Assembly: GCA_944472155.2 (NCBI GenBank) | Contig: OX235271.1 | Coordinates: 89,417,256 to 89,481,255, forward strand | Reading direction: 5' to 3' | Source of the DNA: Trichobilharzia szidati | Taxonomy: Eukaryota > Platyhelminthes > Trematoda > Strigeidida > Schistosomatidae | Length of the DNA: 64,000 bases | Shown here: piece after piece, positions 1 to 64,000 of the stretch | Numbering within the stretch: the stretch's first letter is position 1 | Layout: every line of letters starts with the position of its first letter | Notes under the pieces: model-generated | Seen by the model: the letters and a program-made list of their open reading frames with translations, nothing else | Database searches by the model: none | What the model was told of the DNA's origin: nothing | Program-made: the position numbers and the translations under genes

Positions 1-154
1 AACATTCGTGACAGTGAATGTTCAATAGATGTTTTATTGAGAACTAAGGACAAACATCCTAATGCTATTTTATATGAGCTATGAACTAGATTTGACTGAA
101 TACTTCTATATATGTCTACATACATCTACTTTACACCGTATTTTCAATTTTCAG

Positions 155-205
155 ATACACGTGCAACCAGCAAACCCTGAGGAAGAATATAAGAATACAA
201 GGAAG
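155..205 (+). CDS. Family B micro-exon, 51 bp
   Basis: Acceptor ttttcag, donor gtgggt. Phase 0 gives IHVQPANPEEEYKNTRK. Phase 1 meets a TGA. The matching exon at 55205-55255 differs by one synonymous Arg codon change (AGG to AGA). Confidence 0.75.
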
Positions 206-3200
206 GTGGGTGTTTAAATTACTTATTATATGCTAACATGGCATTATATGTCTAATGTTGTACACACTGTTTAGTTTCTCGACAGATGTTCGCACAACAT
301 AGCGAATAATTTAAATCAGGTTAAGGCAATTCAACTGTAATGGACTTGTTTCAAAGCTTGATAATCTTACGCTTGACGTAAAGCACAGTTTTGAATGCAC
401 CCATTCAGAAGATACCACGAATAGAGTAAAGTATTTATCAAGTGGCCTGGTTTTTGTCCTTTTAAGTCTAATCAAACTTGAAAAATTGTAGCTAACAGAT
501 AATGCGTTTCAGCCAGAATCACTATGTACGCCTAGATGAGTTTTAATTTTTTATCTCGGAAGTTGAAGTTTAATTTGATTGAGTATTATAAAAGGTTTTC
601 AAGTTCTGCATGAGTAAAATGAAAAGCACACTCAGTGGCTGTCCAAGCTGAAGCTCTGTTGAAAGCAGCATTCCTACTATTCCGGAAATGTTTACGAGGT
701 AAATACGCAGAATCAATAAATGAAACAAAAAGGGGACAAGCACATGATTTTGTCATTTCGGTCAAGCTATTTACACAAAATTTTGCAACACAAGCACATG
801 TATAGTGATTAAATATTGTTTAAATATTATAATGAATGGACAGTCAAATATTTGTTGCGTAATGGTTTTGCTTGGCTCAGAGTAGCTAAGAGTCAGACTC
901 AGAATGAGTATTTTATTCATTCTGGGAGTTTATCAGTTAGGTAGACCTACGTCCCCAGTAGGTGACGGTGTTCCCACCGAGATTCGAACCCATAACTCAT
1001 CCTTTCAAGCTCTAAGGCGTTGTTTACTTAGGCCACTAGGCAAAGACACTCACCTCTTCTGCTACGGATACCATTTGTGGTTTCATGATTTCTTTGGTTT
1101 TATTGTTAGCTATTATCGACCACGTAACACCTTGTTAACCACTATGTACCACCAAAAGTATTCGTATTAGGAGTCATTAAGTTATCAGGCTCCATGTATT
1201 TCAGTCCAACATAATCAATCACTGGGGAATTCAGAATATTAATTTCAACGTGTAACAGCTTCGTTCACTTTTAGTTTCACTAGGATTTTGACCTAAATAT
1301 GTGCACGAATGAAAAAATGTAAAATCCAAACACACAGATACAATAATATGCCATTAATTGCATCAATCCTAGATAGGAATAGCATTAAAGCACTAGTCAC
1401 CAGAAAGAGAAGCAAGTATTAGTAGACTTATCATGTTTTTTCTACATATACGCACATGCACACCTCTTAGATTTCGCTGTAGTGGTTGAAGTTATCCTGG
1501 CCGGTTAGAGTAGGTAGGCGTGTTGTAAATTATTCATAAACAAAATTATATCGGTCCACTAGAAACTGACTATTTCCTTAACTGGTCATAAGTTACTAAC
1601 TGTTGTTTTAACTAGCATTTGATAACCATTATAATGGAAGTGATGTTTATTAACAAATGTGATTATTATTATTATTATCACCATAGTATATTGTGCTCAG
1701 ACAGCAAGAACGTCCAAAAGCCGTAAGTTCGTTTAAAATTAACAATTTACACTACACTATATTTGAATCACTTATGGTTTCTTAACGTGTTCGTATGAAT
1801 AACATCTATCTTATATTTTATACACTTTTAACATATTTAACTGTGAAGAGACTAGCGTTCGGTTGTACAGTTTCTTTCCCAGTCATTCTAGATATTTAGG
1901 AAAGAGCCTCTACTGATTATTGAAGCTTTTGAAAGAACTTAGTGAATATTCCTTATCACTTACACAAAATTGTTTACTCATCTGAAATAAATTAATCAGA
2001 TTTTCTTTCACACTAGTCACCTTATTAACATTTTACAATAAGCTTGATTAATCATGGAAATTCTGATAGTTGGCGATCAAGAAAGCCACTCATTTTTGTT
2101 TTAATTCTTCGAAATTTTGAAGTTTACTTACCAACCCTGAAAGCATTTAGGCGTGTTGCATCTTGTAAAACGCAAATGTTTTTTTCTAAACTACATTCAT
2201 AAATTTCAGTTCTTATGAAATACTACACACTTTCTAGATAAAAAACCTTTTTCATATTTTTGACTGAAATCACTTAGTAGGACAATAGAAAAGCATTATG
2301 TGCGTTAATTTAAAGTATCGTAATCTACAATTTCATCAATGACATCTCTTTCGTAAATAACTATTTGCAGTATGAAAACAAAATTTATATTTTGTTTATA
2401 AGTAGAACGTTTTATGATATCAGTAACACTTAATTCTGAGGGTAATATATATGACTCAAGAAATAGTTCCAATAGCTTTGTTTTTTAATTTTCCCATATA
2501 TATATATATGCTGAATGATTCATTCAGAAGAGCTGACATCGGTTAGTGAACCACTGGAAAACCTGTGAGTACTGGACGGCTGTTTCGTCCTAGTTTCGGA
2601 CATCTTACAGTACTCACCAACCGGACAAAACAGCTGTCCAGTAATCCCACGTTTTCCAATAATTCTCTAACTGATGTCAGCTCACGATGAAATCCTGTAA
2701 CCAATCAATCAAATCCCTACAAACCAATACTTGAATATCATTCAGAAGAGTTATCTAAGTAGGTTAACATTATAAGTTTACATGAAGTACATGATAGGAA
2801 GAAATAACTGAACTCTGTATAGTAGTTCTTAAGTATTTTACCTGTGTTTAAAGAAAATAAAACTGAATTCTAATTGCCATTTTAAAAGATATACAGTTAC
2901 CTTTAAATCAAGTAAGCGACTCAGTTTGTAGTAGTGTTCTGCACAGGAAGGTAACATAAATCAGTAGGATTGGAAATATTTGACAAAATCAATATTCTGT
3001 CAGCTTGAAAAGAAAGATCGACTAATGTAACAGGATAATATGACTTATGTTTTTCTATCAGGATTCTTCTCAACTGATTACAAAAATAAAAATTATCAAA
3101 GAAGATTTGAATTTATTTTCCACTCGATGACAAGGAGTAATTGATAGGGACTATATGTCCTCTGAGTATTTCATATGAACGTCACTCACATTACTCCTTT

Positions 3201-5082
3201 TCGTTATTTTGTTAGAAACATACTTACCTTAGTTACACGACGAGTTAAACCTTGTTTCTATCCAAAATCTTGAACTGTCTTCTTTCAAGAATATTCATCG
3301 AATTATCCTGTAAATATTCACTGCTTTTAACTTTCAATAACTCATGATTCCTAGAAATTACTCTATGTCATCTCAAAGGAAAATACATCCAAAAGGTTTT
3401 CGTCCAACTTTACTAGTGCGAAGAAGTGTATGGAGTTTGTAAAGGAATTATGAGCTGAAAACCTAGCGAACAACTGATAAATATCTGATACCTCGTTTTC
3501 TAACCAAATCTACACTTCAATATAACATAATGAAACGGTAGAAGACGAAAGACTTGATAAAGGAATGTATATTTGGAATCTGGTGTTTCTATATAGCCAA
3601 ATTATGTACAACTTATCTTCAAATCACCATTTGCACAGATCTTCGTTTTGTGGTTTTTCTGGACTTCTTCATATTGTTTCTTTGTGTTCCTTTCACGTCT
3701 CACATGTATCTGCACAACGCTGTATCATTTGCCTTCTCTGACATCAAATTATATTTTATTGATATTTTTATGCCGATGAACGTCTCTTTACATACTACTG
3801 ATAAATCTTATCAGTAACACTCGTCACAATAAGGATTTAGTGTTTCACAATAGAAAAAAACATTTACACTGTATATTATATGCACATAACGCATTAAATC
3901 AAAGTTAAATATGCTTTGTGTAATAGTATTTCCTCTGAAATTTCTCGTAGTCTGTATGTTAAGAATTTGACATAGGTGCTACTCAGTATGTTCACAATCT
4001 TTTGAACATTTTAGTAACATGTTTTCATTTTATTTTTTATTAACAATATGCAAACGTAAATTACAGATCTATCCATATGAAGACAACGTGATTGAAGTTG
4101 CTGGACTTCATCCAGTAAGTGCATGCAAAGGCTTTTTATTTATACTTTTACTAACACTTACATAGTTTCCGGCCAATAATTGTTATGTACAAAAATAATG
4201 GATTAGAATTTTACACCCATTTTTAAATTTAAAGCCTATATTTGTTTGAGAAATAACAACACAAGGTAGTATGGATTTCTTCAGCTTCAAATTGTTGTTT
4301 GTTTCATACGTAAACGGGCTTGCTAATGTGTTTGTTTTCTGATGTGCGTTAATCGTCAGATAAGAGAAGTTCAACAGAAAGTGGAATTACTAAATTCTAT
4401 AGTTTTCATATATTCGTTATTACTGACTGCAGTTTACAATAACTTGTAGTCCTTTGAAAACAGCATTTTATTGTTATTAATGTCTCCTTTAGTTCGTAGA
4501 GGAGCATAGGGCTTCAGCTGCACGTCTACATTGTGTTCGGTTCTCCGACAACGTTTTCACATGATTCCACGTCTGCCCACATGATTTCAACTCCTCTTCG
4601 CATGACCTCCTCCATGTCACCCTCGCACTGACGACCAACTGGCCACTCACCGTTCAGGTTACACTCGGGAGCCTGGCGTGTGACGTCACTTAGGAATTTT
4701 TAATATAATTTTATGGTTGCTTTCAAAGATTACAAGTATTTGTACATATCAGCGATGGCTCCATGTCACGAAAAGAAATTACAATTCACAGGTTATTGGA
4801 TTCCGGTTCGGTGACAGAGTAGTCAGTGAGCTGGCCTTTCAACTTCAGGGTTCATGGTTCAATCTTTGGTGGGGTTATAGACACACTGATGAAAAGTCCT
4901 TAGTTTCCACTGATTCTCTAAATAATTCCTGTCTGTGAGGAAATCTACACTGACTTGTGCATTTTAAATCTTCTTAGTAAATGTTGGAATTAATTTTAAT
5001 ACAGTCAGTCAATAATTTTACTAGATATTTCTATGTTGTTGAAATGCCTTATATTTTTATTTTTCTCTTACAGTTTATGTGA
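155..5082 (+). CDS. 3' end of a micro-exon gene (family B, copy 1), partial
   Basis: Four phase-0 exons, each bounded by AG and GT, join into one open frame: 155-205 (51 bp), 1705-1722 (18 bp), 4067-4114 (48 bp) and 5074-5082 (codons F, M, stop). The 5' exons lie left of the window. The predicted tail is acidic (PEEEY, YEDNVIEV). Only phase 0 is free of stops in the 51- and 48-bp exons, so these exons cannot be spliced in frame onto the phase-1 gene at 28499-51816. Exon sequences are conserved in the second copy (one synonymous change). The design of tiny symmetric exons in long introns is that of schistosome MEGs, whose products are usually secreted. Function and the exact family are unknown. 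Confidence 0.72.
945..1075 (-). repeat. tRNA-derived SINE-like fragment
   Basis: On the minus strand an A-box-like stretch (TGGCCTAAGT) and a B-box-like stretch (GGGTTCGAATC) lie about 40 bp apart, as in a Leu/Ser-type tRNA. The arms do not pair well enough for a working tRNA. The same relic is at 55937-56068. Confidence 0.5.
1705..1722 (+). CDS. Family B micro-exon, 18 bp (probable)
   Basis: Flanked by acag and gtaagt; phase 0 gives QERPKA. In copy 2 the exon bases are identical and the donor is gtgagt, so both copies keep a functional donor despite a substitution in it. The polypyrimidine tract is weak, which lowers confidence. Confidence 0.5.
2520..2720. repeat. Head-to-head pair of SINE-1 fragments
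   Basis: A minus-strand piece (about 2530-2600) and a plus-strand piece (about 2600-2715) of the same SINE meet. Both contain the 'ccagtactcac ... ttctctaactgatgtcagc' motif seen in other SINE-1 copies here. The duplicate at 57530-57725 has the same arrangement, so the structure predates the segmental duplication. Confidence 0.7.
4067..4114 (+). CDS. Family B micro-exon, 48 bp
   Basis: Acceptor aattacag, donor gtaagt. Phase 0 gives IYPYEDNVIEVAGLHP; the other phases meet TGA. The exon is identical in copy 2 (59473-59520). Confidence 0.75.
4495..4700. repeat. Unclassified GC-richer repeat-like block
   Basis: This block is GC-richer than the surrounding AT-rich intron and recurs at about 59890-60100 as part of the segmental duplication. 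No protein match was recognised. A retroelement fragment is possible. Confidence 0.3.
4770..4920 (+). repeat. Diverged SINE-1 copy
   Basis: tRNA-like head with a B-box-like GGTTCAATC and a body ending 'ctgattctctaaataattcc', comparable to 'tggttctctaactgatgtc' of better copies. Its duplicate is at about 60176-60340. Confidence 0.45.
5074..5082 (+). CDS. Family B terminal exon
   Basis: After a good tract and acceptor (tttttctcttacag) the phase-0 frame reads Phe-Met-stop. The same terminal exon is seen at 60483-60491 directly before the assembly gap. Confidence 0.62.
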   Translation, partial: FM

Positions 5083-5245
5083 AGTTCAGCGCTTTCAACA
5101 TCCATGTCTGAATACTGAAATACTGGACATTCAAACTTAGCTTAAATGTAAATATAATCCTGGCTAATAATGCTTTGTGTTTTTGATTATATAATTCAGT
5201 TGCGGAAACAGAAAGTGGTAAAATTTTGTAGTTTGCTGTTTACTT

Positions 5246-5251
5246 AATAAA
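5246..5251 (+). terminator. Polyadenylation signal AATAAA for family B copy 1
   Basis: This is the first canonical AATAAA after the stop codon. It implies a 3' UTR of about 180-190 bases. Confidence 0.5.
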
Positions 5252-5259
5252 GCAGACCG

Positions 5260-6110
5260 ATGTGAACTGTATTACTGAATGACATTTCGCTCACCAATCA
5301 CAACAGATTAATACATTATGCTTAAGACTTTATCCAGCAGATGCATTATTTGAGATTAACAAGCGTGCTATATCTTCATTTCATCTTAAGTTACCATCCA
5401 TGACATTGTTAATAATATTTGGAAACTGAATGGTAGTCATTCTTGACCCAGGAGGTTTTAAAATAAGTATCCAAGTGGCAATATTAAATGACGAATATTC
5501 GAACAATAAAGCTAACATGAGTTTCCAAGAGCTCACGGATTCACACCATTGACAGATACCAGCAAGTACGGCATGCAGTCACAGGTCTACCTGTGAAGTA
5601 ACCTCAAAATTGAGGTATCATACTACAAAGAAATCATCGAAAGTCCATTAGAAAATCTGAGTAACACAAATTACGATAACATTAATTTATTACTCAGTCA
5701 CAGTTCACAAGTGGTTTCCTTAATTTTTTATTTTTGTTAGGTAAGTGGGACTTCGTAGGCAGTTGCATTAAAAAACAGGTTGACAATTAAATTACTGACA
5801 AACCACTCAGAGGGCCAGTTAAGAGACTAAACGAAGCTTTTGCGTGAATATTCAATAAATACCAAAATAAACAATGAGAATGTAGTAGAATTTCAAGGCA
5901 TATTTGCACAAATATTAGTTTGAATAGTCTTTTCACTTAGCTTCTCATCTCGGCACTGGATGACATCTGTCTGAGTCTGAGAAAGAATACCATTTTTCTG
6001 AATGTCACCAGTAGCATAACAGGCATAAAAGGTAGTGTCATGATTTTCTGACAATTACCTACTAATGCACGATGATTATTTGATTATGTTGAAAATTTCA
6101 ATTGCTGGTT
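5260..6110. other. No gene recognised
   Basis: AT-rich, with short ORFs of no coding character. No repeat I can name. Confidence 0.5.
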
Positions 6111-6164
6111 TTGCAGGGATTTTGTTTGATTGGTTGAAGGATTTCGTCATGAGTCGACACTTAT

Positions 6165-6525
6165 TAGAGAGCCATTGGAAAAGCTGGGAAATAATAGACA
6201 GCTAGTGGGAAGCCGTGACCAGTAGGGTACAGCAGGTTGAAGGTGAGGCAGTAACTCATCGAAGAAGACATTGTGAAGTGGTCGCACTATGTCGTGAATT
6301 GGAGAAAGTTAGAATTCATGGACTGGCCATTGGATCGGGTTCCAGTGGCTGAATGGTCTAAGAGCTCACCTTGTAACCAGAAGGTCCTGGATTCGAACCG
6401 TGACGGTGGGTGCGTACTACTGAAGAGCTGCAAACTAGGCTGGCAAAACAGCTGTCCAGTACTCACTGGTGGTTTTCCAATGGTTCTCTAACTGATGTCA
6501 GCACATGAAGAAACCCTCCAGCCTA
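6165..6525 (+). repeat. SINE-1 copy (tRNA-derived)
   Basis: A tRNA-like head (A box about TGGCTGAATGGTCTA, B box GATTCGAACC) is followed by the family body 'ctgtccagtactcactggtgg ... ttctctaactgatgtcagc'. An upstream extension of about 150 bp is shared with the copies at 52605 and 57725. The ORF across it is not a gene. Confidence 0.72.
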
Positions 6526-6529
6526 TGAT

Positions 6530-7735
6530 GAAATTGTCAATTATGCAAACTATTTTGACAATGCAAATCTACTGTAATTGAACTTACTTGGCACTTTGTA
6601 TTCAAATAAAATTGCGACGTCTTAAGTAGACAGAATTAACTTCTTCCCAAAAACTCTTCTAAATAAGCGACAAAATGGTTTTGGTAACTTGACAATTCCT
6701 AACTTAAAATATAATCCATGAAGTTTGCCTGTACCGCTGTCTGTATGATATATTTGCGAAACAAAACTGTATTTTACAGGGAAATATGAATGACAAATGA
6801 TCACGATATTAACCATTGTGAGATGAAAATTTAGAATGATAAGCAGAAATATTCAAAACAACTAGTCCGTTTAATAAATGTTGACAGTTTTATAAAAGAT
6901 AGAGTTTTTTCTGAATAGGTGATACAACTGTGCGATATCTTTAGAAAAACTGATCCTCTATCTACTTGTCAGTTGAGTTTAAGTGAAAATCAAATAATGA
7001 AAAGTCAGATAGAATCAACAAAATAATTGGGACTTTAACAGCAAGAAGGGTTATAATTGACACTACGCATGGTAATATCACCGGATAAGAGTAAACAAGG
7101 AGGATTGAGTGTAACAAGCAAATTAGTTTTCCACACAAGGGAGAAGGCTTACTTTAACGAATGTCCATCTTCTCAATATACATATTAATATGCTCACCTG
7201 TCTGCCTAAGAAGTTTTTCTTGAAAGCTATTTTTATCATTACTCTTATAATGAGAACCAATTGTATGCTTTGTTGTGTAGGTTGGCCACCTGTGTTTATC
7301 GAGGTGGTGGATTTCAGTTAATTTTCAAGTCATTTGAAAACGTGGCCTCCACCCTCAAGTACCAGGCATGTAGTTACTTTTCCCTACGTATGTGTGTGAA
7401 TTGGTTTATAATAGGCCTCATCATTGCTTACTTCATATAAAATCTACTATAGGATACACACACAGTATTAGTGGAACTAGTAAACAAACACAGCACTACA
7501 TACTAAAGATGAGAATTTTCAGGAAGAAGATGAATATGGCTTTAGAAATTACCAGGAAAATGTGGTAAAATATCAGCTAGATCTAATCCAAATAAAACAT
7601 GGATGACGAAAAAAGGAATGAGAATTGCATAAGCAAAGCAATCAGATCAGCTTAACAAAGTATTAAGGGTGGTTGAGAAATAACGACTGACCACCAAAAG
7701 GAACATCTTTCCATATTTCTTCCATTACTCTATGT
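6530..7735. other. No gene recognised
   Basis: AT-rich sequence with only chance ORFs. Confidence 0.5.
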
Positions 7736-7850
7736 TTCGACTGAAACATAGGACTTCAAGCTAGGGATATGAAGCTTCAGCAGTGCTGTTCTTACAGAGA
7801 GGGAGTTGTTAGCCTCAAGCCCAACCTCCCCTCTTTTCTGGGATTACTAC
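7735..7850 (-). repeat. SINE-2 3' fragment
   Basis: The minus strand contains the tail seen in full SINE-2 copies ('gaagcttcatatccctagcttgaagtcctatgtttc'). The tRNA head is not recognisable. Confidence 0.5.
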
Positions 7851-8004
7851 AAAATAAGCGGAGCTTAGGAGTGCTTTGGCATGGAATATAACCCAACTCG
7901 CCTTCGGGATTAAAGAACATTCTACCACACACGTACATCTTTCCACACCTATATTTATATACACTAAAATCTGGCGTAGGTCTTACGATATTCATAGCGT
8001 CGGA

Positions 8005-8275
8005 GTTTTGAAACTTTGAAAGTAAGGATCCAGCTGGAGATCTAGTCAAATTTGCCAACACCAGTCCGCTGTCTCGATTAGTTATATTATGCGAGTGACC
8101 GTAATGTCCTTTGTTGAAACCCTGCTAGGCATGTACTTTTGAAGATTCCCAAACGAGGATGAAACAGCTCTCCAATATTCCCTGGTTTTCCAATGGTAGT
8201 GAAGGTGATCAAAGGTGATCCGCTCTTGATCAAAGCTGTAACCGATGAAATCTTTGTAAACTAACGCTTGGAGAG
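8005..8275 (+). repeat. Degenerate SINE-1 copy
   Basis: The body motif 'gattcccaaacgaggatgaaacagctctccaatattccctggttttccaatgg' at about 8137 matches the HH-like and 3' parts of SINE-1. A tRNA head is not recognisable. Confidence 0.5.
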
Positions 8276-8289
8276 TCAAACAAGTGTTT

Positions 8290-9235
8290 ACAATACCCTC
8301 TTCTACAACCTACCTTTTATTTTAACAAGACCAGGATATCAAAATTGCCAATGAAAACCAATGCACAGCTAGAAAAATGTAAAGCAGTTTTTCTAAGAAA
8401 ATTTCCGTTGGTTTATTTATGAAAATGATGTTTCATTATGCCTGAGGCCTAAGTAACTTTAAATACCGAAATCAGAGCAAGATTTCATAAACTAAGTCGG
8501 CGATGCGTTCGATATATTAGCACTGAAACAACTTATTTGACGGTTTTTAAACAGCAGTCTTTTAGGACTAGACAGCTTTACACCAACCTAATCTGTTGTC
8601 CAGTTATTTTGTTCTATGCAGTCAAAAGGATAGTGGATGGCGTTATTTGTCTATTTATAGGCGTCCGACTAAATGCATGCTACGCGTCTATTCCGCACTG
8701 TTTCTTTGATGATAAATATTAAAAAAGTCAGTTGATACTCTTCTCTAAGAAATTCACCAAAAATTGGGAAACCAACTGACATTCCTTCTCTGAATTAAAC
8801 CTAAAGGCTGAAGGACAGTTTCAGATGAATGCATAGAACTCTGTTTATCAAAAGCATATAAATCTGATATGAAATTTAGTTTCCTCACTTAAATCTTTCC
8901 AGAAAATATAGAATCATTTTTCAAACTGTAGCCAACCGCATTTACCATGATATTTTCCTAAATATCATGCATAATTTGGAAATTGATTATTATTATTATT
9001 CCCTTGGGTCCCCAGCCTCATACATTGTACAGACATTCCACGTCCTCATTCTTATTCTTGCTTTCATCGAGAGAAGACACACGGGCTGGCTGACTGGCTT
9101 CCCGAAGCCTTTCACCAGTCCGGGTCATTTCGCCTCTCCGATTCGAGCAAAGAATAAGATTTTAGATGGTTGGAGGCAATCGGCAGGAAGCCTTGGACCT
9201 AGTTACTAGTGTCCAATCGAAGAATAAGATTGTTA
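8290..9235. other. No gene recognised
   Basis: AT-rich to about 8985, then a GC-richer stretch (8998-9235) with an 80-codon open frame containing GWLTGFPKPFTSPGHF. The compositional step suggests a repeat fragment, but I cannot assign a family. Confidence 0.4.
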
Positions 9236-9239
9236 TTTG

Positions 9240-9400
9240 AATGTTTTGTATTTTCAATATATTTTCTGTGCGTTGAAGTTTCTCTAGCAGTTTGATAGCT
9301 TTTGTGGCGTAGAGTCACTAGCCCCACGCCCATCCCTCCCTCTTGGGACAGGCTAGAAAACTAGCAAGCTAGTTAACTAAGCGAGGTTTTTAGATATTGT
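9240..9400 (-). repeat. SINE-2 fragment (related to 27232-27375)
   Basis: The two stretches share 'tgaagtttctctagc', a variable middle, and 'gaaaactagcaagctagtt.actaggcgagg'. Read on the minus strand they correspond to the 'acctcgctaagccag ... tagcaacccc ... gaagcttca' body of the full SINE-2 copies. Confidence 0.55.
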
Positions 9401-9605
9401 AGGGAACTGTTATTGTTGATACTCACAGACAAATAACGATTACGTTCTCAAATGTTCAAAAAAAATAAAATGGCTGAATATAAATGAATTGAAGTAACTA
9501 CAATGTATTCTTTGTCTAAATAGGATGGTTCTACACCACAGAATACCTTAGATTACATTATTCTATACAAACTGTGAGTGTAGTTCATTTGTTCCAAACA
9601 AAGAA

Positions 9606-10143
9606 ATGTTTGACACAGAGTCTAAATCGGAACTGAAAGATTCCTTCGATAAAACTTACAGTGGATTAATAATAGCAAAACCATACATAAAACATCCAAC
9701 AGGGCTGTTTCTAATCATATTAGGATGTTTACTATTCGGGACACTGATTAATGTCTTAGAAATATTAATTTTTATGGAAGAGATTAAATACCATTACAAT
9801 TCTATTCATATCTAGTGTCAATTTCACATTTTTGTACAGACAGACAACTTCTCTGACTATTACAGTCGTTATCTTAAATAGTAATACTGCTTTAATTTGT
9901 CTGTTTGCTGGCATTCTTATATGTTATCGTACTTCAGGATTGACCACCATCGATGACAGTAATAATAATAATAATATTAATTCAAAAGCATATGCAGAAT
10001 CTGTTGGACTAGCCGTATTATGTTCAGTTGCGGTATTATTATTCCTTTTATGTTTCACTCATGTGATTCAGTTTGTGCAAAATATAGACAAAGGAGTTAT
10101 GATGATTCATAACGGTTTCAGACAGGAAGTAAAGGTTAAATCT
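9606..10143 (+). pseudogene. Small multi-pass membrane protein, coding region in two frames (broken, or split by an unseen intron)
   Basis: Two adjacent open frames look like one protein. The first (9606-9815, ATG start) has a polar N-terminus, then a hydrophobic segment at about residues 33-56 (GLFLIILGCLLFGTLINVLE). The second (about 9770-10143, a different frame) has two more hydrophobic segments separated by a polar loop with an Asn run, then a charged tail ending EVKVKS. The general plan (short cytosolic ends, about three membrane spans, 'HPTGLFLIILG..LFGTLIN') recalls MARVEL/synaptogyrin-type tetraspans, but the match is too weak to name. The frame change falls between span 1 and span 2. 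No good splice pair explains it: the only GT..AG there is 25 bp and recreates a stop. So a frameshift, a sequencing error or a missed intron are all possible. Confidence 0.38.
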
Positions 10144-10149
10144 TGAACG

Positions 10150-11210
10150 ACTAAGTAATGGCTTTTTTAATTGAAGAGTAACAATATGGCGTCCTGCTTG
10201 AATCGCTGGGCTACCTTGGTGTCCATCTGACACAATGCATAAAGCTTTCTCCATTTATCTCTTTGTTTCAACGATTCAGTTATGTCCTCGGGTCGTCAAA
10301 TGTACTTAAGAACATTTTAACTGGTTTTCAGCCTACTGCTGAGCATTCCTCGAAGACGAAGGAAAAATACCATTAGAGATTATTTTACTCTTCAGCACCA
10401 ACAGCACTATGTCACATGATGTACTTTAGATCTCTACCTTGAAGATCCTGTAGAAAAAGAAGATATTATGCATGAAAATTTTGTATATTACGTTAGATTT
10501 CTGTGCAAAATAAAATTGCTATCATTAATCTAAATAAAATTAATTCAAGGAAACGGTTGACTAATCCGTAAACTAAACTCCTACTAAAATGTTTGAATCA
10601 ATTTGAACTTAAAACACAAGCCTAAAAGCTTAAAATATTTTTATCAGTCGTATGCAATATACTAAGTAAGTCACGATCTACTGAATTCGCAGGACAGTTT
10701 AATCCTGAATATATTAAACCGGTTTATTAGTTTGGGAAACACATTACTACCGAACTGGACATTGTTATTGCCGCAGCACTGCTTCACATTAAAAGTGAAT
10801 TACATCCAAATCATGATGTATAAATGTTTTCAGTCACAATGTACTAAGCTTTTAGCTGCCACAATGAAATGATAACATATAAAGTTGGAGGTGTTAAAGG
10901 ACGCTATTTTCTTAAATTATTTACAAAATCAGGAAATTCCGTCTTCAACTTTATAACAGAGCAAGTGACTGAAATAAGAAAAATCAATTATCAATGTCAC
11001 TTATTTTAAACCAGATAGTTGGTATATGAAAGTTATGTGAACATATACTTTCTGTGTAAATTTCGATGAAAACATTCACTTTTCCTGCTGATTTATATTT
11101 GAGACTTTCCTTCACATGGGTCTTTCGTTAGCTTCTAGTAAGATGGAAAGTCAGCCTTTTATAATCTAAGAAACTGTTTTGATAGTATCTCCTTCAAAAC
11201 AAGGACAGAT
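10150..11210. other. No gene recognised
   Basis: AT-rich flank between the membrane-protein frames and the Penelope-like element. Confidence 0.5.
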
Positions 11211-11213
11211 CTG

Positions 11214-11513
11214 ACTAACTCGTCATTGAAGGGTTGAGTTAGCTGTACCAGCCGCTATGCCGTCTCGTGATAGGGTGAATGAGACATATCTACTATGAGA
11301 TGTAGGGGCACTCCTGATTTCTGAAGTTTCAGTAGACCATACATGTGTGAGATCGTGCTCCCTGTGGGTTTTATGATTTCGAAAGTTTTTTGGTGATATA
11401 TACCCTTTACCTTTCAAATTCTTCAATAAGAAGTTTGTTATTTCTCTCTCTACTTTCTCCGTATGATCTTTCATTACTTCGGGCTTCTGAAAATTGCTGC
11501 CGTCAGCTAGTAT
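11214..11513 (-). mobile_element. Inverted 5' arm of a Penelope-like element
   Basis: Read on the minus strand, this 300-bp arm repeats 11609-11907 with few differences, including the KDHTEKVEREITNFLLK coding stretch. Head-to-head partial copies are a known feature of Penelope-like elements. About 95 bp separates the arms. Confidence 0.8.
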
Positions 11514-11608
11514 TGAGACGAAATGAAAAAATAGTTATAACCCGACCGGATAAAGAACCGGGGATAGTCATTATGGATGGGTAGGATAACATTAACAAGA
11601 TGAACTCC

Positions 11609-11907
11609 ATATTAGCTGACGGCAGCAATTTTCAGAAGCCGGAAGTAATGAAAGATCATACGGAGAAAGTAGAGAGAGAAATAACAAACTTCTTATTGAA
11701 GGATTTGAAAGGTAAAGGGTATATATCACCAAAAACTTTCGAAGATGTTAAACCCACGGGGACCACCATTTCACGCATGTATGGTCTACCGAAACTGCAG
11801 GAATCAGGAGTGCCCCTACATCCCATAGTAGATATGTCTCATTCACCCTATCACGAGACGGCATAGTGGCTGGTACAGCTAACTCAACCCTTGCATGACG
11901 AGTTAGT
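11609..11907 (+). repeat. Direct arm of the Penelope-like head-to-head repeat
   Basis: Reverse-complement partner of 11214-11513. It carries the in-frame RT segment of the main element body. Confidence 0.8.
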
Positions 11908-11973
11908 GATGGATAGCGTCAAGGATACCTTTCAATTTATTGACAAGATTAAAAACTTGAACGCAACTGGCAA

Positions 11974-13050
11974 TAATAAGAATAATAATTATAATAATTT
12001 GCTTTATTCCAGAAGCAGTACTAGTGGTACAGTGTGGAATTTTCAGCACATATCTACAATATTTGCATCTAATTTTATCCAACGTTTAAACGGAGTATTA
12101 CACAAAAAAATAAATATAAAGACAACAACAGAAAAAAAACAAAAAACACAAAAGATAATTTTTAAAATGCGAAAAATACCAAGAAGTAGGAAAGAAAATA
12201 AACAGCATATAATAATATCTCAGTATTGGGTAGTGAAATCTATGATATGATTCCGCATGGTGACAGTAAACTATAGTCATACAAGAAGTTATGAAATGAT
12301 ATTTAAGAATGTTAATCGCCAAGAGGATCAGTTAATTTGGTTGAAACAACACTAAACAATCATAAAATAACATTTCAGGGTTATTGTCAGGACTAATGCA
12401 GTGTTTGTAGTGGTAGTGTGAGTGATTCTGCATAATGCAAAAATTTTAGGATGGTGATAATGGCGTTCACAACCAATGATTGTCAGTTAATATTGCCGAA
12501 AGAAATTTTAAAAAAAAACGACCATAAAAAACTAATTGTTACATGGTGGTTAATGACAGGACAATTTTGTAATACTCATAGTGATAATATAGTCGGAACC
12601 AGTAGATACACAAAAGAAGGAATACAGTAAAGTACAAAAAAGTAAGCCAATGTTAATAATTTAGGTAGCTAAGTATGTTTAAAAAGGAGTTCACTATAGA
12701 ATACAAAATAAAAGAGAAATAAAAGAGCCTAAAATTATGTTATTAACAACAAAGCAAGTCATAGGTTTCGCGCTTAACATTGTCTCTGTCACTTAGAACA
12801 CGGGCCAAGTATGGTATCGTTGAGTTCCTGTACTTGGTTGTACGAGCATATATTATTTTATACTGATTTCTGGTTCCACTTGATGAGATACAAGGCGAGA
12901 GTTGGGAATGGAGATGGTGTTGGGGGTCTGAGATTATGGTTTTAGACCATTTTTCGCATGTATTCAAATGCTTTTCAACTAATGTAGTGACGAGCTGACT
13001 GAGTTTTACACCACTAGTCCTACTAACTACCTTCAACATCCTTCTCAGGA
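11974..13050 (-). mobile_element. 5'-truncated non-LTR retrotransposon nested in the Penelope-like element
   Basis: The 1077-bp insertion is flanked by TGGCAA on both sides (11968-11973 and 13051-13056). Removing it with one repeat restores the Penelope-like reading frame across the junction. On the minus strand the insert starts inside a coding region (13039-12743) whose end resembles LINE C-termini (WSKTIISDPQHHLHSQL, then 'RTTKYRNSTIPYLARVLSDR'). A 3' UTR of about 770 bp follows, ending in a TTATTATAATTATTATT-type tail at the 11974 edge. The orientation, 5' truncation, A/T tail and target duplication are the marks of target-primed reverse transcription. Confidence 0.82.
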
Positions 13051-14909
13051 TGGCAAATACATGGCATCACTTGATGTTTCATCTGTATTCACTAATGTGC
13101 CTCTAGTGGAAACCACCGATTATATCTGCGAACAGATTATAGAAAGGAAATTGTGCACTGATATTCCTATTAGTAATCTGAGACAACTACTTGTTAAATG
13201 TACAACAAATGTCCAGTTCTTGTTTAATAATGAAATGTACAGACAGGTTGATGGAGTAGCCATGGGATCCTCACTGGGACCTATTTTCGCGAACATATTT
13301 CTAGAAAGAGGAAATAGCAAAAATGGAAATGTATTGTCGTTACATGGATGACACTTTTGTAGTGTATGATGAAGGCTTAAGTAGTGATTTGATTTTGAGC
13401 AACTTCAATAATGCTCACACAGCGGTCCACTTCACCTACGAAGAAGAATACAACGACTCTTAACACTTCTTCGTCGTACAACTAACGAGAAGAGAGGATA
13501 GTTCCGTCAAAAGAACCATATTTAGAAAGCTAGATACCAAAGCTCAGTATACACACTTCCTTAGCTTCGTACCGACGAAATACAAACGTAATCTGGTCAG
13601 GTGCTTGGCATTTAGAGTGAGGTCCATTTGTTCCGAAGACTGTGTAGAGAAAGAACTTCAGGTCATCCTAGACATTCTAAGCGAGAACGGATATCCAGAG
13701 AAGTTCATTAGAGCCAACATAGGTTACAATAGTCGTAAACATGAACTGGCGTTGGTGGAAAAATGCCTCTGTTTTTACATCTCCAATTCAAGATAGATAC
13801 TCCTGCGAAGATTCTATCGCAACGTTTAACCAGGGCGATCAAGAAAACTTTCTACTCTGCACGTCTGTGTCTACCCTTCAGTAGACGTCCAATGTTCACC
13901 CAGAAACTCAAAGATATCTTACCTAACGTTAACTCTTCTTCATGCATATACCATCTCAACTGTTCCTGTGGTTCAAGTTATATAGGGCGCATGATTAGGC
14001 AGGTTCATCTACGGGTTCGAGAACATTTTTTGCAGCTTGGTTCAGCAGGGGGAAAATTAAGTGCATAAAAAGCTCGATCCTGTCACATTTGGCCGATAGT
14101 GGATATCGCATCGATGTCAACACAGCTTTCAGTGTTATATACCGAATTCCAAAGTCGTTATCACGTACAGTTGGCTTACGTCTCCTACACATAACTGAGG
14201 CTGTTGCAATAAGATCGACTAAACCGGAACTTTGTATCCAAAAAGAACACTTCCTTCCAGACGCTGTTCCTACCGTGGTCAAACTTGAATTGATGATTCT
14301 TCTTCTCACCAAGAGTGCTTTTTCCCCTTAAACCTCTTGGTTTTTTCCTTTGCTTATTATTACAATTATCATTATTATTCGTCATAATTTATGCCCTTCA
14401 TACAAACATTCTCTCAATACTATCGAATTTTCCATTTATACTATCCGGACTTATTACTAGTGATATTATCTCTTTTCTCAATATATGCCTCCACCTGTTT
14501 CATTTCACACATTCGTTATTTCATTATGAACCTCTCATTGCAGTCTTACTATCTCTTGTTTAATACGTACCACTTTCTACTAGCCACTCACCTGACACAT
14601 TTTATAACCTTGAACTGACTTGTCAATTTTCCTACCCCACACTCTACAAATCTGTTATGACTAACCAATACCATTTTCTCCCGTTTTACAATATTTTGTA
14701 ATCGATTTCAGCCTAGCACGTTTGTCACACAAATGTGACTATTTATTTTGACACCCCTACTCCTACGTTAAAAATGTATCTGCCGCATAACTGGCCATTA
14801 TTGTAACGACAACGAATATTATATTTTATAATTGTAAGAACCTGAATAGGAGAAATTATTGAAAAGAATATTCTTCATTCAGATTGACAAATATATTGTG
14901 ACATCATAA

Positions 14910-15075
14910 TCGGCATTAATATGTATAACTTTGAATGGAACGTAATTAAAAGATAAAATAGTAGGCATTTAGTTTTACTAGTGCTCTGAATTTTCAGTAG
15001 CGGTGTCGTAGTTACAGAATATGCAGAGTACCAGGCATCAGCCTATCACCTAACAAATATTCAGAAAGAAATCAA
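14910..15075. other. Short unassigned spacer
   Basis: Nothing recognised between the Penelope-like element and the RTE 3' end. Confidence 0.4.
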
Positions 15076-15079
15076 GATG

Positions 15080-15345
15080 GACTGAATTTAAATCGAGGAG
15101 GCCTTCAGGTGACGTCACAAGCCAAGCCCTCAAATGAAAACCTGGATGGAAATTGACGAATTGGGTATTCAATGGAGACATGGAGGAGATTATATGAAGG
15201 GGAACTGTAAGCTTGTTGGTCGCCATGGAAACAGCTCGAATGATGGGCAGAATACAGAGTACAATGGGGTTGTGCTTATGAAGCCCTCTATACCATTGAG
15301 AACCCGAAGAACCTATTATCATTATTATCAATATCTTAATACTGA
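15080..15345 (+). mobile_element. RTE-clade LINE 3' end, degenerate
   Basis: The end of this block parallels the better RTE end at 21455-21715: 'cagagtacaatggggttgtgcttatgaagccctctataccattgagaac' aligns with 'gtggagatgtgttgttgaagccctatgctccactcggaac'. It finishes in a TTATTATCATTATTATC simple tail. Several frame changes are present. Confidence 0.55.
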
Positions 15346-15454
15346 TTTAAGTACATGTAAAGTTTACAGTATCTCTGCGTAAGCTCTTCATGAGCATGGA
15401 ATATTATTTCCACTGTTTTACGCCAATGTCAAATAAAAATTGGTTCAGGTACCA

Positions 15455-15665
15455 GTGGCTGAATGGTCTACGAGCTAGCTCGCCTTGTATCCAGAAGGCC
15501 CTGGGTATGAACTCCAGTGGCTGTGTACCACTGAAGAGTCCCAAACTAGGACGAAACATTTGGCTGTCCAGTACTCACTGATGGTTTCCCAATGGTTCTC
15601 TAACTGATGTCAGCTCACGATGAAATCCTGTAACCAATCAATCAAATCCCTACAAAACAATACTT
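15455..15665 (+). repeat. SINE-1 copy with hammerhead-like core
   Basis: tRNA-like head (TGGCTGAATGGTCTA), then CTGAAGAGTCC-CAAACTA-GGACGAAAC at 15531-15557, then the family 3' body. The core differs from the hammerhead consensus CTGATGA by one base but keeps the GTCC/GGAC stem and GAAAC. Schistosome SINE-like repeats with hammerhead ribozymes are known (Sm-alpha). Confidence 0.7.
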
Positions 15666-15669
15666 GAAA

Positions 15670-17555
15670 ATTCTAGAATTATCCTCAATCAGAAGTCAAA
15701 ATACATTGGACAATAAAATGAAGTTGCGTAATAAAAATACCGAATAAAATAAGAAAATAACCAGGACGTGTAAGAAATTTGATGATGATTTTATTCAAAA
15801 AGCAGACTGGTTATGATGACCATGGCAAAGACATATACTGAACCCACTTTTCTCGATACATAGTATGCACTTAAATTTTTGAATAGCTAATGTTTCTCCT
15901 CTATCTGTATGTTTTAATATCATCTCCTTTAAGTGGCCTAACTGATGTTTGTATAGAATTTTGAAGGATTTCTCAAATGTAGATCTGTGTCTCGAACTCA
16001 CAAGGTGTTCTTTTATCAAACCAAAGACAAGCGTTGACTTTCCGTTTGCTAAGCTGATAAACAGTGGGTGCCTTATTATGTACTCATGTTCGCGGGGACA
16101 GGTAAACTGGTTTATGCATGCTGATATGTCACTTCTTTCGCAAGCTCTCCAAATAGTTCCTTACAGGAAGACATTATTCGAATCAAACTATATTTCGCTT
16201 AGAGATTTTGACAGGCATTTTCAGGGAATTTCTGCCGTAATATTCAGTTTTAAATTCCAGATTCTGCAACTGAATTTTTTTTGGAAACATTCACCAATTC
16301 TGTGGGTACACTCAAGTTGATGTATTGATGGGCGTTATGGAAGTGTTGGAGCAGATATTCGGGATTTGAATGAGCATTACGAGTAATGAAAGTTTCATCA
16401 ACGCTCACTAATTGTTATTGTCAGGCAAGTGTTTTCAAGATTTGCCATAAAACAGTCAAATTTGATGGGACTACGAAGAACTTATCACCATATCATATAT
16501 TTGCCTGCAATTTTCATTGTCGACTTTGAAACGCACATTGAAAGCGCACTGGAGAAAGAGTTCTTTCAAGCAGTACATTAGAATAACAATATTGATAGTA
16601 TGATACTAGGTGAAATCACATGGAGGACAGATGACCTGTATTAATGGAACATTAGTGAAGAGAGAAATGACGTCTAAGCGGGACTGTTTCTTTATCTATC
16701 ACATTGACATTCTCAACTGGATCAGCAAAATCAAATGTATCATGGATTCAACAGCTTTCGGCTTACTAATTCAAGAATATCAAACAGCCAGGTGCTAGTT
16801 AATGGTATGGAGACTACAGCATATCGTGTATTGGACAGGGTGAAATATCACGTTGGTGTACTTTTGGTAGTCGATATAAGCAGTGTCGTGGAACCATATG
16901 GCTGGCGCTGTTCTTACAGTTTAGTAGCAATAAATTATTTCTCTTGCGTTTTTTACTATCCTCGTCATTTGTATTACCGTCTTTCCCGATAGATTTTTCT
17001 GAGGTATCTGTTTTAGAAATTTATTAACGTCAGAGTTATAGCAACACTGAATGGTACCACTTCTACGTGTTTTCGAATTTGATGTCTTTGATTTTCTATG
17101 GAGATTAAGTTACTTCCCTGTCAAAATATTTTCACCACTCCTATGAAGGCAAATGGAAAGCATTGAGAATCTGTCATGACTGCTGTCTCACACTAAACAG
17201 TCGGCAAATCAGGTAATACTGTTCCAAGCAAGAAATTAAACATATTCTCTCCAAACTGTGAGCCTCGAAATGCTGACCCGAGACACACCTGAAAGTTTCT
17301 TATGTATAATTCCTTTCCCCGATGTTTTCTTACCTTTTATCTGCAATTTCCAAGCCAGATTAACACTTTGTTGGACAATCATTTATGCGTGACGAGTACA
17401 AGATGTATTTTTCAAATACATTACACTTGATACATATATTACGTTATCTCCTTATTTTGCCGAGAAACACTTTAGGAACTAATACCCTTAAGTTTTCGGA
17501 GGCATTGTTATGAACTGCCTTCAGAAAACCTCAGATCTAGGGATTTTAATAAGAT
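15670..17555. other. No gene recognised
   Basis: Several 60-123 codon ORFs on both strands, none with a recognisable motif. An older part of the Gypsy-like element that starts to be readable at about 17560 may lie here. Confidence 0.35.
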
Positions 17556-17559
17556 CTTC

Positions 17560-18700
17560 ATGGGTATTTGTTTCCCCATGAACTGACGAAAGCCACCACC
17601 TCAAGATATCCTTGTGCAAATGCTCCTCTTACATTATTGATAGATGCATACAATAATTCTGTAATGGTAGCTCTAATTCACCTGGTTGACAATGACTGGG
17701 AACCGACTGCATTCCATTCTAAAATGCTTTTGGAAGTGAGTTGTTAGTGATCTCCTCTGAAGTTAAAGACTTTAGAAACACGGTACGGGCCGGGATACTC
17801 ACAATCTGCTCAGATCAAAAGTCACTCACTTGCGCTGTCAACTCAAAAACGGATAAATACTCACCACGCGAAAATAGCCATCTGAATCTTACATCATAGT
17901 TGGACATTGCGTAAAGGAACTTAGAACTGTATGACTGATGCCTTGTCTACATTACACGTAAACACAGTGCAACAAACCACTACAGACTTCGAAGTGTCGT
18001 TCGAGGACCGGTATAGCATATCCTAAATGAAAATAGCTCTAGTCCAAAACTCAAGCAATCACCATCTCTTGAAGATGGCAGCTTGATATACTGCAAAACA
18101 ACCAAAGATCATCTCAGGCTCTTCATCTGCAAAAAATATGAGAAGATCCATATTCAGTGATTTTCACCTGTTATCGCACCATGGTGCTAAAGTTTTAAAT
18201 AATATAATCTTTGTAAGATACATTTGGCTGTCTCTACAACGTACTGTTTAACAAGTGGGCGATGGAGCGCACGTCATGCTACGGGTCGAAAGTAAGCAGA
18301 TTTACAATGTCACCTATAGGAACATTCTCGCAGCCGGATATTCGTTTCGTCCATGTCCACGCGGACTTGGTAGGTCCCCTGCCATACTCAAACGGATTTA
18401 CTCACATATTCACAGGCATCGACGTGTTCACCAGGTCCCCTATTGCTGTACCACTTACTGACATAACAGCGAAAACAGCAACAAAAGTATTACTTTCACA
18501 CCACGTAGCTATGCCATGCGTACCTATGGCAATTACCACTGGAAGAGAAGCTCATTTTGAGTCAGACCTTTTCAATAACTTGTCGAGGTGTCTTTAGTTT
18601 CACAGAATCCACTGCAAAGCATATATCCTCATGCTAACGGGATGATGGAACGCTTTCCTTTATAGCCGAAAGCGGCAATAACATCCACTTCTAACCACAC
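17560..18700 (+). mobile_element. Gypsy (Ty3)-type LTR retrotransposon pol remnant
   Basis: Decayed pol motifs run in the usual order. The RT/RNase H connection reads LIDAYNNSVMVALIHLVDND (about 17640-17700). The RNase H region reads 'FGSELLVISSEVKDFRNT' then 'SKTDKYSPREN' (about 17730-17880). An H2C2-like linker has 'HLLSHHGAKVL' (about 18167-18200). The integrase core reads 'FVHVHADLVGPLPYSNGFTH' and 'ESDLFNNLS' (18300-18597), followed by 'HANGMMERF' (about 18630-18655). Stops and frame changes interrupt it, for example before 18250. No LTRs were identified, so the limits are approximate. Confidence 0.75.
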
Positions 18701-18959
18701 CCACTAAGATACAATAAAACACAACCACCCCTTAGTCCACCATAAGAAAGACATTTCAGTGTCACGTAAAGAAAATGGGAACATTTTGTGATGCAGCGAA
18801 TTAATGCCACATTGGTCTTCATACCGATAGACCACAAACAACCCATTAGAAACTGTCCTGCCCACAAAGTGACAGAAAGGCTCCCACAAGTTGCATTCGA
18901 CAGCGCGGCAATAACACGAAAACTGCTATAATAATAATCATTTATATTTCGTATCAACG

Positions 18960-20570
18960 AGTAAGTTTACAATAAATGCATGTCATTTATACAGGCACGA
19001 TCAGTTACGTTGTGAATTACGATCGTAAAGTATCATAAATTAGCATTTTTTGGAACGTTTGAATTTTTGGATTATAGTACAATCAATCATAACAGGTTCG
19101 TATATATATCAAATTGTAAACCCTTCACTGAGGTCACCATTAAGGTTGAGCGCCAACCCAAACTTCAGTCCGTTTCCTGCTGATAGTTATGGTCATCCAA
19201 TGAACAGCCTATATTTGGTTAAATGCGATCCCCCATGTGATGAAAAGCCATTTCAGGAAGAGGAGAACGTCCTGGGAAACTGTAAAATGGTATAAACTAC
19301 AACTGTGGATAATATATCATTGGAAACACATATACAAGATATATAAGACAAGGATCTATGGAGTCCTTGGAATGGAAACTAAGACGTTTTCGATCAAAAT
19401 ATAGGTTTGTTCAAACCTTGGTGCTGTTGTTGTGTATTTTTCCACCAGAGCGACCAGACTTTAAGCGAGCGACGAATACGAACGAAAGAGTAGGTTTGGG
19501 CATTAATAAAGGCCTAGGTAGTTAAGCTAAAATAGAGTCATACATTAACACATGACTTTTATCGTAATGTATGACAACCATCGCACACTCTAGTCATTCT
19601 AACTAACGCTCAAGACCAAAATATGAGGGACATTTACTGTCTGTAATACGTCACATTGTGAACTAAACGTCTGTTTATTCCCTGTTAAATAAATTAAAGC
19701 ATTCGCCTGAAAATGTTCGCGCTTGTTTATTGGTGATTCCAACCATCGGTCTGCTGGATGAGAACATCTTTAATTGTTTCCTGTTTTAGAAACCTAGGAT
19801 CAAGTAGCAGGTGCATTTTATTTAATCAAAAATAAAACATAATTGGCTGAAGATTTCTTTGCCAGAATCTGCGTGGTCTTATTATCATACATAATATTAT
19901 CTCCAATTTCACCACCACCAGACAAATTAAGTTAGGTTGAGACAGATTGAGGCACTCACATAAAGTCACGAGCAGGCTGTATACAGGATATCCAGTGAAT
20001 TTTTAAGTGCGAAAATTATTTTTTAGGTGAGTTTACCTGTCACACTTACAAAAAGACCGGCTTATTTTACCTAGGTCTTAATCAGTATTCTGCCTATCTC
20101 GCAAGTACTGAAGAACGAGTGAAAAGCAGAAATAAAAAGGATTCGCAACGTGATTGTAGCCACTGGTATATTTATAACGAATGTGATTAGAATTTAATGA
20201 TATAAAAATGGGTTAAAAGTTATCTGTACCCAGCGGAGTAGCGAGCACAAAGAGTGTGCTTGTAGAAGAGCACAGTGAGGGAGCAAGCGTGCGAGCACTA
20301 AAACGTACAGGAAGGGAATCGGCGTAGTGCCAATATATGGAGTACATATTAAAACAAAACCTGAAAACATTAAAGGCGCACTACAAACTCAATACAGGTC
20401 TCCTCAAGGAGCTGTCAGTCCATTTAGAAGGTCCGTTCATAACTCTCTTGAGAATATCTTACATGCAAGGAGTGTCGCCAGTAGATTAGAGTACTCACTG
20501 GTAACCAATATTTTCGGACTAAATAGCAGTTAGTCTTACTGGCACTTGAATTAAGATAGTGGAGAGAATC
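18960..20570. other. No gene recognised
   Basis: This stretch holds an 81-codon frame at 19050-19295 with a Cys/Pro segment (KCDPPCDEKPFQEEENV) and a G-rich, AGC/GAGCA-rich patch at 20225-20330. Neither could be assigned. Confidence 0.35.
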
Positions 20571-20574
20571 TGTA

Positions 20575-20730
20575 GGAAGTCTTTCACACCTTATATGGTA
20601 AATGATTCTCGAGTCAGGATGAATTAGCTGTACAATACTCCCTGGTTTTCAATGGTTCTCTGAGTAATATCAATCTGTGGTCGAACTTGAAAAAACAAAT
20701 CCAATATTTACAAACCAACTCCAATAAATC
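20575..20730 (+). repeat. SINE-1 3' fragment
   Basis: 'caggatgaattagctgtacaatactccctggttttcaatggttctctgag' matches the body of the next copy. The tRNA head is missing. Confidence 0.55.
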
Positions 20731-20734
20731 AGTC

Positions 20735-21115
20735 TGATGCCCGCTAATGACTTGCTAAAAGACTGAGTTTCTTGAGGTTCCAGTGAGAAGTCCTGACCAG
20801 TGAGGTCCATCCAGTGAAGTCTCAGGGTGAATTTTCCGCCGATGAAATTCGTTGTTGATCACGCTAAATCACAAAATGGTAGAAGTTGGGATTCATGGGC
20901 CTTTGAATCAGACCCTAGTGGGTGAATTGTATGCAAACTAGCTTTGTAACCAGAAAGTCTCGAGCTCGAACCCCAGTGGGCGCGTATTGCCGATGATTCC
21001 CAAACTAGGATGAAACAGCTGTCAAATACTCCCTGGTTTTCAAATGTTCTCTAAGTGATATCAATCCGTGATCAAACTCGAAAAAACAAATCTTAACCTT
21101 ACAAACCAACTCTTG
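20735..21115 (+). repeat. SINE-1 copy with hammerhead-like core
   Basis: Long version of the family: upstream extension, tRNA-like head ending 'cgagctcgaacccc', core CCGATGATTCC-CAAACTA-GGATGAAAC at about 20990-21016, then the 3' body. It lies in tandem with the partial copy at 20575-20730. Confidence 0.68.
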
Positions 21116-21194
21116 CAGACAGTTTCTTAGCCAAATCAAAGCGTAGTTTTCATAACTGCTTCAATCCATATCACTTTTCTAATTTCCATTTATC

Positions 21195-21440
21195 TCTTTT
21201 GTGTGTACGTGTTCTCTCACTGTCTTAATTTCCTCATACCCATTCCCCTTGCATCACCTAGCGCTTTTGCAATCAATTTAGTCTCTATAGTCGCTTCGAA
21301 CCCACTCAATGATCCTTTCATCAAAATGCTAGTTGGTTTTACTGGAGGATCTCCAAGTGAAATGAAAATTGCAAGTCAAACCAGAGGCACTCTAGTAAGA
21401 TACATGCATTATTACAGAATTAATGTACCTATTGTGTGAC
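21195..21440 (+). mobile_element. Possible 5' piece of an RTE-clade LINE
   Basis: An open frame ends 'GTLVRYMHYYRINVPIV', in the style of LINE endonuclease N-termini ('MRNYNLDVLGI'). It lies directly upstream of an RTE 3' end, so together they may be an internally deleted copy. The resemblance is short, so this is weak. Confidence 0.25.
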
Positions 21441-21454
21441 AGACCTTATTTCTA

Positions 21455-21715
21455 GGATAAGGCCGTGAAATACACCATAAACACATCACACGGCAGGCTT
21501 TCAAGTGGAATCCAAGTGGGAAGAAACAAATGGGTCATCAGTGCGAAAGTGACATGGAGGAGATCGTGTGAGTCGGAGGATGAGAAAAGAGACTATGGGC
21601 AATCGTGGACCCAACTGAAGAGGACGGCAGAAAATAAAAGAAAGTGGAGATGTGTTGTTGAAGCCCTATGCTCCACTCGGAACCCAGGAGAATAATAATA
21701 ATTAATAAAACAATA
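21455..21715 (+). mobile_element. RTE-clade LINE 3' end
   Basis: The conserved C-terminal end of RTE proteins is visible: TRQAFKWNPSGKKQMG (about 21488-21535, one frame), then 'VTWRRSCE', 'SWTQLKRTAENKRKWRCVV' and 'EALCSTRNPGE' (21548-21692, another frame). A TAATAATAATTAATAA tail ends it. Confidence 0.78.
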
Positions 21716-21796
21716 TAAACGGAAATCTTCACAAATAGTTTTACAGTCAAACAAAAGTTTGGCCAAGTAAAATGCACTCTACAATGTTTCTCAATC

Positions 21797-22000
21797 CTTT
21801 ACGTTCCCAGTGGAATGTAGGGCTCCAAGCTAGAGGCTTGAAGTTTCGGTAGCAGTGGTGTTAACGTTTACGAAATGGAGTTTTTAGCCAGTCTCATTAC
21901 TGGCTCAGCGAGGTAAATGAGTGCGTCGGCCAGGGATCGAACGCCGGACCACATGCGTGGTCGGCAAGCATTCTACCGTTGTGCCACCGGTGCACGTAGT
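21797..22000 (-). repeat. SINE-2 copy
   Basis: On the minus strand: tRNA-like head (GTGGCACAACGGTAGAATGC, then 'ggcgttcgatccctggccgacgcac'), body with 'acctcgctgagccag', and tail 'tagcttggagccctacattccactggg'. Confidence 0.75.
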
Positions 22001-22004
22001 CTAT

Positions 22005-23580
22005 AATGAAGGTTATATATTGAATATTTGCATGAAGTTTTCTATTCATGATATATTATGAGAACAACTAATCCTTAATGTTAGTATTGTTTAACAAGAA
22101 ATAATACCGTACTATGTCACAGTAATAAAAATGTGACTATTTTATCATGTAGAGTGTTTAAAAGCGGGTGAAACAACGAAGAACTACATACAGGAATGTA
22201 TTTTGGAAAAAAGATTTTTGGTAATTTCCAAAGTGGGAGTTACGAAGTTAAAATGTAATAAATCATCTGCTAATGCAAACATAAGTTACTTTTAAAGCGT
22301 CTGATTGAGGTAGATTTCGAAAATGAAATTTTTCATCCGTTTGTTTCTGTGGACTATGAGATTTTTCCATTGTTTCCAAAATCAATTAAACTGATGTGTG
22401 GTGCTATGCATAGCTTGATAAGTTCTAATCTTGGAAACTGTTAAATATTTGAATTCAACTGATCATTCGCATATGGCACCAGTCGGGGTGAAAATGCAGG
22501 GTGTATTCTATTGAAAACTGAAAATGTTTCGATTACAGAATATGACTTACTTCTGGTCATTAAAACAATCAAGAAAGCAAACAGAATAACAAGATTGTAT
22601 GCAACAGCGATTGATCTAGTTATGCGCTCCAGTATTTGACTATCACATACTATGTTCTGTATAATTGTTGCAGGGTGTTTCTGGATGAAGTCTACGAATG
22701 CGTTTTGCTGTGTGGGCTCATTTCCGAGATTGTTATTTTATCATTGTTACTGAATAAAAGATTCATGCACTTTTGAAACATTTCCTGACTAAAATGCCTC
22801 TATAATTCAAGAATTAAAAGTCCTAAAGAATGAAATATTGTCCGCCAAGAACATTTTTTCTAACAGGCCTTCCAATTGACTATATCACTCTGTTGTGTAT
22901 TAACAGATGGTTCAAGAAATTCTAATCAACACCTCCACCTACGTTTCAGTATAATTCTAATATTCAAGAATGTATTCATGCAACAATTACTTTATCAGAC
23001 ATATGTCTGAACTCCGATTGCACAAGAATATATTTTTTTATTCAGAAAAGTGTTCTTCATATACGGTGAAGAATTGCAGCAACTCACAGTGTTCAGATCA
23101 TGACAACAGTTATCGTTTCAGTTAGGTGAAAAGTATTAGTCATTGGAATAAATATAATCTTTACCAGGTCATTCAAACAAAAACGACAAACAAGTATAAA
23201 GAAGCGTTCTCGACATAATGCATTCAGACACATGATGTCAATCAGTAGTATGCGGAGAATGCCGGACGGTATTCGCCCAGTCACTGAGGACTTAATCATA
23301 GTGACATGTTGAAGTAATTTACTGCCTGAATTCAGCATAGAATTGAAAAATTTGTCAAATGAACATACACACTTATCCTTAGATACTGTTTTCTAAAGTC
23401 ACAGTATATAAGATTGTTTACACTTGGAAGAACTTTGCATTCAGTATTTTCATTCAAAACGTTAAAGACTTTATCACTTATAAAGTTCGATAGACTAACT
23501 CATCATTTACTGCATTTAAACATGGAAAATAACTGCAACTCATTTGAATTATGGTTTATGTTAACCTAAAAATAATAACA
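22005..23580. other. No gene recognised
   Basis: AT-rich, with only short ORFs of no coding character. Confidence 0.45.
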
Positions 23581-23584
23581 CAGC

Positions 23585-24440
23585 ACCTGAAGAATGCAGT
23601 GTTAAGCGCTACGTTCGAGAAATAAGGATAAACAACCTAAATTTGCCTGCTCTATGTGTATTTACCAGCTTGACTGCAGCTGCGGAGCCATCTTCATCGG
23701 GCGTACAGTTAGTCAGGTTCATCGTTGTATTTCCGAACATTATCCAGCATGGTTAGGCAGGGGACAAACAAGATCTATTCGTAGCTCTATTTTTACTCAC
23801 CTTGTAGGTAGTGAGCATAAGGTTGACGTTAATGCAGCATTTAAAATTATTTATCGCATTCCTACTAATCTTAATTTTGCTTTACAAGTTTGTCTTCTAC
23901 ATACAGCTGAAGCAATAGGAATCCACCTGAAGGAGCCAAACCTGTTTCATCATTAGTAGAACCACTTTCTTTACCTTAACCATCGTTACATGAATGTATT
24001 AACCGGATTACTTCGCCCTTCCACGCTCCCTCTAAACCTTTCAAAATTATAATTGTACAAATTATTTTATTCTTATGACTATTTCATCTTTTGGACAGTG
24101 GTAATTCGTACTACTGTCCAAATCGTTTTCTTTTCTTCAACAATCTGTTGCGTAATCAACCCGTAAACACGCTTATCCCTTAATTACTCTTCAGTTTTTC
24201 AAAATTATGCATTGTGCAATCCATGTGTCACAACCATTTCTACCTTTTAATTGTGTGTTAATTTTCTTCTTTAATTATCACACACATGTTGATAATGACA
24301 TGTTGACACTGACTAATTATTGTTAATTAATACATATCCCCCCTTGGTTGGTAAATAGTTGTGTATTGTAATAAAAATGCTATAAATATTGGAGTCGAGC
24401 CAGAGATGAGTAGTAGATATTTATTCGCTCAATCCTTTTG
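23585..24440 (+). mobile_element. Second Penelope-like element, 3' fragment
   Basis: An open frame (about 23654-23956) encodes a Penelope-type GIY-YIG endonuclease end: CIYQLDCSCGAIFIGRTVSQ, then 'RSSIFTHLVGSEHKVDVNAAF', matching in order the tail of the element at 11514-14905 but clearly diverged from it. The reverse transcriptase is missing. The AT-rich run to about 24440 is probably its 3' UTR. Confidence 0.72.
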
Positions 24441-24444
24441 CTTT

Positions 24445-25260
24445 CTAAAGTAAAAAAACACCACACACAATATTGCAAGCACATTTCGTTCAATATATCG
24501 ATGCTTACTGGCTGCTCAATTTCGATAGTAATGGTTATATGTTTTTTTAATCAATTTTCGCAATATTTTTAATAAAATTTCAACAGATTATTGGGAAATA
24601 TCCCCTGATTGGTAATGAACACCGAATGTTTCCAGGAAGTTTACTTAGCACTCCGTAATGAGGTCGAGCAAAACTAGTCGATTCTTCTATGATGTCAAAA
24701 ATAACAGAATTCAAAAAAATAAAACAAATATATCCTGTTATAAGGATAAAATCTTGTCAAATTGGCAGAGTATGTAATTCCATGATAGAATAATTTTACT
24801 GGATAAAATACAAGGTGATTTAGTAATGTGTATTTACCGATGACTTTTCGGACGTAATTTATGGTCAAAAAACGTGAAGGTTAAGTGATATCATTAGGAG
24901 CCATAAAGTATATTCGAAAGTTCATTAGTGAATAAGTAGTACTATATTAAAGTATGTTTTATTAAGTAACATTATTATTCTTTTTCAAGGAAGGACATAA
25001 TGTAGATTCCATGAGTCTGTCAATTTGATATGTTGAATGAAACAAGCTTGAATGGCAGGTGTTTGTACCTTTTATCCATTAATGGTAGGGTAGATGACGG
25101 ACTACAACCACACTGTTGGAATATGTACACTTTCATTATACTTTCATATCAGCTGGAAACAATTTTATTCTGCGCAGCATTTGAGGTTGACACTATGTAC
25201 TGCTTATTGGTTAACATGAGTAGATGGGCACAACTCACTTCAACCAGCATTACTTGCTAA
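24445..25260. other. No gene recognised
   Basis: AT-rich, with one 76-codon ORF (25030-25260) of no recognisable family. Confidence 0.45.
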
Positions 25261-25264
25261 CCTG

Positions 25265-25385
25265 ACTGAAGTGCTCTAAACACTGGACAACCGTTTCGGT
25301 CATTTTGGGCTGGGATCATCTAAGGCGTACCCGGTTTGACTCACTCCAGAGAGCCAAATCAATTCAGACCACCCGAATTCTGGCC
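25265..25385 (-). repeat. SINE-1-like fragment with hammerhead-like segment
   Basis: On the minus strand: 'gtacgccttagatgatcccagcccaaaatgaccgaaacggttgtccag'. It combines an (A)GATGA element, a short stem and GAAAC with the 'tgtccag' of SINE-1. Confidence 0.42.
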
Positions 25386-25621
25386 AGCTACTCAGATAAA
25401 CAGGTAATACGTTAGATGAAATTCGCGATTTGCGAATTGAGATTAGATTGTTTGTGATTATTTTTGTGAACCAAAGCTATTGAATGGATTATCAGAAGGC
25501 AAATACAAATTAATTACGGAATATACATATTGGGTCATAGGAGTTATTAAAAAGACAATTGCAGCGAAGAAAATTTTCTTTTCGACGAAGTCATCATCTA
25601 GGCTGTACATTCGTATATTTA

Positions 25622-25878
25622 TATCAAATGGATGGGAAAGTTCCAGAATAATTTCCGGTTAAGGGTCAAATTAATAAAAAATTACAATTAGGAATTAGAA
25701 TGCCATAGTAAACAGAGGGACGGATAAAACTCGAACAAAGTAGCATTATAATAACTAAGAAGATTGACATTGTGCAATTGGGGGTTAGAAATGTAGAAAT
25801 AACAAAATATACAGGATGTTTGGATAAAAAACTAATATGATGAATAATTGTTTATGTAATCAGGGATTAAATATGTAG
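25622..25878 (+). repeat. Foldback element, left arm (257 bp)
   Basis: Near-perfect reverse complement of 25991-26247, beginning TATCAAATGGATGGGAAAG. The loop is 112 bp. No ORF of note lies inside. Confidence 0.88.
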
Positions 25879-25990
25879 TTCTTATCTAAACTTCCTGTTT
25901 ATTCATGTTATTTTAAGTTTTCTTAATCCCTGTTTACACTACCATATTTTCATACCTACTCTCCCTGTTTATTTTGTCATTTTACTATTT

Positions 25991-26247
25991 CTACATATTT
26001 AATCCCTGATTACATAAACAATTATTCATCATATTAATTTTTTATCCAAACATCCTGTATATTTTGTTATTTCTACATTTCTAACCCCCAATTGCACAAT
26101 GTCAATCGTCTTAGTTATTATAATGCTACTTTGTTCGAGTTTTATCCGTCCCCCTGTTTATTATGGCATTCTAATTCCTAATTGTAATTTTTTATTAATT
26201 TGACCCTTAACCGGAAATTATTCTGGAACTTTCCCATCCATTTGATA
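25991..26247 (-). repeat. Foldback element, right arm (257 bp)
   Basis: Partner of 25622-25878. Just outside it lies TAATTAATTAATTAATGAG. The low divergence between the arms points to a recent origin or ongoing gene conversion. Confidence 0.88.
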
Positions 26248-26747
26248 CTAATTAATTAATTAATGAGGTGCTGCCCTAAGTGTAAGTTTGATTTCTTGAT
26301 GATTCGTGGTTTGAACGACTGCCTGTATATCCATGAAATTATAAGTGAATCACATTAATACATTAAAACTCATGTTGCTAACTTGCATACGGATAGTTTA
26401 TGAGTAGAATAAACATTGACACTATTGTTCTCATATTCACGTGTCACTGAGCTACAGTACCAGTGGCACATTGTATATTATTAAAGTAGCATCAGGCTCT
26501 GAGGTAACGTTAAGAAAATAGCTAAGTAAAACTGCGAAACAATTTGTAATTGTGTATCAGTAAATGTAAAGCACACACCTTTCATGGTATATATATATAT
26601 TTATTCAGGGTTTTTTATGATGCGTTACCTTCTGTTGGCCATAACTTTTAATTAAAATTCTGACTAACAGTGAATTTGTTTGTTCAAATTAAGATAAAGT
26701 CTTCATATATGCAGCGATTTCCGTGCATTCACTACTAACATTATCCC

Positions 26748-26940
26748 GAGGGCGTCGGTGGCACAGTGGTTAGGACTCTCGCCGACCATGCACATGGTTC
26801 AGGGTTCGATCACCTGCCGGCGCACACCCGATATCTATGGTCGGCCTGAATTTGGGCTACCGATATCCATGCTGAAAATTCCACACTTGTACTGAAAATA
26901 CGGTGTGGAATCAAGCTGTGAATCAAAAAAAAAAAAATTA
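26748..26940 (+). repeat. SINE-2b copy with poly(A) tail
   Basis: tRNA-like head (GGTGGCACAGTGGTTAGGAC, then 'gggttcgatcacctgccggcgcac') followed by a body different from SINE-2 ('gatatctatggtcggcctgaatttgggctaccgatatc ... cggtgtggaatcaagc') and 13 A residues. The copy at 30455 has the same body. Confidence 0.8.
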
Positions 26941-27231
26941 CGTATTTTATACAAACATTTCTTCATCATGCTACAATTAGTGAAACAATCTGCAGAAAAA
27001 CCTTTTAAATTACTGACAGCATATATATAATGAAAAAGTCCTACTGTTTATCTATTTGCTGCAAGATAACGGTACTAGTTTGTTTACTCAAAGACCGACT
27101 AAGCAAAATAGGACTGTAGATTAAGAATTAGATGTACCATATGTTAACCAGGTACATTTCATTTCATTGGCTGAAAAAAAGAAGCCAAAATATCCATCTA
27201 CATTGAATTATTATCATTTTTCATATATATT

Positions 27232-27375
27232 TTTGTGTGTTGAAGTTTCTCTAGCGATTTGATAGGTTTGGTGGTGTAGGGTTGCTAGTCCTCCGCCCAA
27301 CCGTCCTTCTTTAGCTGGCCTCGGGACCGGCAAGAAAACTAGCAAGCTAGTTGACTAGGCGAGGTTATCTACATA
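27232..27375 (-). repeat. SINE-2 fragment (related to 9240-9400)
   Basis: Shares both conserved blocks with the fragment at 9240-9400. The tRNA head is missing. Confidence 0.55.
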
Positions 27376-27379
27376 GGAT

Positions 27380-28440
27380 GCAACTAGTTTTTTTAACCCT
27401 CTACGTGAAGTGCTTAATGACAAAATATTGCTTCTTTTCTCAGCATGCAGGATGCCTGGCACTGACGAGAAAATTGTTTTCTTAACAGTTTGAAAGTAAA
27501 TCACTTTATAAGCAAAGCTAGTTCATAGGTTCAATTTTTGTTATTTCTGAATGATCTAAATTACAGTTGACAGTCATCTACCGTGGATTTTACCCAGTTC
27601 TAAATGTAATAATTTGATTTACTTGCGTGGTGTCTTTAACAGGAATTGTGTTGCTTTCGAGTGACAAAAATGTTATGCCAGTGGAATTACTTTACTCCTG
27701 AAATGTACTATTTGTGCACACACAACTATTAAAACTCAAGTGCCCATATTGCTTAATTACATTAAGAAGAAGAAGTTCTCATTTAGGTGTTTAATTCACG
27801 GTAACTGTGGATTATCTTTATGAAGAAATACAGAAAGATGATAAATTTGCTTTTGAATTTTGCTTTTGTCAATCACTCAATCTTTGGTGTAACTTATTTC
27901 CTATGCAGTCAGTTTTCTTTACGCAGCTCGAATTATAAAATAAGTGACAGATTTTAGAGCAACAACATACTAACTGAAACAACTGTTAGCAAGATCTCTT
28001 TTTTAACTTAAGTACACAAGTATCTTTTCTTAGAACTACTTTGAAAAAACAATCACTCATTCAATGTGATTTTACTAATATTCACCACATATATATGAAA
28101 AGTTTGCTAAACTATTTCAAAACAATTATGTGCAAAATCTCTGGATTACTTAAAGTGTATCAAGGCTAAACCATTTTGTCCTGGAAGCAAAATACATTTT
28201 GAAGGCAGAATTAAAGACCCAGCTCTTATCGTCATTCTCTTACTGAATAGTATACACATGAATGTATAACTTTTTCAGGTGGAAAGTTGCTTAGGTAACA
28301 GAGATTAGTGGTTAGTTCCGAAAAGACAAAAAGCCGTAGTATGGAACAAGGTTTTATAGCTTTAAGGTGAGAAAATGTGATCTTTCAAATTCCCTCGTAA
28401 TTGGACAGTCAATACACCATGTGAAATGTCGATAATCTCT
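27380..28440. other. Upstream region of the micro-exon gene; nothing recognised
   Basis: AT-rich sequence without repeats I can name. It is the likely site of the gene's upstream regulatory elements. Confidence 0.4.
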
Positions 28441-28446
28441 ATTGCA

Positions 28447-28454
28447 TATAAATA
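28447..28454 (+). promoter_or_regulatory. Candidate TATA box of the micro-exon gene
   Basis: TATAAATA lies 45-52 bases upstream of the proposed ATG. Start about 25-30 bases downstream would give a 5' UTR of roughly 20 bases. In AT-rich DNA the motif is common, so it is only suggestive. Confidence 0.35.
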
Positions 28455-28498
28455 TGTTAGGATTATTTTAAGTCAGAATAACTGTTGATCATTGCGAA

Positions 28499-28513
28499 AT
28501 GATTAAGCTTTTG
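28499..28513 (+). CDS. MEG exon 1: start codon, 5 codons
   Basis: ATG ATT AAG CTT TTG (MIKLL), donor gtaagt. This start was chosen because joining to the next exon makes a classic signal peptide in the phase required downstream. Confidence 0.78.
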
Positions 28514-31500
28514 GTAAGTAATGAGCTATGACACTTTTAATATAATATTTTCTTTAAAGATATTGGGTCTCGCTGTCTTTATTCATTGCTGTGACTCTAA
28601 AGTTTTATGTAAAGACAGTAAGTAATTGTTCACAGTCTTACAGTAAGACGCTCATACAATTTAAATTTGCAAACATTTTTTGGGATGAGGGTGGTCGGTG
28701 GTTGATGCTTCTTGAAAACGACGGATTACTTACATCTGATACTTTTTCACTTTAAGTATGAAGATCTTTGGTGGAGTGCAAAAAATGAAGCAAAACGGTC
28801 AACGAACATCTGCGTCCTCTACAGTATGAGGAAAGGAGGTTACTGGACTCAACGTTTTGGAAAATAAATAAATGTTTGAGCGTGATTTATCCTAGGTTAT
28901 GTCATACTGCTTTAGATGAAAATCGTCTGCTAATTATTGCCACATATATGTTCCTTAAAGTGATGGCGTCTACAGAATTCCACTGATCAAATTAACTGTG
29001 CAAATTCGAAGCGGAGAACTTAGTATATTAAACAAATATCAGCTCATTAGGATGCAGATACACCTAATTTAATATCTGATCAAACGCATTTTCCGAGTTC
29101 TATCGTTATGCATCAACAAATTTAGTTACGTCTGCTCAAGCGAATGAATTGGTGCGTCGGTGGCATAGCGATTAGGACTATCGCCGACCATGCACATGGT
29201 CCGGGGTTCGTACGCCGGCCGACGCACTCCTTTACCTCGTTAAGCCAGAAATAACGCTGGTGAAGAGAACAAGTTGGGCATGAGGCTAGCAACCCCATCC
29301 TGTAAAATAAACACTGCTACAGAAACTTCAAGCCACTAGCTTGAAGCCCTATGTTCCACTGGTAACGTGAAGGAATAAAAAGAAAAAGCGAATGAATTGC
29401 TAGGAAATTGAAATCAGTGTGTAGCTGCTTCTTCCTACCTTGAAGTTCCTCTGCAGCGCACATCAGTGATCTCATTTAGGGTCTAACACAAAACGTTCGG
29501 ATTACGAGAGTCAGAATCTTATTGTCAATGAATTCCAATTTCTGTCAATTAGCAATGTACTGTGATTCGTGCGGGCACCTATCCTGAAGGTGGTCAAATC
29601 CATACAAACCAATACCTGAAAACGAACTATTAACTGTTGAATGAAAACTCTGTGAAAGGTTTCGTTCGAATTATTGTTTAAAGCGTTGGGAATGATATTC
29701 TAAGATTCATTTCCTAACAGACGTTCCAAATTATGATTTCTCATTACGTAGACACCTAAAGCTGTACATAATCCTAAACATTCTACTTCTTTTCTCTTCC
29801 AGTATGGTCAGATTACGAGACAGACCCTGTGGTTACAGAACGCGGTAAGTACACAGATGATGATCCATTTATTACAGATTTATGTAATTTCTATATTTAT
29901 CCTTATACAAGAGTTTAAATGATAAGTTAATAAGTGATTTCTAATAATTAGCTATTAAGATAGATTACCAGAAAAATTTCAAATAGTGCTGATATTTTTA
30001 ATACTTTATAATTTGTAGTCGGAATGAAACGAATAACTGCGGATATTTCATTCTGTTATTAGACAGTTCCTACATGTACAATCGGTGGTTTGCGGTAAGA
30101 ACCTATGCAAACTGCAAAAGAAACTATACGATTAAAGACAACAAATTGCGCTTATTACTTGTTATGAGTAATCGGAATCAACTCATCAACCAGTAATGTT
30201 TATCGAGTTACATATTAGATTGTTTTGTTTAATATCGTTTTTAATGTCAGTATATGAGTAACTTTGATCTGAGAACTTTCAGTTCCTGTTGGAATTCTTG
30301 TTTAAATTTCATTATTTGAACTAGTTAATGATTTCAAGTCCTGCTCTAATTTAAGTTCTCTTGAAAATCCTTGCAATCCTATCTGAATATGATAACATTG
30401 GATGAGCATCAAGCATTCTTTCAGTCTTGTTTAGCTTTTACGGACATAATTATTTTCGTCAGCGGCACAGCGGTAAGCTCGCCGCCCATGCACATGGTCC
30501 GGGGTTCGAATCCTGTCTGACGCACACCTGATATCAATGGTCGGCCTGCTAAATTTGGACTACCGATATCACATGCTGAAAATTCCATAGTTGTACAAAA
30601 TATACTGTGTGGAATCAAGACATAATAAGAAATAATAATAAATAGGTTTTAATGAAATCGTTTTGAAAATAAGCAAACAACAAAGGAAATGATGTATGGA
30701 AGTTGTGTGGCCACTTTATAAATTATCAAGGGGAAAAATTTCGCCATCAATGTTTAATATACAAGAATGAAACAGTTAATTGTATACGTCTCTACTATAT
30801 GACCGAGTAAAACTTTCAAAGACTTATATAGCTCTGAATCGAACACAGAGGGATGCAGCAAAAATATCGCGCTTTAGGATAATAAGCATGCATTCCTATG
30901 CATATTTTCAAACTGAATGACTGAACAACTGTTGAAGTGAGTTTTCAGATCAAATCTTCCTTCAAACTTACAATTTTAACGTTAATATTGTAGTATTTAA
31001 ATGAATATAACTTCATCGCTTTAAAATATTGAACATTTTTTGAGCCAATTTTATACTAATGGTACATATTACATTTCTTCAGCTTACAAAATTGTCGGTA
31101 GAAGTTCACGTAAGTAAAACTTTTAAAAATGAGTTTTCAATTATTTTACAAGTTACTCCGATAAAAGTTAAATATGCTTAAACATTTTGTAATAAAAAGA
31201 ATATTAGGATAACATAGAAACAGATCTGCAAGTTGTACATTAGTCATTTAACCTTAATCTTAATTCCATATGTGGTGTGAACGCATTAGATTTGTGAAAA
31301 TTAACTACAAATATGAGTGTGCCTAATACTCATTAACTATTATAAATTCAGATACCTTTCTTTTGAAATAAGTTATTGTGATCTAAATATATTTGATTGG
31401 GAACTTCTGCAAGCCTGGAATAAACAATTGGAAAATTCGGAGAGAACCAATTCACCACTAAGAATGTAGAAATTTGTGGAGTGTAGCAGTGTATAATTCC

Positions 31501-34500
31501 ATGTTAACTGTTCACAATCAAGTCACTGATGAATGCGTCTAGTAAAGGAAATGAATTGAGAAAATAACTTCACCTCCACGTTAGTGTATAGTTAGTAAGA
31601 TTTTTGATTGTGTATTCATAATGATGTTCATACCTAATGTAATAAAGCGATGTAGCTTATCCCATTTCTGAGAATATTATTAGTGAGCATAAATAATATT
31701 TATATGCTACATTTGCAGCGACAAAATGTTTGTGCAGAGACCAGATGATTTTCAACTTTATTTTAATAAATAAGATAGAAGAGATGCCTATTGCTTCTAG
31801 GCTTTCAATGGTTATTTTTCTCATGCCAACCAGTAACAAAACTTGCCACGAGATTTTAAAAGCACTGTTCTTTTGATTCAATTTTTGACTTCATTCATTT
31901 GGAAATACCAACTTTTCTTATTCACAGGTATAACACGCAAACCCTGCAGAGTACATAAAAGTAAGCATACAACTTTTATAATATGAAATAAATAATACTA
32001 CTAAAGAAGTGGCGTGCGTCAGTGGCAAAGGGGTAGAATGCTCACAACCCACGTATGTGGTTCAGGGTTCGATCACCGGCCAACACACTCCTTTACCTCG
32101 CTAAAGCCAGTAATCATACTGGTAAGGAGTGAAGGTTAGGCACGTGGCTAGCAACCCTATCACGTAAAAATAAACACCACGGCTATGGAAGCTTCACAGC
32201 TCTAGTTTGAAGCCGTATGTTCCACTGAGAACGTAAAAGGAATACAAAATTAAAGAAATAACCTTAGGTAAATCAGATAATTTTCTACAAACGTAAATGG
32301 CATACGCTTAATAGATGGTTTTTCCATAAAATCTATTGGACAACATCTGATCTAAAATTATCGGACTTAAACTTCTTTAGTTTAGTACAGGACAGGTCGT
32401 ATGAACGTTCAACTTACTATCACACTTTGGAATAATAATAAACTTACACAAAAGTAACTATGTGAAATACAGTTTCTAAAATTAAGTATCTTAAAGTATG
32501 ACTTCAGGCTTAAGTTGAGTAACCAGTCACAGGTGCTATATTTTTATTCGTTGTGTTCTGAGTGAATCACGGGGCATCAGACTTTATGTTTTCAGTAAGG
32601 GTGGTATTGTTTTTATGCCTAACTTTCCCTCTGTGCCCTGCTCAGTATCGCCAAGTGAACCAGGCGTGGTTTTGAAGTGCGTTGGCTGACAATCACATTC
32701 TGACCTCGAGCGTAGCTGGCGAGTATTGCATCACTGAAACACACCTACTAGTATCCATATTAACTGACGTTATTCTATGAACACATTTTCCTGTCTTGAA
32801 AATTGGATTCTGATTATCTGCCGATCACATAAAATGTTTTGTCTTGTTAACGTCGTATGCATGCAACTGCTTTATACTATATGCTCGGTATTACAATAGT
32901 GTATAAGCGTAAAGTAATTAAGGTAATGTAAGCATATAATCTTATTTTTATAGTAGCAGCTGTATCAAAACCTCTGCGTTTGTAACTAAGTTTCAGTAGA
33001 CATCTTAAGCCAAACTGTATATAATGTTAATTAACATGATTTATAAACTGAAATCTAGATTGTACGGTAGTCATCATTGTTGAGCTGATCAGCTGGTTCA
33101 CAAGGAACCTTAAGGGTGCTTAAATAGTAACTAGGAAGCCGAAAACTAAAGATGTGCTCTCTTGCCTAATGCCATCGCTAAAAATAAATGTAAGGTTTCG
33201 AGAACAGCACACTTTAACAAAATCAGAACAGAAGAATTAGAATCAGAAATTCCACTATAAGAAATGCCTTGTGTGACCTGAAATTGTCATAATCTAAAAT
33301 ATTTCAAAATTATCCAAATGGACAGTCAAAGTGAAACCTTTCGCTACTGACTAAAAGCTGTAGTAATAAGGTCGTACAGTATTAATTTACTCCAGAAGTC
33401 GTGTAAAAAGACAATTAGAAATTTTCAACACTATTAGGTTTGAACATGGAAACATGGGCAAAGTTTATCGTTCCATATTAGTTTGTTTATTAGATGTATC
33501 ACACAGTGAAACAGTATTATTATTTACTGGATGACGTTTCGAACAAAATTTATTGTTCATAATCATATCAATTATAATCACACGACTTCGAAACTTGAGT
33601 TTTATAGTTTTCTTTATCCTTTCCTATTCGTTGTCGCTAGGGTAGTAGAATTTTCCAGACGTCTGAGTGGACAGGTGTTGAATCATTCCTATTACACGTG
33701 TTGGTTCGCAGTTGATTAGATAAACAAAGCTTCCGTTATCAATCTGTCCCTCCATCCTGCTATATCAGTTAGATTTTAAAACTGTCATCTTATCCCATCC
33801 AGCCTTTTGTATGTAGTCCTGTAACTGAACTATTCTCTAGATTTCTTATCTTATTCGGGTCAAATAATCTAGATTTTGCTAGGTTTTTATGCTTGGCTAG
33901 TCTGACTGCCCCTGTTCTACTACTTTGACCTATGTATTTGACCTGACAATCATTGTAGGGTATTAGACAAACTAAATCATTTTGTTTTTAAGGCTTCACA
34001 GGATCCAGTAACCGACAAAGCATGTTTCTAATTGAGTTTGTGGGTTTGAATGCCACTTTAATTCCTGCCTTGTTAAGAATTCTGCGTAGGGTTACCGAGG
34101 TTCCTTCTTTGTATGGAATTACTACTGATGATTTAGATTCCATATTGTTGGTGTTATCATTATCTGGCGCATGTTTGACACGCATGTCGTCATTAATATT
34201 ACTATTATTATTATGATTTTCACTAGTATTACTATCATCATCATCGAATCAACTGCGAACCAACGCGTGTAATAGGAATGATTCAACACCTGTCCACTCG
34301 GACATCTGGAAAATTCTACTACCCTAGCGACGACGAATAGGAAAGGATAAAGAAAACTATAAAACTCAAGTTTCGAAGTCGTGTGATTATAATTGATATG
34401 ATTATGAACAATAAATTTTGTTCGAAACGTCATCCAGTAAATAATAATACTGTTTCACTGTGTGATACATCTAATAAACAAACTAATATGGAACTACTTA

Positions 34501-37500
34501 CTACCACCGTGCCTAAGTTTTACACATATATTAAAGTTTGTCGTTCTTGTGTAAAATGTTAACCGAGAGTTCACTACCAGAGTTGAACCCAACTCCTGAA
34601 TATTTCCTCCGACTGATAATTCAAATCATGCACGACTTTTTCTTAGAAATATTGTTTTCTTCAGTATTTGGTTTATGCAATTACTTGTATATTCTCCTAT
34701 TTAAACCAACTGACGTAAAATTAAATTTTTTAATTCATTTATCAAGAAAAAGTAAAGAAAATTTGTAAAAGTAAGTCGAAAGTTGTGTGAGTTACATTAA
34801 TAAATCTTTTAAATACCCATTGTATGTTTAATTATAGTCGATTTCGGAATTATTACCAGTTTTTGTTTTTGTGCATTAAATCTGTAAAATTTTAAGGAAA
34901 CTTTTACCTTGCACAGCGTTAATTTAAGTAGTCTGATATTGTATAAGATATTTTGAATCTTATAACAGTAGCTCACAACTTTTCTTCTACCACTACGTTT
35001 TTCTAAATGACATACTCTGTTAGGAATGAAATAATTCTTCTAATCTCTTGATTATAATAATGGTCATATTACTCCGTGGAATCTAAGGATGTAATTTACA
35101 CCTTACAATCGACAGTTCATTCATTTTCTTTATCTCTATTTTCTCAAATTCATAATTTAACCTCTGGATTTTTATCCGGTTATTCTCGAAATACATCTAA
35201 CATAAAGTTTCCGATGGTTCTCTAACTGATATCATTTATATTATAGATATTTTATAGAACTTTTAAAGGTAACAACTCAAAATGAGGTCCTAATATCATC
35301 AAAAATAATAAGGTTAACAAAACATTATATTTCATCCACCCGTTGAGTACTATTGTAACAGCAGAAGGCAAGGCATGGAAGCCAGGGTATATATATACAT
35401 ATATATATATGACCATTTTCATAGCTATAAAACATGAAAACGAATATCCAGCATTCTAACCGGGATGTATTCAGTTAAGTCGAGGTAAAATGTCATCTTT
35501 AATGTGTTTCATTATTGTTATTATTATTATATTAATTTTCCTCACAGTTGGACGGCTTTTTGATGTAGAATACAAGTGAGGGGTTTATGTAATCCAACGA
35601 ATAGTATGCATTCAAGGTTATGGGTGCGTTCGCACCCCATTGTCACTGTTCTTAGCGTTTGCATTTATTGCCGGGTAAAATTTGTTTGAAATACCATTGA
35701 AATACAACTCAATAAAATAAACTAATTAGAATAGAACAAATTCATATGTTCACACATTTAAATGTCAGTAAATTGTAGGGTTATGTAAAAATTTAAAACC
35801 CATGTTTTCTTCTTTTTATAGAGGATAGTGAAGGTGATGTAAAAATAGTTAAAAGTAAGTCTAATAAACCATCATAAATTAGTATGTACTGATAAGTGAA
35901 TGAAAGAGGGCTACTCTTCCAACAAGTGGAAGATCATATTTCATGACAATACAATCAGAGAATTTTATTGAATTGACATGGCACTGCTAAACTCTCTACA
36001 TACTGATATATATATATATATACGGCACAGAGGTAGATTGCTCACCAACTAAACAGGTGGTTCGGGGTTTGATCACCGGCCAACGCACTCCTTTACCTCG
36101 CCAAGCCAGTAATCATACTGGTAAAGAGTGAAGCTTGGGCACGAGTCTAGCAACCCCATCACGTAAAAATAAATACCACGGCTATGGAAGCTTCAAAGCT
36201 CTAGTTTGAAGCCCTATGTTCCACTGAGTATGTAAAAGTATAAAATGATCGGTAATTATATTAGAATTGTTTGTACTTCACTGTGAATGAAATTCAGTAT
36301 CATATTGTGTCTCCTGCCGTTTTGCTGTATGACGCTCATAGGTTTTCAATTTTTTGTTTGTTGCGACTTGACTGGCGTGATTTTGATCACGAATTGGTGT
36401 CGCTTAATGATTTACTCTAAATTAAGTAATACTTGACAGTTCTTTTTCCTATTTACTGACTCATGAGTATTAAGCACCCATAACCCAACCAGGAATTAAA
36501 CCCAGGCCCTTCAGTTTACAAGGCGAGCTCGCGGAACATTCAGCCTCTCAGACGGAATCCAATGGCCCATTGATTCTAACTTCTTCAACATGAACACCAG
36601 CCAAAGTTATCAGTGAGTATTTGTTCTCACATTCAACCTGGTAAACTACCACTGGTCATGACTGATATTAATCCGTGATCACACTTGAAGCTAATAGCTT
36701 TATCGAAGTAATATTACTTCTCTACACTACAACAGTTTAGGTCAATTTTCAACAAACATACTTTTCAATTTATAAACTGTTCAGTTATTATTGTGGAGTA
36801 AGAAATTTTATATGGTATTTTTACTACTTGTTACTAATTGTACGCTTTGTAGCAACTAATTTGCCGTTACTGATTTATTTTCTAAAATTTAGAAATACGA
36901 TGGAGGAAAATTAAAAAAAGTATGTGAACTATTATACTTGAAAGATTCGCTGTATTAAATGCTCTTTTATATTTGTAAACTGTATTGTAAATCATTCACA
37001 GAAGTTAGTATTCGATAATTTAGAGAAAAAATTGCATTACAAATCTTTTAGATATTATTAAAGTAGGCTCATATAAAACTTTACTTGAAAATACCTAACT
37101 TACAATCACTTAGTTATCAGACTGCATTATTTTCAAATCACTCGCACTAAACAATTATCCCTCCTTTTTAATTGACGGTTGTAGTTCAAGAATCAACCCA
37201 GAAACCAACCACTACCAAAGCTTCAGTGAGACGTGAGTTATGATCTTTTAAATTCTGCTGTGTTACAACTGATTTAATCAGAAAATTCAGCTTAAAAACT
37301 TCTCTGTGATAACAAATGAAAAAATATATAGTATAGTATGTATCAATTGTAGAAAACGGTAAAAAGACTTAACATCCACACGGTATGAACACACAAATGT
37401 CAACAAACATTAACTATGCCGAAACAAACATTAAATGAAAAGCAATGAAATCTAAGGAAAATGAGCAATACGAATGAGGGCAAAGTAAATTATAGTTCAC

Positions 37501-40500
37501 GGAAATAAGTGCAACCAAAATAATAGCGACCGTGGTCTGCGAACACTATGATGACATTTAAATCATACCATTCATTGCATCAGAGAACCTGGCGTTATTA
37601 CAGCTCCACTATGAACGCTGTGCACGAAGTGATGTGAAAATTTCATTTTGGTCATCGGTTTTAAGTACTTCTTGGGCAGTGGGTTGATAACAGGTTAGGG
37701 TTACGATTAGTATTAGACTTATGCTTACGATTGGAGCCAGGGCGTTTTATTATCATTATTATCTTTTGCTTTTAGTAAAAATAAATAAATGGAAGGATAG
37801 TGCATCGTAGATCATATAGATGAAATCGTTTTCATAACCATTAAACATGGAAAGAAACAACTAAAATTGTGATTGCATGTAGAATAAAACACATATCCTG
37901 AAATCTAGCGGATGGTTTGCAGGTAACGCTAATGGTACGCACGCATTCAATGGTCACTATTGATTAAAATAAACAGATCGTAAAAGTATGTAGGACTAAA
38001 AGATCATCAGAGAAAAGAAATAAATAAGGTGCAAAACAATTTTAACAAATCTAGGAAAATAATGTGTTCGCAAAAGACCCAGAAGACAAAGAAAATATAT
38101 ACTGAGGAAAAGAAACAAACCATCAAGAAGAATTAAGAACAATTAACAAAACCTTAGAAGATAACGTTGAAAAATAAACCCAGGAAGAGTAGATCAAAAA
38201 ATTCATCGGATAGTACAAGTAGAATTTCTGAAATAGACAATATAAAAAGACCATCAAATATCCAGAATCCGACTGACAGAAAAAATTATGAATATTCAAA
38301 AACAAATCAAAATTACACTAAAATAAGAAAGATTCAATATCACCCAAAAATGTGCTTACTACAGGACAGAAGTGAACTAAGATTCGAAAAAGGGACATCA
38401 TCCATCGACGACACAGCAAAAAGTTTATCACAAAAAATCGATTCAAAAAAAGACTTCGGATGAAATTAAACAATAAACAATTAATAAAAATCAAATAGAA
38501 AGAGTAGACATAGTGACGAAGAAATCAAATTCCCTCATCATCACTGTCACAACTCTTGACGACTGGACTCAGATCCCCACTCCACTCCTCTCCCACTCAC
38601 AACACTGTCCGAACACGTCATCTCAACAAACACCATCACCATGCATTCAATTCTTCCTCTCACTCTTCTTCACATCGTCAGTGCTCTCGCCTAGTCGACT
38701 AGCTTTCTGTAGATTCACGAGACCCATCACCAAGTGAACTCGTGCACCGAAACTCACTCAACCTGTCTGTCTCTACACACGCTCGTCACTGCACGAGTCC
38801 ACATCACTTCTCCATCATCCCTCCCTCTAGCCCTGTGTTTGTTTTTCCTCTCTTCACAGCAACCACTGTGCCGCCCACTACTACAACCAAGGCTACGACA
38901 ACGACGACGCCTGTTCCAAGTGAGTTCACTTATCAATTATGTGAATTTTCAAAAGCGATGAATAAGGGAGAGAAATGGTGTTAGGAAGATTGCTTCACAC
39001 CGACACACACCGACTTCGTACTCACTCCTCAACACAAAGACTGTGACGCACGTGACACGCATGCACGCACACACACACACACACACTCACACATTCTCAT
39101 GTCCCAAATATCTCCGTTTCGAGTGAGCACAGTCTGTCGGTGACAAGAGTGAGAGTGCGGTGTGCCTAGCCTACACCAAGCCACTGCACTCCATGTTCTC
39201 TCGACATCACGACGCTTCTCAGCAACAGAGGCAGCCACAGCAGCAGCCGCCGCAGTTATGCGCACAACATCCAGTGTAGTTGTAGTCCTGGTGCAATGCA
39301 ATGCAATTCCATCGTCATCACTGTCACAACTCTTGACGACTGGACTCAGATCCCCACTCCACTCCTCTCCCACTCACAACACTGTCCGAACACGTCATCT
39401 CAACAAACACCATCACCATGCATTCAATTCTTCCTCTCACTCTTCTTCACATCGTCAGTGCTCTCGCCTAGTCGACTAGCTTTCTGTAGATTCACGAGAC
39501 CCATCACCAAGTGAACTCGTGCACCGAAACTCACTCAACCTGTCTGTCTCTACACACGCTCGTCACTGCACCAGTCCACATCACTTCTCCATCATCCCTC
39601 CCTCTAGCCCTGTGTTTGTTTTTCCTCTCTTCACAGCAACCACTGTGCCGCCCACTACTACAACCAAGGCTACGACGACGACGCCTGTTCCAAGTGAGTT
39701 CACTTATCAATTATGTGAATTTTCAAAAGCGATGAATAAGGGAGAGAAATGGTGTTAGGAAGATTGCTTCACACCGACACACACCGACTTCGTACTCACT
39801 CCTCAACACAAAGACTGTGACGCACGTGACACGCATGCATGCACACACACACACACACACACATACCATTCTCATGTCCCAAATATCTCCGTTTCGAGTG
39901 AGCACAGTCTGTCGGTGACAAGAGTGAGAGTGCGGTGTGCCTAGCCTACACCAAGCCACTGGACTCCATGTTCTCTCGACATCACGACGCTTCTCAGCAA
40001 CAGAGGCAGCCACAGCAGCAGCCGCCGCAGTTATGCGCACAACATCCAGTGTAGTTGTAGTCCTGGTGCAATGCAATGCAATTCCATCGTCATCACTGTC
40101 ACAACTCTTGACGACTGGACTCAGATCCCCACTCCACTCCTCTCCCACTCACAACACTGTCCGAACACGTCATCTCAACAAACACCATCACCATGCATTC
40201 AATTCTTCCTCTCACTCTTCTTCACATCGTCAGTGCTCTCGCCTAGTCGACTAGCTTTCTGTAGATTCACGAGACCCATCACCAAGTGAACTCGTGCACC
40301 GAAACTCACTCAACCTGTCTGTCTCTACACACGCTCGTCACTGCACGAGTCCACATCACTTCTCCATCATCCCTCCCTCTAGCCCTGTGTTTGTTTTTCC
40401 TCTCTTCACAGCAACCACTGTGCCGCCCACTACTACAACCAAGGCTACGACAACGACGACGCCTGTTCCAAGTGAGTTCACTTATCAATTATGTGAATTT

Positions 40501-43500
40501 TCAAAAGCGATGAATAAGGGAGAGAAATGGTGTTAGGAAGATTGCTTCACACCGACACACACCGACTTCGTACTCACTCCTCAACACAAACACTGTGACG
40601 CACGTGACACGCATGCACGCACACACACACACACACAATCACACATTCTCATGTCCCAAATATCTCCGTTTCGAGTGAGCACAGTCTGTCGGTGACAAGA
40701 GTGAGAGTGCGGTGTGCCTAGCCTACACCAAGCCACTGCACTCCATGTTCTCTCGACATCACGACGCTTCTCAGCAACAGAGGCAGCCACAGCAGCAGCC
40801 GCCGCAGTTATGCGCACAACATCCAGTGTAGTTGTAGTCCTGGTGCAATGCAATGCAATTCCATCGTCATCACTGTCACAACTCTTGACGACTGGACTCA
40901 GATCCCCACTCCACTCCTCTCCCACTCACAACACTGTCCGAACACGTCATCTCAACAAACACCATCACCATGCATTCAATTCTTCCTCTCACTCTTCTTC
41001 ACATCGTCAGTGCTCTCGCCTAGTCGACTAGCTTTCTGTAGATTCACGAGACCCATCACCAAGTGAACTCGTGCACCGAAACTCACTCAACCTGTCTGTC
41101 TCTACACACGCTCGTCACTGCACGAGTCCACATCACTTCTCCATCATCCCTCCCTCTAGCCCTGTGTTTGTTTTTCCTCTCTTCACAGCAACCACTGTGC
41201 CGCCCACTACTACAACCAAGGCTACGACAACGACGACGCCTGTTCCAAGTGAGTTCACTTATCAATTATGTGAATTTTCAAAAGCGATGAATAAGGGAGA
41301 GAAATGGTGTTAGGAAGATTGCTTCACACCGACACACACCGACTTCGTACTCACTCCTCAACACAAACACTGTGACGCACGTGACACGCATGCACGCACA
41401 CACACACACACACACAATTACACATTCTCATGTCCCAAATATCTCCGTTTCGAGTGAGCACAGTCTGTCGGTGACAAGAGTGAGAGTGCGGTGTGCCTAG
41501 CCTACACCAAGCCACTGCACTCCATGTTCTCTCGACATCACGACGCTTCTCAGCAACAGAGGCAGCCACAGCAGCAGCCGCCGCAGTTATGCGCACAACA
41601 TCCAGTGTAGTTGTAGTCCTGGTGCAATGCAATGCAATTCCATCGTCATCACTGTCACAACTCTTGACGACTGGACTCAGATCCCCACTCCACTCCTCTC
41701 CCACTCACAACACTGTCCGAACACGTCATCTCAACAAACACCATCACCATGCATTCAATTCTTCCTCTCACTCTTCTTCACATCGTCAGTGCTCTCGCCT
41801 AGTCGACTAGCTTTCTGTAGATTCACGAGACCCATCACCAAGTGAACTCGTGCACCGAAACTCACTCAACCTGTCTGTCTCTACACACGCTCGTCACTGC
41901 ACCAGTCCACATCACTTCTCCATCATCCCTCCCTCTAGCCCTGTGTTTGTTTTTCCTCTCTTCACAGCAACCACTGTGCCGCCCACTACTACAACCAAGG
42001 CTACGACGACGACGACCTGTTCCAAGTGAGTTCACTTATCAATTATGTGAATTTTCAAAAGCGATGAATAAGGGAGAGAAATGGTGTTAGGAAGATTGCT
42101 TCACACCGACACACACCGACTTCGTACTCACTCCTCAACACAAACACTGTGACGCACGTGACACGCATGCACGCACACACACACACACACACACAATTAC
42201 ACATTCTCATGTCCCAAATATCTCCGTTTCGAGTGAGCACAGTCTGTCGGTGACAAGAGTGAGAGTGCGGTGTGCCTAGCCTACACCAAGCCACTGGACT
42301 CCATGTTCTCTCGACATCAGGACGCTTCTCAGCAACAGAGGCAGCCACAGCAGCAGCCGCCGCAGTTATGCGCACAACATCCAGTGTAGTTGTAGTCCTG
42401 GTGCAATGCAATGCAATTCCATCGTCATCACTGTCACAACTCTTGACGACTGGACTCAGATCCCCACTCCACTCCTCTCCCACTCACAACACTGTCCGAA
42501 CACGTCATCTCAACAAACACCATCACCATGCATTCAATTCTTCCTCTCACTCTTCTTCACATCGTCAGTGCTCTCGCCTAGTCGACTAGCTTTCTGTAGA
42601 TTCACGAGACCCATCACCAAGTGAACTCGTGCACCGAAACTCACTCAACCTGTCTGTCTCTACACACGCTCGTCACTCCACGAGTCCACATCACTTCTCC
42701 ATCATCCCTCCCTCTAGCCCTGTGTTTGTTTTTCCTCTCTTCACAGCAACCACTGTGCCGCCCACTACTACAACCAAGGCTACGACGACGACGCCTGTTC
42801 CAAGTGAGTTCACTTATCAATTATGTGAATTTTCAAAAGCGATGAATAAGGGAGAGAAATGGTGTTAGGAAGATTGCTTCACACCGACACACACCGACTT
42901 CGTACTCACTCCTCAACACAAAGACTGTGACGCACGTGACACGCATGCATGCACACACACACACACACACAATCACACATTCTCATGTCCCAAATATCTC
43001 CGTTTCGAGTGAGCACAGTCTGTCGGTGACTAGAGTGACAGTGTGGTGTGCCTAGCCTACACCAAGTCACTGGACTCCATGTTCTCTCGACACCAGGACG
43101 CTTCTCAGCAACAGAGGCAGCCACAGCAGCAGCCGCAGTTATGCGCACAACATCCAGTGTAGTTGTAGTGCTGGTGCAATGCAATTCCATCGTCATCACT
43201 GTCACAACTCTTGACGACTGGACTCACATCCCCACTCCACTCCTCTCCCACTCACAACACCGTCCGAACACGTCATCTCAACAAACACCATCACCATGCA
43301 TTCAATTCTTCCTCTCACTCTTCTTCACCTCGTCAGTGCTCTCGCCTAGTCGACTAGCTCTCTGTAGAGTCACGAGACCCATCACCAAGTGAACTCGTGC
43401 ACCGAAACTCACTCAACCTGTCTGTCTCTACACACGCTCGTCACTGCACGAGTCCACATCACTTCTCCATCATCCCTCCCTCTAGCCCTGTGTTTGTTTT

Positions 43501-46500
43501 TCCTCTCTTCACAGCAACCACTGTGCCGCCCACTACTACAACCAAGGCTACGACGACGACGCCTGTTCCAAGTGAGTTCACTTATCAATTATGTGAATTT
43601 TCAAAAGCGATGAATAAGGGAGAGAAATGGTGTTAGGAAGATTGCTTCACACCGACACACACCGACATCGTACTCACTCCTCAACACAAACACTTTGTTG
43701 CACGTGACACGCATGCACGCACATACACAAAACTACTTTATCATATTCTGAAATTTTTGCCTTTCTTGCTCTTCCCGTATGTCCTGCTGGAGTTCCTGTG
43801 TTCTTTTTGGATTTGTGTCTATGTTTTTCTGTTTCACTTTAAATGTTACTTTTAAGTAGATTTTGGTCGGAACTCATATCTTATCTGCTTCTCTCCGTCG
43901 TCATTAACAGCCTTTGTCTTCACCTTCTTTATATCGAGGTGAAATATATCTGGTTTTTAATGTGCCCTTCAGCCGTTATCCATATTGCTACATATATATC
44001 CTTGCGCTTGCTGCTGGTCGACGAATCATTGAAAGCGCAGAATTATAAGGATAGCTCTCCGTTCTCAGTCATTTCTACGAACGACAGCCTCTCGACGCAC
44101 GATGAATTCTCTTCCTGTGTTCTTTGCTCACACTGACACTATACGGGATGCTGTTCCATTACTCTTTATGGTTGCCTGTGAAAATCTCCCTTAATGTCTT
44201 ATTCCACGTTGATTTTAGAATTGTGCGTAGCATTGGATGATTGTGACTTTCCTTCCTTTTGAGTTGAATATGAATGTAATTATCCTGCAGGAGGAGGTTG
44301 GTTCCCAGTGCATTAGGGTTTTGGCTGCTACTTACGACATCATGATAGCCACTCACTGACTCAGTGTGCTCGTAGTTGTCGTCTGGGTGACCAGACCGGA
44401 GTAGATTACTGACCCTACAGCTGACAATTTGGATAATCCACATCCATTTCATCTGCTCTCGCAGATACCCAGCACTTTTATGCCATATCTTCGCATTCCG
44501 TTTGCCATCTGGGCATGCTTCCCAGTCTCGTATTATTAGTTGAAATAACCGTCGGCGTGAACAATTAGCATTTCATATTAGTGTAAACCACTACTTAACA
44601 TTATTGAGTTGGTTAAACATTCACTGAGAATAGTTTGAATGTAGAAAATGTCACATACGATTTGTCTAACTAAGCCTAGTGGGCAAGAAATATTGAGAAA
44701 TTGAAATCCAATCAAAATGGCTGTATTAGTAACGTCGCATACGAAAATAAGTGGCTGGAGAATATGCGGATAAAGATGAGAGCATAAAAGACCATAAGAA
44801 TGCTAACAGATACAGAGATAACTTATTTCAATGGATGAGTTAGTATTCAAAATATTTCATTATATCAAGTACTGACTTGCTTATTATAATTTCATCTACT
44901 TTATTACAGTACCAGCAACCCGGAAATTCGTTCCTCGTAGACCGTTTAGAAGACGTAAGTCACAATTTTACGAATGCACTTTAAAACATAAGTTTGTTAA
45001 CTAACTAAATTTCTATAAACATTATTGAAAGCGAAACAAATGCCAACTGCCACAGTGTGTAGTATATTCACTTAAATTCACACTATAAACAGACATTGGT
45101 CTAAATTGTGTTAATTCAAATGAAAGTTACGGGACCATTTACCGTTAAACGAAAACATGGAAATAAGATAAACCTTAAGGAAACATAAACCATACATTAA
45201 TTGACAGTAAAACACGAAAAGGACATACGAACAAGAGGATAGCCATACTGATCATCTGTTCATTTAAAATCACATAGGTGGATGGTGTAAAATACTGATT
45301 AGTATAAATAAATGGAAATCTTTAAAGGTGGATGACCAGTAGTACTGAATACATTACTGAGCTATATGCGATCCCACTGCTGAAATCCTGTTCCAGTATT
45401 GAGGAAATCTTTAGTCAGGGGATCAAATATCGAGGGTGTTCAAAATAAAAAAGCCTCACTGGAAATAATCGCTAAAGAAAGGAATACTTTGGCTGAAGAA
45501 AAACTTCAGAAGTCGAAAGCTGTGTTATTTTTTACTAACAACACTAACGCAATTAGTTTTGACAAAGAGAATGTTCCACTTTTACCAGGGAGAATGAAGT
45601 TCCATCTGACTTGATCTAAGTAAATTAACAAATCTCATACATTCACTTTATTAATTTCTCTTTCTTTTTTCCAGCAAGATATGGGCCATATCCACAACCA
45701 AGTATGTTTATTTTTCTCTCATCACTGAAATTAAATTTGTTTTACTTTGATTACACATATGACTAATTTAATGTTAACTCCTGCACAACTGTGCACCTAT
45801 GGGTGATTCCAACCGATGAGGTTAGATTCCGTTTACGTGAAGGATGCTGTTAATAAATTCAGTGTTCCTCATATGCTCACACACCCTCTGCCTTCAAAAG
45901 GCTGAGGCGCATACAATTTACGGACACACTTGTGTGTGACAATAATGCTGATTCCATAGGCCTCCTTCCACAATGATAACCGGTCTCATCTCGAATTCCT
46001 GAGTATCATATTTTCTGATTATGTATGTTATGTTTCTGATTATGTATCTCAGTCGGATGGGACAACTCAGATAGGACATGTCTGGTTGTTCTGTTCACAG
46101 AGCATTCACAACTCTTGTGAGAATTAGTGATGACCAGACGTGATGGGAAATGAGTAATCTGTAGCATGGAAAGCATGGAATAGGAAATGTGCGATTGGGT
46201 TGCTGGAAACGAGGTCAGTAATGTGGAGGTACTGAATAAGATAGTCTTTATTCTTTTTACTAAACACGAAAGCCACCAAATGAGATACTGATAGTGTGTC
46301 AACGGAAGGACAATTGATTAGTTAGAGATATTCATCAATTTCTTGGGGGTGCTACATTAATTTGCGGAAACTCTTGCTGAATAACTAAACAGACGTCAGA
46401 AACAATACGGTATAAAGCTATTTGCTTCTTAGTTAAGGTAATTGTTATTCATATGAATACGTCCAAACAAAATGACAACTTCTAAAGTAACCTACAACAG

Positions 46501-49500
46501 AAGTGATAATAAGAACAACTGTCCGTGAACCTGACTTTATTGAAAGAATGCGAGTCGTATATTAGTTAAAAGCTATTCGGCAGTCCGATAATGAGAGTTA
46601 AGCAACTCAGTAGTGTTGTGTTTTACCGATAATGATCAAGACAGATGGGAATATTGTGATCAACTGAAAAGTCTGATATGAGTAAACGAAAGCCGAGATA
46701 AAAAGCACAACTATTTTTAGGTATACAACTACAAGTCATATAATAATGAAGAAATTCGCAAATGACATAGAAATTCCGACTGTATATTCGACAAAAATCA
46801 AAACTGTGCACTTCGTTTGACAACAGATGAATAAATACAGAATCTTGTTACAGAAGTCCACAAAAAATCAGTAAGACATAATCATCGTGAAATTTCCATT
46901 CATGTAGAACATTATACCGATTGTTATAAGGTTCTGTGCCACACAACAAGATATAAAACAGTTAATAATACATTCATCGATGAGTGTTTTTTACTTCTCA
47001 TACATTGCAAGGTTCATATCGACTTATCATACTGTCTTTCATTCTTCTTCATTTGACAGTTGACTTTGTGCCAGTAGTCGCGATTCCACAACCTGTTATA
47101 CAGCCAAGTGAGTTTCTATTCCTCTAATCAATGAAGTGGAGGATGTGGCAAGTTTACCTTTGTAATAGATCTGTTGAAGCATGAATTTGGTGCCGATTAG
47201 CATTCCACTATACTCTATTTTTATTTATACATATTATTCGAGTTGGCTAACAGTATTTTCTAAATTTCCTTTGTTTTTAGTTAATACTTTGCCTGGGTCA
47301 CGTCTTTTCCATCCAATTGTGAATCGTACGTTTCCGTTGTGTTATTGTACCTCTCGTTTTCGTGTCTTGTTTAGAATCTGTAGATTTATGTACTTTACCT
47401 ATGAGTTCATTGATCTATTTTCTTAAGTTATAAGTGTCATTAGGGAATGTTCCATAGGAACCTTTTCTAAGTACTTGTTTCTATTCTTTACAGGGTTGTA
47501 CAGTTTGAACAGTATATGTTTCACTAACATATGGAAGATGCCTTTATTGTACTTTATAGGAGATTAACCTCAACAGCATTGTTGATCACACTGATTTCGT
47601 TTTATTCCAGTCTTATCTTTGTGTAACACCTCAAATAAGATACTCCGAAAACTTCACTTGGCTATCTAGATCAGAAAGTTAGAGGCTTTATCAAATGTTC
47701 CACTATTTTAAAGCGACGCTACACGTATTGTCTGTGGATTTCTTTTTATCCGTTAACAAATTGATCTTATTAGAATGCTTACAGTGAAATACAGAAAATC
47801 ATTTCTTGCATCACACTTACGTATAAGGTATGGGCTTCGAAAGATATTCTACTTCTGAATGGATTTCGTAGAAGGTTCATCAATTAGTGTATGATTTATG
47901 GTTACGAAATTCCAGTACATACAATTTTCAACCTAATGAAGACAGAAAGTAGCGCACAGTGCAGTGAATGCCTAATGAGGTGATAAAAATGTAACCAATT
48001 CACATTTCACCATTTTACACTACACCATTATGCAATATTGTAACAATTCGTAATGAACAAAACGATCAGTCACACATCTCTTAATGCAGATATGTTTTCC
48101 TGTGTGACTGCTATTATTTTACTAGTTACATAAATAAATAGTTATGGTAGGTAAAATTTAAAATCAAGAGATATTCAATAACGAGATATCTTGTTTATGG
48201 ACATAATATTGCCAGTGTAGAATCATTCAGTATTGTAAATAATTAAGACGTGGAGAAATGCTTACGTCTGAAGTGTCATACTAGATCAAAATGTAGAAGT
48301 TTCTGTGTGCTAAAGTAAAAGTTGATTATTACACTTCTGCCACAGTAACATTTGTCAAGCTAGCCATCCCCATATATTCTCTTCCTTCCGAATACACTAG
48401 TACTTATATGTATATAACCTGCAATTATTATTGCTGTTATAATAATGATAATAATTTTGTCCACCGTAAAGTTGCGATATTTGGGGAAATATTGAATTTT
48501 ACAGCTCAATCCACAAAACCAGAAAAACATTTAATTTCGTCTCCAGATGCTTCTATTTGCACCGACTAAAGAAAGAGCTGGCTAATGTTTACCAATTCAA
48601 ACATATCCGTAAAATGTAGATTTAAAAATACACCACCAGAACAATTTTCATATGTATACAGCCTCATGCACAAACAAGACCACCTATTTCAGGGGAAAAC
48701 TGCAGACACAAATAGAACTAAGAAATTTAACACAGATTGCATAAGGAAAGACGAATGAACACGAAAAGACAGTGGAAATTTTCAACAAAAATAATAATAA
48801 TGATATTAAAATAGAAATAATAACTGCTTTCCTTTCTTTCACAGTTCACATAATGCCCCGAATTTCCTTCCATAGATATGATTCAGGATCAAGTGAGTAA
48901 ACAGTTTTCCACTCAAAAGAGTCTTTCAATTAATTCCTGTGTTTATATGTAGATGCCTGTAAAAAGCATATATCTGTACAAACCAGAATATTGCATGATA
49001 GATACAATGTATGATATAACTAAGAGTGATAAACATTTAACAAACTCATGAGGATTCGAGCAAAATAAAGTTCTTAAAACTATTAACATGATCACTTGAC
49101 ACGATTATTACAGACAAAAAGTAAGACAAAATCGAAACACAAAAGACTGAATAAAGGATATTGGAATGAAAGTGAAAAGTGCTGGGACCATGTAAGCAAG
49201 TTAAGAAAAGTCAAAGTCAAAGTGAAGTGTAAACCACGAATAAGAAAAAGAAATGAAAAATGAGAAAACATGGATAATATGAATAGATATAATATCTTGA
49301 TTAGAAAAGTTCACCTAGGAAACGAGGCAATACAAACAAGAATGAAGATAATCACAAACATACACACGTGATAATTTAAAGTATATAGTCCTAATATAAC
49401 AAGATTCCAGAAAAAATACTAGAAAAACTGATATAATATTGAAATAAAACTGATCCAAGAGATAATAAGTAGAGCGAAATATTGCAAGTGAAAATCAAAC

Positions 49501-51816
49501 AGTAAATATCAGGGCACAAGAAAATACATGCATTGAAATAAACGGTGAATTAATAGAGCAAGGAAAAACAATTCGCCGGGACACCTCTGCTGAAATCTAA
49601 AAGCGGAAGAATACCAATAAGACATAAAAAAAACAACCAAAATAAAATTCCAAGGAGAAATCAAACATAGAAGGAGACACCTGAGATAGTCTTAACATCA
49701 ACAGTTAGTTATTCACGCCTCCATCATCGCATCATTGCATACACTTGATTTCCAGTAGTGCTGAATAATGTTCCACTCGGTTGATTTGAGAACTCATTGA
49801 GAACATTCGACATATATATTGACTTCAGTCCCCTGATTTTGTCTCTTTCTTGTTTTTCAGAGGGATATCGACGTGTTCGCCAACCAGGTAGGTGGTTTGT
49901 TTTCTCCTCAGTGAAATGTATCATTCCTCCGATTTCAATGTGATTGTGCGTTTGAGAGTTGTGCATAGTTGTAGAAGAGAGAGTGAGAATATGCGAATAC
50001 ATTTAGGATTGGATGCAGATGCAATCAACAGGCAGGCAGAGAGACAGTCAGACTCTCATTTCACTCGTGGTTGTGTGTGTTTATCCGATTGAATTATTGT
50101 TTACGTTTGTCTTGTGTGTGTGTGCGTGTGTGTTCGTGTATGTGAGTGAGTGAGTAAACTGAGTGAGGACGAGCATGTGTTCGCCTTAGAATTGAGCTCA
50201 CTGTGACATTCAGCAGTATCCACAGCATGTACTTGTTTACTGTGATTCAATCTGCGATTTCCATTCCCTCACAAGCTGAAATTCTCATTCCGATTAATCG
50301 AATTGTCTTTCTCACTTCTCCATTTGACAGTTGACATTTTGCCAGTAATCGCGGTTCCTCAACGATTTCCACAACGCAGTAAGTCATTGGTTTTCCAGTC
50401 AATCAAGTGTTTTCTTTTCATTTCGGTGTTTTCATGTCGATATCTGAGTAAATGCATAAATACGCCAGTTAACCGACAGGTTAGATAACAATCTGGTTCA
50501 CGTGCTTCGAATTGATCGAGATTCTCGCATGTGTTTGTTGACATTGAACTCGCTGAAGTATTGATATGGATGTGGATGTTGTGAGACAGTGTCTGCATTC
50601 ATTTGAAATTTGTTTGTGTATACTGTAACTGATTTGTGAGAAATTCCGAAAGGATACCCGACTTCTGCATGTTTTGTAGGAAAGGAATGAAATCCATAAT
50701 CGGATGTGATTGATGACTAGGACATCTAGAGTCTCACTGATTGTATCCGTTGTCATATTCATGTCAGCTGTTTGCACTTATCACTTACACGCAGGACATG
50801 GACGGCGAATTCGAATTCCGTAGAATCACACCGGAGGCGTTTAGTGTATTCACCACCTACACTGAGTCTTCATCTGTCCATATACACGTTAGTCAACACA
50901 CACACAGACACAAATGTACTCACACCATGAGGCATTCTGAACAAAGGTGGGCTGAGGGAAGGAAGACAGATTGGAAGTCAGATGTTCAGTATTGATTGAC
51001 TGATTGATTGATTGATTACATTGTCTGACAACTAACTGATTGAATGTCTGCAATTTCTGTGTCTTTCTGCAGGACCAGTTTATGAGAAATTCGCTGTTCA
51101 CAGGAGAGCTGGAAGACGTAAGTCACATTCATCGACAATCCAGTGCATTACATCACTTCCAATTTATTTCAATTCACTGACATTTAATTGTGCTTCTCTC
51201 AATTTACTTTCATCTCATTAATATCGTCTCATTATTCACTTCAGTACTCTTCATTCTTCACTAAGTCGCCACCAGTTTATGACTAGAATCAGGAGTCCTG
51301 TCATTTTTTCGGTGGAGACTGAATTCTATCAATCAATTTTGTCCATGGTTTCCTTCCGGTCGTGATTCCATCAATTCGTTTTTTTCATTTTATTTTATTT
51401 TTTTTTCTCAGGATATCCAGTAGTTCATATTTCCAGACACATCAATAGACGTAAGTCGCACATTCAATTGGCATGCCAAGTAACTCACTCCTTTTGGTGA
51501 TTATGATGCCTTCTGTCTTCTGGAAATTAAATTATCCTTCGTTTATTTATATTCTTAACTTTTCAAACTGAATAATTTATATATCCCTATAACTTATTCA
51601 AAATAAGAATAATTAATGTGAACATATGTTTTCAACAAACAATTTACAACTGTACAGACTGAAGAGGGAGGGACTGAGAACAATGGTGCCCTTTAATTAT
51701 TCTTGTTTTTGAACTGTACTTTCCCTAAGGCAAAGTAGGAATAAATGTGACAGAGTCTCTTTTTTGCAGAAGTCGAAGAGTTTCTTAATCTACACTCAGA
51801 ATGTATTCAGGCCTGA
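28499..51816 (+). CDS. Micro-exon gene (MEG) for a secreted Thr-rich, mucin-like protein; full exon model
   Basis: Exons: 28499-28513, 28560-28617, 29803-29844, 31083-31109, 31928-31960, 35822-35854, 36893-36919, 37185-37232, seven Thr exons (38860-38919, 39637-39693, 40412-40471, 41189-41248, 41968-42025, 42747-42803, 43515-43571), 44910-44954, 45675-45701, 47060-47107, 48845-48892, 49861-49887, 50331-50378, 51073-51117, 51412-51450 and 51770-51816. Intron 1 is phase 0 and all later introns are phase 1. Every internal exon from 29803 on is a multiple of 3, except the fifth Thr exon (58 bp). Leaving that one out, the sum is 1008 bp: 335 codons and a stop. Layout: signal peptide (1-16), charged region (17-94), Thr/Pro tract (95-211), Arg/Pro-rich tail with repeats (212-335) and a Cys near the end. 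Schistosome MEG products are secreted, often from the oesophageal gland or tegument, and Thr tracts suggest O-glycosylation. The specific MEG family is not identified. Confidence 0.85.
28514..28559 (+). other. 46-bp mini-intron inside the signal peptide
   Basis: Starts gtaagt, ends tttctttaaag. It is far smaller than the other introns of this gene (about 0.3-3.9 kb). Very short 5' introns are known in schistosome genes. Confidence 0.75.
28560..28617 (+). CDS. MEG exon 2: signal peptide core, 58 bp
   Basis: Continues the signal peptide with ILGLAVFIHCC, then DSKVLCKD; donor gtaagt. Length 58 moves the intron phase from 0 to 1, the phase of every later intron. Confidence 0.8.
29152..29395 (+). 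repeat. SINE-2 copy in MEG intron 2
   Basis: tRNA-like head, 'actcctttacctcgttaagccag' body and tail 'ttgaagccctatgttccactggtaacg', with an A-rich end. Confidence 0.8.
29803..29844 (+). CDS. MEG exon 3, 42 bp
   Basis: Acceptor ctcttccag, donor gtaagt. Reads WSDYETDPVVTER in the phase set by exon 2. Confidence 0.82.
30455..30645 (+). repeat. SINE-2b copy in MEG intron 3
   Basis: tRNA-like head ('cggggttcgaatcctgtctgacgcac') and the 2b body ('gatatcaatggtcggcctgc ... tgtgtggaatcaag') with an A-rich end. Confidence 0.78.
31083..31109 (+). CDS. MEG exon 4, 27 bp
   Basis: Acceptor atttcttcag, donor gtaagt. Reads YKIVGRSS with split codons at both ends (Ala, then Arg). Confidence 0.78.
31928..31960 (+). 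CDS. MEG exon 5, 33 bp
   Basis: Acceptor tattcacag, donor gtaagc. Reads ITRKPCRVHK. Confidence 0.78.
32010..32250 (+). repeat. SINE-2 copy in MEG intron 5
   Basis: Complete copy: tRNA-like head ('cagtggcaaaggggtagaatgc ... gggttcgatcaccggcc'), body and RTE-like tail ('gtttgaagccgtatgttccactgagaacg'). About 90% like the copy at 36021. Confidence 0.82.
33470..33717 (+). repeat. Inverted repeat arm (248 bp) beside a Penelope-like fragment
   Basis: Reverse-complement partner of 34247-34494, with very few differences. It lies in MEG intron 5. The ORF inside (FRTKFIVHNHINYNH) is a shadow repeated in the other arm. Confidence 0.88.
33760..34190 (-). mobile_element. Penelope-like GIY-YIG endonuclease fragment
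   Basis: On the minus strand: VVIPYKEGTSVTLRRILNKA, then 'GIKVAFKPTNSIRNMLCRL' and 'LIPYNDCQVKYIGQSSRT'. This is the linker and endonuclease of a Penelope-like element, a family distinct from the two others in the window. It is enclosed by the inverted arms. Confidence 0.72.
34247..34494 (-). repeat. Inverted repeat arm (248 bp), partner of 33470-33717
   Basis: Together the arms enclose the Penelope-like fragment. They are probably head-to-head partial ends of that element. Confidence 0.88.
34747..34770 (+). CDS. Candidate extra MEG micro-exon, 24 bp
   Basis: Between atcaag and a strong donor gtaagt. Phase 1 in and out; reads KKVKKIC with a split Lys at each end. It fits the frame between exons 5 and 6 and their Lys-rich character, but the acceptor tract is poor. 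Confidence 0.38.
35340..35412. repeat. Dispersed repeat plus (TA)n
   Basis: 'attgtaacagcagaaggcaaggcatggaagccagggtatat' recurs inverted at about 53775-53815. A TA microsatellite follows. Confidence 0.5.
35822..35854 (+). CDS. MEG exon 6, 33 bp
   Basis: Acceptor ctttttatag, donor gtaagt. Reads DSEGDVKIVK. Confidence 0.78.
36021..36240 (+). repeat. SINE-2 copy in MEG intron 6
   Basis: Head 'cggcacagaggtagattgctc ... gggtttgatcaccggcc', body 'ctttacctcgccaagccag' and tail 'gtttgaagccctatgttccactgag'. It begins at the end of a (TA)n tract. Confidence 0.8.
36380..36690 (-). repeat. SINE-1 copy in MEG intron 6
   Basis: On the minus strand the tRNA-like head 'gaggctgaatgttccgcgagctcgccttgtaaactgaagggcctgggtttaattcc' is readable, with the SINE-1 upstream extension. 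Confidence 0.62.
36893..36919 (+). CDS. MEG exon 7, 27 bp
   Basis: Acceptor aaaatttag, donor gtatgt. Reads IRWRKIKK, strongly basic. Confidence 0.7.
37185..37232 (+). CDS. MEG exon 8, 48 bp
   Basis: Acceptor gttgtag, donor gtgagt. Reads QESTQKPTTTKASVR. The 'PTTTKA' core resembles the Thr exons that follow, so exon 8 may be their ancestor or a diverged sister. Confidence 0.78.
37300..38525. other. A-rich intron segment
   Basis: Strong A excess on the + strand. A 98-codon Lys/Ser/Asn-rich open frame (38167-38463) has no recognisable family and is probably a product of composition. Confidence 0.35.
38713..38733 (+). CDS. Candidate second micro-exon of the repeat unit, 21 bp
   Basis: In every unit 'ctttctgtag' is followed by 21 bp in the right phase (SRDPSP with split codons at both ends) and then gtgaac. 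It would precede each Thr exon. The donor is weak, so it may not be used. Equivalent copies lie about 147 bp upstream of each Thr exon. Confidence 0.3.
38860..38919 (+). CDS. MEG Thr exon, copy 1 (60 bp)
   Basis: Acceptor tcttcacag, donor gtgagt. Reads TTVPPTTTTKATTTTTPVP with a split codon at each end. Confidence 0.85.
39637..39693 (+). CDS. MEG Thr exon, copy 2 (57 bp)
   Basis: As copy 1 but one Thr codon shorter (TTVPPTTTTKATTTTPVP). Confidence 0.85.
40412..40471 (+). CDS. MEG Thr exon, copy 3 (60 bp)
   Basis: Same sequence as copy 1. Confidence 0.85.
41189..41248 (+). CDS. MEG Thr exon, copy 4 (60 bp)
   Basis: Same sequence as copy 1. Confidence 0.85.
41968..42025 (+). pseudogene. MEG Thr exon, copy 5 (58 bp, frameshifted)
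   Basis: The ACG run differs, so the exon is 58 bp, not a multiple of 3. If included, copies 6 and 7 are read in another frame and a TAG is met in the exon at 44910. Splice sites are intact. It must be skipped, be non-functional, or be an assembly error. Confidence 0.75.
42747..42803 (+). CDS. MEG Thr exon, copy 6 (57 bp)
   Basis: Same as copy 2. Confidence 0.85.
43515..43571 (+). CDS. MEG Thr exon, copy 7 (57 bp)
   Basis: Same as copy 2. It lies in the most diverged, truncated unit. Confidence 0.85.
43735..44565 (-). mobile_element. RTE-clade LINE endonuclease remnant next to the array
   Basis: On the minus strand, decayed endonuclease motifs appear in order: YGIKVLGICESRWNGCG (about 44515-44465), 'VIYSGL', 'NSKGRKVTIIQCYA' (about 44260-44220), 'NGELSL.FCAFND', then 'VAIWITAEGHIKNQIYFTSI' (about 43990-43930), comparable to 'KATWISPDH.TENQIDHI' of RTE proteins. 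Many stops are present. It lies in the intron between Thr copy 7 and exon 10. Confidence 0.68.
44910..44954 (+). CDS. MEG exon 10, 45 bp
   Basis: Acceptor ttattacag, donor gtaagt. Reads PATRKFVPRRPFRR. It resembles exon 16 in length, end (GAAGAC) and donor context. Confidence 0.8.
45399..45614 (+). other. Unassigned open frame of coding-like composition
   Basis: 71 codons with no ATG start, on the MEG-gene strand, containing KKASLEIIAKERNTLAEEKL and DKENVPLLPGRMKF. Balanced composition without low complexity suggests a fragment of a once-coding sequence, perhaps a retrocopy. It is not in frame with the MEG. Confidence 0.22.
45675..45701 (+). CDS. MEG exon 11, 27 bp
   Basis: Acceptor tttttccag, donor gtatgt. 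Reads RYGPYPQP, with split Pro at the start. Confidence 0.78.
47060..47107 (+). CDS. MEG exon 12, 48 bp
   Basis: Acceptor catttgacag, donor gtgagt. Reads DFVPVVAIPQPVIQP. Clear paralogue of exon 15, including the acceptor sequence. Confidence 0.82.
47494..47511 (+). CDS. Candidate extra MEG micro-exon, 18 bp
   Basis: Strong acceptor (ttctattctttacag) and a fair donor (gtatat). Phase 1; would read RLYSLN between exons 12 and 13. Confidence 0.33.
48845..48892 (+). CDS. MEG exon 13, 48 bp
   Basis: Acceptor ctttctttcacag, donor gtgagt. Reads HIMPRISFHRYDSGS. Confidence 0.8.
48905..49700. other. A-rich intron, nothing recognised
   Basis: Strong A excess on the + strand, similar in style to 37300-38525. 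No coding frame. Confidence 0.4.
49861..49887 (+). CDS. MEG exon 14, 27 bp
   Basis: Acceptor cttgtttttcag, donor gtaggt. Reads GYRRVRQP. Probable paralogue of exon 11. Confidence 0.78.
50100..50160 (+). repeat. (TG)n / (GTGA)n simple repeat
   Basis: TG-rich run followed by GAGTGAGTGAG in the intron after exon 14. Confidence 0.7.
50331..50378 (+). CDS. MEG exon 15, 48 bp
   Basis: Acceptor catttgacag, donor gtaagt. Reads DILPVIAVPQRFPQR. Paralogue of exon 12. Confidence 0.82.
51073..51117 (+). CDS. MEG exon 16, 45 bp
   Basis: Acceptor ctttctgcag, donor gtaagt. Reads PVYEKFAVHRRAGR. Paralogue of exon 10. A (GATT)n repeat lies just upstream. Confidence 0.8.
51412..51450 (+). CDS. MEG exon 17, 39 bp
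   Basis: Long T-rich tract and ctcag acceptor, donor gtaagt. Reads YPVVHISRHINR. Confidence 0.8.
51770..51816 (+). CDS. MEG terminal exon 18 with stop
   Basis: Acceptor cttttttgcag. Reads VEEFLNLHSECIQA, then TGA at 51814-51816. The acidic, Cys-containing end differs from the basic exons before it. No AATAAA follows closely; the next is at 53511. Confidence 0.75.
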
Positions 51817-52025
51817 AGCCGTATGTTCGACTTGGAGATCAAATGATTGAAAAAGCTGAAGATTTAGTCAGAGATTATTTTCATATCACAAGCTTATTAG
51901 AATGGTATTTAGATTCAGGTTACTATGTTGATTCAATCATTCTCCTCTTTGACAAACAGACAAGCCTCAGTAGTTCCAATGCAAAGTGTTTTGAGCAAAT
52001 TATACATGAATATATTTATTACTGA
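51801..52025 (+). other. 74-codon ORF overlapping the MEG stop codon
   Basis: Starts at an ATG inside the MEG terminal exon in another frame. Balanced composition (YVRLGDQMIEKAEDLVRDYF, then 'SLLEWYLDSGYYVDSIILLF'). It could be a chance ORF, a fragment of another gene, or a downstream ORF of the mRNA. No family recognised. Confidence 0.28.
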
Positions 52026-52604
52026 ATACGCTTTCTCTTTGCTTATCTTCTGTAGCTTCTGTAAGTTTCAACTTTCCAAAATGTGTATCTGTTAGTATTC
52101 TAGAATTCACCTAAAATTCAGGATACCGCATTTTAAGGTTTGAGTTTACGTTCATTTTGTATGATTTTGTTAATTATTTTGTGTTTTACAGCCTAAATTA
52201 TGTTTTGATAATTTGATATTTGAAGTGCTTGATTTTATTTCATTTAGAGACGTTTTTCCAAACCCCTTTCCTTATTCTGGTCATGGTAATGTTCTGTCTA
52301 GTTGATTTCATTTCACTTTAGCTTATCTTTGCTTTCACCGTCGTAATTTTAATTTCTGACATTACCTGACCCAATTCCAATCTCTTGATACTAATTCACC
52401 TGCTTAATAATGTTTTTGTAATTCTGTAATTCACCTACATCAACTCAGTTCCTTCAGATATTATATTTAGTTATTCTATCCATAGGTCTACCAGCAGAGC
52501 AATCTTCAGTACCGCTTAACACAATTTCATGTAATACAAGTTTGTTTCGTCGTCAGTTAGAAAACTATTGAAAATTAATTTCCAAGAGTATTTTTGTGAG
52601 GAAA

Positions 52605-52950
52605 ATCATTCTGATGCTCGCTAGTGACCGGCTGTAGCTCGAAGTTGCCTGGAATTCTCGGAAGAAATCTTGACCAGTGGAGTCCAGCCGGTTGAGAGTG
52701 AGGACAAATGCTCGCCAATGAAACTGGCTAGTGCGAGTCGGCCAATTATCATGCAAAAGAAGTTGGATATCATAGACCACTGAGTCAGGCCACAGCTTGC
52801 CTTGTAACTGCAAGTTCCTAGGTTCAAACGCCAGTCGGTGAGTGCTGCCAATGAGTCCCAAACCAGGACGAAACATTCATCCAGTACTCACTGGTTTTCA
52901 TTGGTTCTCTGACTGATATCAATCCGTGATCAAACTTGAGACAAACTAAG
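52605..52950 (+). repeat. SINE-1 copy with hammerhead-like core
   Basis: Long version with upstream extension, tRNA-like head ('aggttcaaacgcc') and core CCAATGAGTCC-CAAACCA-GGACGAAAC at about 52848-52874. It would lie in the MEG 3' UTR if polyadenylation is at 53511. Confidence 0.72.
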
Positions 52951-53510
52951 AACTTTTTTCATTTAAGTGAGTGTTAGTTACACTGAAAAGAGACTTTTTA
53001 AGTGTACAAATGCCATAGTATCTTCCAGTGGCATAAACTAAGTACTGCAATCCGTTTTATTTTGTTTCTTTGGTAAGTGTTTGATTTTCTCTAAGTTTCA
53101 GTATTTGGTTATGACTGTTTTATCACCAGACTTTTCGCAGTCTTCAGCACCTATCACTTTCCTATTGGGAACAGCAAACATTTTGCACAAATCTGTTTTG
53201 GTATTTCGAAGTTTGTTTCCTTATTTACTTAATAACAAACATCCGATGATAAATTTCTTAGTGATGCATACTTTTCCAAATAACTTTTAGAAGGAACGAC
53301 ATTCAGGAACTCATGTATTCTATCAGTCATTAAACAAGGTTAGTCGTCTACCTACTATGCAAACAGTACCTGATTAGTTAATGGATGAAAGTTTGAAGTT
53401 ATTAACTGTAAACATTTGTAAAGTTAATTTTGGTCATTTAGTTACTTGTGCATGGAGTTCCAATCTCTATGTTCCTGAAGTTTTTTTTATTTTGATGTAC
53501 TTATTACCTC

Positions 53511-53516
53511 AATAAA
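53511..53516 (+). terminator. Candidate polyadenylation signal of the MEG
   Basis: First AATAAA on the + strand after the stop codon, 1.7 kb away. A nearer non-canonical signal (for example AATATA at about 52010) is just as possible. Confidence 0.28.
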
Positions 53517-53519
53517 AAC

Positions 53520-55050
53520 TGTGATATATGTAGTATTCATCACTTCATCGATAGTGTGGTTGTGTGATATAGACAATGTGTTCCAACGGAATATTATTCT
53601 CACATATTCCTACAGTTCAACACCGCATTAGCAACAGAACTGAATAATATTTGTATTTGAACAATCTATTTCACATCGTTTAATGTAAACCAAAATGACA
53701 CGCTCAGTGACTGGTTAAAGAATAGTAAACTGTATATGTATATATATAAATAGTGGTATGATCACTTGAAAATATACCTTGGCTTCCGTGTCTTGCTTTC
53801 TGCTGTTACAATAGAATATAAAATACTGGCCATTATTACTGCGGCTATTAGAGATATTCATACTTTATCACCATGTGTAGTATGAGATAAACTTATACTG
53901 TCCTGAATTATATTCCAGTATATTGCTCAAATTTCACTATTACAGTGATATTCATCGCCTTATTCATAACCAGAATGACAGTCTTTCCAAGGATAACGCC
54001 AGTAAAATGCTGATTTGAAAGTGAAAGTAAATCATTGAAGTGGATTGTAACTAGACACTACAGAAGTTCAATAATTCTCATTTTATGGTTTTTATAGCAT
54101 AGTTTATTATTCACAGTCATATTACAGTAAATAGTAATGTCTGAAGAAGTACTGTCACTGCTTATTTAAGATGTGAGTATTTTGAAAAACATCATCACTG
54201 TATAGCGTTTCACTGTTATGTGACGATTTCGATAAGAACTGCGCTTTAATTTACAAATCGTCTTTATGAAAATTACGAAATGCATAGCACTTAAATTAGC
54301 TCATCAAGCAGTAAGACAGTGAGTGACATTTCATCGACAATAATCAGAAAACATTTTTGAAAGGACAGTGAAACCTGAATCAGTCGACACTTTCGTGAAT
54401 GTTTGTTTAGATTAAACATGCTCACCTGATCTCCATGAAACGTATTAAAGGTGGAATTTATTTATTTTAAGGAATGACTGCTTATAATCAGTACTGCTAA
54501 GTCAAAGTATTTCAGAGTAAATGATATGGTATATTGACTGTAACATAATGCTTACCAAATTCATAGAAATCAGTGATACAACTGAAGAAGGCAAAACGGT
54601 GTAATGCGAAGAGGGAATTGTTTATGTAACACGAGATTTAAAAGTAAAATATTTTGAAAAATCTTAAAGTCACAGTTCACTTATTCTCTCATGAACGCCA
54701 TCAGCAAGTCTGGGTGTATACCGAATTCGGGATATGTGAAAATTTCAAATGCAAGAGAGCTATCCACCGAAATATTACTTTATAATCCTGTGGTGATATC
54801 TGCCTGCAAGCCGAAATTGTAGACAACTGTTCACGTGAATATTACGTCCCGAATCAGGGTCATAAAATAACAATAACAAACACTAACCTTGAAGACCTCA
54901 CTAACAAATCATAGTGGACTTAACGTGTGCAATTGAATTATAGTAAAACTTTGACAGTTATTTAGAACACTGAATACTATAATTCATTATTAGGACAACA
55001 GTATGTTTTCTAAAATGATAAATAAACTTCAGAAAAGATGTAAACACTAG
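53520..55050. other. No exon recognised upstream of family B copy 2
   Basis: The 5' exons of family B copy 2 should lie here or further left, but no convincing phase-0 micro-exon was found. A short dispersed repeat at about 53775-53815 is the inverse of one at 35340. Confidence 0.4.
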
Positions 55051-55204
55051 AACATTCGTGACAGTGAATGTTCAATAGATGTTTTATCGAGAACTAAGGA
55101 CAAACATCTTGATGCTATTTTATATGAGCTATGAACTAGATTTGACTGAATACTTCCATATAAGTCTACATACATCTACTTTACACCGTATTTTCAATTT
55201 TCAG

Positions 55205-55255
55205 ATACACGTGCAACCAGCAAACCCTGAGGAAGAATATAAGAATACAAGAAAG
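55205..55255 (+). CDS. Family B copy 2 micro-exon, 51 bp
   Basis: Acceptor ttttcag, donor gtgggt. Same peptide as 155-205. Confidence 0.72.
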
Positions 55256-58200
55256 GTGGGTGTTTAAAATACTTATTATAGGCCAACATGACATTATATG
55301 TCTAATTTTGTATACACTGTTTAGTTTCGCGAGAGATGTTCGCACAACATGGCGAATAATTTGAATCAGGTTAAGGCAATTCAACTGTAATGGACTTGTT
55401 TCAAAGCTTGATAATCTTACGCTTGACGTAAAGCACAATTCAGAAGATACCACGAATAGAGTAAAGTATTTATCGAGTGGCCTGGTTTTTGTCCTTTTAT
55501 GGCTAGTCAAACTTGAAACATTGTAGCTAACAGATAATGCGTTTCAGCCAGAACCACTGCGTACGCCTAGATGGGTTTTGATTTTTTTATCTCGGAAGTT
55601 GAAGTTTACCTTAACTGAGTATTATAGAAAGGTTTTCAAGTTCTGCATGAGTAAAATAAAAGCACACTCAGTGGTTGTCCAAGCTGAAGCTCTGTTGTAA
55701 GCAGCATTCCTACTATTCCCGAAATGTTTACGAGGTAAATACGCAGAATCAATAAATGAAACAAAAATTGGACAAGCACATGATTTTGTCATTTCGGTCA
55801 AGCTATTTACATAAAATTTTGCATACAAGCACATGTATAGTGATTAAATATTGTTTAAATATTATAATGAATGGACAGTCAAATATTTGTTGCGTAATGG
55901 TTTTGCTTGGCTCAGAGTAGCTAAGAGTAAGAGTTGTCAGTTAGGTAGACCTGCATCCCCAGTAGGTGACAGTGTTCCCACCGAGATTCGAACCCATTAC
56001 TCATCCTTCCAAGCTCTAAGGCGTTGTTTACTTAGGCTACTAGGCAAAGACACTCGCCTCTTCTGCAACGGATACCATTTGTGGTTTCATGATTTCTTTG
56101 GTTTTATTGTTAGCTATTATCGACCACGTAACACCTTGTTAACCACAATGTACCATCAAAAGTATTCGTATTGGGAGTCAGTAAGTCATCAGGCTCCATG
56201 TATTTCAGTCCAACATAATCGATCACTGGGGAATTCAGAATATTAATTTCAACGTGTAACAGCTTCGTTCACTTTTAGTTTCACTAGGATTTTGACCTGA
56301 ATATGTGCACGAATGAAAAAAATGTTAAATCCAAACACACAGATACAATAATATGCCATTAATTGCATCAATCCCAGATAGGAATAGCATTAAAGCACTA
56401 GTCACCAGAAAGAGAAGCAAGTATTAGTAGACTTATCATGTTTTTTCTACATATACGCACATGCACACCTCTTAGATTTCGCTGTAGTGATTGAAGTTAT
56501 CCTGGCCGGTTAGAGTAGGTAGGCGTGTTGTAAATTATTCATAAACAAAATTAAATCGGTCCACTAGAAACTGACTATTTCCTTAACTGGACATCAGTTA
56601 CTAACTGTTGTTTTGACTAGCATTTCATAACCATCATAATAGAAGTGAGGTATTAACATATGTGATTATTATTATTATTGTCACCATAGTATATTGTGCT
56701 CAGACAGCAAGAACGTCCAAAAGCCGTGAGTTCGTTTAAAATTAACAATTTACACTACACTATATTTGAATCACATATGGTTTCTTAACGTGTTCGTATG
56801 AATAACATCTATCTTATATTTTATACACTTTTAACATATTTAACTGTGAAGAGACTAGCGTTCAGTTGTACAGTTTCTTTCCCAGTCATTCTAGATAGTT
56901 ACGAAAGAGCCTCTACTGATTATTGAAGCTTTTGAAAGAACTTAGTGAATATTCCTTATCACTTACACAAAATTGTTTACTCATCTGAAATAAATTAATC
57001 AGATTTTCTTTCACACTAGTCACCTTATTAACATTTCACAATAGGTTTGATTAATCATGGACATTCTGATAGTTGACGATCAAGAAAGCCACTCCTTTTG
57101 TTTTTATTCTTCGAAATTTTGAAGTTTACTTACCAACCCTGAAAGCATTTAGGCGTGTTGCATCTTGTAAAACGCAAATGTTTTTTTCTAAACTACATTC
57201 ATAAATTTCAGTTCTTATGAAATACTACACGCTCTCTAGATAAAGAAACCTTTTTTATATTTTTGACTGAAATCACTTAGTAGACAATAGAAAGCATTAT
57301 GTGCGTTAATTGAAAGTATCGTAATCTACTATTTCATCAATGACATCTCTTTCATAAATAACTACTTGCAGTATGAAAACAAAATTTATTTTTTGTTTAT
57401 AAGTAGAACGTTTTATGACATCAGTAACACTTAATTCTGAGGGTAATACATATGACTCAAGAAATAGTTCCAATAGCTTTGTTTTCTAATTTTCCTACAA
57501 ATATATCTACTGAATGATTCATTCAGAAGAGCTGACATCGGTTAGTGAACCACTGGAAAACCTGTGAGTACTGGACGGCTGTTTCATCTTAGTTTGGGAC
57601 TCTTCACAGTACACACTCACCGGACAAAACAGCTGTCCAGTAATCTCACGTTTTCCAATAATTCTCTAACTGATGTCAGCTTACGATGAAATCCTGTAAC
57701 CAATCAATCAAATTTCTTTAAACCAGCTACTGGACCTATCCATATGGGTAGTTACTTTGGGTACAAAAGGTCGGATGTGAGTACAAATACTCGCCGAAGA
57801 CACTGGCTAGTGGTCGTGATATTTCTTGAATTGGCAGAAGTGAGAATTTATGGACTGGCCATTGGATTGGGTCCAGTGGCTTAATGGTCTACGAGCTAGC
57901 TTGCCTTGTTACCAGAAGGTCCTGGGTTCAAACCATTATGGTTGTTGAGTACCGATGAAGAGTCGCAAACTAGGCTGGCGAAACAGCTGTCCAGTACTCA
58001 CTGGTGGTTTTCCAATGGTTCTCTAACCGATGTCAGCTCATGATGCAATCCTGTAACCAATCAATCAATTCCCTACAAACCAATACTTGAATATCATTCA
58101 GAAGAGTTATCTAAGTAGGTTAACATTATAAGTTTACATGAAGTACATGATAGGAAGAAATAACTGAACTCTCTATAGTAGTTCCTAAGTATTTTACCTG

Positions 58201-60491
58201 TGTTTAAAGAAAATAAAACTGAATTCTAATTGCCTTTTTAAAAGATATACAGTTACCTTTAAATCAAGTAAGCAACTCAGTTTGTAGCAGTGTTCTGCAC
58301 AGGAAGGTAACATAAATCAGTAGGATTGGAAATATTTGACAAAATCAATATTCTGTCAGCTTGAAAAGAAAGATCGACTAAGGTAACAGGATAATATGAG
58401 CTTATTGTTTTTATCTATTCACGGATTCTTCTCAACTGATTACAAAAATAAAAATTATCAAAGAAGATTTGAATTTATTTTCCACTCGATGACAAGGAGT
58501 AATTGATAGGGACTATATGTCCTCTGAGTATTTCATATGAATGTCACTCACCTTACTCCTTTTCGTTAATTTGTTAGAAACATACTTACCTTAGTTACAC
58601 GACGAGTTAAACTTTGTTTCTACCCAAAATTTTGAACTGTCTTATTTCAAGAATATTCATCGAATTATCCTGTAAATATTCACTGCTTTTAACTTTCAAT
58701 AACGCATGATTCCTAGAAATTACTCTATGTCATCTCGAAAGAAAATACATTCAAAAGGTTTTGTATTGTTCAAGTTGTAGCCAGTTGATACATTTGTCGC
58801 TCTTGCTTTGTCCAACTTTACTAGTGCGAAGAAGTGTATGGAGTTTGTAAAGGAATTATGAGCTGAAAACCTAGCGAACAACTGATAAATATCTGATACC
58901 TCGTTTTCTAACCAAATCTACACTTTAATATAACATAATGAAACGGTAGAAGACGAAAGACTTGATAAACGAGTGTATATTTGGAATCTGGTGTTTCTAT
59001 ATAGTCAAATTATGTACAAATTATCTTCAAATCACCATTTGCACAGATCTTCGTTTTGTGGTTTTCCGGGACTTCTTCATATTGTTTCTTTGTGTTCCTT
59101 TCACGTCTCACATGTATCTCCACAACGCTGTATCATTTGCCTTCTCTGACATCGAATTATATTTTATTGATATTTTTATGCCGTGAACGTCTCTTCAGAT
59201 ACGACTGATAAATCTTATCAGTATCACTCGCCACAATAGGGAATTAGTGTTTCACAATAGTAAAAACATACACACTGTATATTATATGCACATAACGCAT
59301 TAAATCAAAGTTAAATATGCTTTGTGTAATAGTATTTCCTCTGAAATTTCCCGTAGTCTGTATGTTAAGAATTTGACATAGGTGCTACTCAGTATGTTCA
59401 CAATCTTTTGAACATTTCAGTAACATGTTTTCGTTTTCTTTTTTATTAACAATATGCAAACGTAAATTACAGATCTATCCATATGAAGACAACGTGATTG
59501 AAGTTGCTGGACTTCATCCAGTAAGTGCATGCAAAGGCTTTTTATTTATACTTTTACTAACACTTACATAGTTTCCGGCCAATAATTGTTATGTACAAAA
59601 ATAATGGATTAAATTTTTACACCCATTTTTAAATTTAAAGCCTATATTTGTTTGAGAAATAACAACACAAGGTAGTGTGGATTTCTTCAGCTTCAAATTG
59701 TTGTTTGTTTCATACGTAAACGGGATTGCTAATGTGTTTGTTTTCTGATGTGCGTTAATCGTCAGATAAGAGAAGTTCAACAGAATGTGGAATTACTAAA
59801 TTCTATAGTTTTCATATATTCGTTATTACAGACTGCAGTTTACAATAACTTGTAGTCCTTTGAAAACAGCATTTTATTGTTTTTAATGTCTCCTTTAGTT
59901 CGTAGAGGAGCATAGGGCTGCAGCTGCACGTCTACATTGTGTTCGGTTCTCCGACAACGTTTTCACATGATTCCACGTCTGCCCACATGATTTCAACTCC
60001 TCTTCGCACGACCTACTTCATGTCACCCTCGCACTGACGACCAGCTCGCCACTCACCGTTCAGGTTACACTCGGGAGCCTGGCGTGTGATGTCACTTAGG
60101 AATTTTTAATATAATTTTATTGTTGCTTTCAAAGATTACAAGTATTTGTACATATCAGCGATGACTCCATGCCACGAAAAGAAATTAGAATTCACAGGTT
60201 ATTGGATTCTGATTCAGTGACGGAATAGTCAGTGAGCTGGCCTTTCAACTTCAGGGTTCATGGTTCAATCTTTGGTGGGGTTATAGACACACTGATGAAA
60301 AGTCCTTAGTTTCCACTGATTCTCTAAATAATTCCTGTCTGTGAGAAAATCTACACTGACTTGTGCATTTTAAATCTTCTTAGTAAATGTTGAAATTACT
60401 TTTAATACAGTCAATCAATTATTTTACTAGATATTTCTATGTTTTTGAAATGCCTTATATTATTTTTAATTTTCTCTTACAGTTTATGTGA
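55205..60491 (+). CDS. 3' end of a micro-exon gene (family B, copy 2), partial
   Basis: Phase-0 exons at 55205-55255 (51 bp), 56708-56725 (18 bp, donor gtgagt), 59473-59520 (48 bp) and 60483-60491 (Phe, Met, stop) repeat copy 1. Only one coding base differs, and the change is synonymous, while introns differ at many sites. The 3' UTR is lost in the assembly gap. Upstream exons were not found between the main MEG and 55205, so this may be a truncated duplicate or have exons I missed. Confidence 0.68.
55937..56068 (-). repeat. tRNA-derived SINE-like fragment (duplicate of 945-1075)
   Basis: Same head and boxes. It lacks the short palindromic insert found beside copy 1. Confidence 0.5.
56708..56725 (+). 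CDS. Family B copy 2 micro-exon, 18 bp (probable)
   Basis: QERPKA, as in 1705-1722. The donor is gtgagt here. Confidence 0.5.
57530..57725. repeat. Head-to-head SINE-1 pair (duplicate of 2520-2720)
   Basis: Same structure as copy 1. It is followed directly by another SINE-1 unit that copy 1 does not have. Confidence 0.68.
57725..58085 (+). repeat. Extra SINE-1 copy, only in duplication copy 2
   Basis: Long SINE-1 with upstream extension, tRNA-like head (CCAGTGGCTTAATGGTCTA, 'gggttcaaacc') and 3' body. Its end, 'ctgtaaccaatcaatcaa', repeats the end of the preceding unit. Confidence 0.75.
59473..59520 (+). CDS. Family B copy 2 micro-exon, 48 bp
   Basis: Identical to 4067-4114. Confidence 0.74.
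60483..60491 (+). CDS. Family B copy 2 terminal exon
   Basis: Phe-Met-stop after tttctcttacag. The N gap starts at the next base. Confidence 0.58.
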   Translation, partial: FM

Positions 60492-60990
60492 NNNNNNNNN
60501 NNNNNNNNNNNNNNNNNNNNNNNNNNNNNNNNNNNNNNNNNNNNNNNNNNNNNNNNNNNNNNNNNNNNNNNNNNNNNNNNNNNNNNNNNNNNNNNNNNNN
60601 NNNNNNNNNNNNNNNNNNNNNNNNNNNNNNNNNNNNNNNNNNNNNNNNNNNNNNNNNNNNNNNNNNNNNNNNNNNNNNNNNNNNNNNNNNNNNNNNNNNN
60701 NNNNNNNNNNNNNNNNNNNNNNNNNNNNNNNNNNNNNNNNNNNNNNNNNNNNNNNNNNNNNNNNNNNNNNNNNNNNNNNNNNNNNNNNNNNNNNNNNNNN
60801 NNNNNNNNNNNNNNNNNNNNNNNNNNNNNNNNNNNNNNNNNNNNNNNNNNNNNNNNNNNNNNNNNNNNNNNNNNNNNNNNNNNNNNNNNNNNNNNNNNNN
60901 NNNNNNNNNNNNNNNNNNNNNNNNNNNNNNNNNNNNNNNNNNNNNNNNNNNNNNNNNNNNNNNNNNNNNNNNNNNNNNNNNNNNNNNNNN
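60492..60990. other. Assembly gap (499 N)
   Basis: Run of N. The sequence to its right does not continue the duplication, so the gap may hide the duplication end or a misjoin. Confidence 0.99.
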
Positions 60991-61585
60991 GGGAGAAAAT
61001 GATTTTCATGTCAAGTTCTAACAGCTAAAATGGTTATTTACCTTCGGTTTTACTGGAAATTGTTGTTGTTGGCGGTGCAGTATTCTTACAGTGAGAGACG
61101 AAAAGTTAAGTGAGCGTTATGGGATAGTGATGTTTATAAACTGAAGGATATCACAGTAATTACTAAGTACAAGCAACTTTTATGATAATTCCATTCTATG
61201 AATACAATCATATTTATTGTTATGTTTAAATCGGACTGTGAAGTAAAGTATAGTTTGTGTACTCCTGTTCAGTTAGTCTTTATCATATATGTTGTCTGTA
61301 AAAGAAAGAAGTACCACTATTTTAATCTCACTCTTTTGGGGACTGGACGCACCCGTCAGATAGATTTGAACATGTGTTATCCTAGAACATCTATTTCTTT
61401 GTAAGTTAAAATACGTAGATAATTAAATTGACAGTTGTATATCTCTGATGACTTATTATCTTATGAAAAACAATCTCACAATAAACGTAACTACAGAGAT
61501 AACCACCAGATAGGAGTGTGTATTAACATAATCGCAGATATTTTATTGCACCCACCGGGGTTAGAACCCAGGAGCTTGTAGACCT
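60991..61585. other. No gene recognised
   Basis: One possible 18-bp phase-1 micro-exon (61092-61109) is too weak to call. Confidence 0.4.
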
Positions 61586-61589
61586 CTCA

Positions 61590-61815
61590 GTCACTGTGCA
61601 TTGGTAGCCCAGTGACAGGATATTAGCCGACCATGCAAGTGATTCGAGACTGCATTCGACGCACCCGTTAACTCTGCTTAACCACTAGCAAGCCCGATAA
61701 AGATGTAAGGTGAAGCTACCAACCCCATCCCGTAAAAAATGAACGTCACTACTAATAAAAATCCATAGCTCAAGTTTGAAGCCTTGTGTTCCTGTGAGAA
61801 TGTAAAAGATTAAAC
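61590..61815 (+). repeat. SINE-2 copy, degenerate
   Basis: Head 'attggtagcccagtgacaggatattagccgaccatgc', body 'aactctgcttaaccac ... ctaccaaccccatcccgtaaaa' and tail 'gtttgaagccttgtgttcctgtgagaatg'. A minus-strand tRNA-like relic lies just left of it (about 61550-61585). Confidence 0.68.
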
Positions 61816-61819
61816 AAAA

Positions 61820-64000
61820 GATGAGTTCTATTTAGAGTGAATCAATCCTTGAATTTATTGAGAAAACGAATTTTACTAAGCTCATTTTCTTACCACTTCA
61901 TTTGATTATTATCAATTAGGATTTTCCAGCTACAAAAATGTGCTAATTTCTGAACTTGTCTATAAAGAATTTTCCATAAGCTAACAAACTCGTCTTTTTT
62001 CAACAATGGTGAATTTACCTTTAATGTTTTGGTCAGTGATTCTGTCGAAAAATTCTATGAACTCATCTGTCCTCCGATATCCGCCGAATGCTTTTAGTGG
62101 ACTGAAATCAGTCCAGAGTCCATCGCAAAAGCACGCTTCCAAGATACAAAAGCACACTCATATTATGAAAAGTAATGCATCAGCGGTCAGAACTCAATAA
62201 CACCATAAAGCTCACTTTCCAGTAACCATGACTGTGAAAAACGGTCATCTCACGTATAATCAATTAAATCACAATTCCAGACTAAAATATAACATTCTCA
62301 CTGGGCAGTTAGAATAATGAACAAATGACATGATGGTAAACTTAAGAAGTAACGATATTTACGGAATCAATGCTTTAATGACTACTAAACACGAAACAAA
62401 TTTGCTCGATAGAATGGAAAATGAGTTAAGCATCCATAATAAAGAGAGATATGCATTTAAAAAAGGTACCCTGTTTAATATTCCTGCAAACTTTTAGGAT
62501 TTCTTCGAGAATATGGCGCTTTTTCCTTGATTTCACTAATTTTATCTGAGTGCATGTTAGGAGGTCATTTGTGCGTTCGTTTCCTTGGATCACTGTTCTG
62601 TAACTAAGCCAATATGACTGCAGACTGGTGATGATGATCGAGAAGTAACATGTCACTCATTCGTATGACAGAAGAATGAATTCCTCAGCAAATGGAAAGC
62701 ATAGCGCGACTTATTTACCACCCCCTTTCCACAGAGGTTTTCAACGAGTACTCTGGTTGGACCATCAGTTCAAATCTCAGCACCAACCAGATTTTCACTT
62801 ATAATTTCATTCTCTCTACTTTACAGCAGCAACATTCTGTTTCATCAGCACTATCTACTATAGGTAAATCAGCGGAAGTTTTCCAGGCTTTTGTTGCCTG
62901 CATCACAAGCAAATCTTTTTCTCATTTCCAACGTTTCGTTACGTCAAAGTTAAATAAAATGATAAGTCACCATAACACAAAATAACTCACCATGCGGTAA
63001 TCGACGATATCTCAATATGCGTGGATTGTGGTCGAGAGCTTAAAAAAATGCATAAGATTTTAGTTATCAGTATCTGCTGTATTAATATATTGCTTTAATG
63101 TTATAAATAGGAAGGAAATTGATGAATTCGGTTCGAGTTCATCATAAGCTTTCACATTTCTATGATCTAGGCCCCATAAGCAGACTTTATTGTTTACTCT
63201 TTACTATCTTCATGAATTAGAGCAGTCGCCAATTTATTAGTTAAAACTAATAAAATAGTTTCATTTGACATAAAAAAGGAACTTTCTGACATGATAGTGC
63301 AAACAGACAAAATGGAAAAATACTTGCTTATATTTTAATTAAAATTCTGCACCTAGTACATTTTTAAGAACTGTCTCGTTTACACATTTGACTACAGCTA
63401 CTTGCATTGAGTATACCTGTTTTATTCATGAATAGTAGATGATACCTTTCACAGAAACATTTGAGTAATCATCAGGTTCATGAGTGTTTCCCCAGTTCTT
63501 CAAATAATGACTGTTCTCTAGTTTATCATCAGGTAAACTAGCTTATTTACTTCAACTTAGAAAAGCAGTGCAATAAATCCCTGTAGATTTCAGTATACTG
63601 ACGCTCATCTTTACTTTTTGAGATAACGGAGAAGATCTGTATTTCATTAAGGATGTTTCTTTGCATGGTTGTGTTATTTAAAAGGGTTTGTTTAACTGCG
63701 AAACTTTCAACATCAAACTAGACAATATCTTAAGCGCTTACTTCAGTGTGGAGTGAAATTTTCGGAATTCGCCATAACTGCCCTTCTTGATGATCCTGGG
63801 TGTAACTGGATGCACTTAGAAGTTTTAATATCCATGAAAGATTCCGAAAACCTTACTCGGCAATGAAATATGTGTTGAAGATGTTGTCTAGGAAGACAAT
63901 GAAGGTTTCTCAGTTAAACCATGAGACTTATAGAAGACAGCCACATCAGAAACTTCATTTTTATTCTTTATTCAAGAACCCTGTTAAATGTGTTTTCATA
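61820..64000. other. No gene supported
   Basis: AT-rich. A minus-strand stretch at about 62180-62030 (FIEFFDRITDQNIKGKFTIV) and a plus-strand 97-codon ORF (62692-62985) have fairly balanced composition but no motif, start context or splice support. Confidence 0.35.

Follow-up and report, generated by a model that had tools for sequence, protein, structure and literature searches.

Schistosome micro-exon genes (MEGs) give protein variants through exon skipping and are expressed in host-facing glands or epithelia. They are described as genes with an N-terminal signal peptide in which the majority of the coding region consists of very small symmetrical exons (PMC4350168). The upper limit for a micro-exon is set at 36 bp in one source (PMC10767053) and at 81 bp in another, which also gives the introns of S. 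mansoni MEGs as 0.1-5 kb long and shortening towards both ends of the gene (PMC10526429). One of the best comparable members is MEG-4.1 (antigen 10.3), which carries Thr/Pro repeats and is O-glycosylated in S. mansoni; its S. japonicum form was reported bound to leucocytes in the oesophagus, and MEG-4.2 is described as having no repeats (PMC3723592). For the bird schistosomes, MEG transcripts of Trichobilharzia with no close relationship to the S. mansoni MEGs known so far are on record (PMC6362228).

The locus described here lies in a window of 64,000 nucleotides, i.e., the whole stretch of DNA that was analysed. On the + strand, between positions 28499 and 51816, it comprises 25 AG/GT-bounded segments, eight of them before a block of repeats (E1-E8), seven Thr-rich (R1-R7) and ten after the repeats (T1-T10). 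Internal segments have AG directly upstream and GT directly downstream, segment lengths range from 15 to 60 bp, an ATG at 28499 starts the gene and a stop codon ends at 51816. Twenty-four segments are usable and sum to 1053 nt (351 codons including the stop), or to 1077 nt if a further exon of 24 bp (X) is added. According to the exon lengths, the first of the 23 introns in this 24-exon chain is in phase 0 and the remaining 22 are in phase 1; between E3 and T9, 21 exons are usable (R5 excepted), all of them multiples of three in phase 1, and X is likewise symmetric. The frame is open without inner stop from E1 to R4 (173 codons) and again from R6 through to the stop in T10. We regard the locus as very probably a real gene, split into some two dozen very small exons and ordinary in kind but sizeable, whose full model is apparently new. 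An initial annotation had proposed AG/GT-bounded exons of 15-60 bp with one start and one stop and with all introns after the first in phase 1, and both statements are borne out by the located exons, their flanks and 22 of 22 introns. Its count of 23 usable exons and 1008 bp, however, falls short of the actual 24 and 1053 nt by one 45-bp exon, a length shared by T1, T4 and T8.

Compared with the published MEG features, the locus has 24 usable exons of 15-60 bp, small and largely symmetric. All of them qualify as micro-exons under the 81-bp limit, whereas 17 of the 24 are too long for the 36-bp limit, under which seven and exon X qualify. The listed chain has 25 introns, of which 24 (173-2786 bp) fall into the range given for S. 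mansoni and the first (46 bp) lies below 0.1 kb, as does the alternative intron between T4 and T4b (49 bp). The shortening towards the ends is only rough, as the last three introns measure 694, 294 and 319 bp, while a length of 1185 bp is already reached by the second.

The gene opens with E1 (28499..28513), which contributes 15 bp of coding sequence with the start codon and a phase-0 donor. By position, a TATAAA hexamer at 28447..28452, 46 nt from the ATG, is a possible core promoter. E2 (28560..28617, 58 bp) sets phase 1 and encodes a hydrophobic, signal-peptide-like run that immediately follows the start codon. The exons E3 (29803..29844, 42 bp), E4 (31083..31109, 27 bp), E5 (31928..31960, 33 bp), E6 (35822..35854, 33 bp) and E8 (37185..37232, 48 bp), the last of which begins the Thr/Pro-rich part, were recognized from their letters and flanks. 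Between them lie the Lys-rich exon X (34747..34770, 24 bp) and the basic exon E7 (36893..36919, 27 bp). With X included, the mature head has a pI of 10.3.

The centre of the gene is a tandem array with approximate limits 38542..43717, in which a unit of 768-779 bp, consisting of one Thr-rich exon of 57-60 bp with its flanking intron, occurs in seven copies. Identified by letters and flanks, the corresponding exons are R1 (38860..38919, 60 bp), R2 (39637..39693, 57 bp), R3 (40412..40471, 60 bp), R4 (41189..41248, 60 bp), R5 (41968..42025, 58 bp), R6 (42747..42803, 57 bp) and R7 (43515..43571, 57 bp). Computed over 330 bp upstream and 170 bp downstream of each repeat exon, mutual identity amounts to 98.7-99.6% among R1-R6 and to 96.1-96.9% for R7 against the rest. 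The six usable repeats contain 63 Thr in 111 residues. R5 has the same splice signals as the other copies; reading through it shifts the frame and leads to stops in T1, in line with the initial annotation, whose open frame leaves the 58-bp copy out. Across the array, none of 61 exon columns is substituted (four are gapped) and 25 of 500 intron columns are, a difference too small for any claim of selection on the exons. The G+C content reaches 0.49 at 40001-44000 versus 0.31-0.40 in the other 4-kb bins. The array is also strongly biased for C over G, its + strand being G-poor (GC skew -0.32 at 40001-44000), unlike the rest of the window. Tandem Repeats Finder returned no rows at a maximum period of 500, which is below the size of the array unit.

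Downstream of the array, the tail is encoded by T1 (44910..44954, 45 bp, the start of the basic tail), T2 (45675..45701, 27 bp), T3 (47060..47107, 48 bp), T4 (47281..47325, 45 bp), T5 (48845..48892, 48 bp), T6 (49861..49887, 27 bp), T7 (50331..50378, 48 bp), T8 (51073..51117, 45 bp), T9 (51412..51450, 39 bp) and the final coding exon with the stop, T10 (51770..51816). An alternative terminal exon, T4b (47375..47433), has its own stop and encodes a hydrophobic end. The tail (pI 11.6) is hydrophilic on average, with a GRAVY of -0.48. Three pairs of tail exons, T3/T7 (z 9.6), T1/T8 (z 4.3) and T2/T6 (z 3.4), rank highest among 136 exon pairs, and the likeness of the duplicates T3 and T7 extends into their intron edges; the tail exons are the older duplicates. 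Second acceptors which keep phase 1 occur inside exons at 29812, 44916, 47078, 51079, 51421 and 51424, and small in-frame variants are possible there. Among the polyadenylation-like hexamers (two types sought in the 1.7 kb past the stop), only one was found, at 53329.

Protein searches with the exon peptides gave a single match at E <=1, an unnamed predicted protein of 109 amino acids from Trichobilharzia szidati, encoded on a contig of 216.9 Mb and here called P0001, with E values of 1.5e-10, 2.6e-6 and 0.26 depending on the search. P0001 maps onto eight collinear segments of the window, namely E1, E2, X, E7, one repeat exon of the 57-bp type (R2, R6 or R7), T1, T4 and T4b, with 106 of 109 residues in agreement and all seven junctions, including that of E1 and E2, at AG/GT sites. 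E2, X and T1 differ by one residue each, and T4b is identical in 19 of 19 residues; the three differences would mean another species, allele or paralog. P0001 uses a frame-keeping subset of the exons, although itself a prediction, which does without E3-E6, E8, T2-T3, T5-T10 and every repeat copy but one and terminates on T4b. At the level of sequence, it supports the boundaries of six exons of the initial annotation and adds X and T4b. The description of the earlier model as complete is not supported, as it had missed X and T4b and as P0001 joins a different subset of exons with another end. The accompanying expectation that ORF-based annotation would miss the gene is half right, as the T. szidati annotation had caught the unnamed 109-aa product. 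Because P0001 omits 13 listed exons and most repeat copies, a single transcript with all exons is putative, and the all-exon gene is one among several possible readings. The fold of P0001 is predicted with low confidence beyond N-terminal helices (mean pLDDT 58.9 from the single sequence, with one helix at residues 3-18), which is in keeping with disorder. No Pfam family was found in the head (E1-E8), the tail (T1-T10) or P0001, and a PDB sequence search with the tail as query gave no match.

Since AG and GT are common dinucleotides and the exons had been picked by hand, the pattern might in principle be no gene at all, and splice-like signals might merely have arisen by chance near a Thr-rich tandem repeat that has nothing to do with them. 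A rule-based scan (11 or more pyrimidines in 16, YAG, GT followed by three or more of the four further consensus bases, exon size 15-66 bp), whose thresholds were chosen with the exon model already known, returned 25 symmetric candidates on the + strand of 28600-51450. Phase 1 is open in 20 of these, phase 0 in 14 and phase 2 in 10, so that, as is usual for short exons, many candidates are open in other phases as well. Of the 20 phase-1-open candidates, 19 are exons of the model, with one other, and the scan misses E2, E7, E8 and X. After removal of the repeat array, 19 symmetric candidates remain; phase 1 is open in 14 of them (13 model exons plus one other), phase 0 in eight and phase 2 in four. 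In 300 dinucleotide shuffles of 1-kb blocks, again without the array, a mean of 2.15 phase-1-open candidates was obtained (s.d. 1.47, maximum 8), and none of the 300 reached 14. Outside the gene, the + strand holds one such candidate in 1-28400 and four in 51850-63900, and the - strand three and none, respectively. On the - strand of the gene region, the scan finds 26 symmetric candidates. Six of them are open in phase 1 and 20 in phase 0, the latter probably owing to the seven-fold repeat. A second scan demanded GTRAGT exactly at the donor but was more lenient towards acceptors; it yielded 24 hits, comprising 17 model exons, six in-frame inner acceptors of model exons and one hit elsewhere. 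The lone extra scan candidates at 44219-44242 and 36601-36612 were not accepted as exons. The exon pattern and its phase coherence exceed chance. With the shuffles and the seven of seven P0001 junctions at the same sites against it, an explanation by chance is extremely improbable.

The same scans bear on whether the short form E1-E2-X-E7-R-T1-T4-T4b could be the sole real product, the other exons being relics or parts of rare or other transcripts. For this speaks that the short form, as P0001, is the only annotated relative found. Of the non-repeat exons, however, P0001 lacks 13, and 11 of these pass the rule scan in an open phase 1, E8 passes the GTRAGT scan and T10 has a good acceptor. Such retention of splice signals and phase argues against relics, which would be expected to lose them, and we consider this alternative improbable.

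The exon structure and composition support the earlier proposal of a schistosome-type MEG with a signal-peptide-like start, a Thr-rich centre and a basic Pro/Arg tail, and the locus is most likely a MEG of a Trichobilharzia-type bird schistosome rather than of a human schistosome, with a presumably secreted Thr-rich product. Its layout raises the further possibility of a bird-schistosome ortholog of MEG-4.1 whose sequence has diverged past recognition, as a signal-peptide-like start, Thr/Pro repeats from tandem exons and a basic protein are reported for MEG-4.1, too (PMC3723592, PMC4015677), and MEG-4 orthologs have been reported in T. regenti (PMC5825161). The suggested search of the exon peptides against schistosome proteins did find P0001, but no Schistosoma protein at E <=1 among limited candidate sets (the 7989 candidates sharing most words in one search, 10 and 7 in the others), under a procedure which requires shared 5-residue words and similar length and which remote kin can escape. 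Published C-terminal 15-mers, one from S. mansoni MEG-4.1 and one from its MEG-4.2, matched the head, the tail (500 shuffles each) and T4b (2000 shuffles) no better than shuffled sequences, with a best p of 0.16. That value belongs to a resemblance of T4b to the MEG-4.2 C-terminus noticed by eye, which was therefore rejected. A match of the MEG-4.1 repeat peptide to the head (p = 0.012) was the lowest of 26 comparisons and of low complexity, and no homology is claimed from it. In T. regenti, MEG-4 reportedly retains the C-terminal motif (PMC5825161) and the sequence of one transcript has been found to match MEG-4 of S. mansoni (PMC4749378), so that MEG-4 would still be recognizable within the genus. 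Moreover, the hydrophilic tail of the present gene differs from the strongly hydrophobic one described for MEG-4.1 (PMC3723592). Orthology to MEG-4.1 thus seems unlikely.

For this MEG, a mode of action can be sketched. The hydrophobic start suggests that the product is secreted. By analogy with MEG-4.1, the duplicated 57-60-bp exons would supply Thr/Pro-rich blocks, probably heavily O-glycosylated and disordered, and the other micro-exons would contribute basic ends, with Pro and Arg abundant in the tail, which may stick to negatively charged host surfaces or glycans; a sugar-bearing spacer with basic ends could then adhere to host cells. Since all exons from E3 to T9 other than R5 are in phase 1 with lengths divisible by three, they are skippable with the frame kept, and skipping of single exons or groups could give many variants from one gene, with the frame-breaking R5 presumably harmless when skipped. 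Two ends would be available, T4b for a short hydrophobic-ended form and T5-T10 for a long basic-ended one. Going further, the locus might represent a MEG family that only bird schistosomes have. In such a family, the number of copies in the tandem array of 0.78-kb units would set, like a dial, how long the O-glycan-bearing spacer is, the alternative last exon would switch the secreted protein between its short hydrophobic-ended and long basic-ended forms, and skippable broken copies would let the array mutate freely while the gene survives. We offer this only tentatively and rather doubt it.

The surrounding sequence is rich in repeats. Positions 1-5082 recur at 94% identity near the end of the window (1-2726 with 55051-57725 and 2628-5082 with 57981-60491), and the second copy of this approximately 5-kb repeat stops at 499 consecutive N (60492-60990). 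The pair may have arisen by a segmental duplication, with the MEG enclosed between copies spaced about 55 kb, or may be two copies of one long element; if the former, further gene copies may follow. Matches to the Hammerhead ribozyme type I occur at 15525-15574, 20984-21029, 57949-57997, 57568-57612 (-) and 52842-52887, one above the Rfam gathering score and four below, and a self-comparison of the window places them inside mutually matching stretches, i.e., a dispersed repeat family. A twister-P1 match at 27297-27371 (-) scores far under the gathering threshold. Fold-back elements with arms 98% alike are found at 33470-33721/34243-34494, in the intron before X, and at 25622-25878/25991-26247. 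Related short repeats lie in introns and beyond (29152-29383, 32014-32248, 36024-36248 and 61715-61814), the first three with starts that by eye resemble tRNA-derived SINEs; ARAGORN reported no tRNAs. Open frames are present at 12983-14331, 18217-18597 and 23606-23956. Weak Pfam matches below the cutoff were obtained for reverse transcriptase (12983-13348) and integrase (18217-18594), and 13745-14068 and 23606-23956 resemble by eye the GIY-YIG end of Penelope-like elements, with no Pfam family matched.

With some 26 micro-exons in its model, the gene would be a large addition to the MEGs from the avian schistosome branch, and the locus is a candidate source of the recorded MEG transcripts of Trichobilharzia that lack close S. 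mansoni relatives (PMC6362228). With exon units nearly identical to one another and one that breaks the frame, its array would additionally allow a direct test of whether symmetric exons buffer damage. Among the papers listed on Trichobilharzia micro-exon genes and on the assembly and annotation of the T. szidati genome, none bears a title on a gene of this type and no name for it was found, which does not imply that it is unpublished.

Among the known systems, P0001 is the closest in sequence, sharing eight segments in the same order and seven junctions, and differs by three residues, a single repeat unit and the T4b end. MEG-14 of S. mansoni and S. japonicum is similar in its repeats and their predicted O-glycosylation (PMC3723592) and differs in a predicted membrane anchor, whereas the long form here has by eye no such hydrophobic segment past the start. 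With MEG-4.1/antigen 10.3 of S. mansoni and S. japonicum, the gene shares a signal-peptide-like start and hydrophilic Thr/Pro repeats, and with the S. mansoni form also the basic character (predicted pI 9.38) and the tandemly repeated exons (PMC3723592, PMC4015677), from which the Thr/Pro-rich repeats arise here as well. In limited searches, neither the conserved hydrophobic C-terminal motif nor sequence similarity to MEG-4.1 was found. The repeats themselves differ in length, with 81 bp in S. mansoni and 8 amino acids in S. japonicum versus 57-60 bp here. In addition, the S. mansoni MEG-4.1 motif is reported to be coded by exons 10, 13 and 16 (PMC10767053), which suggests a three-exon repeat there as opposed to the single-exon repeat of the present gene. 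On the sequence at hand, the best reading is an unnamed bird-schistosome MEG with a layout most like that of MEG-4.1/antigen 10.3.
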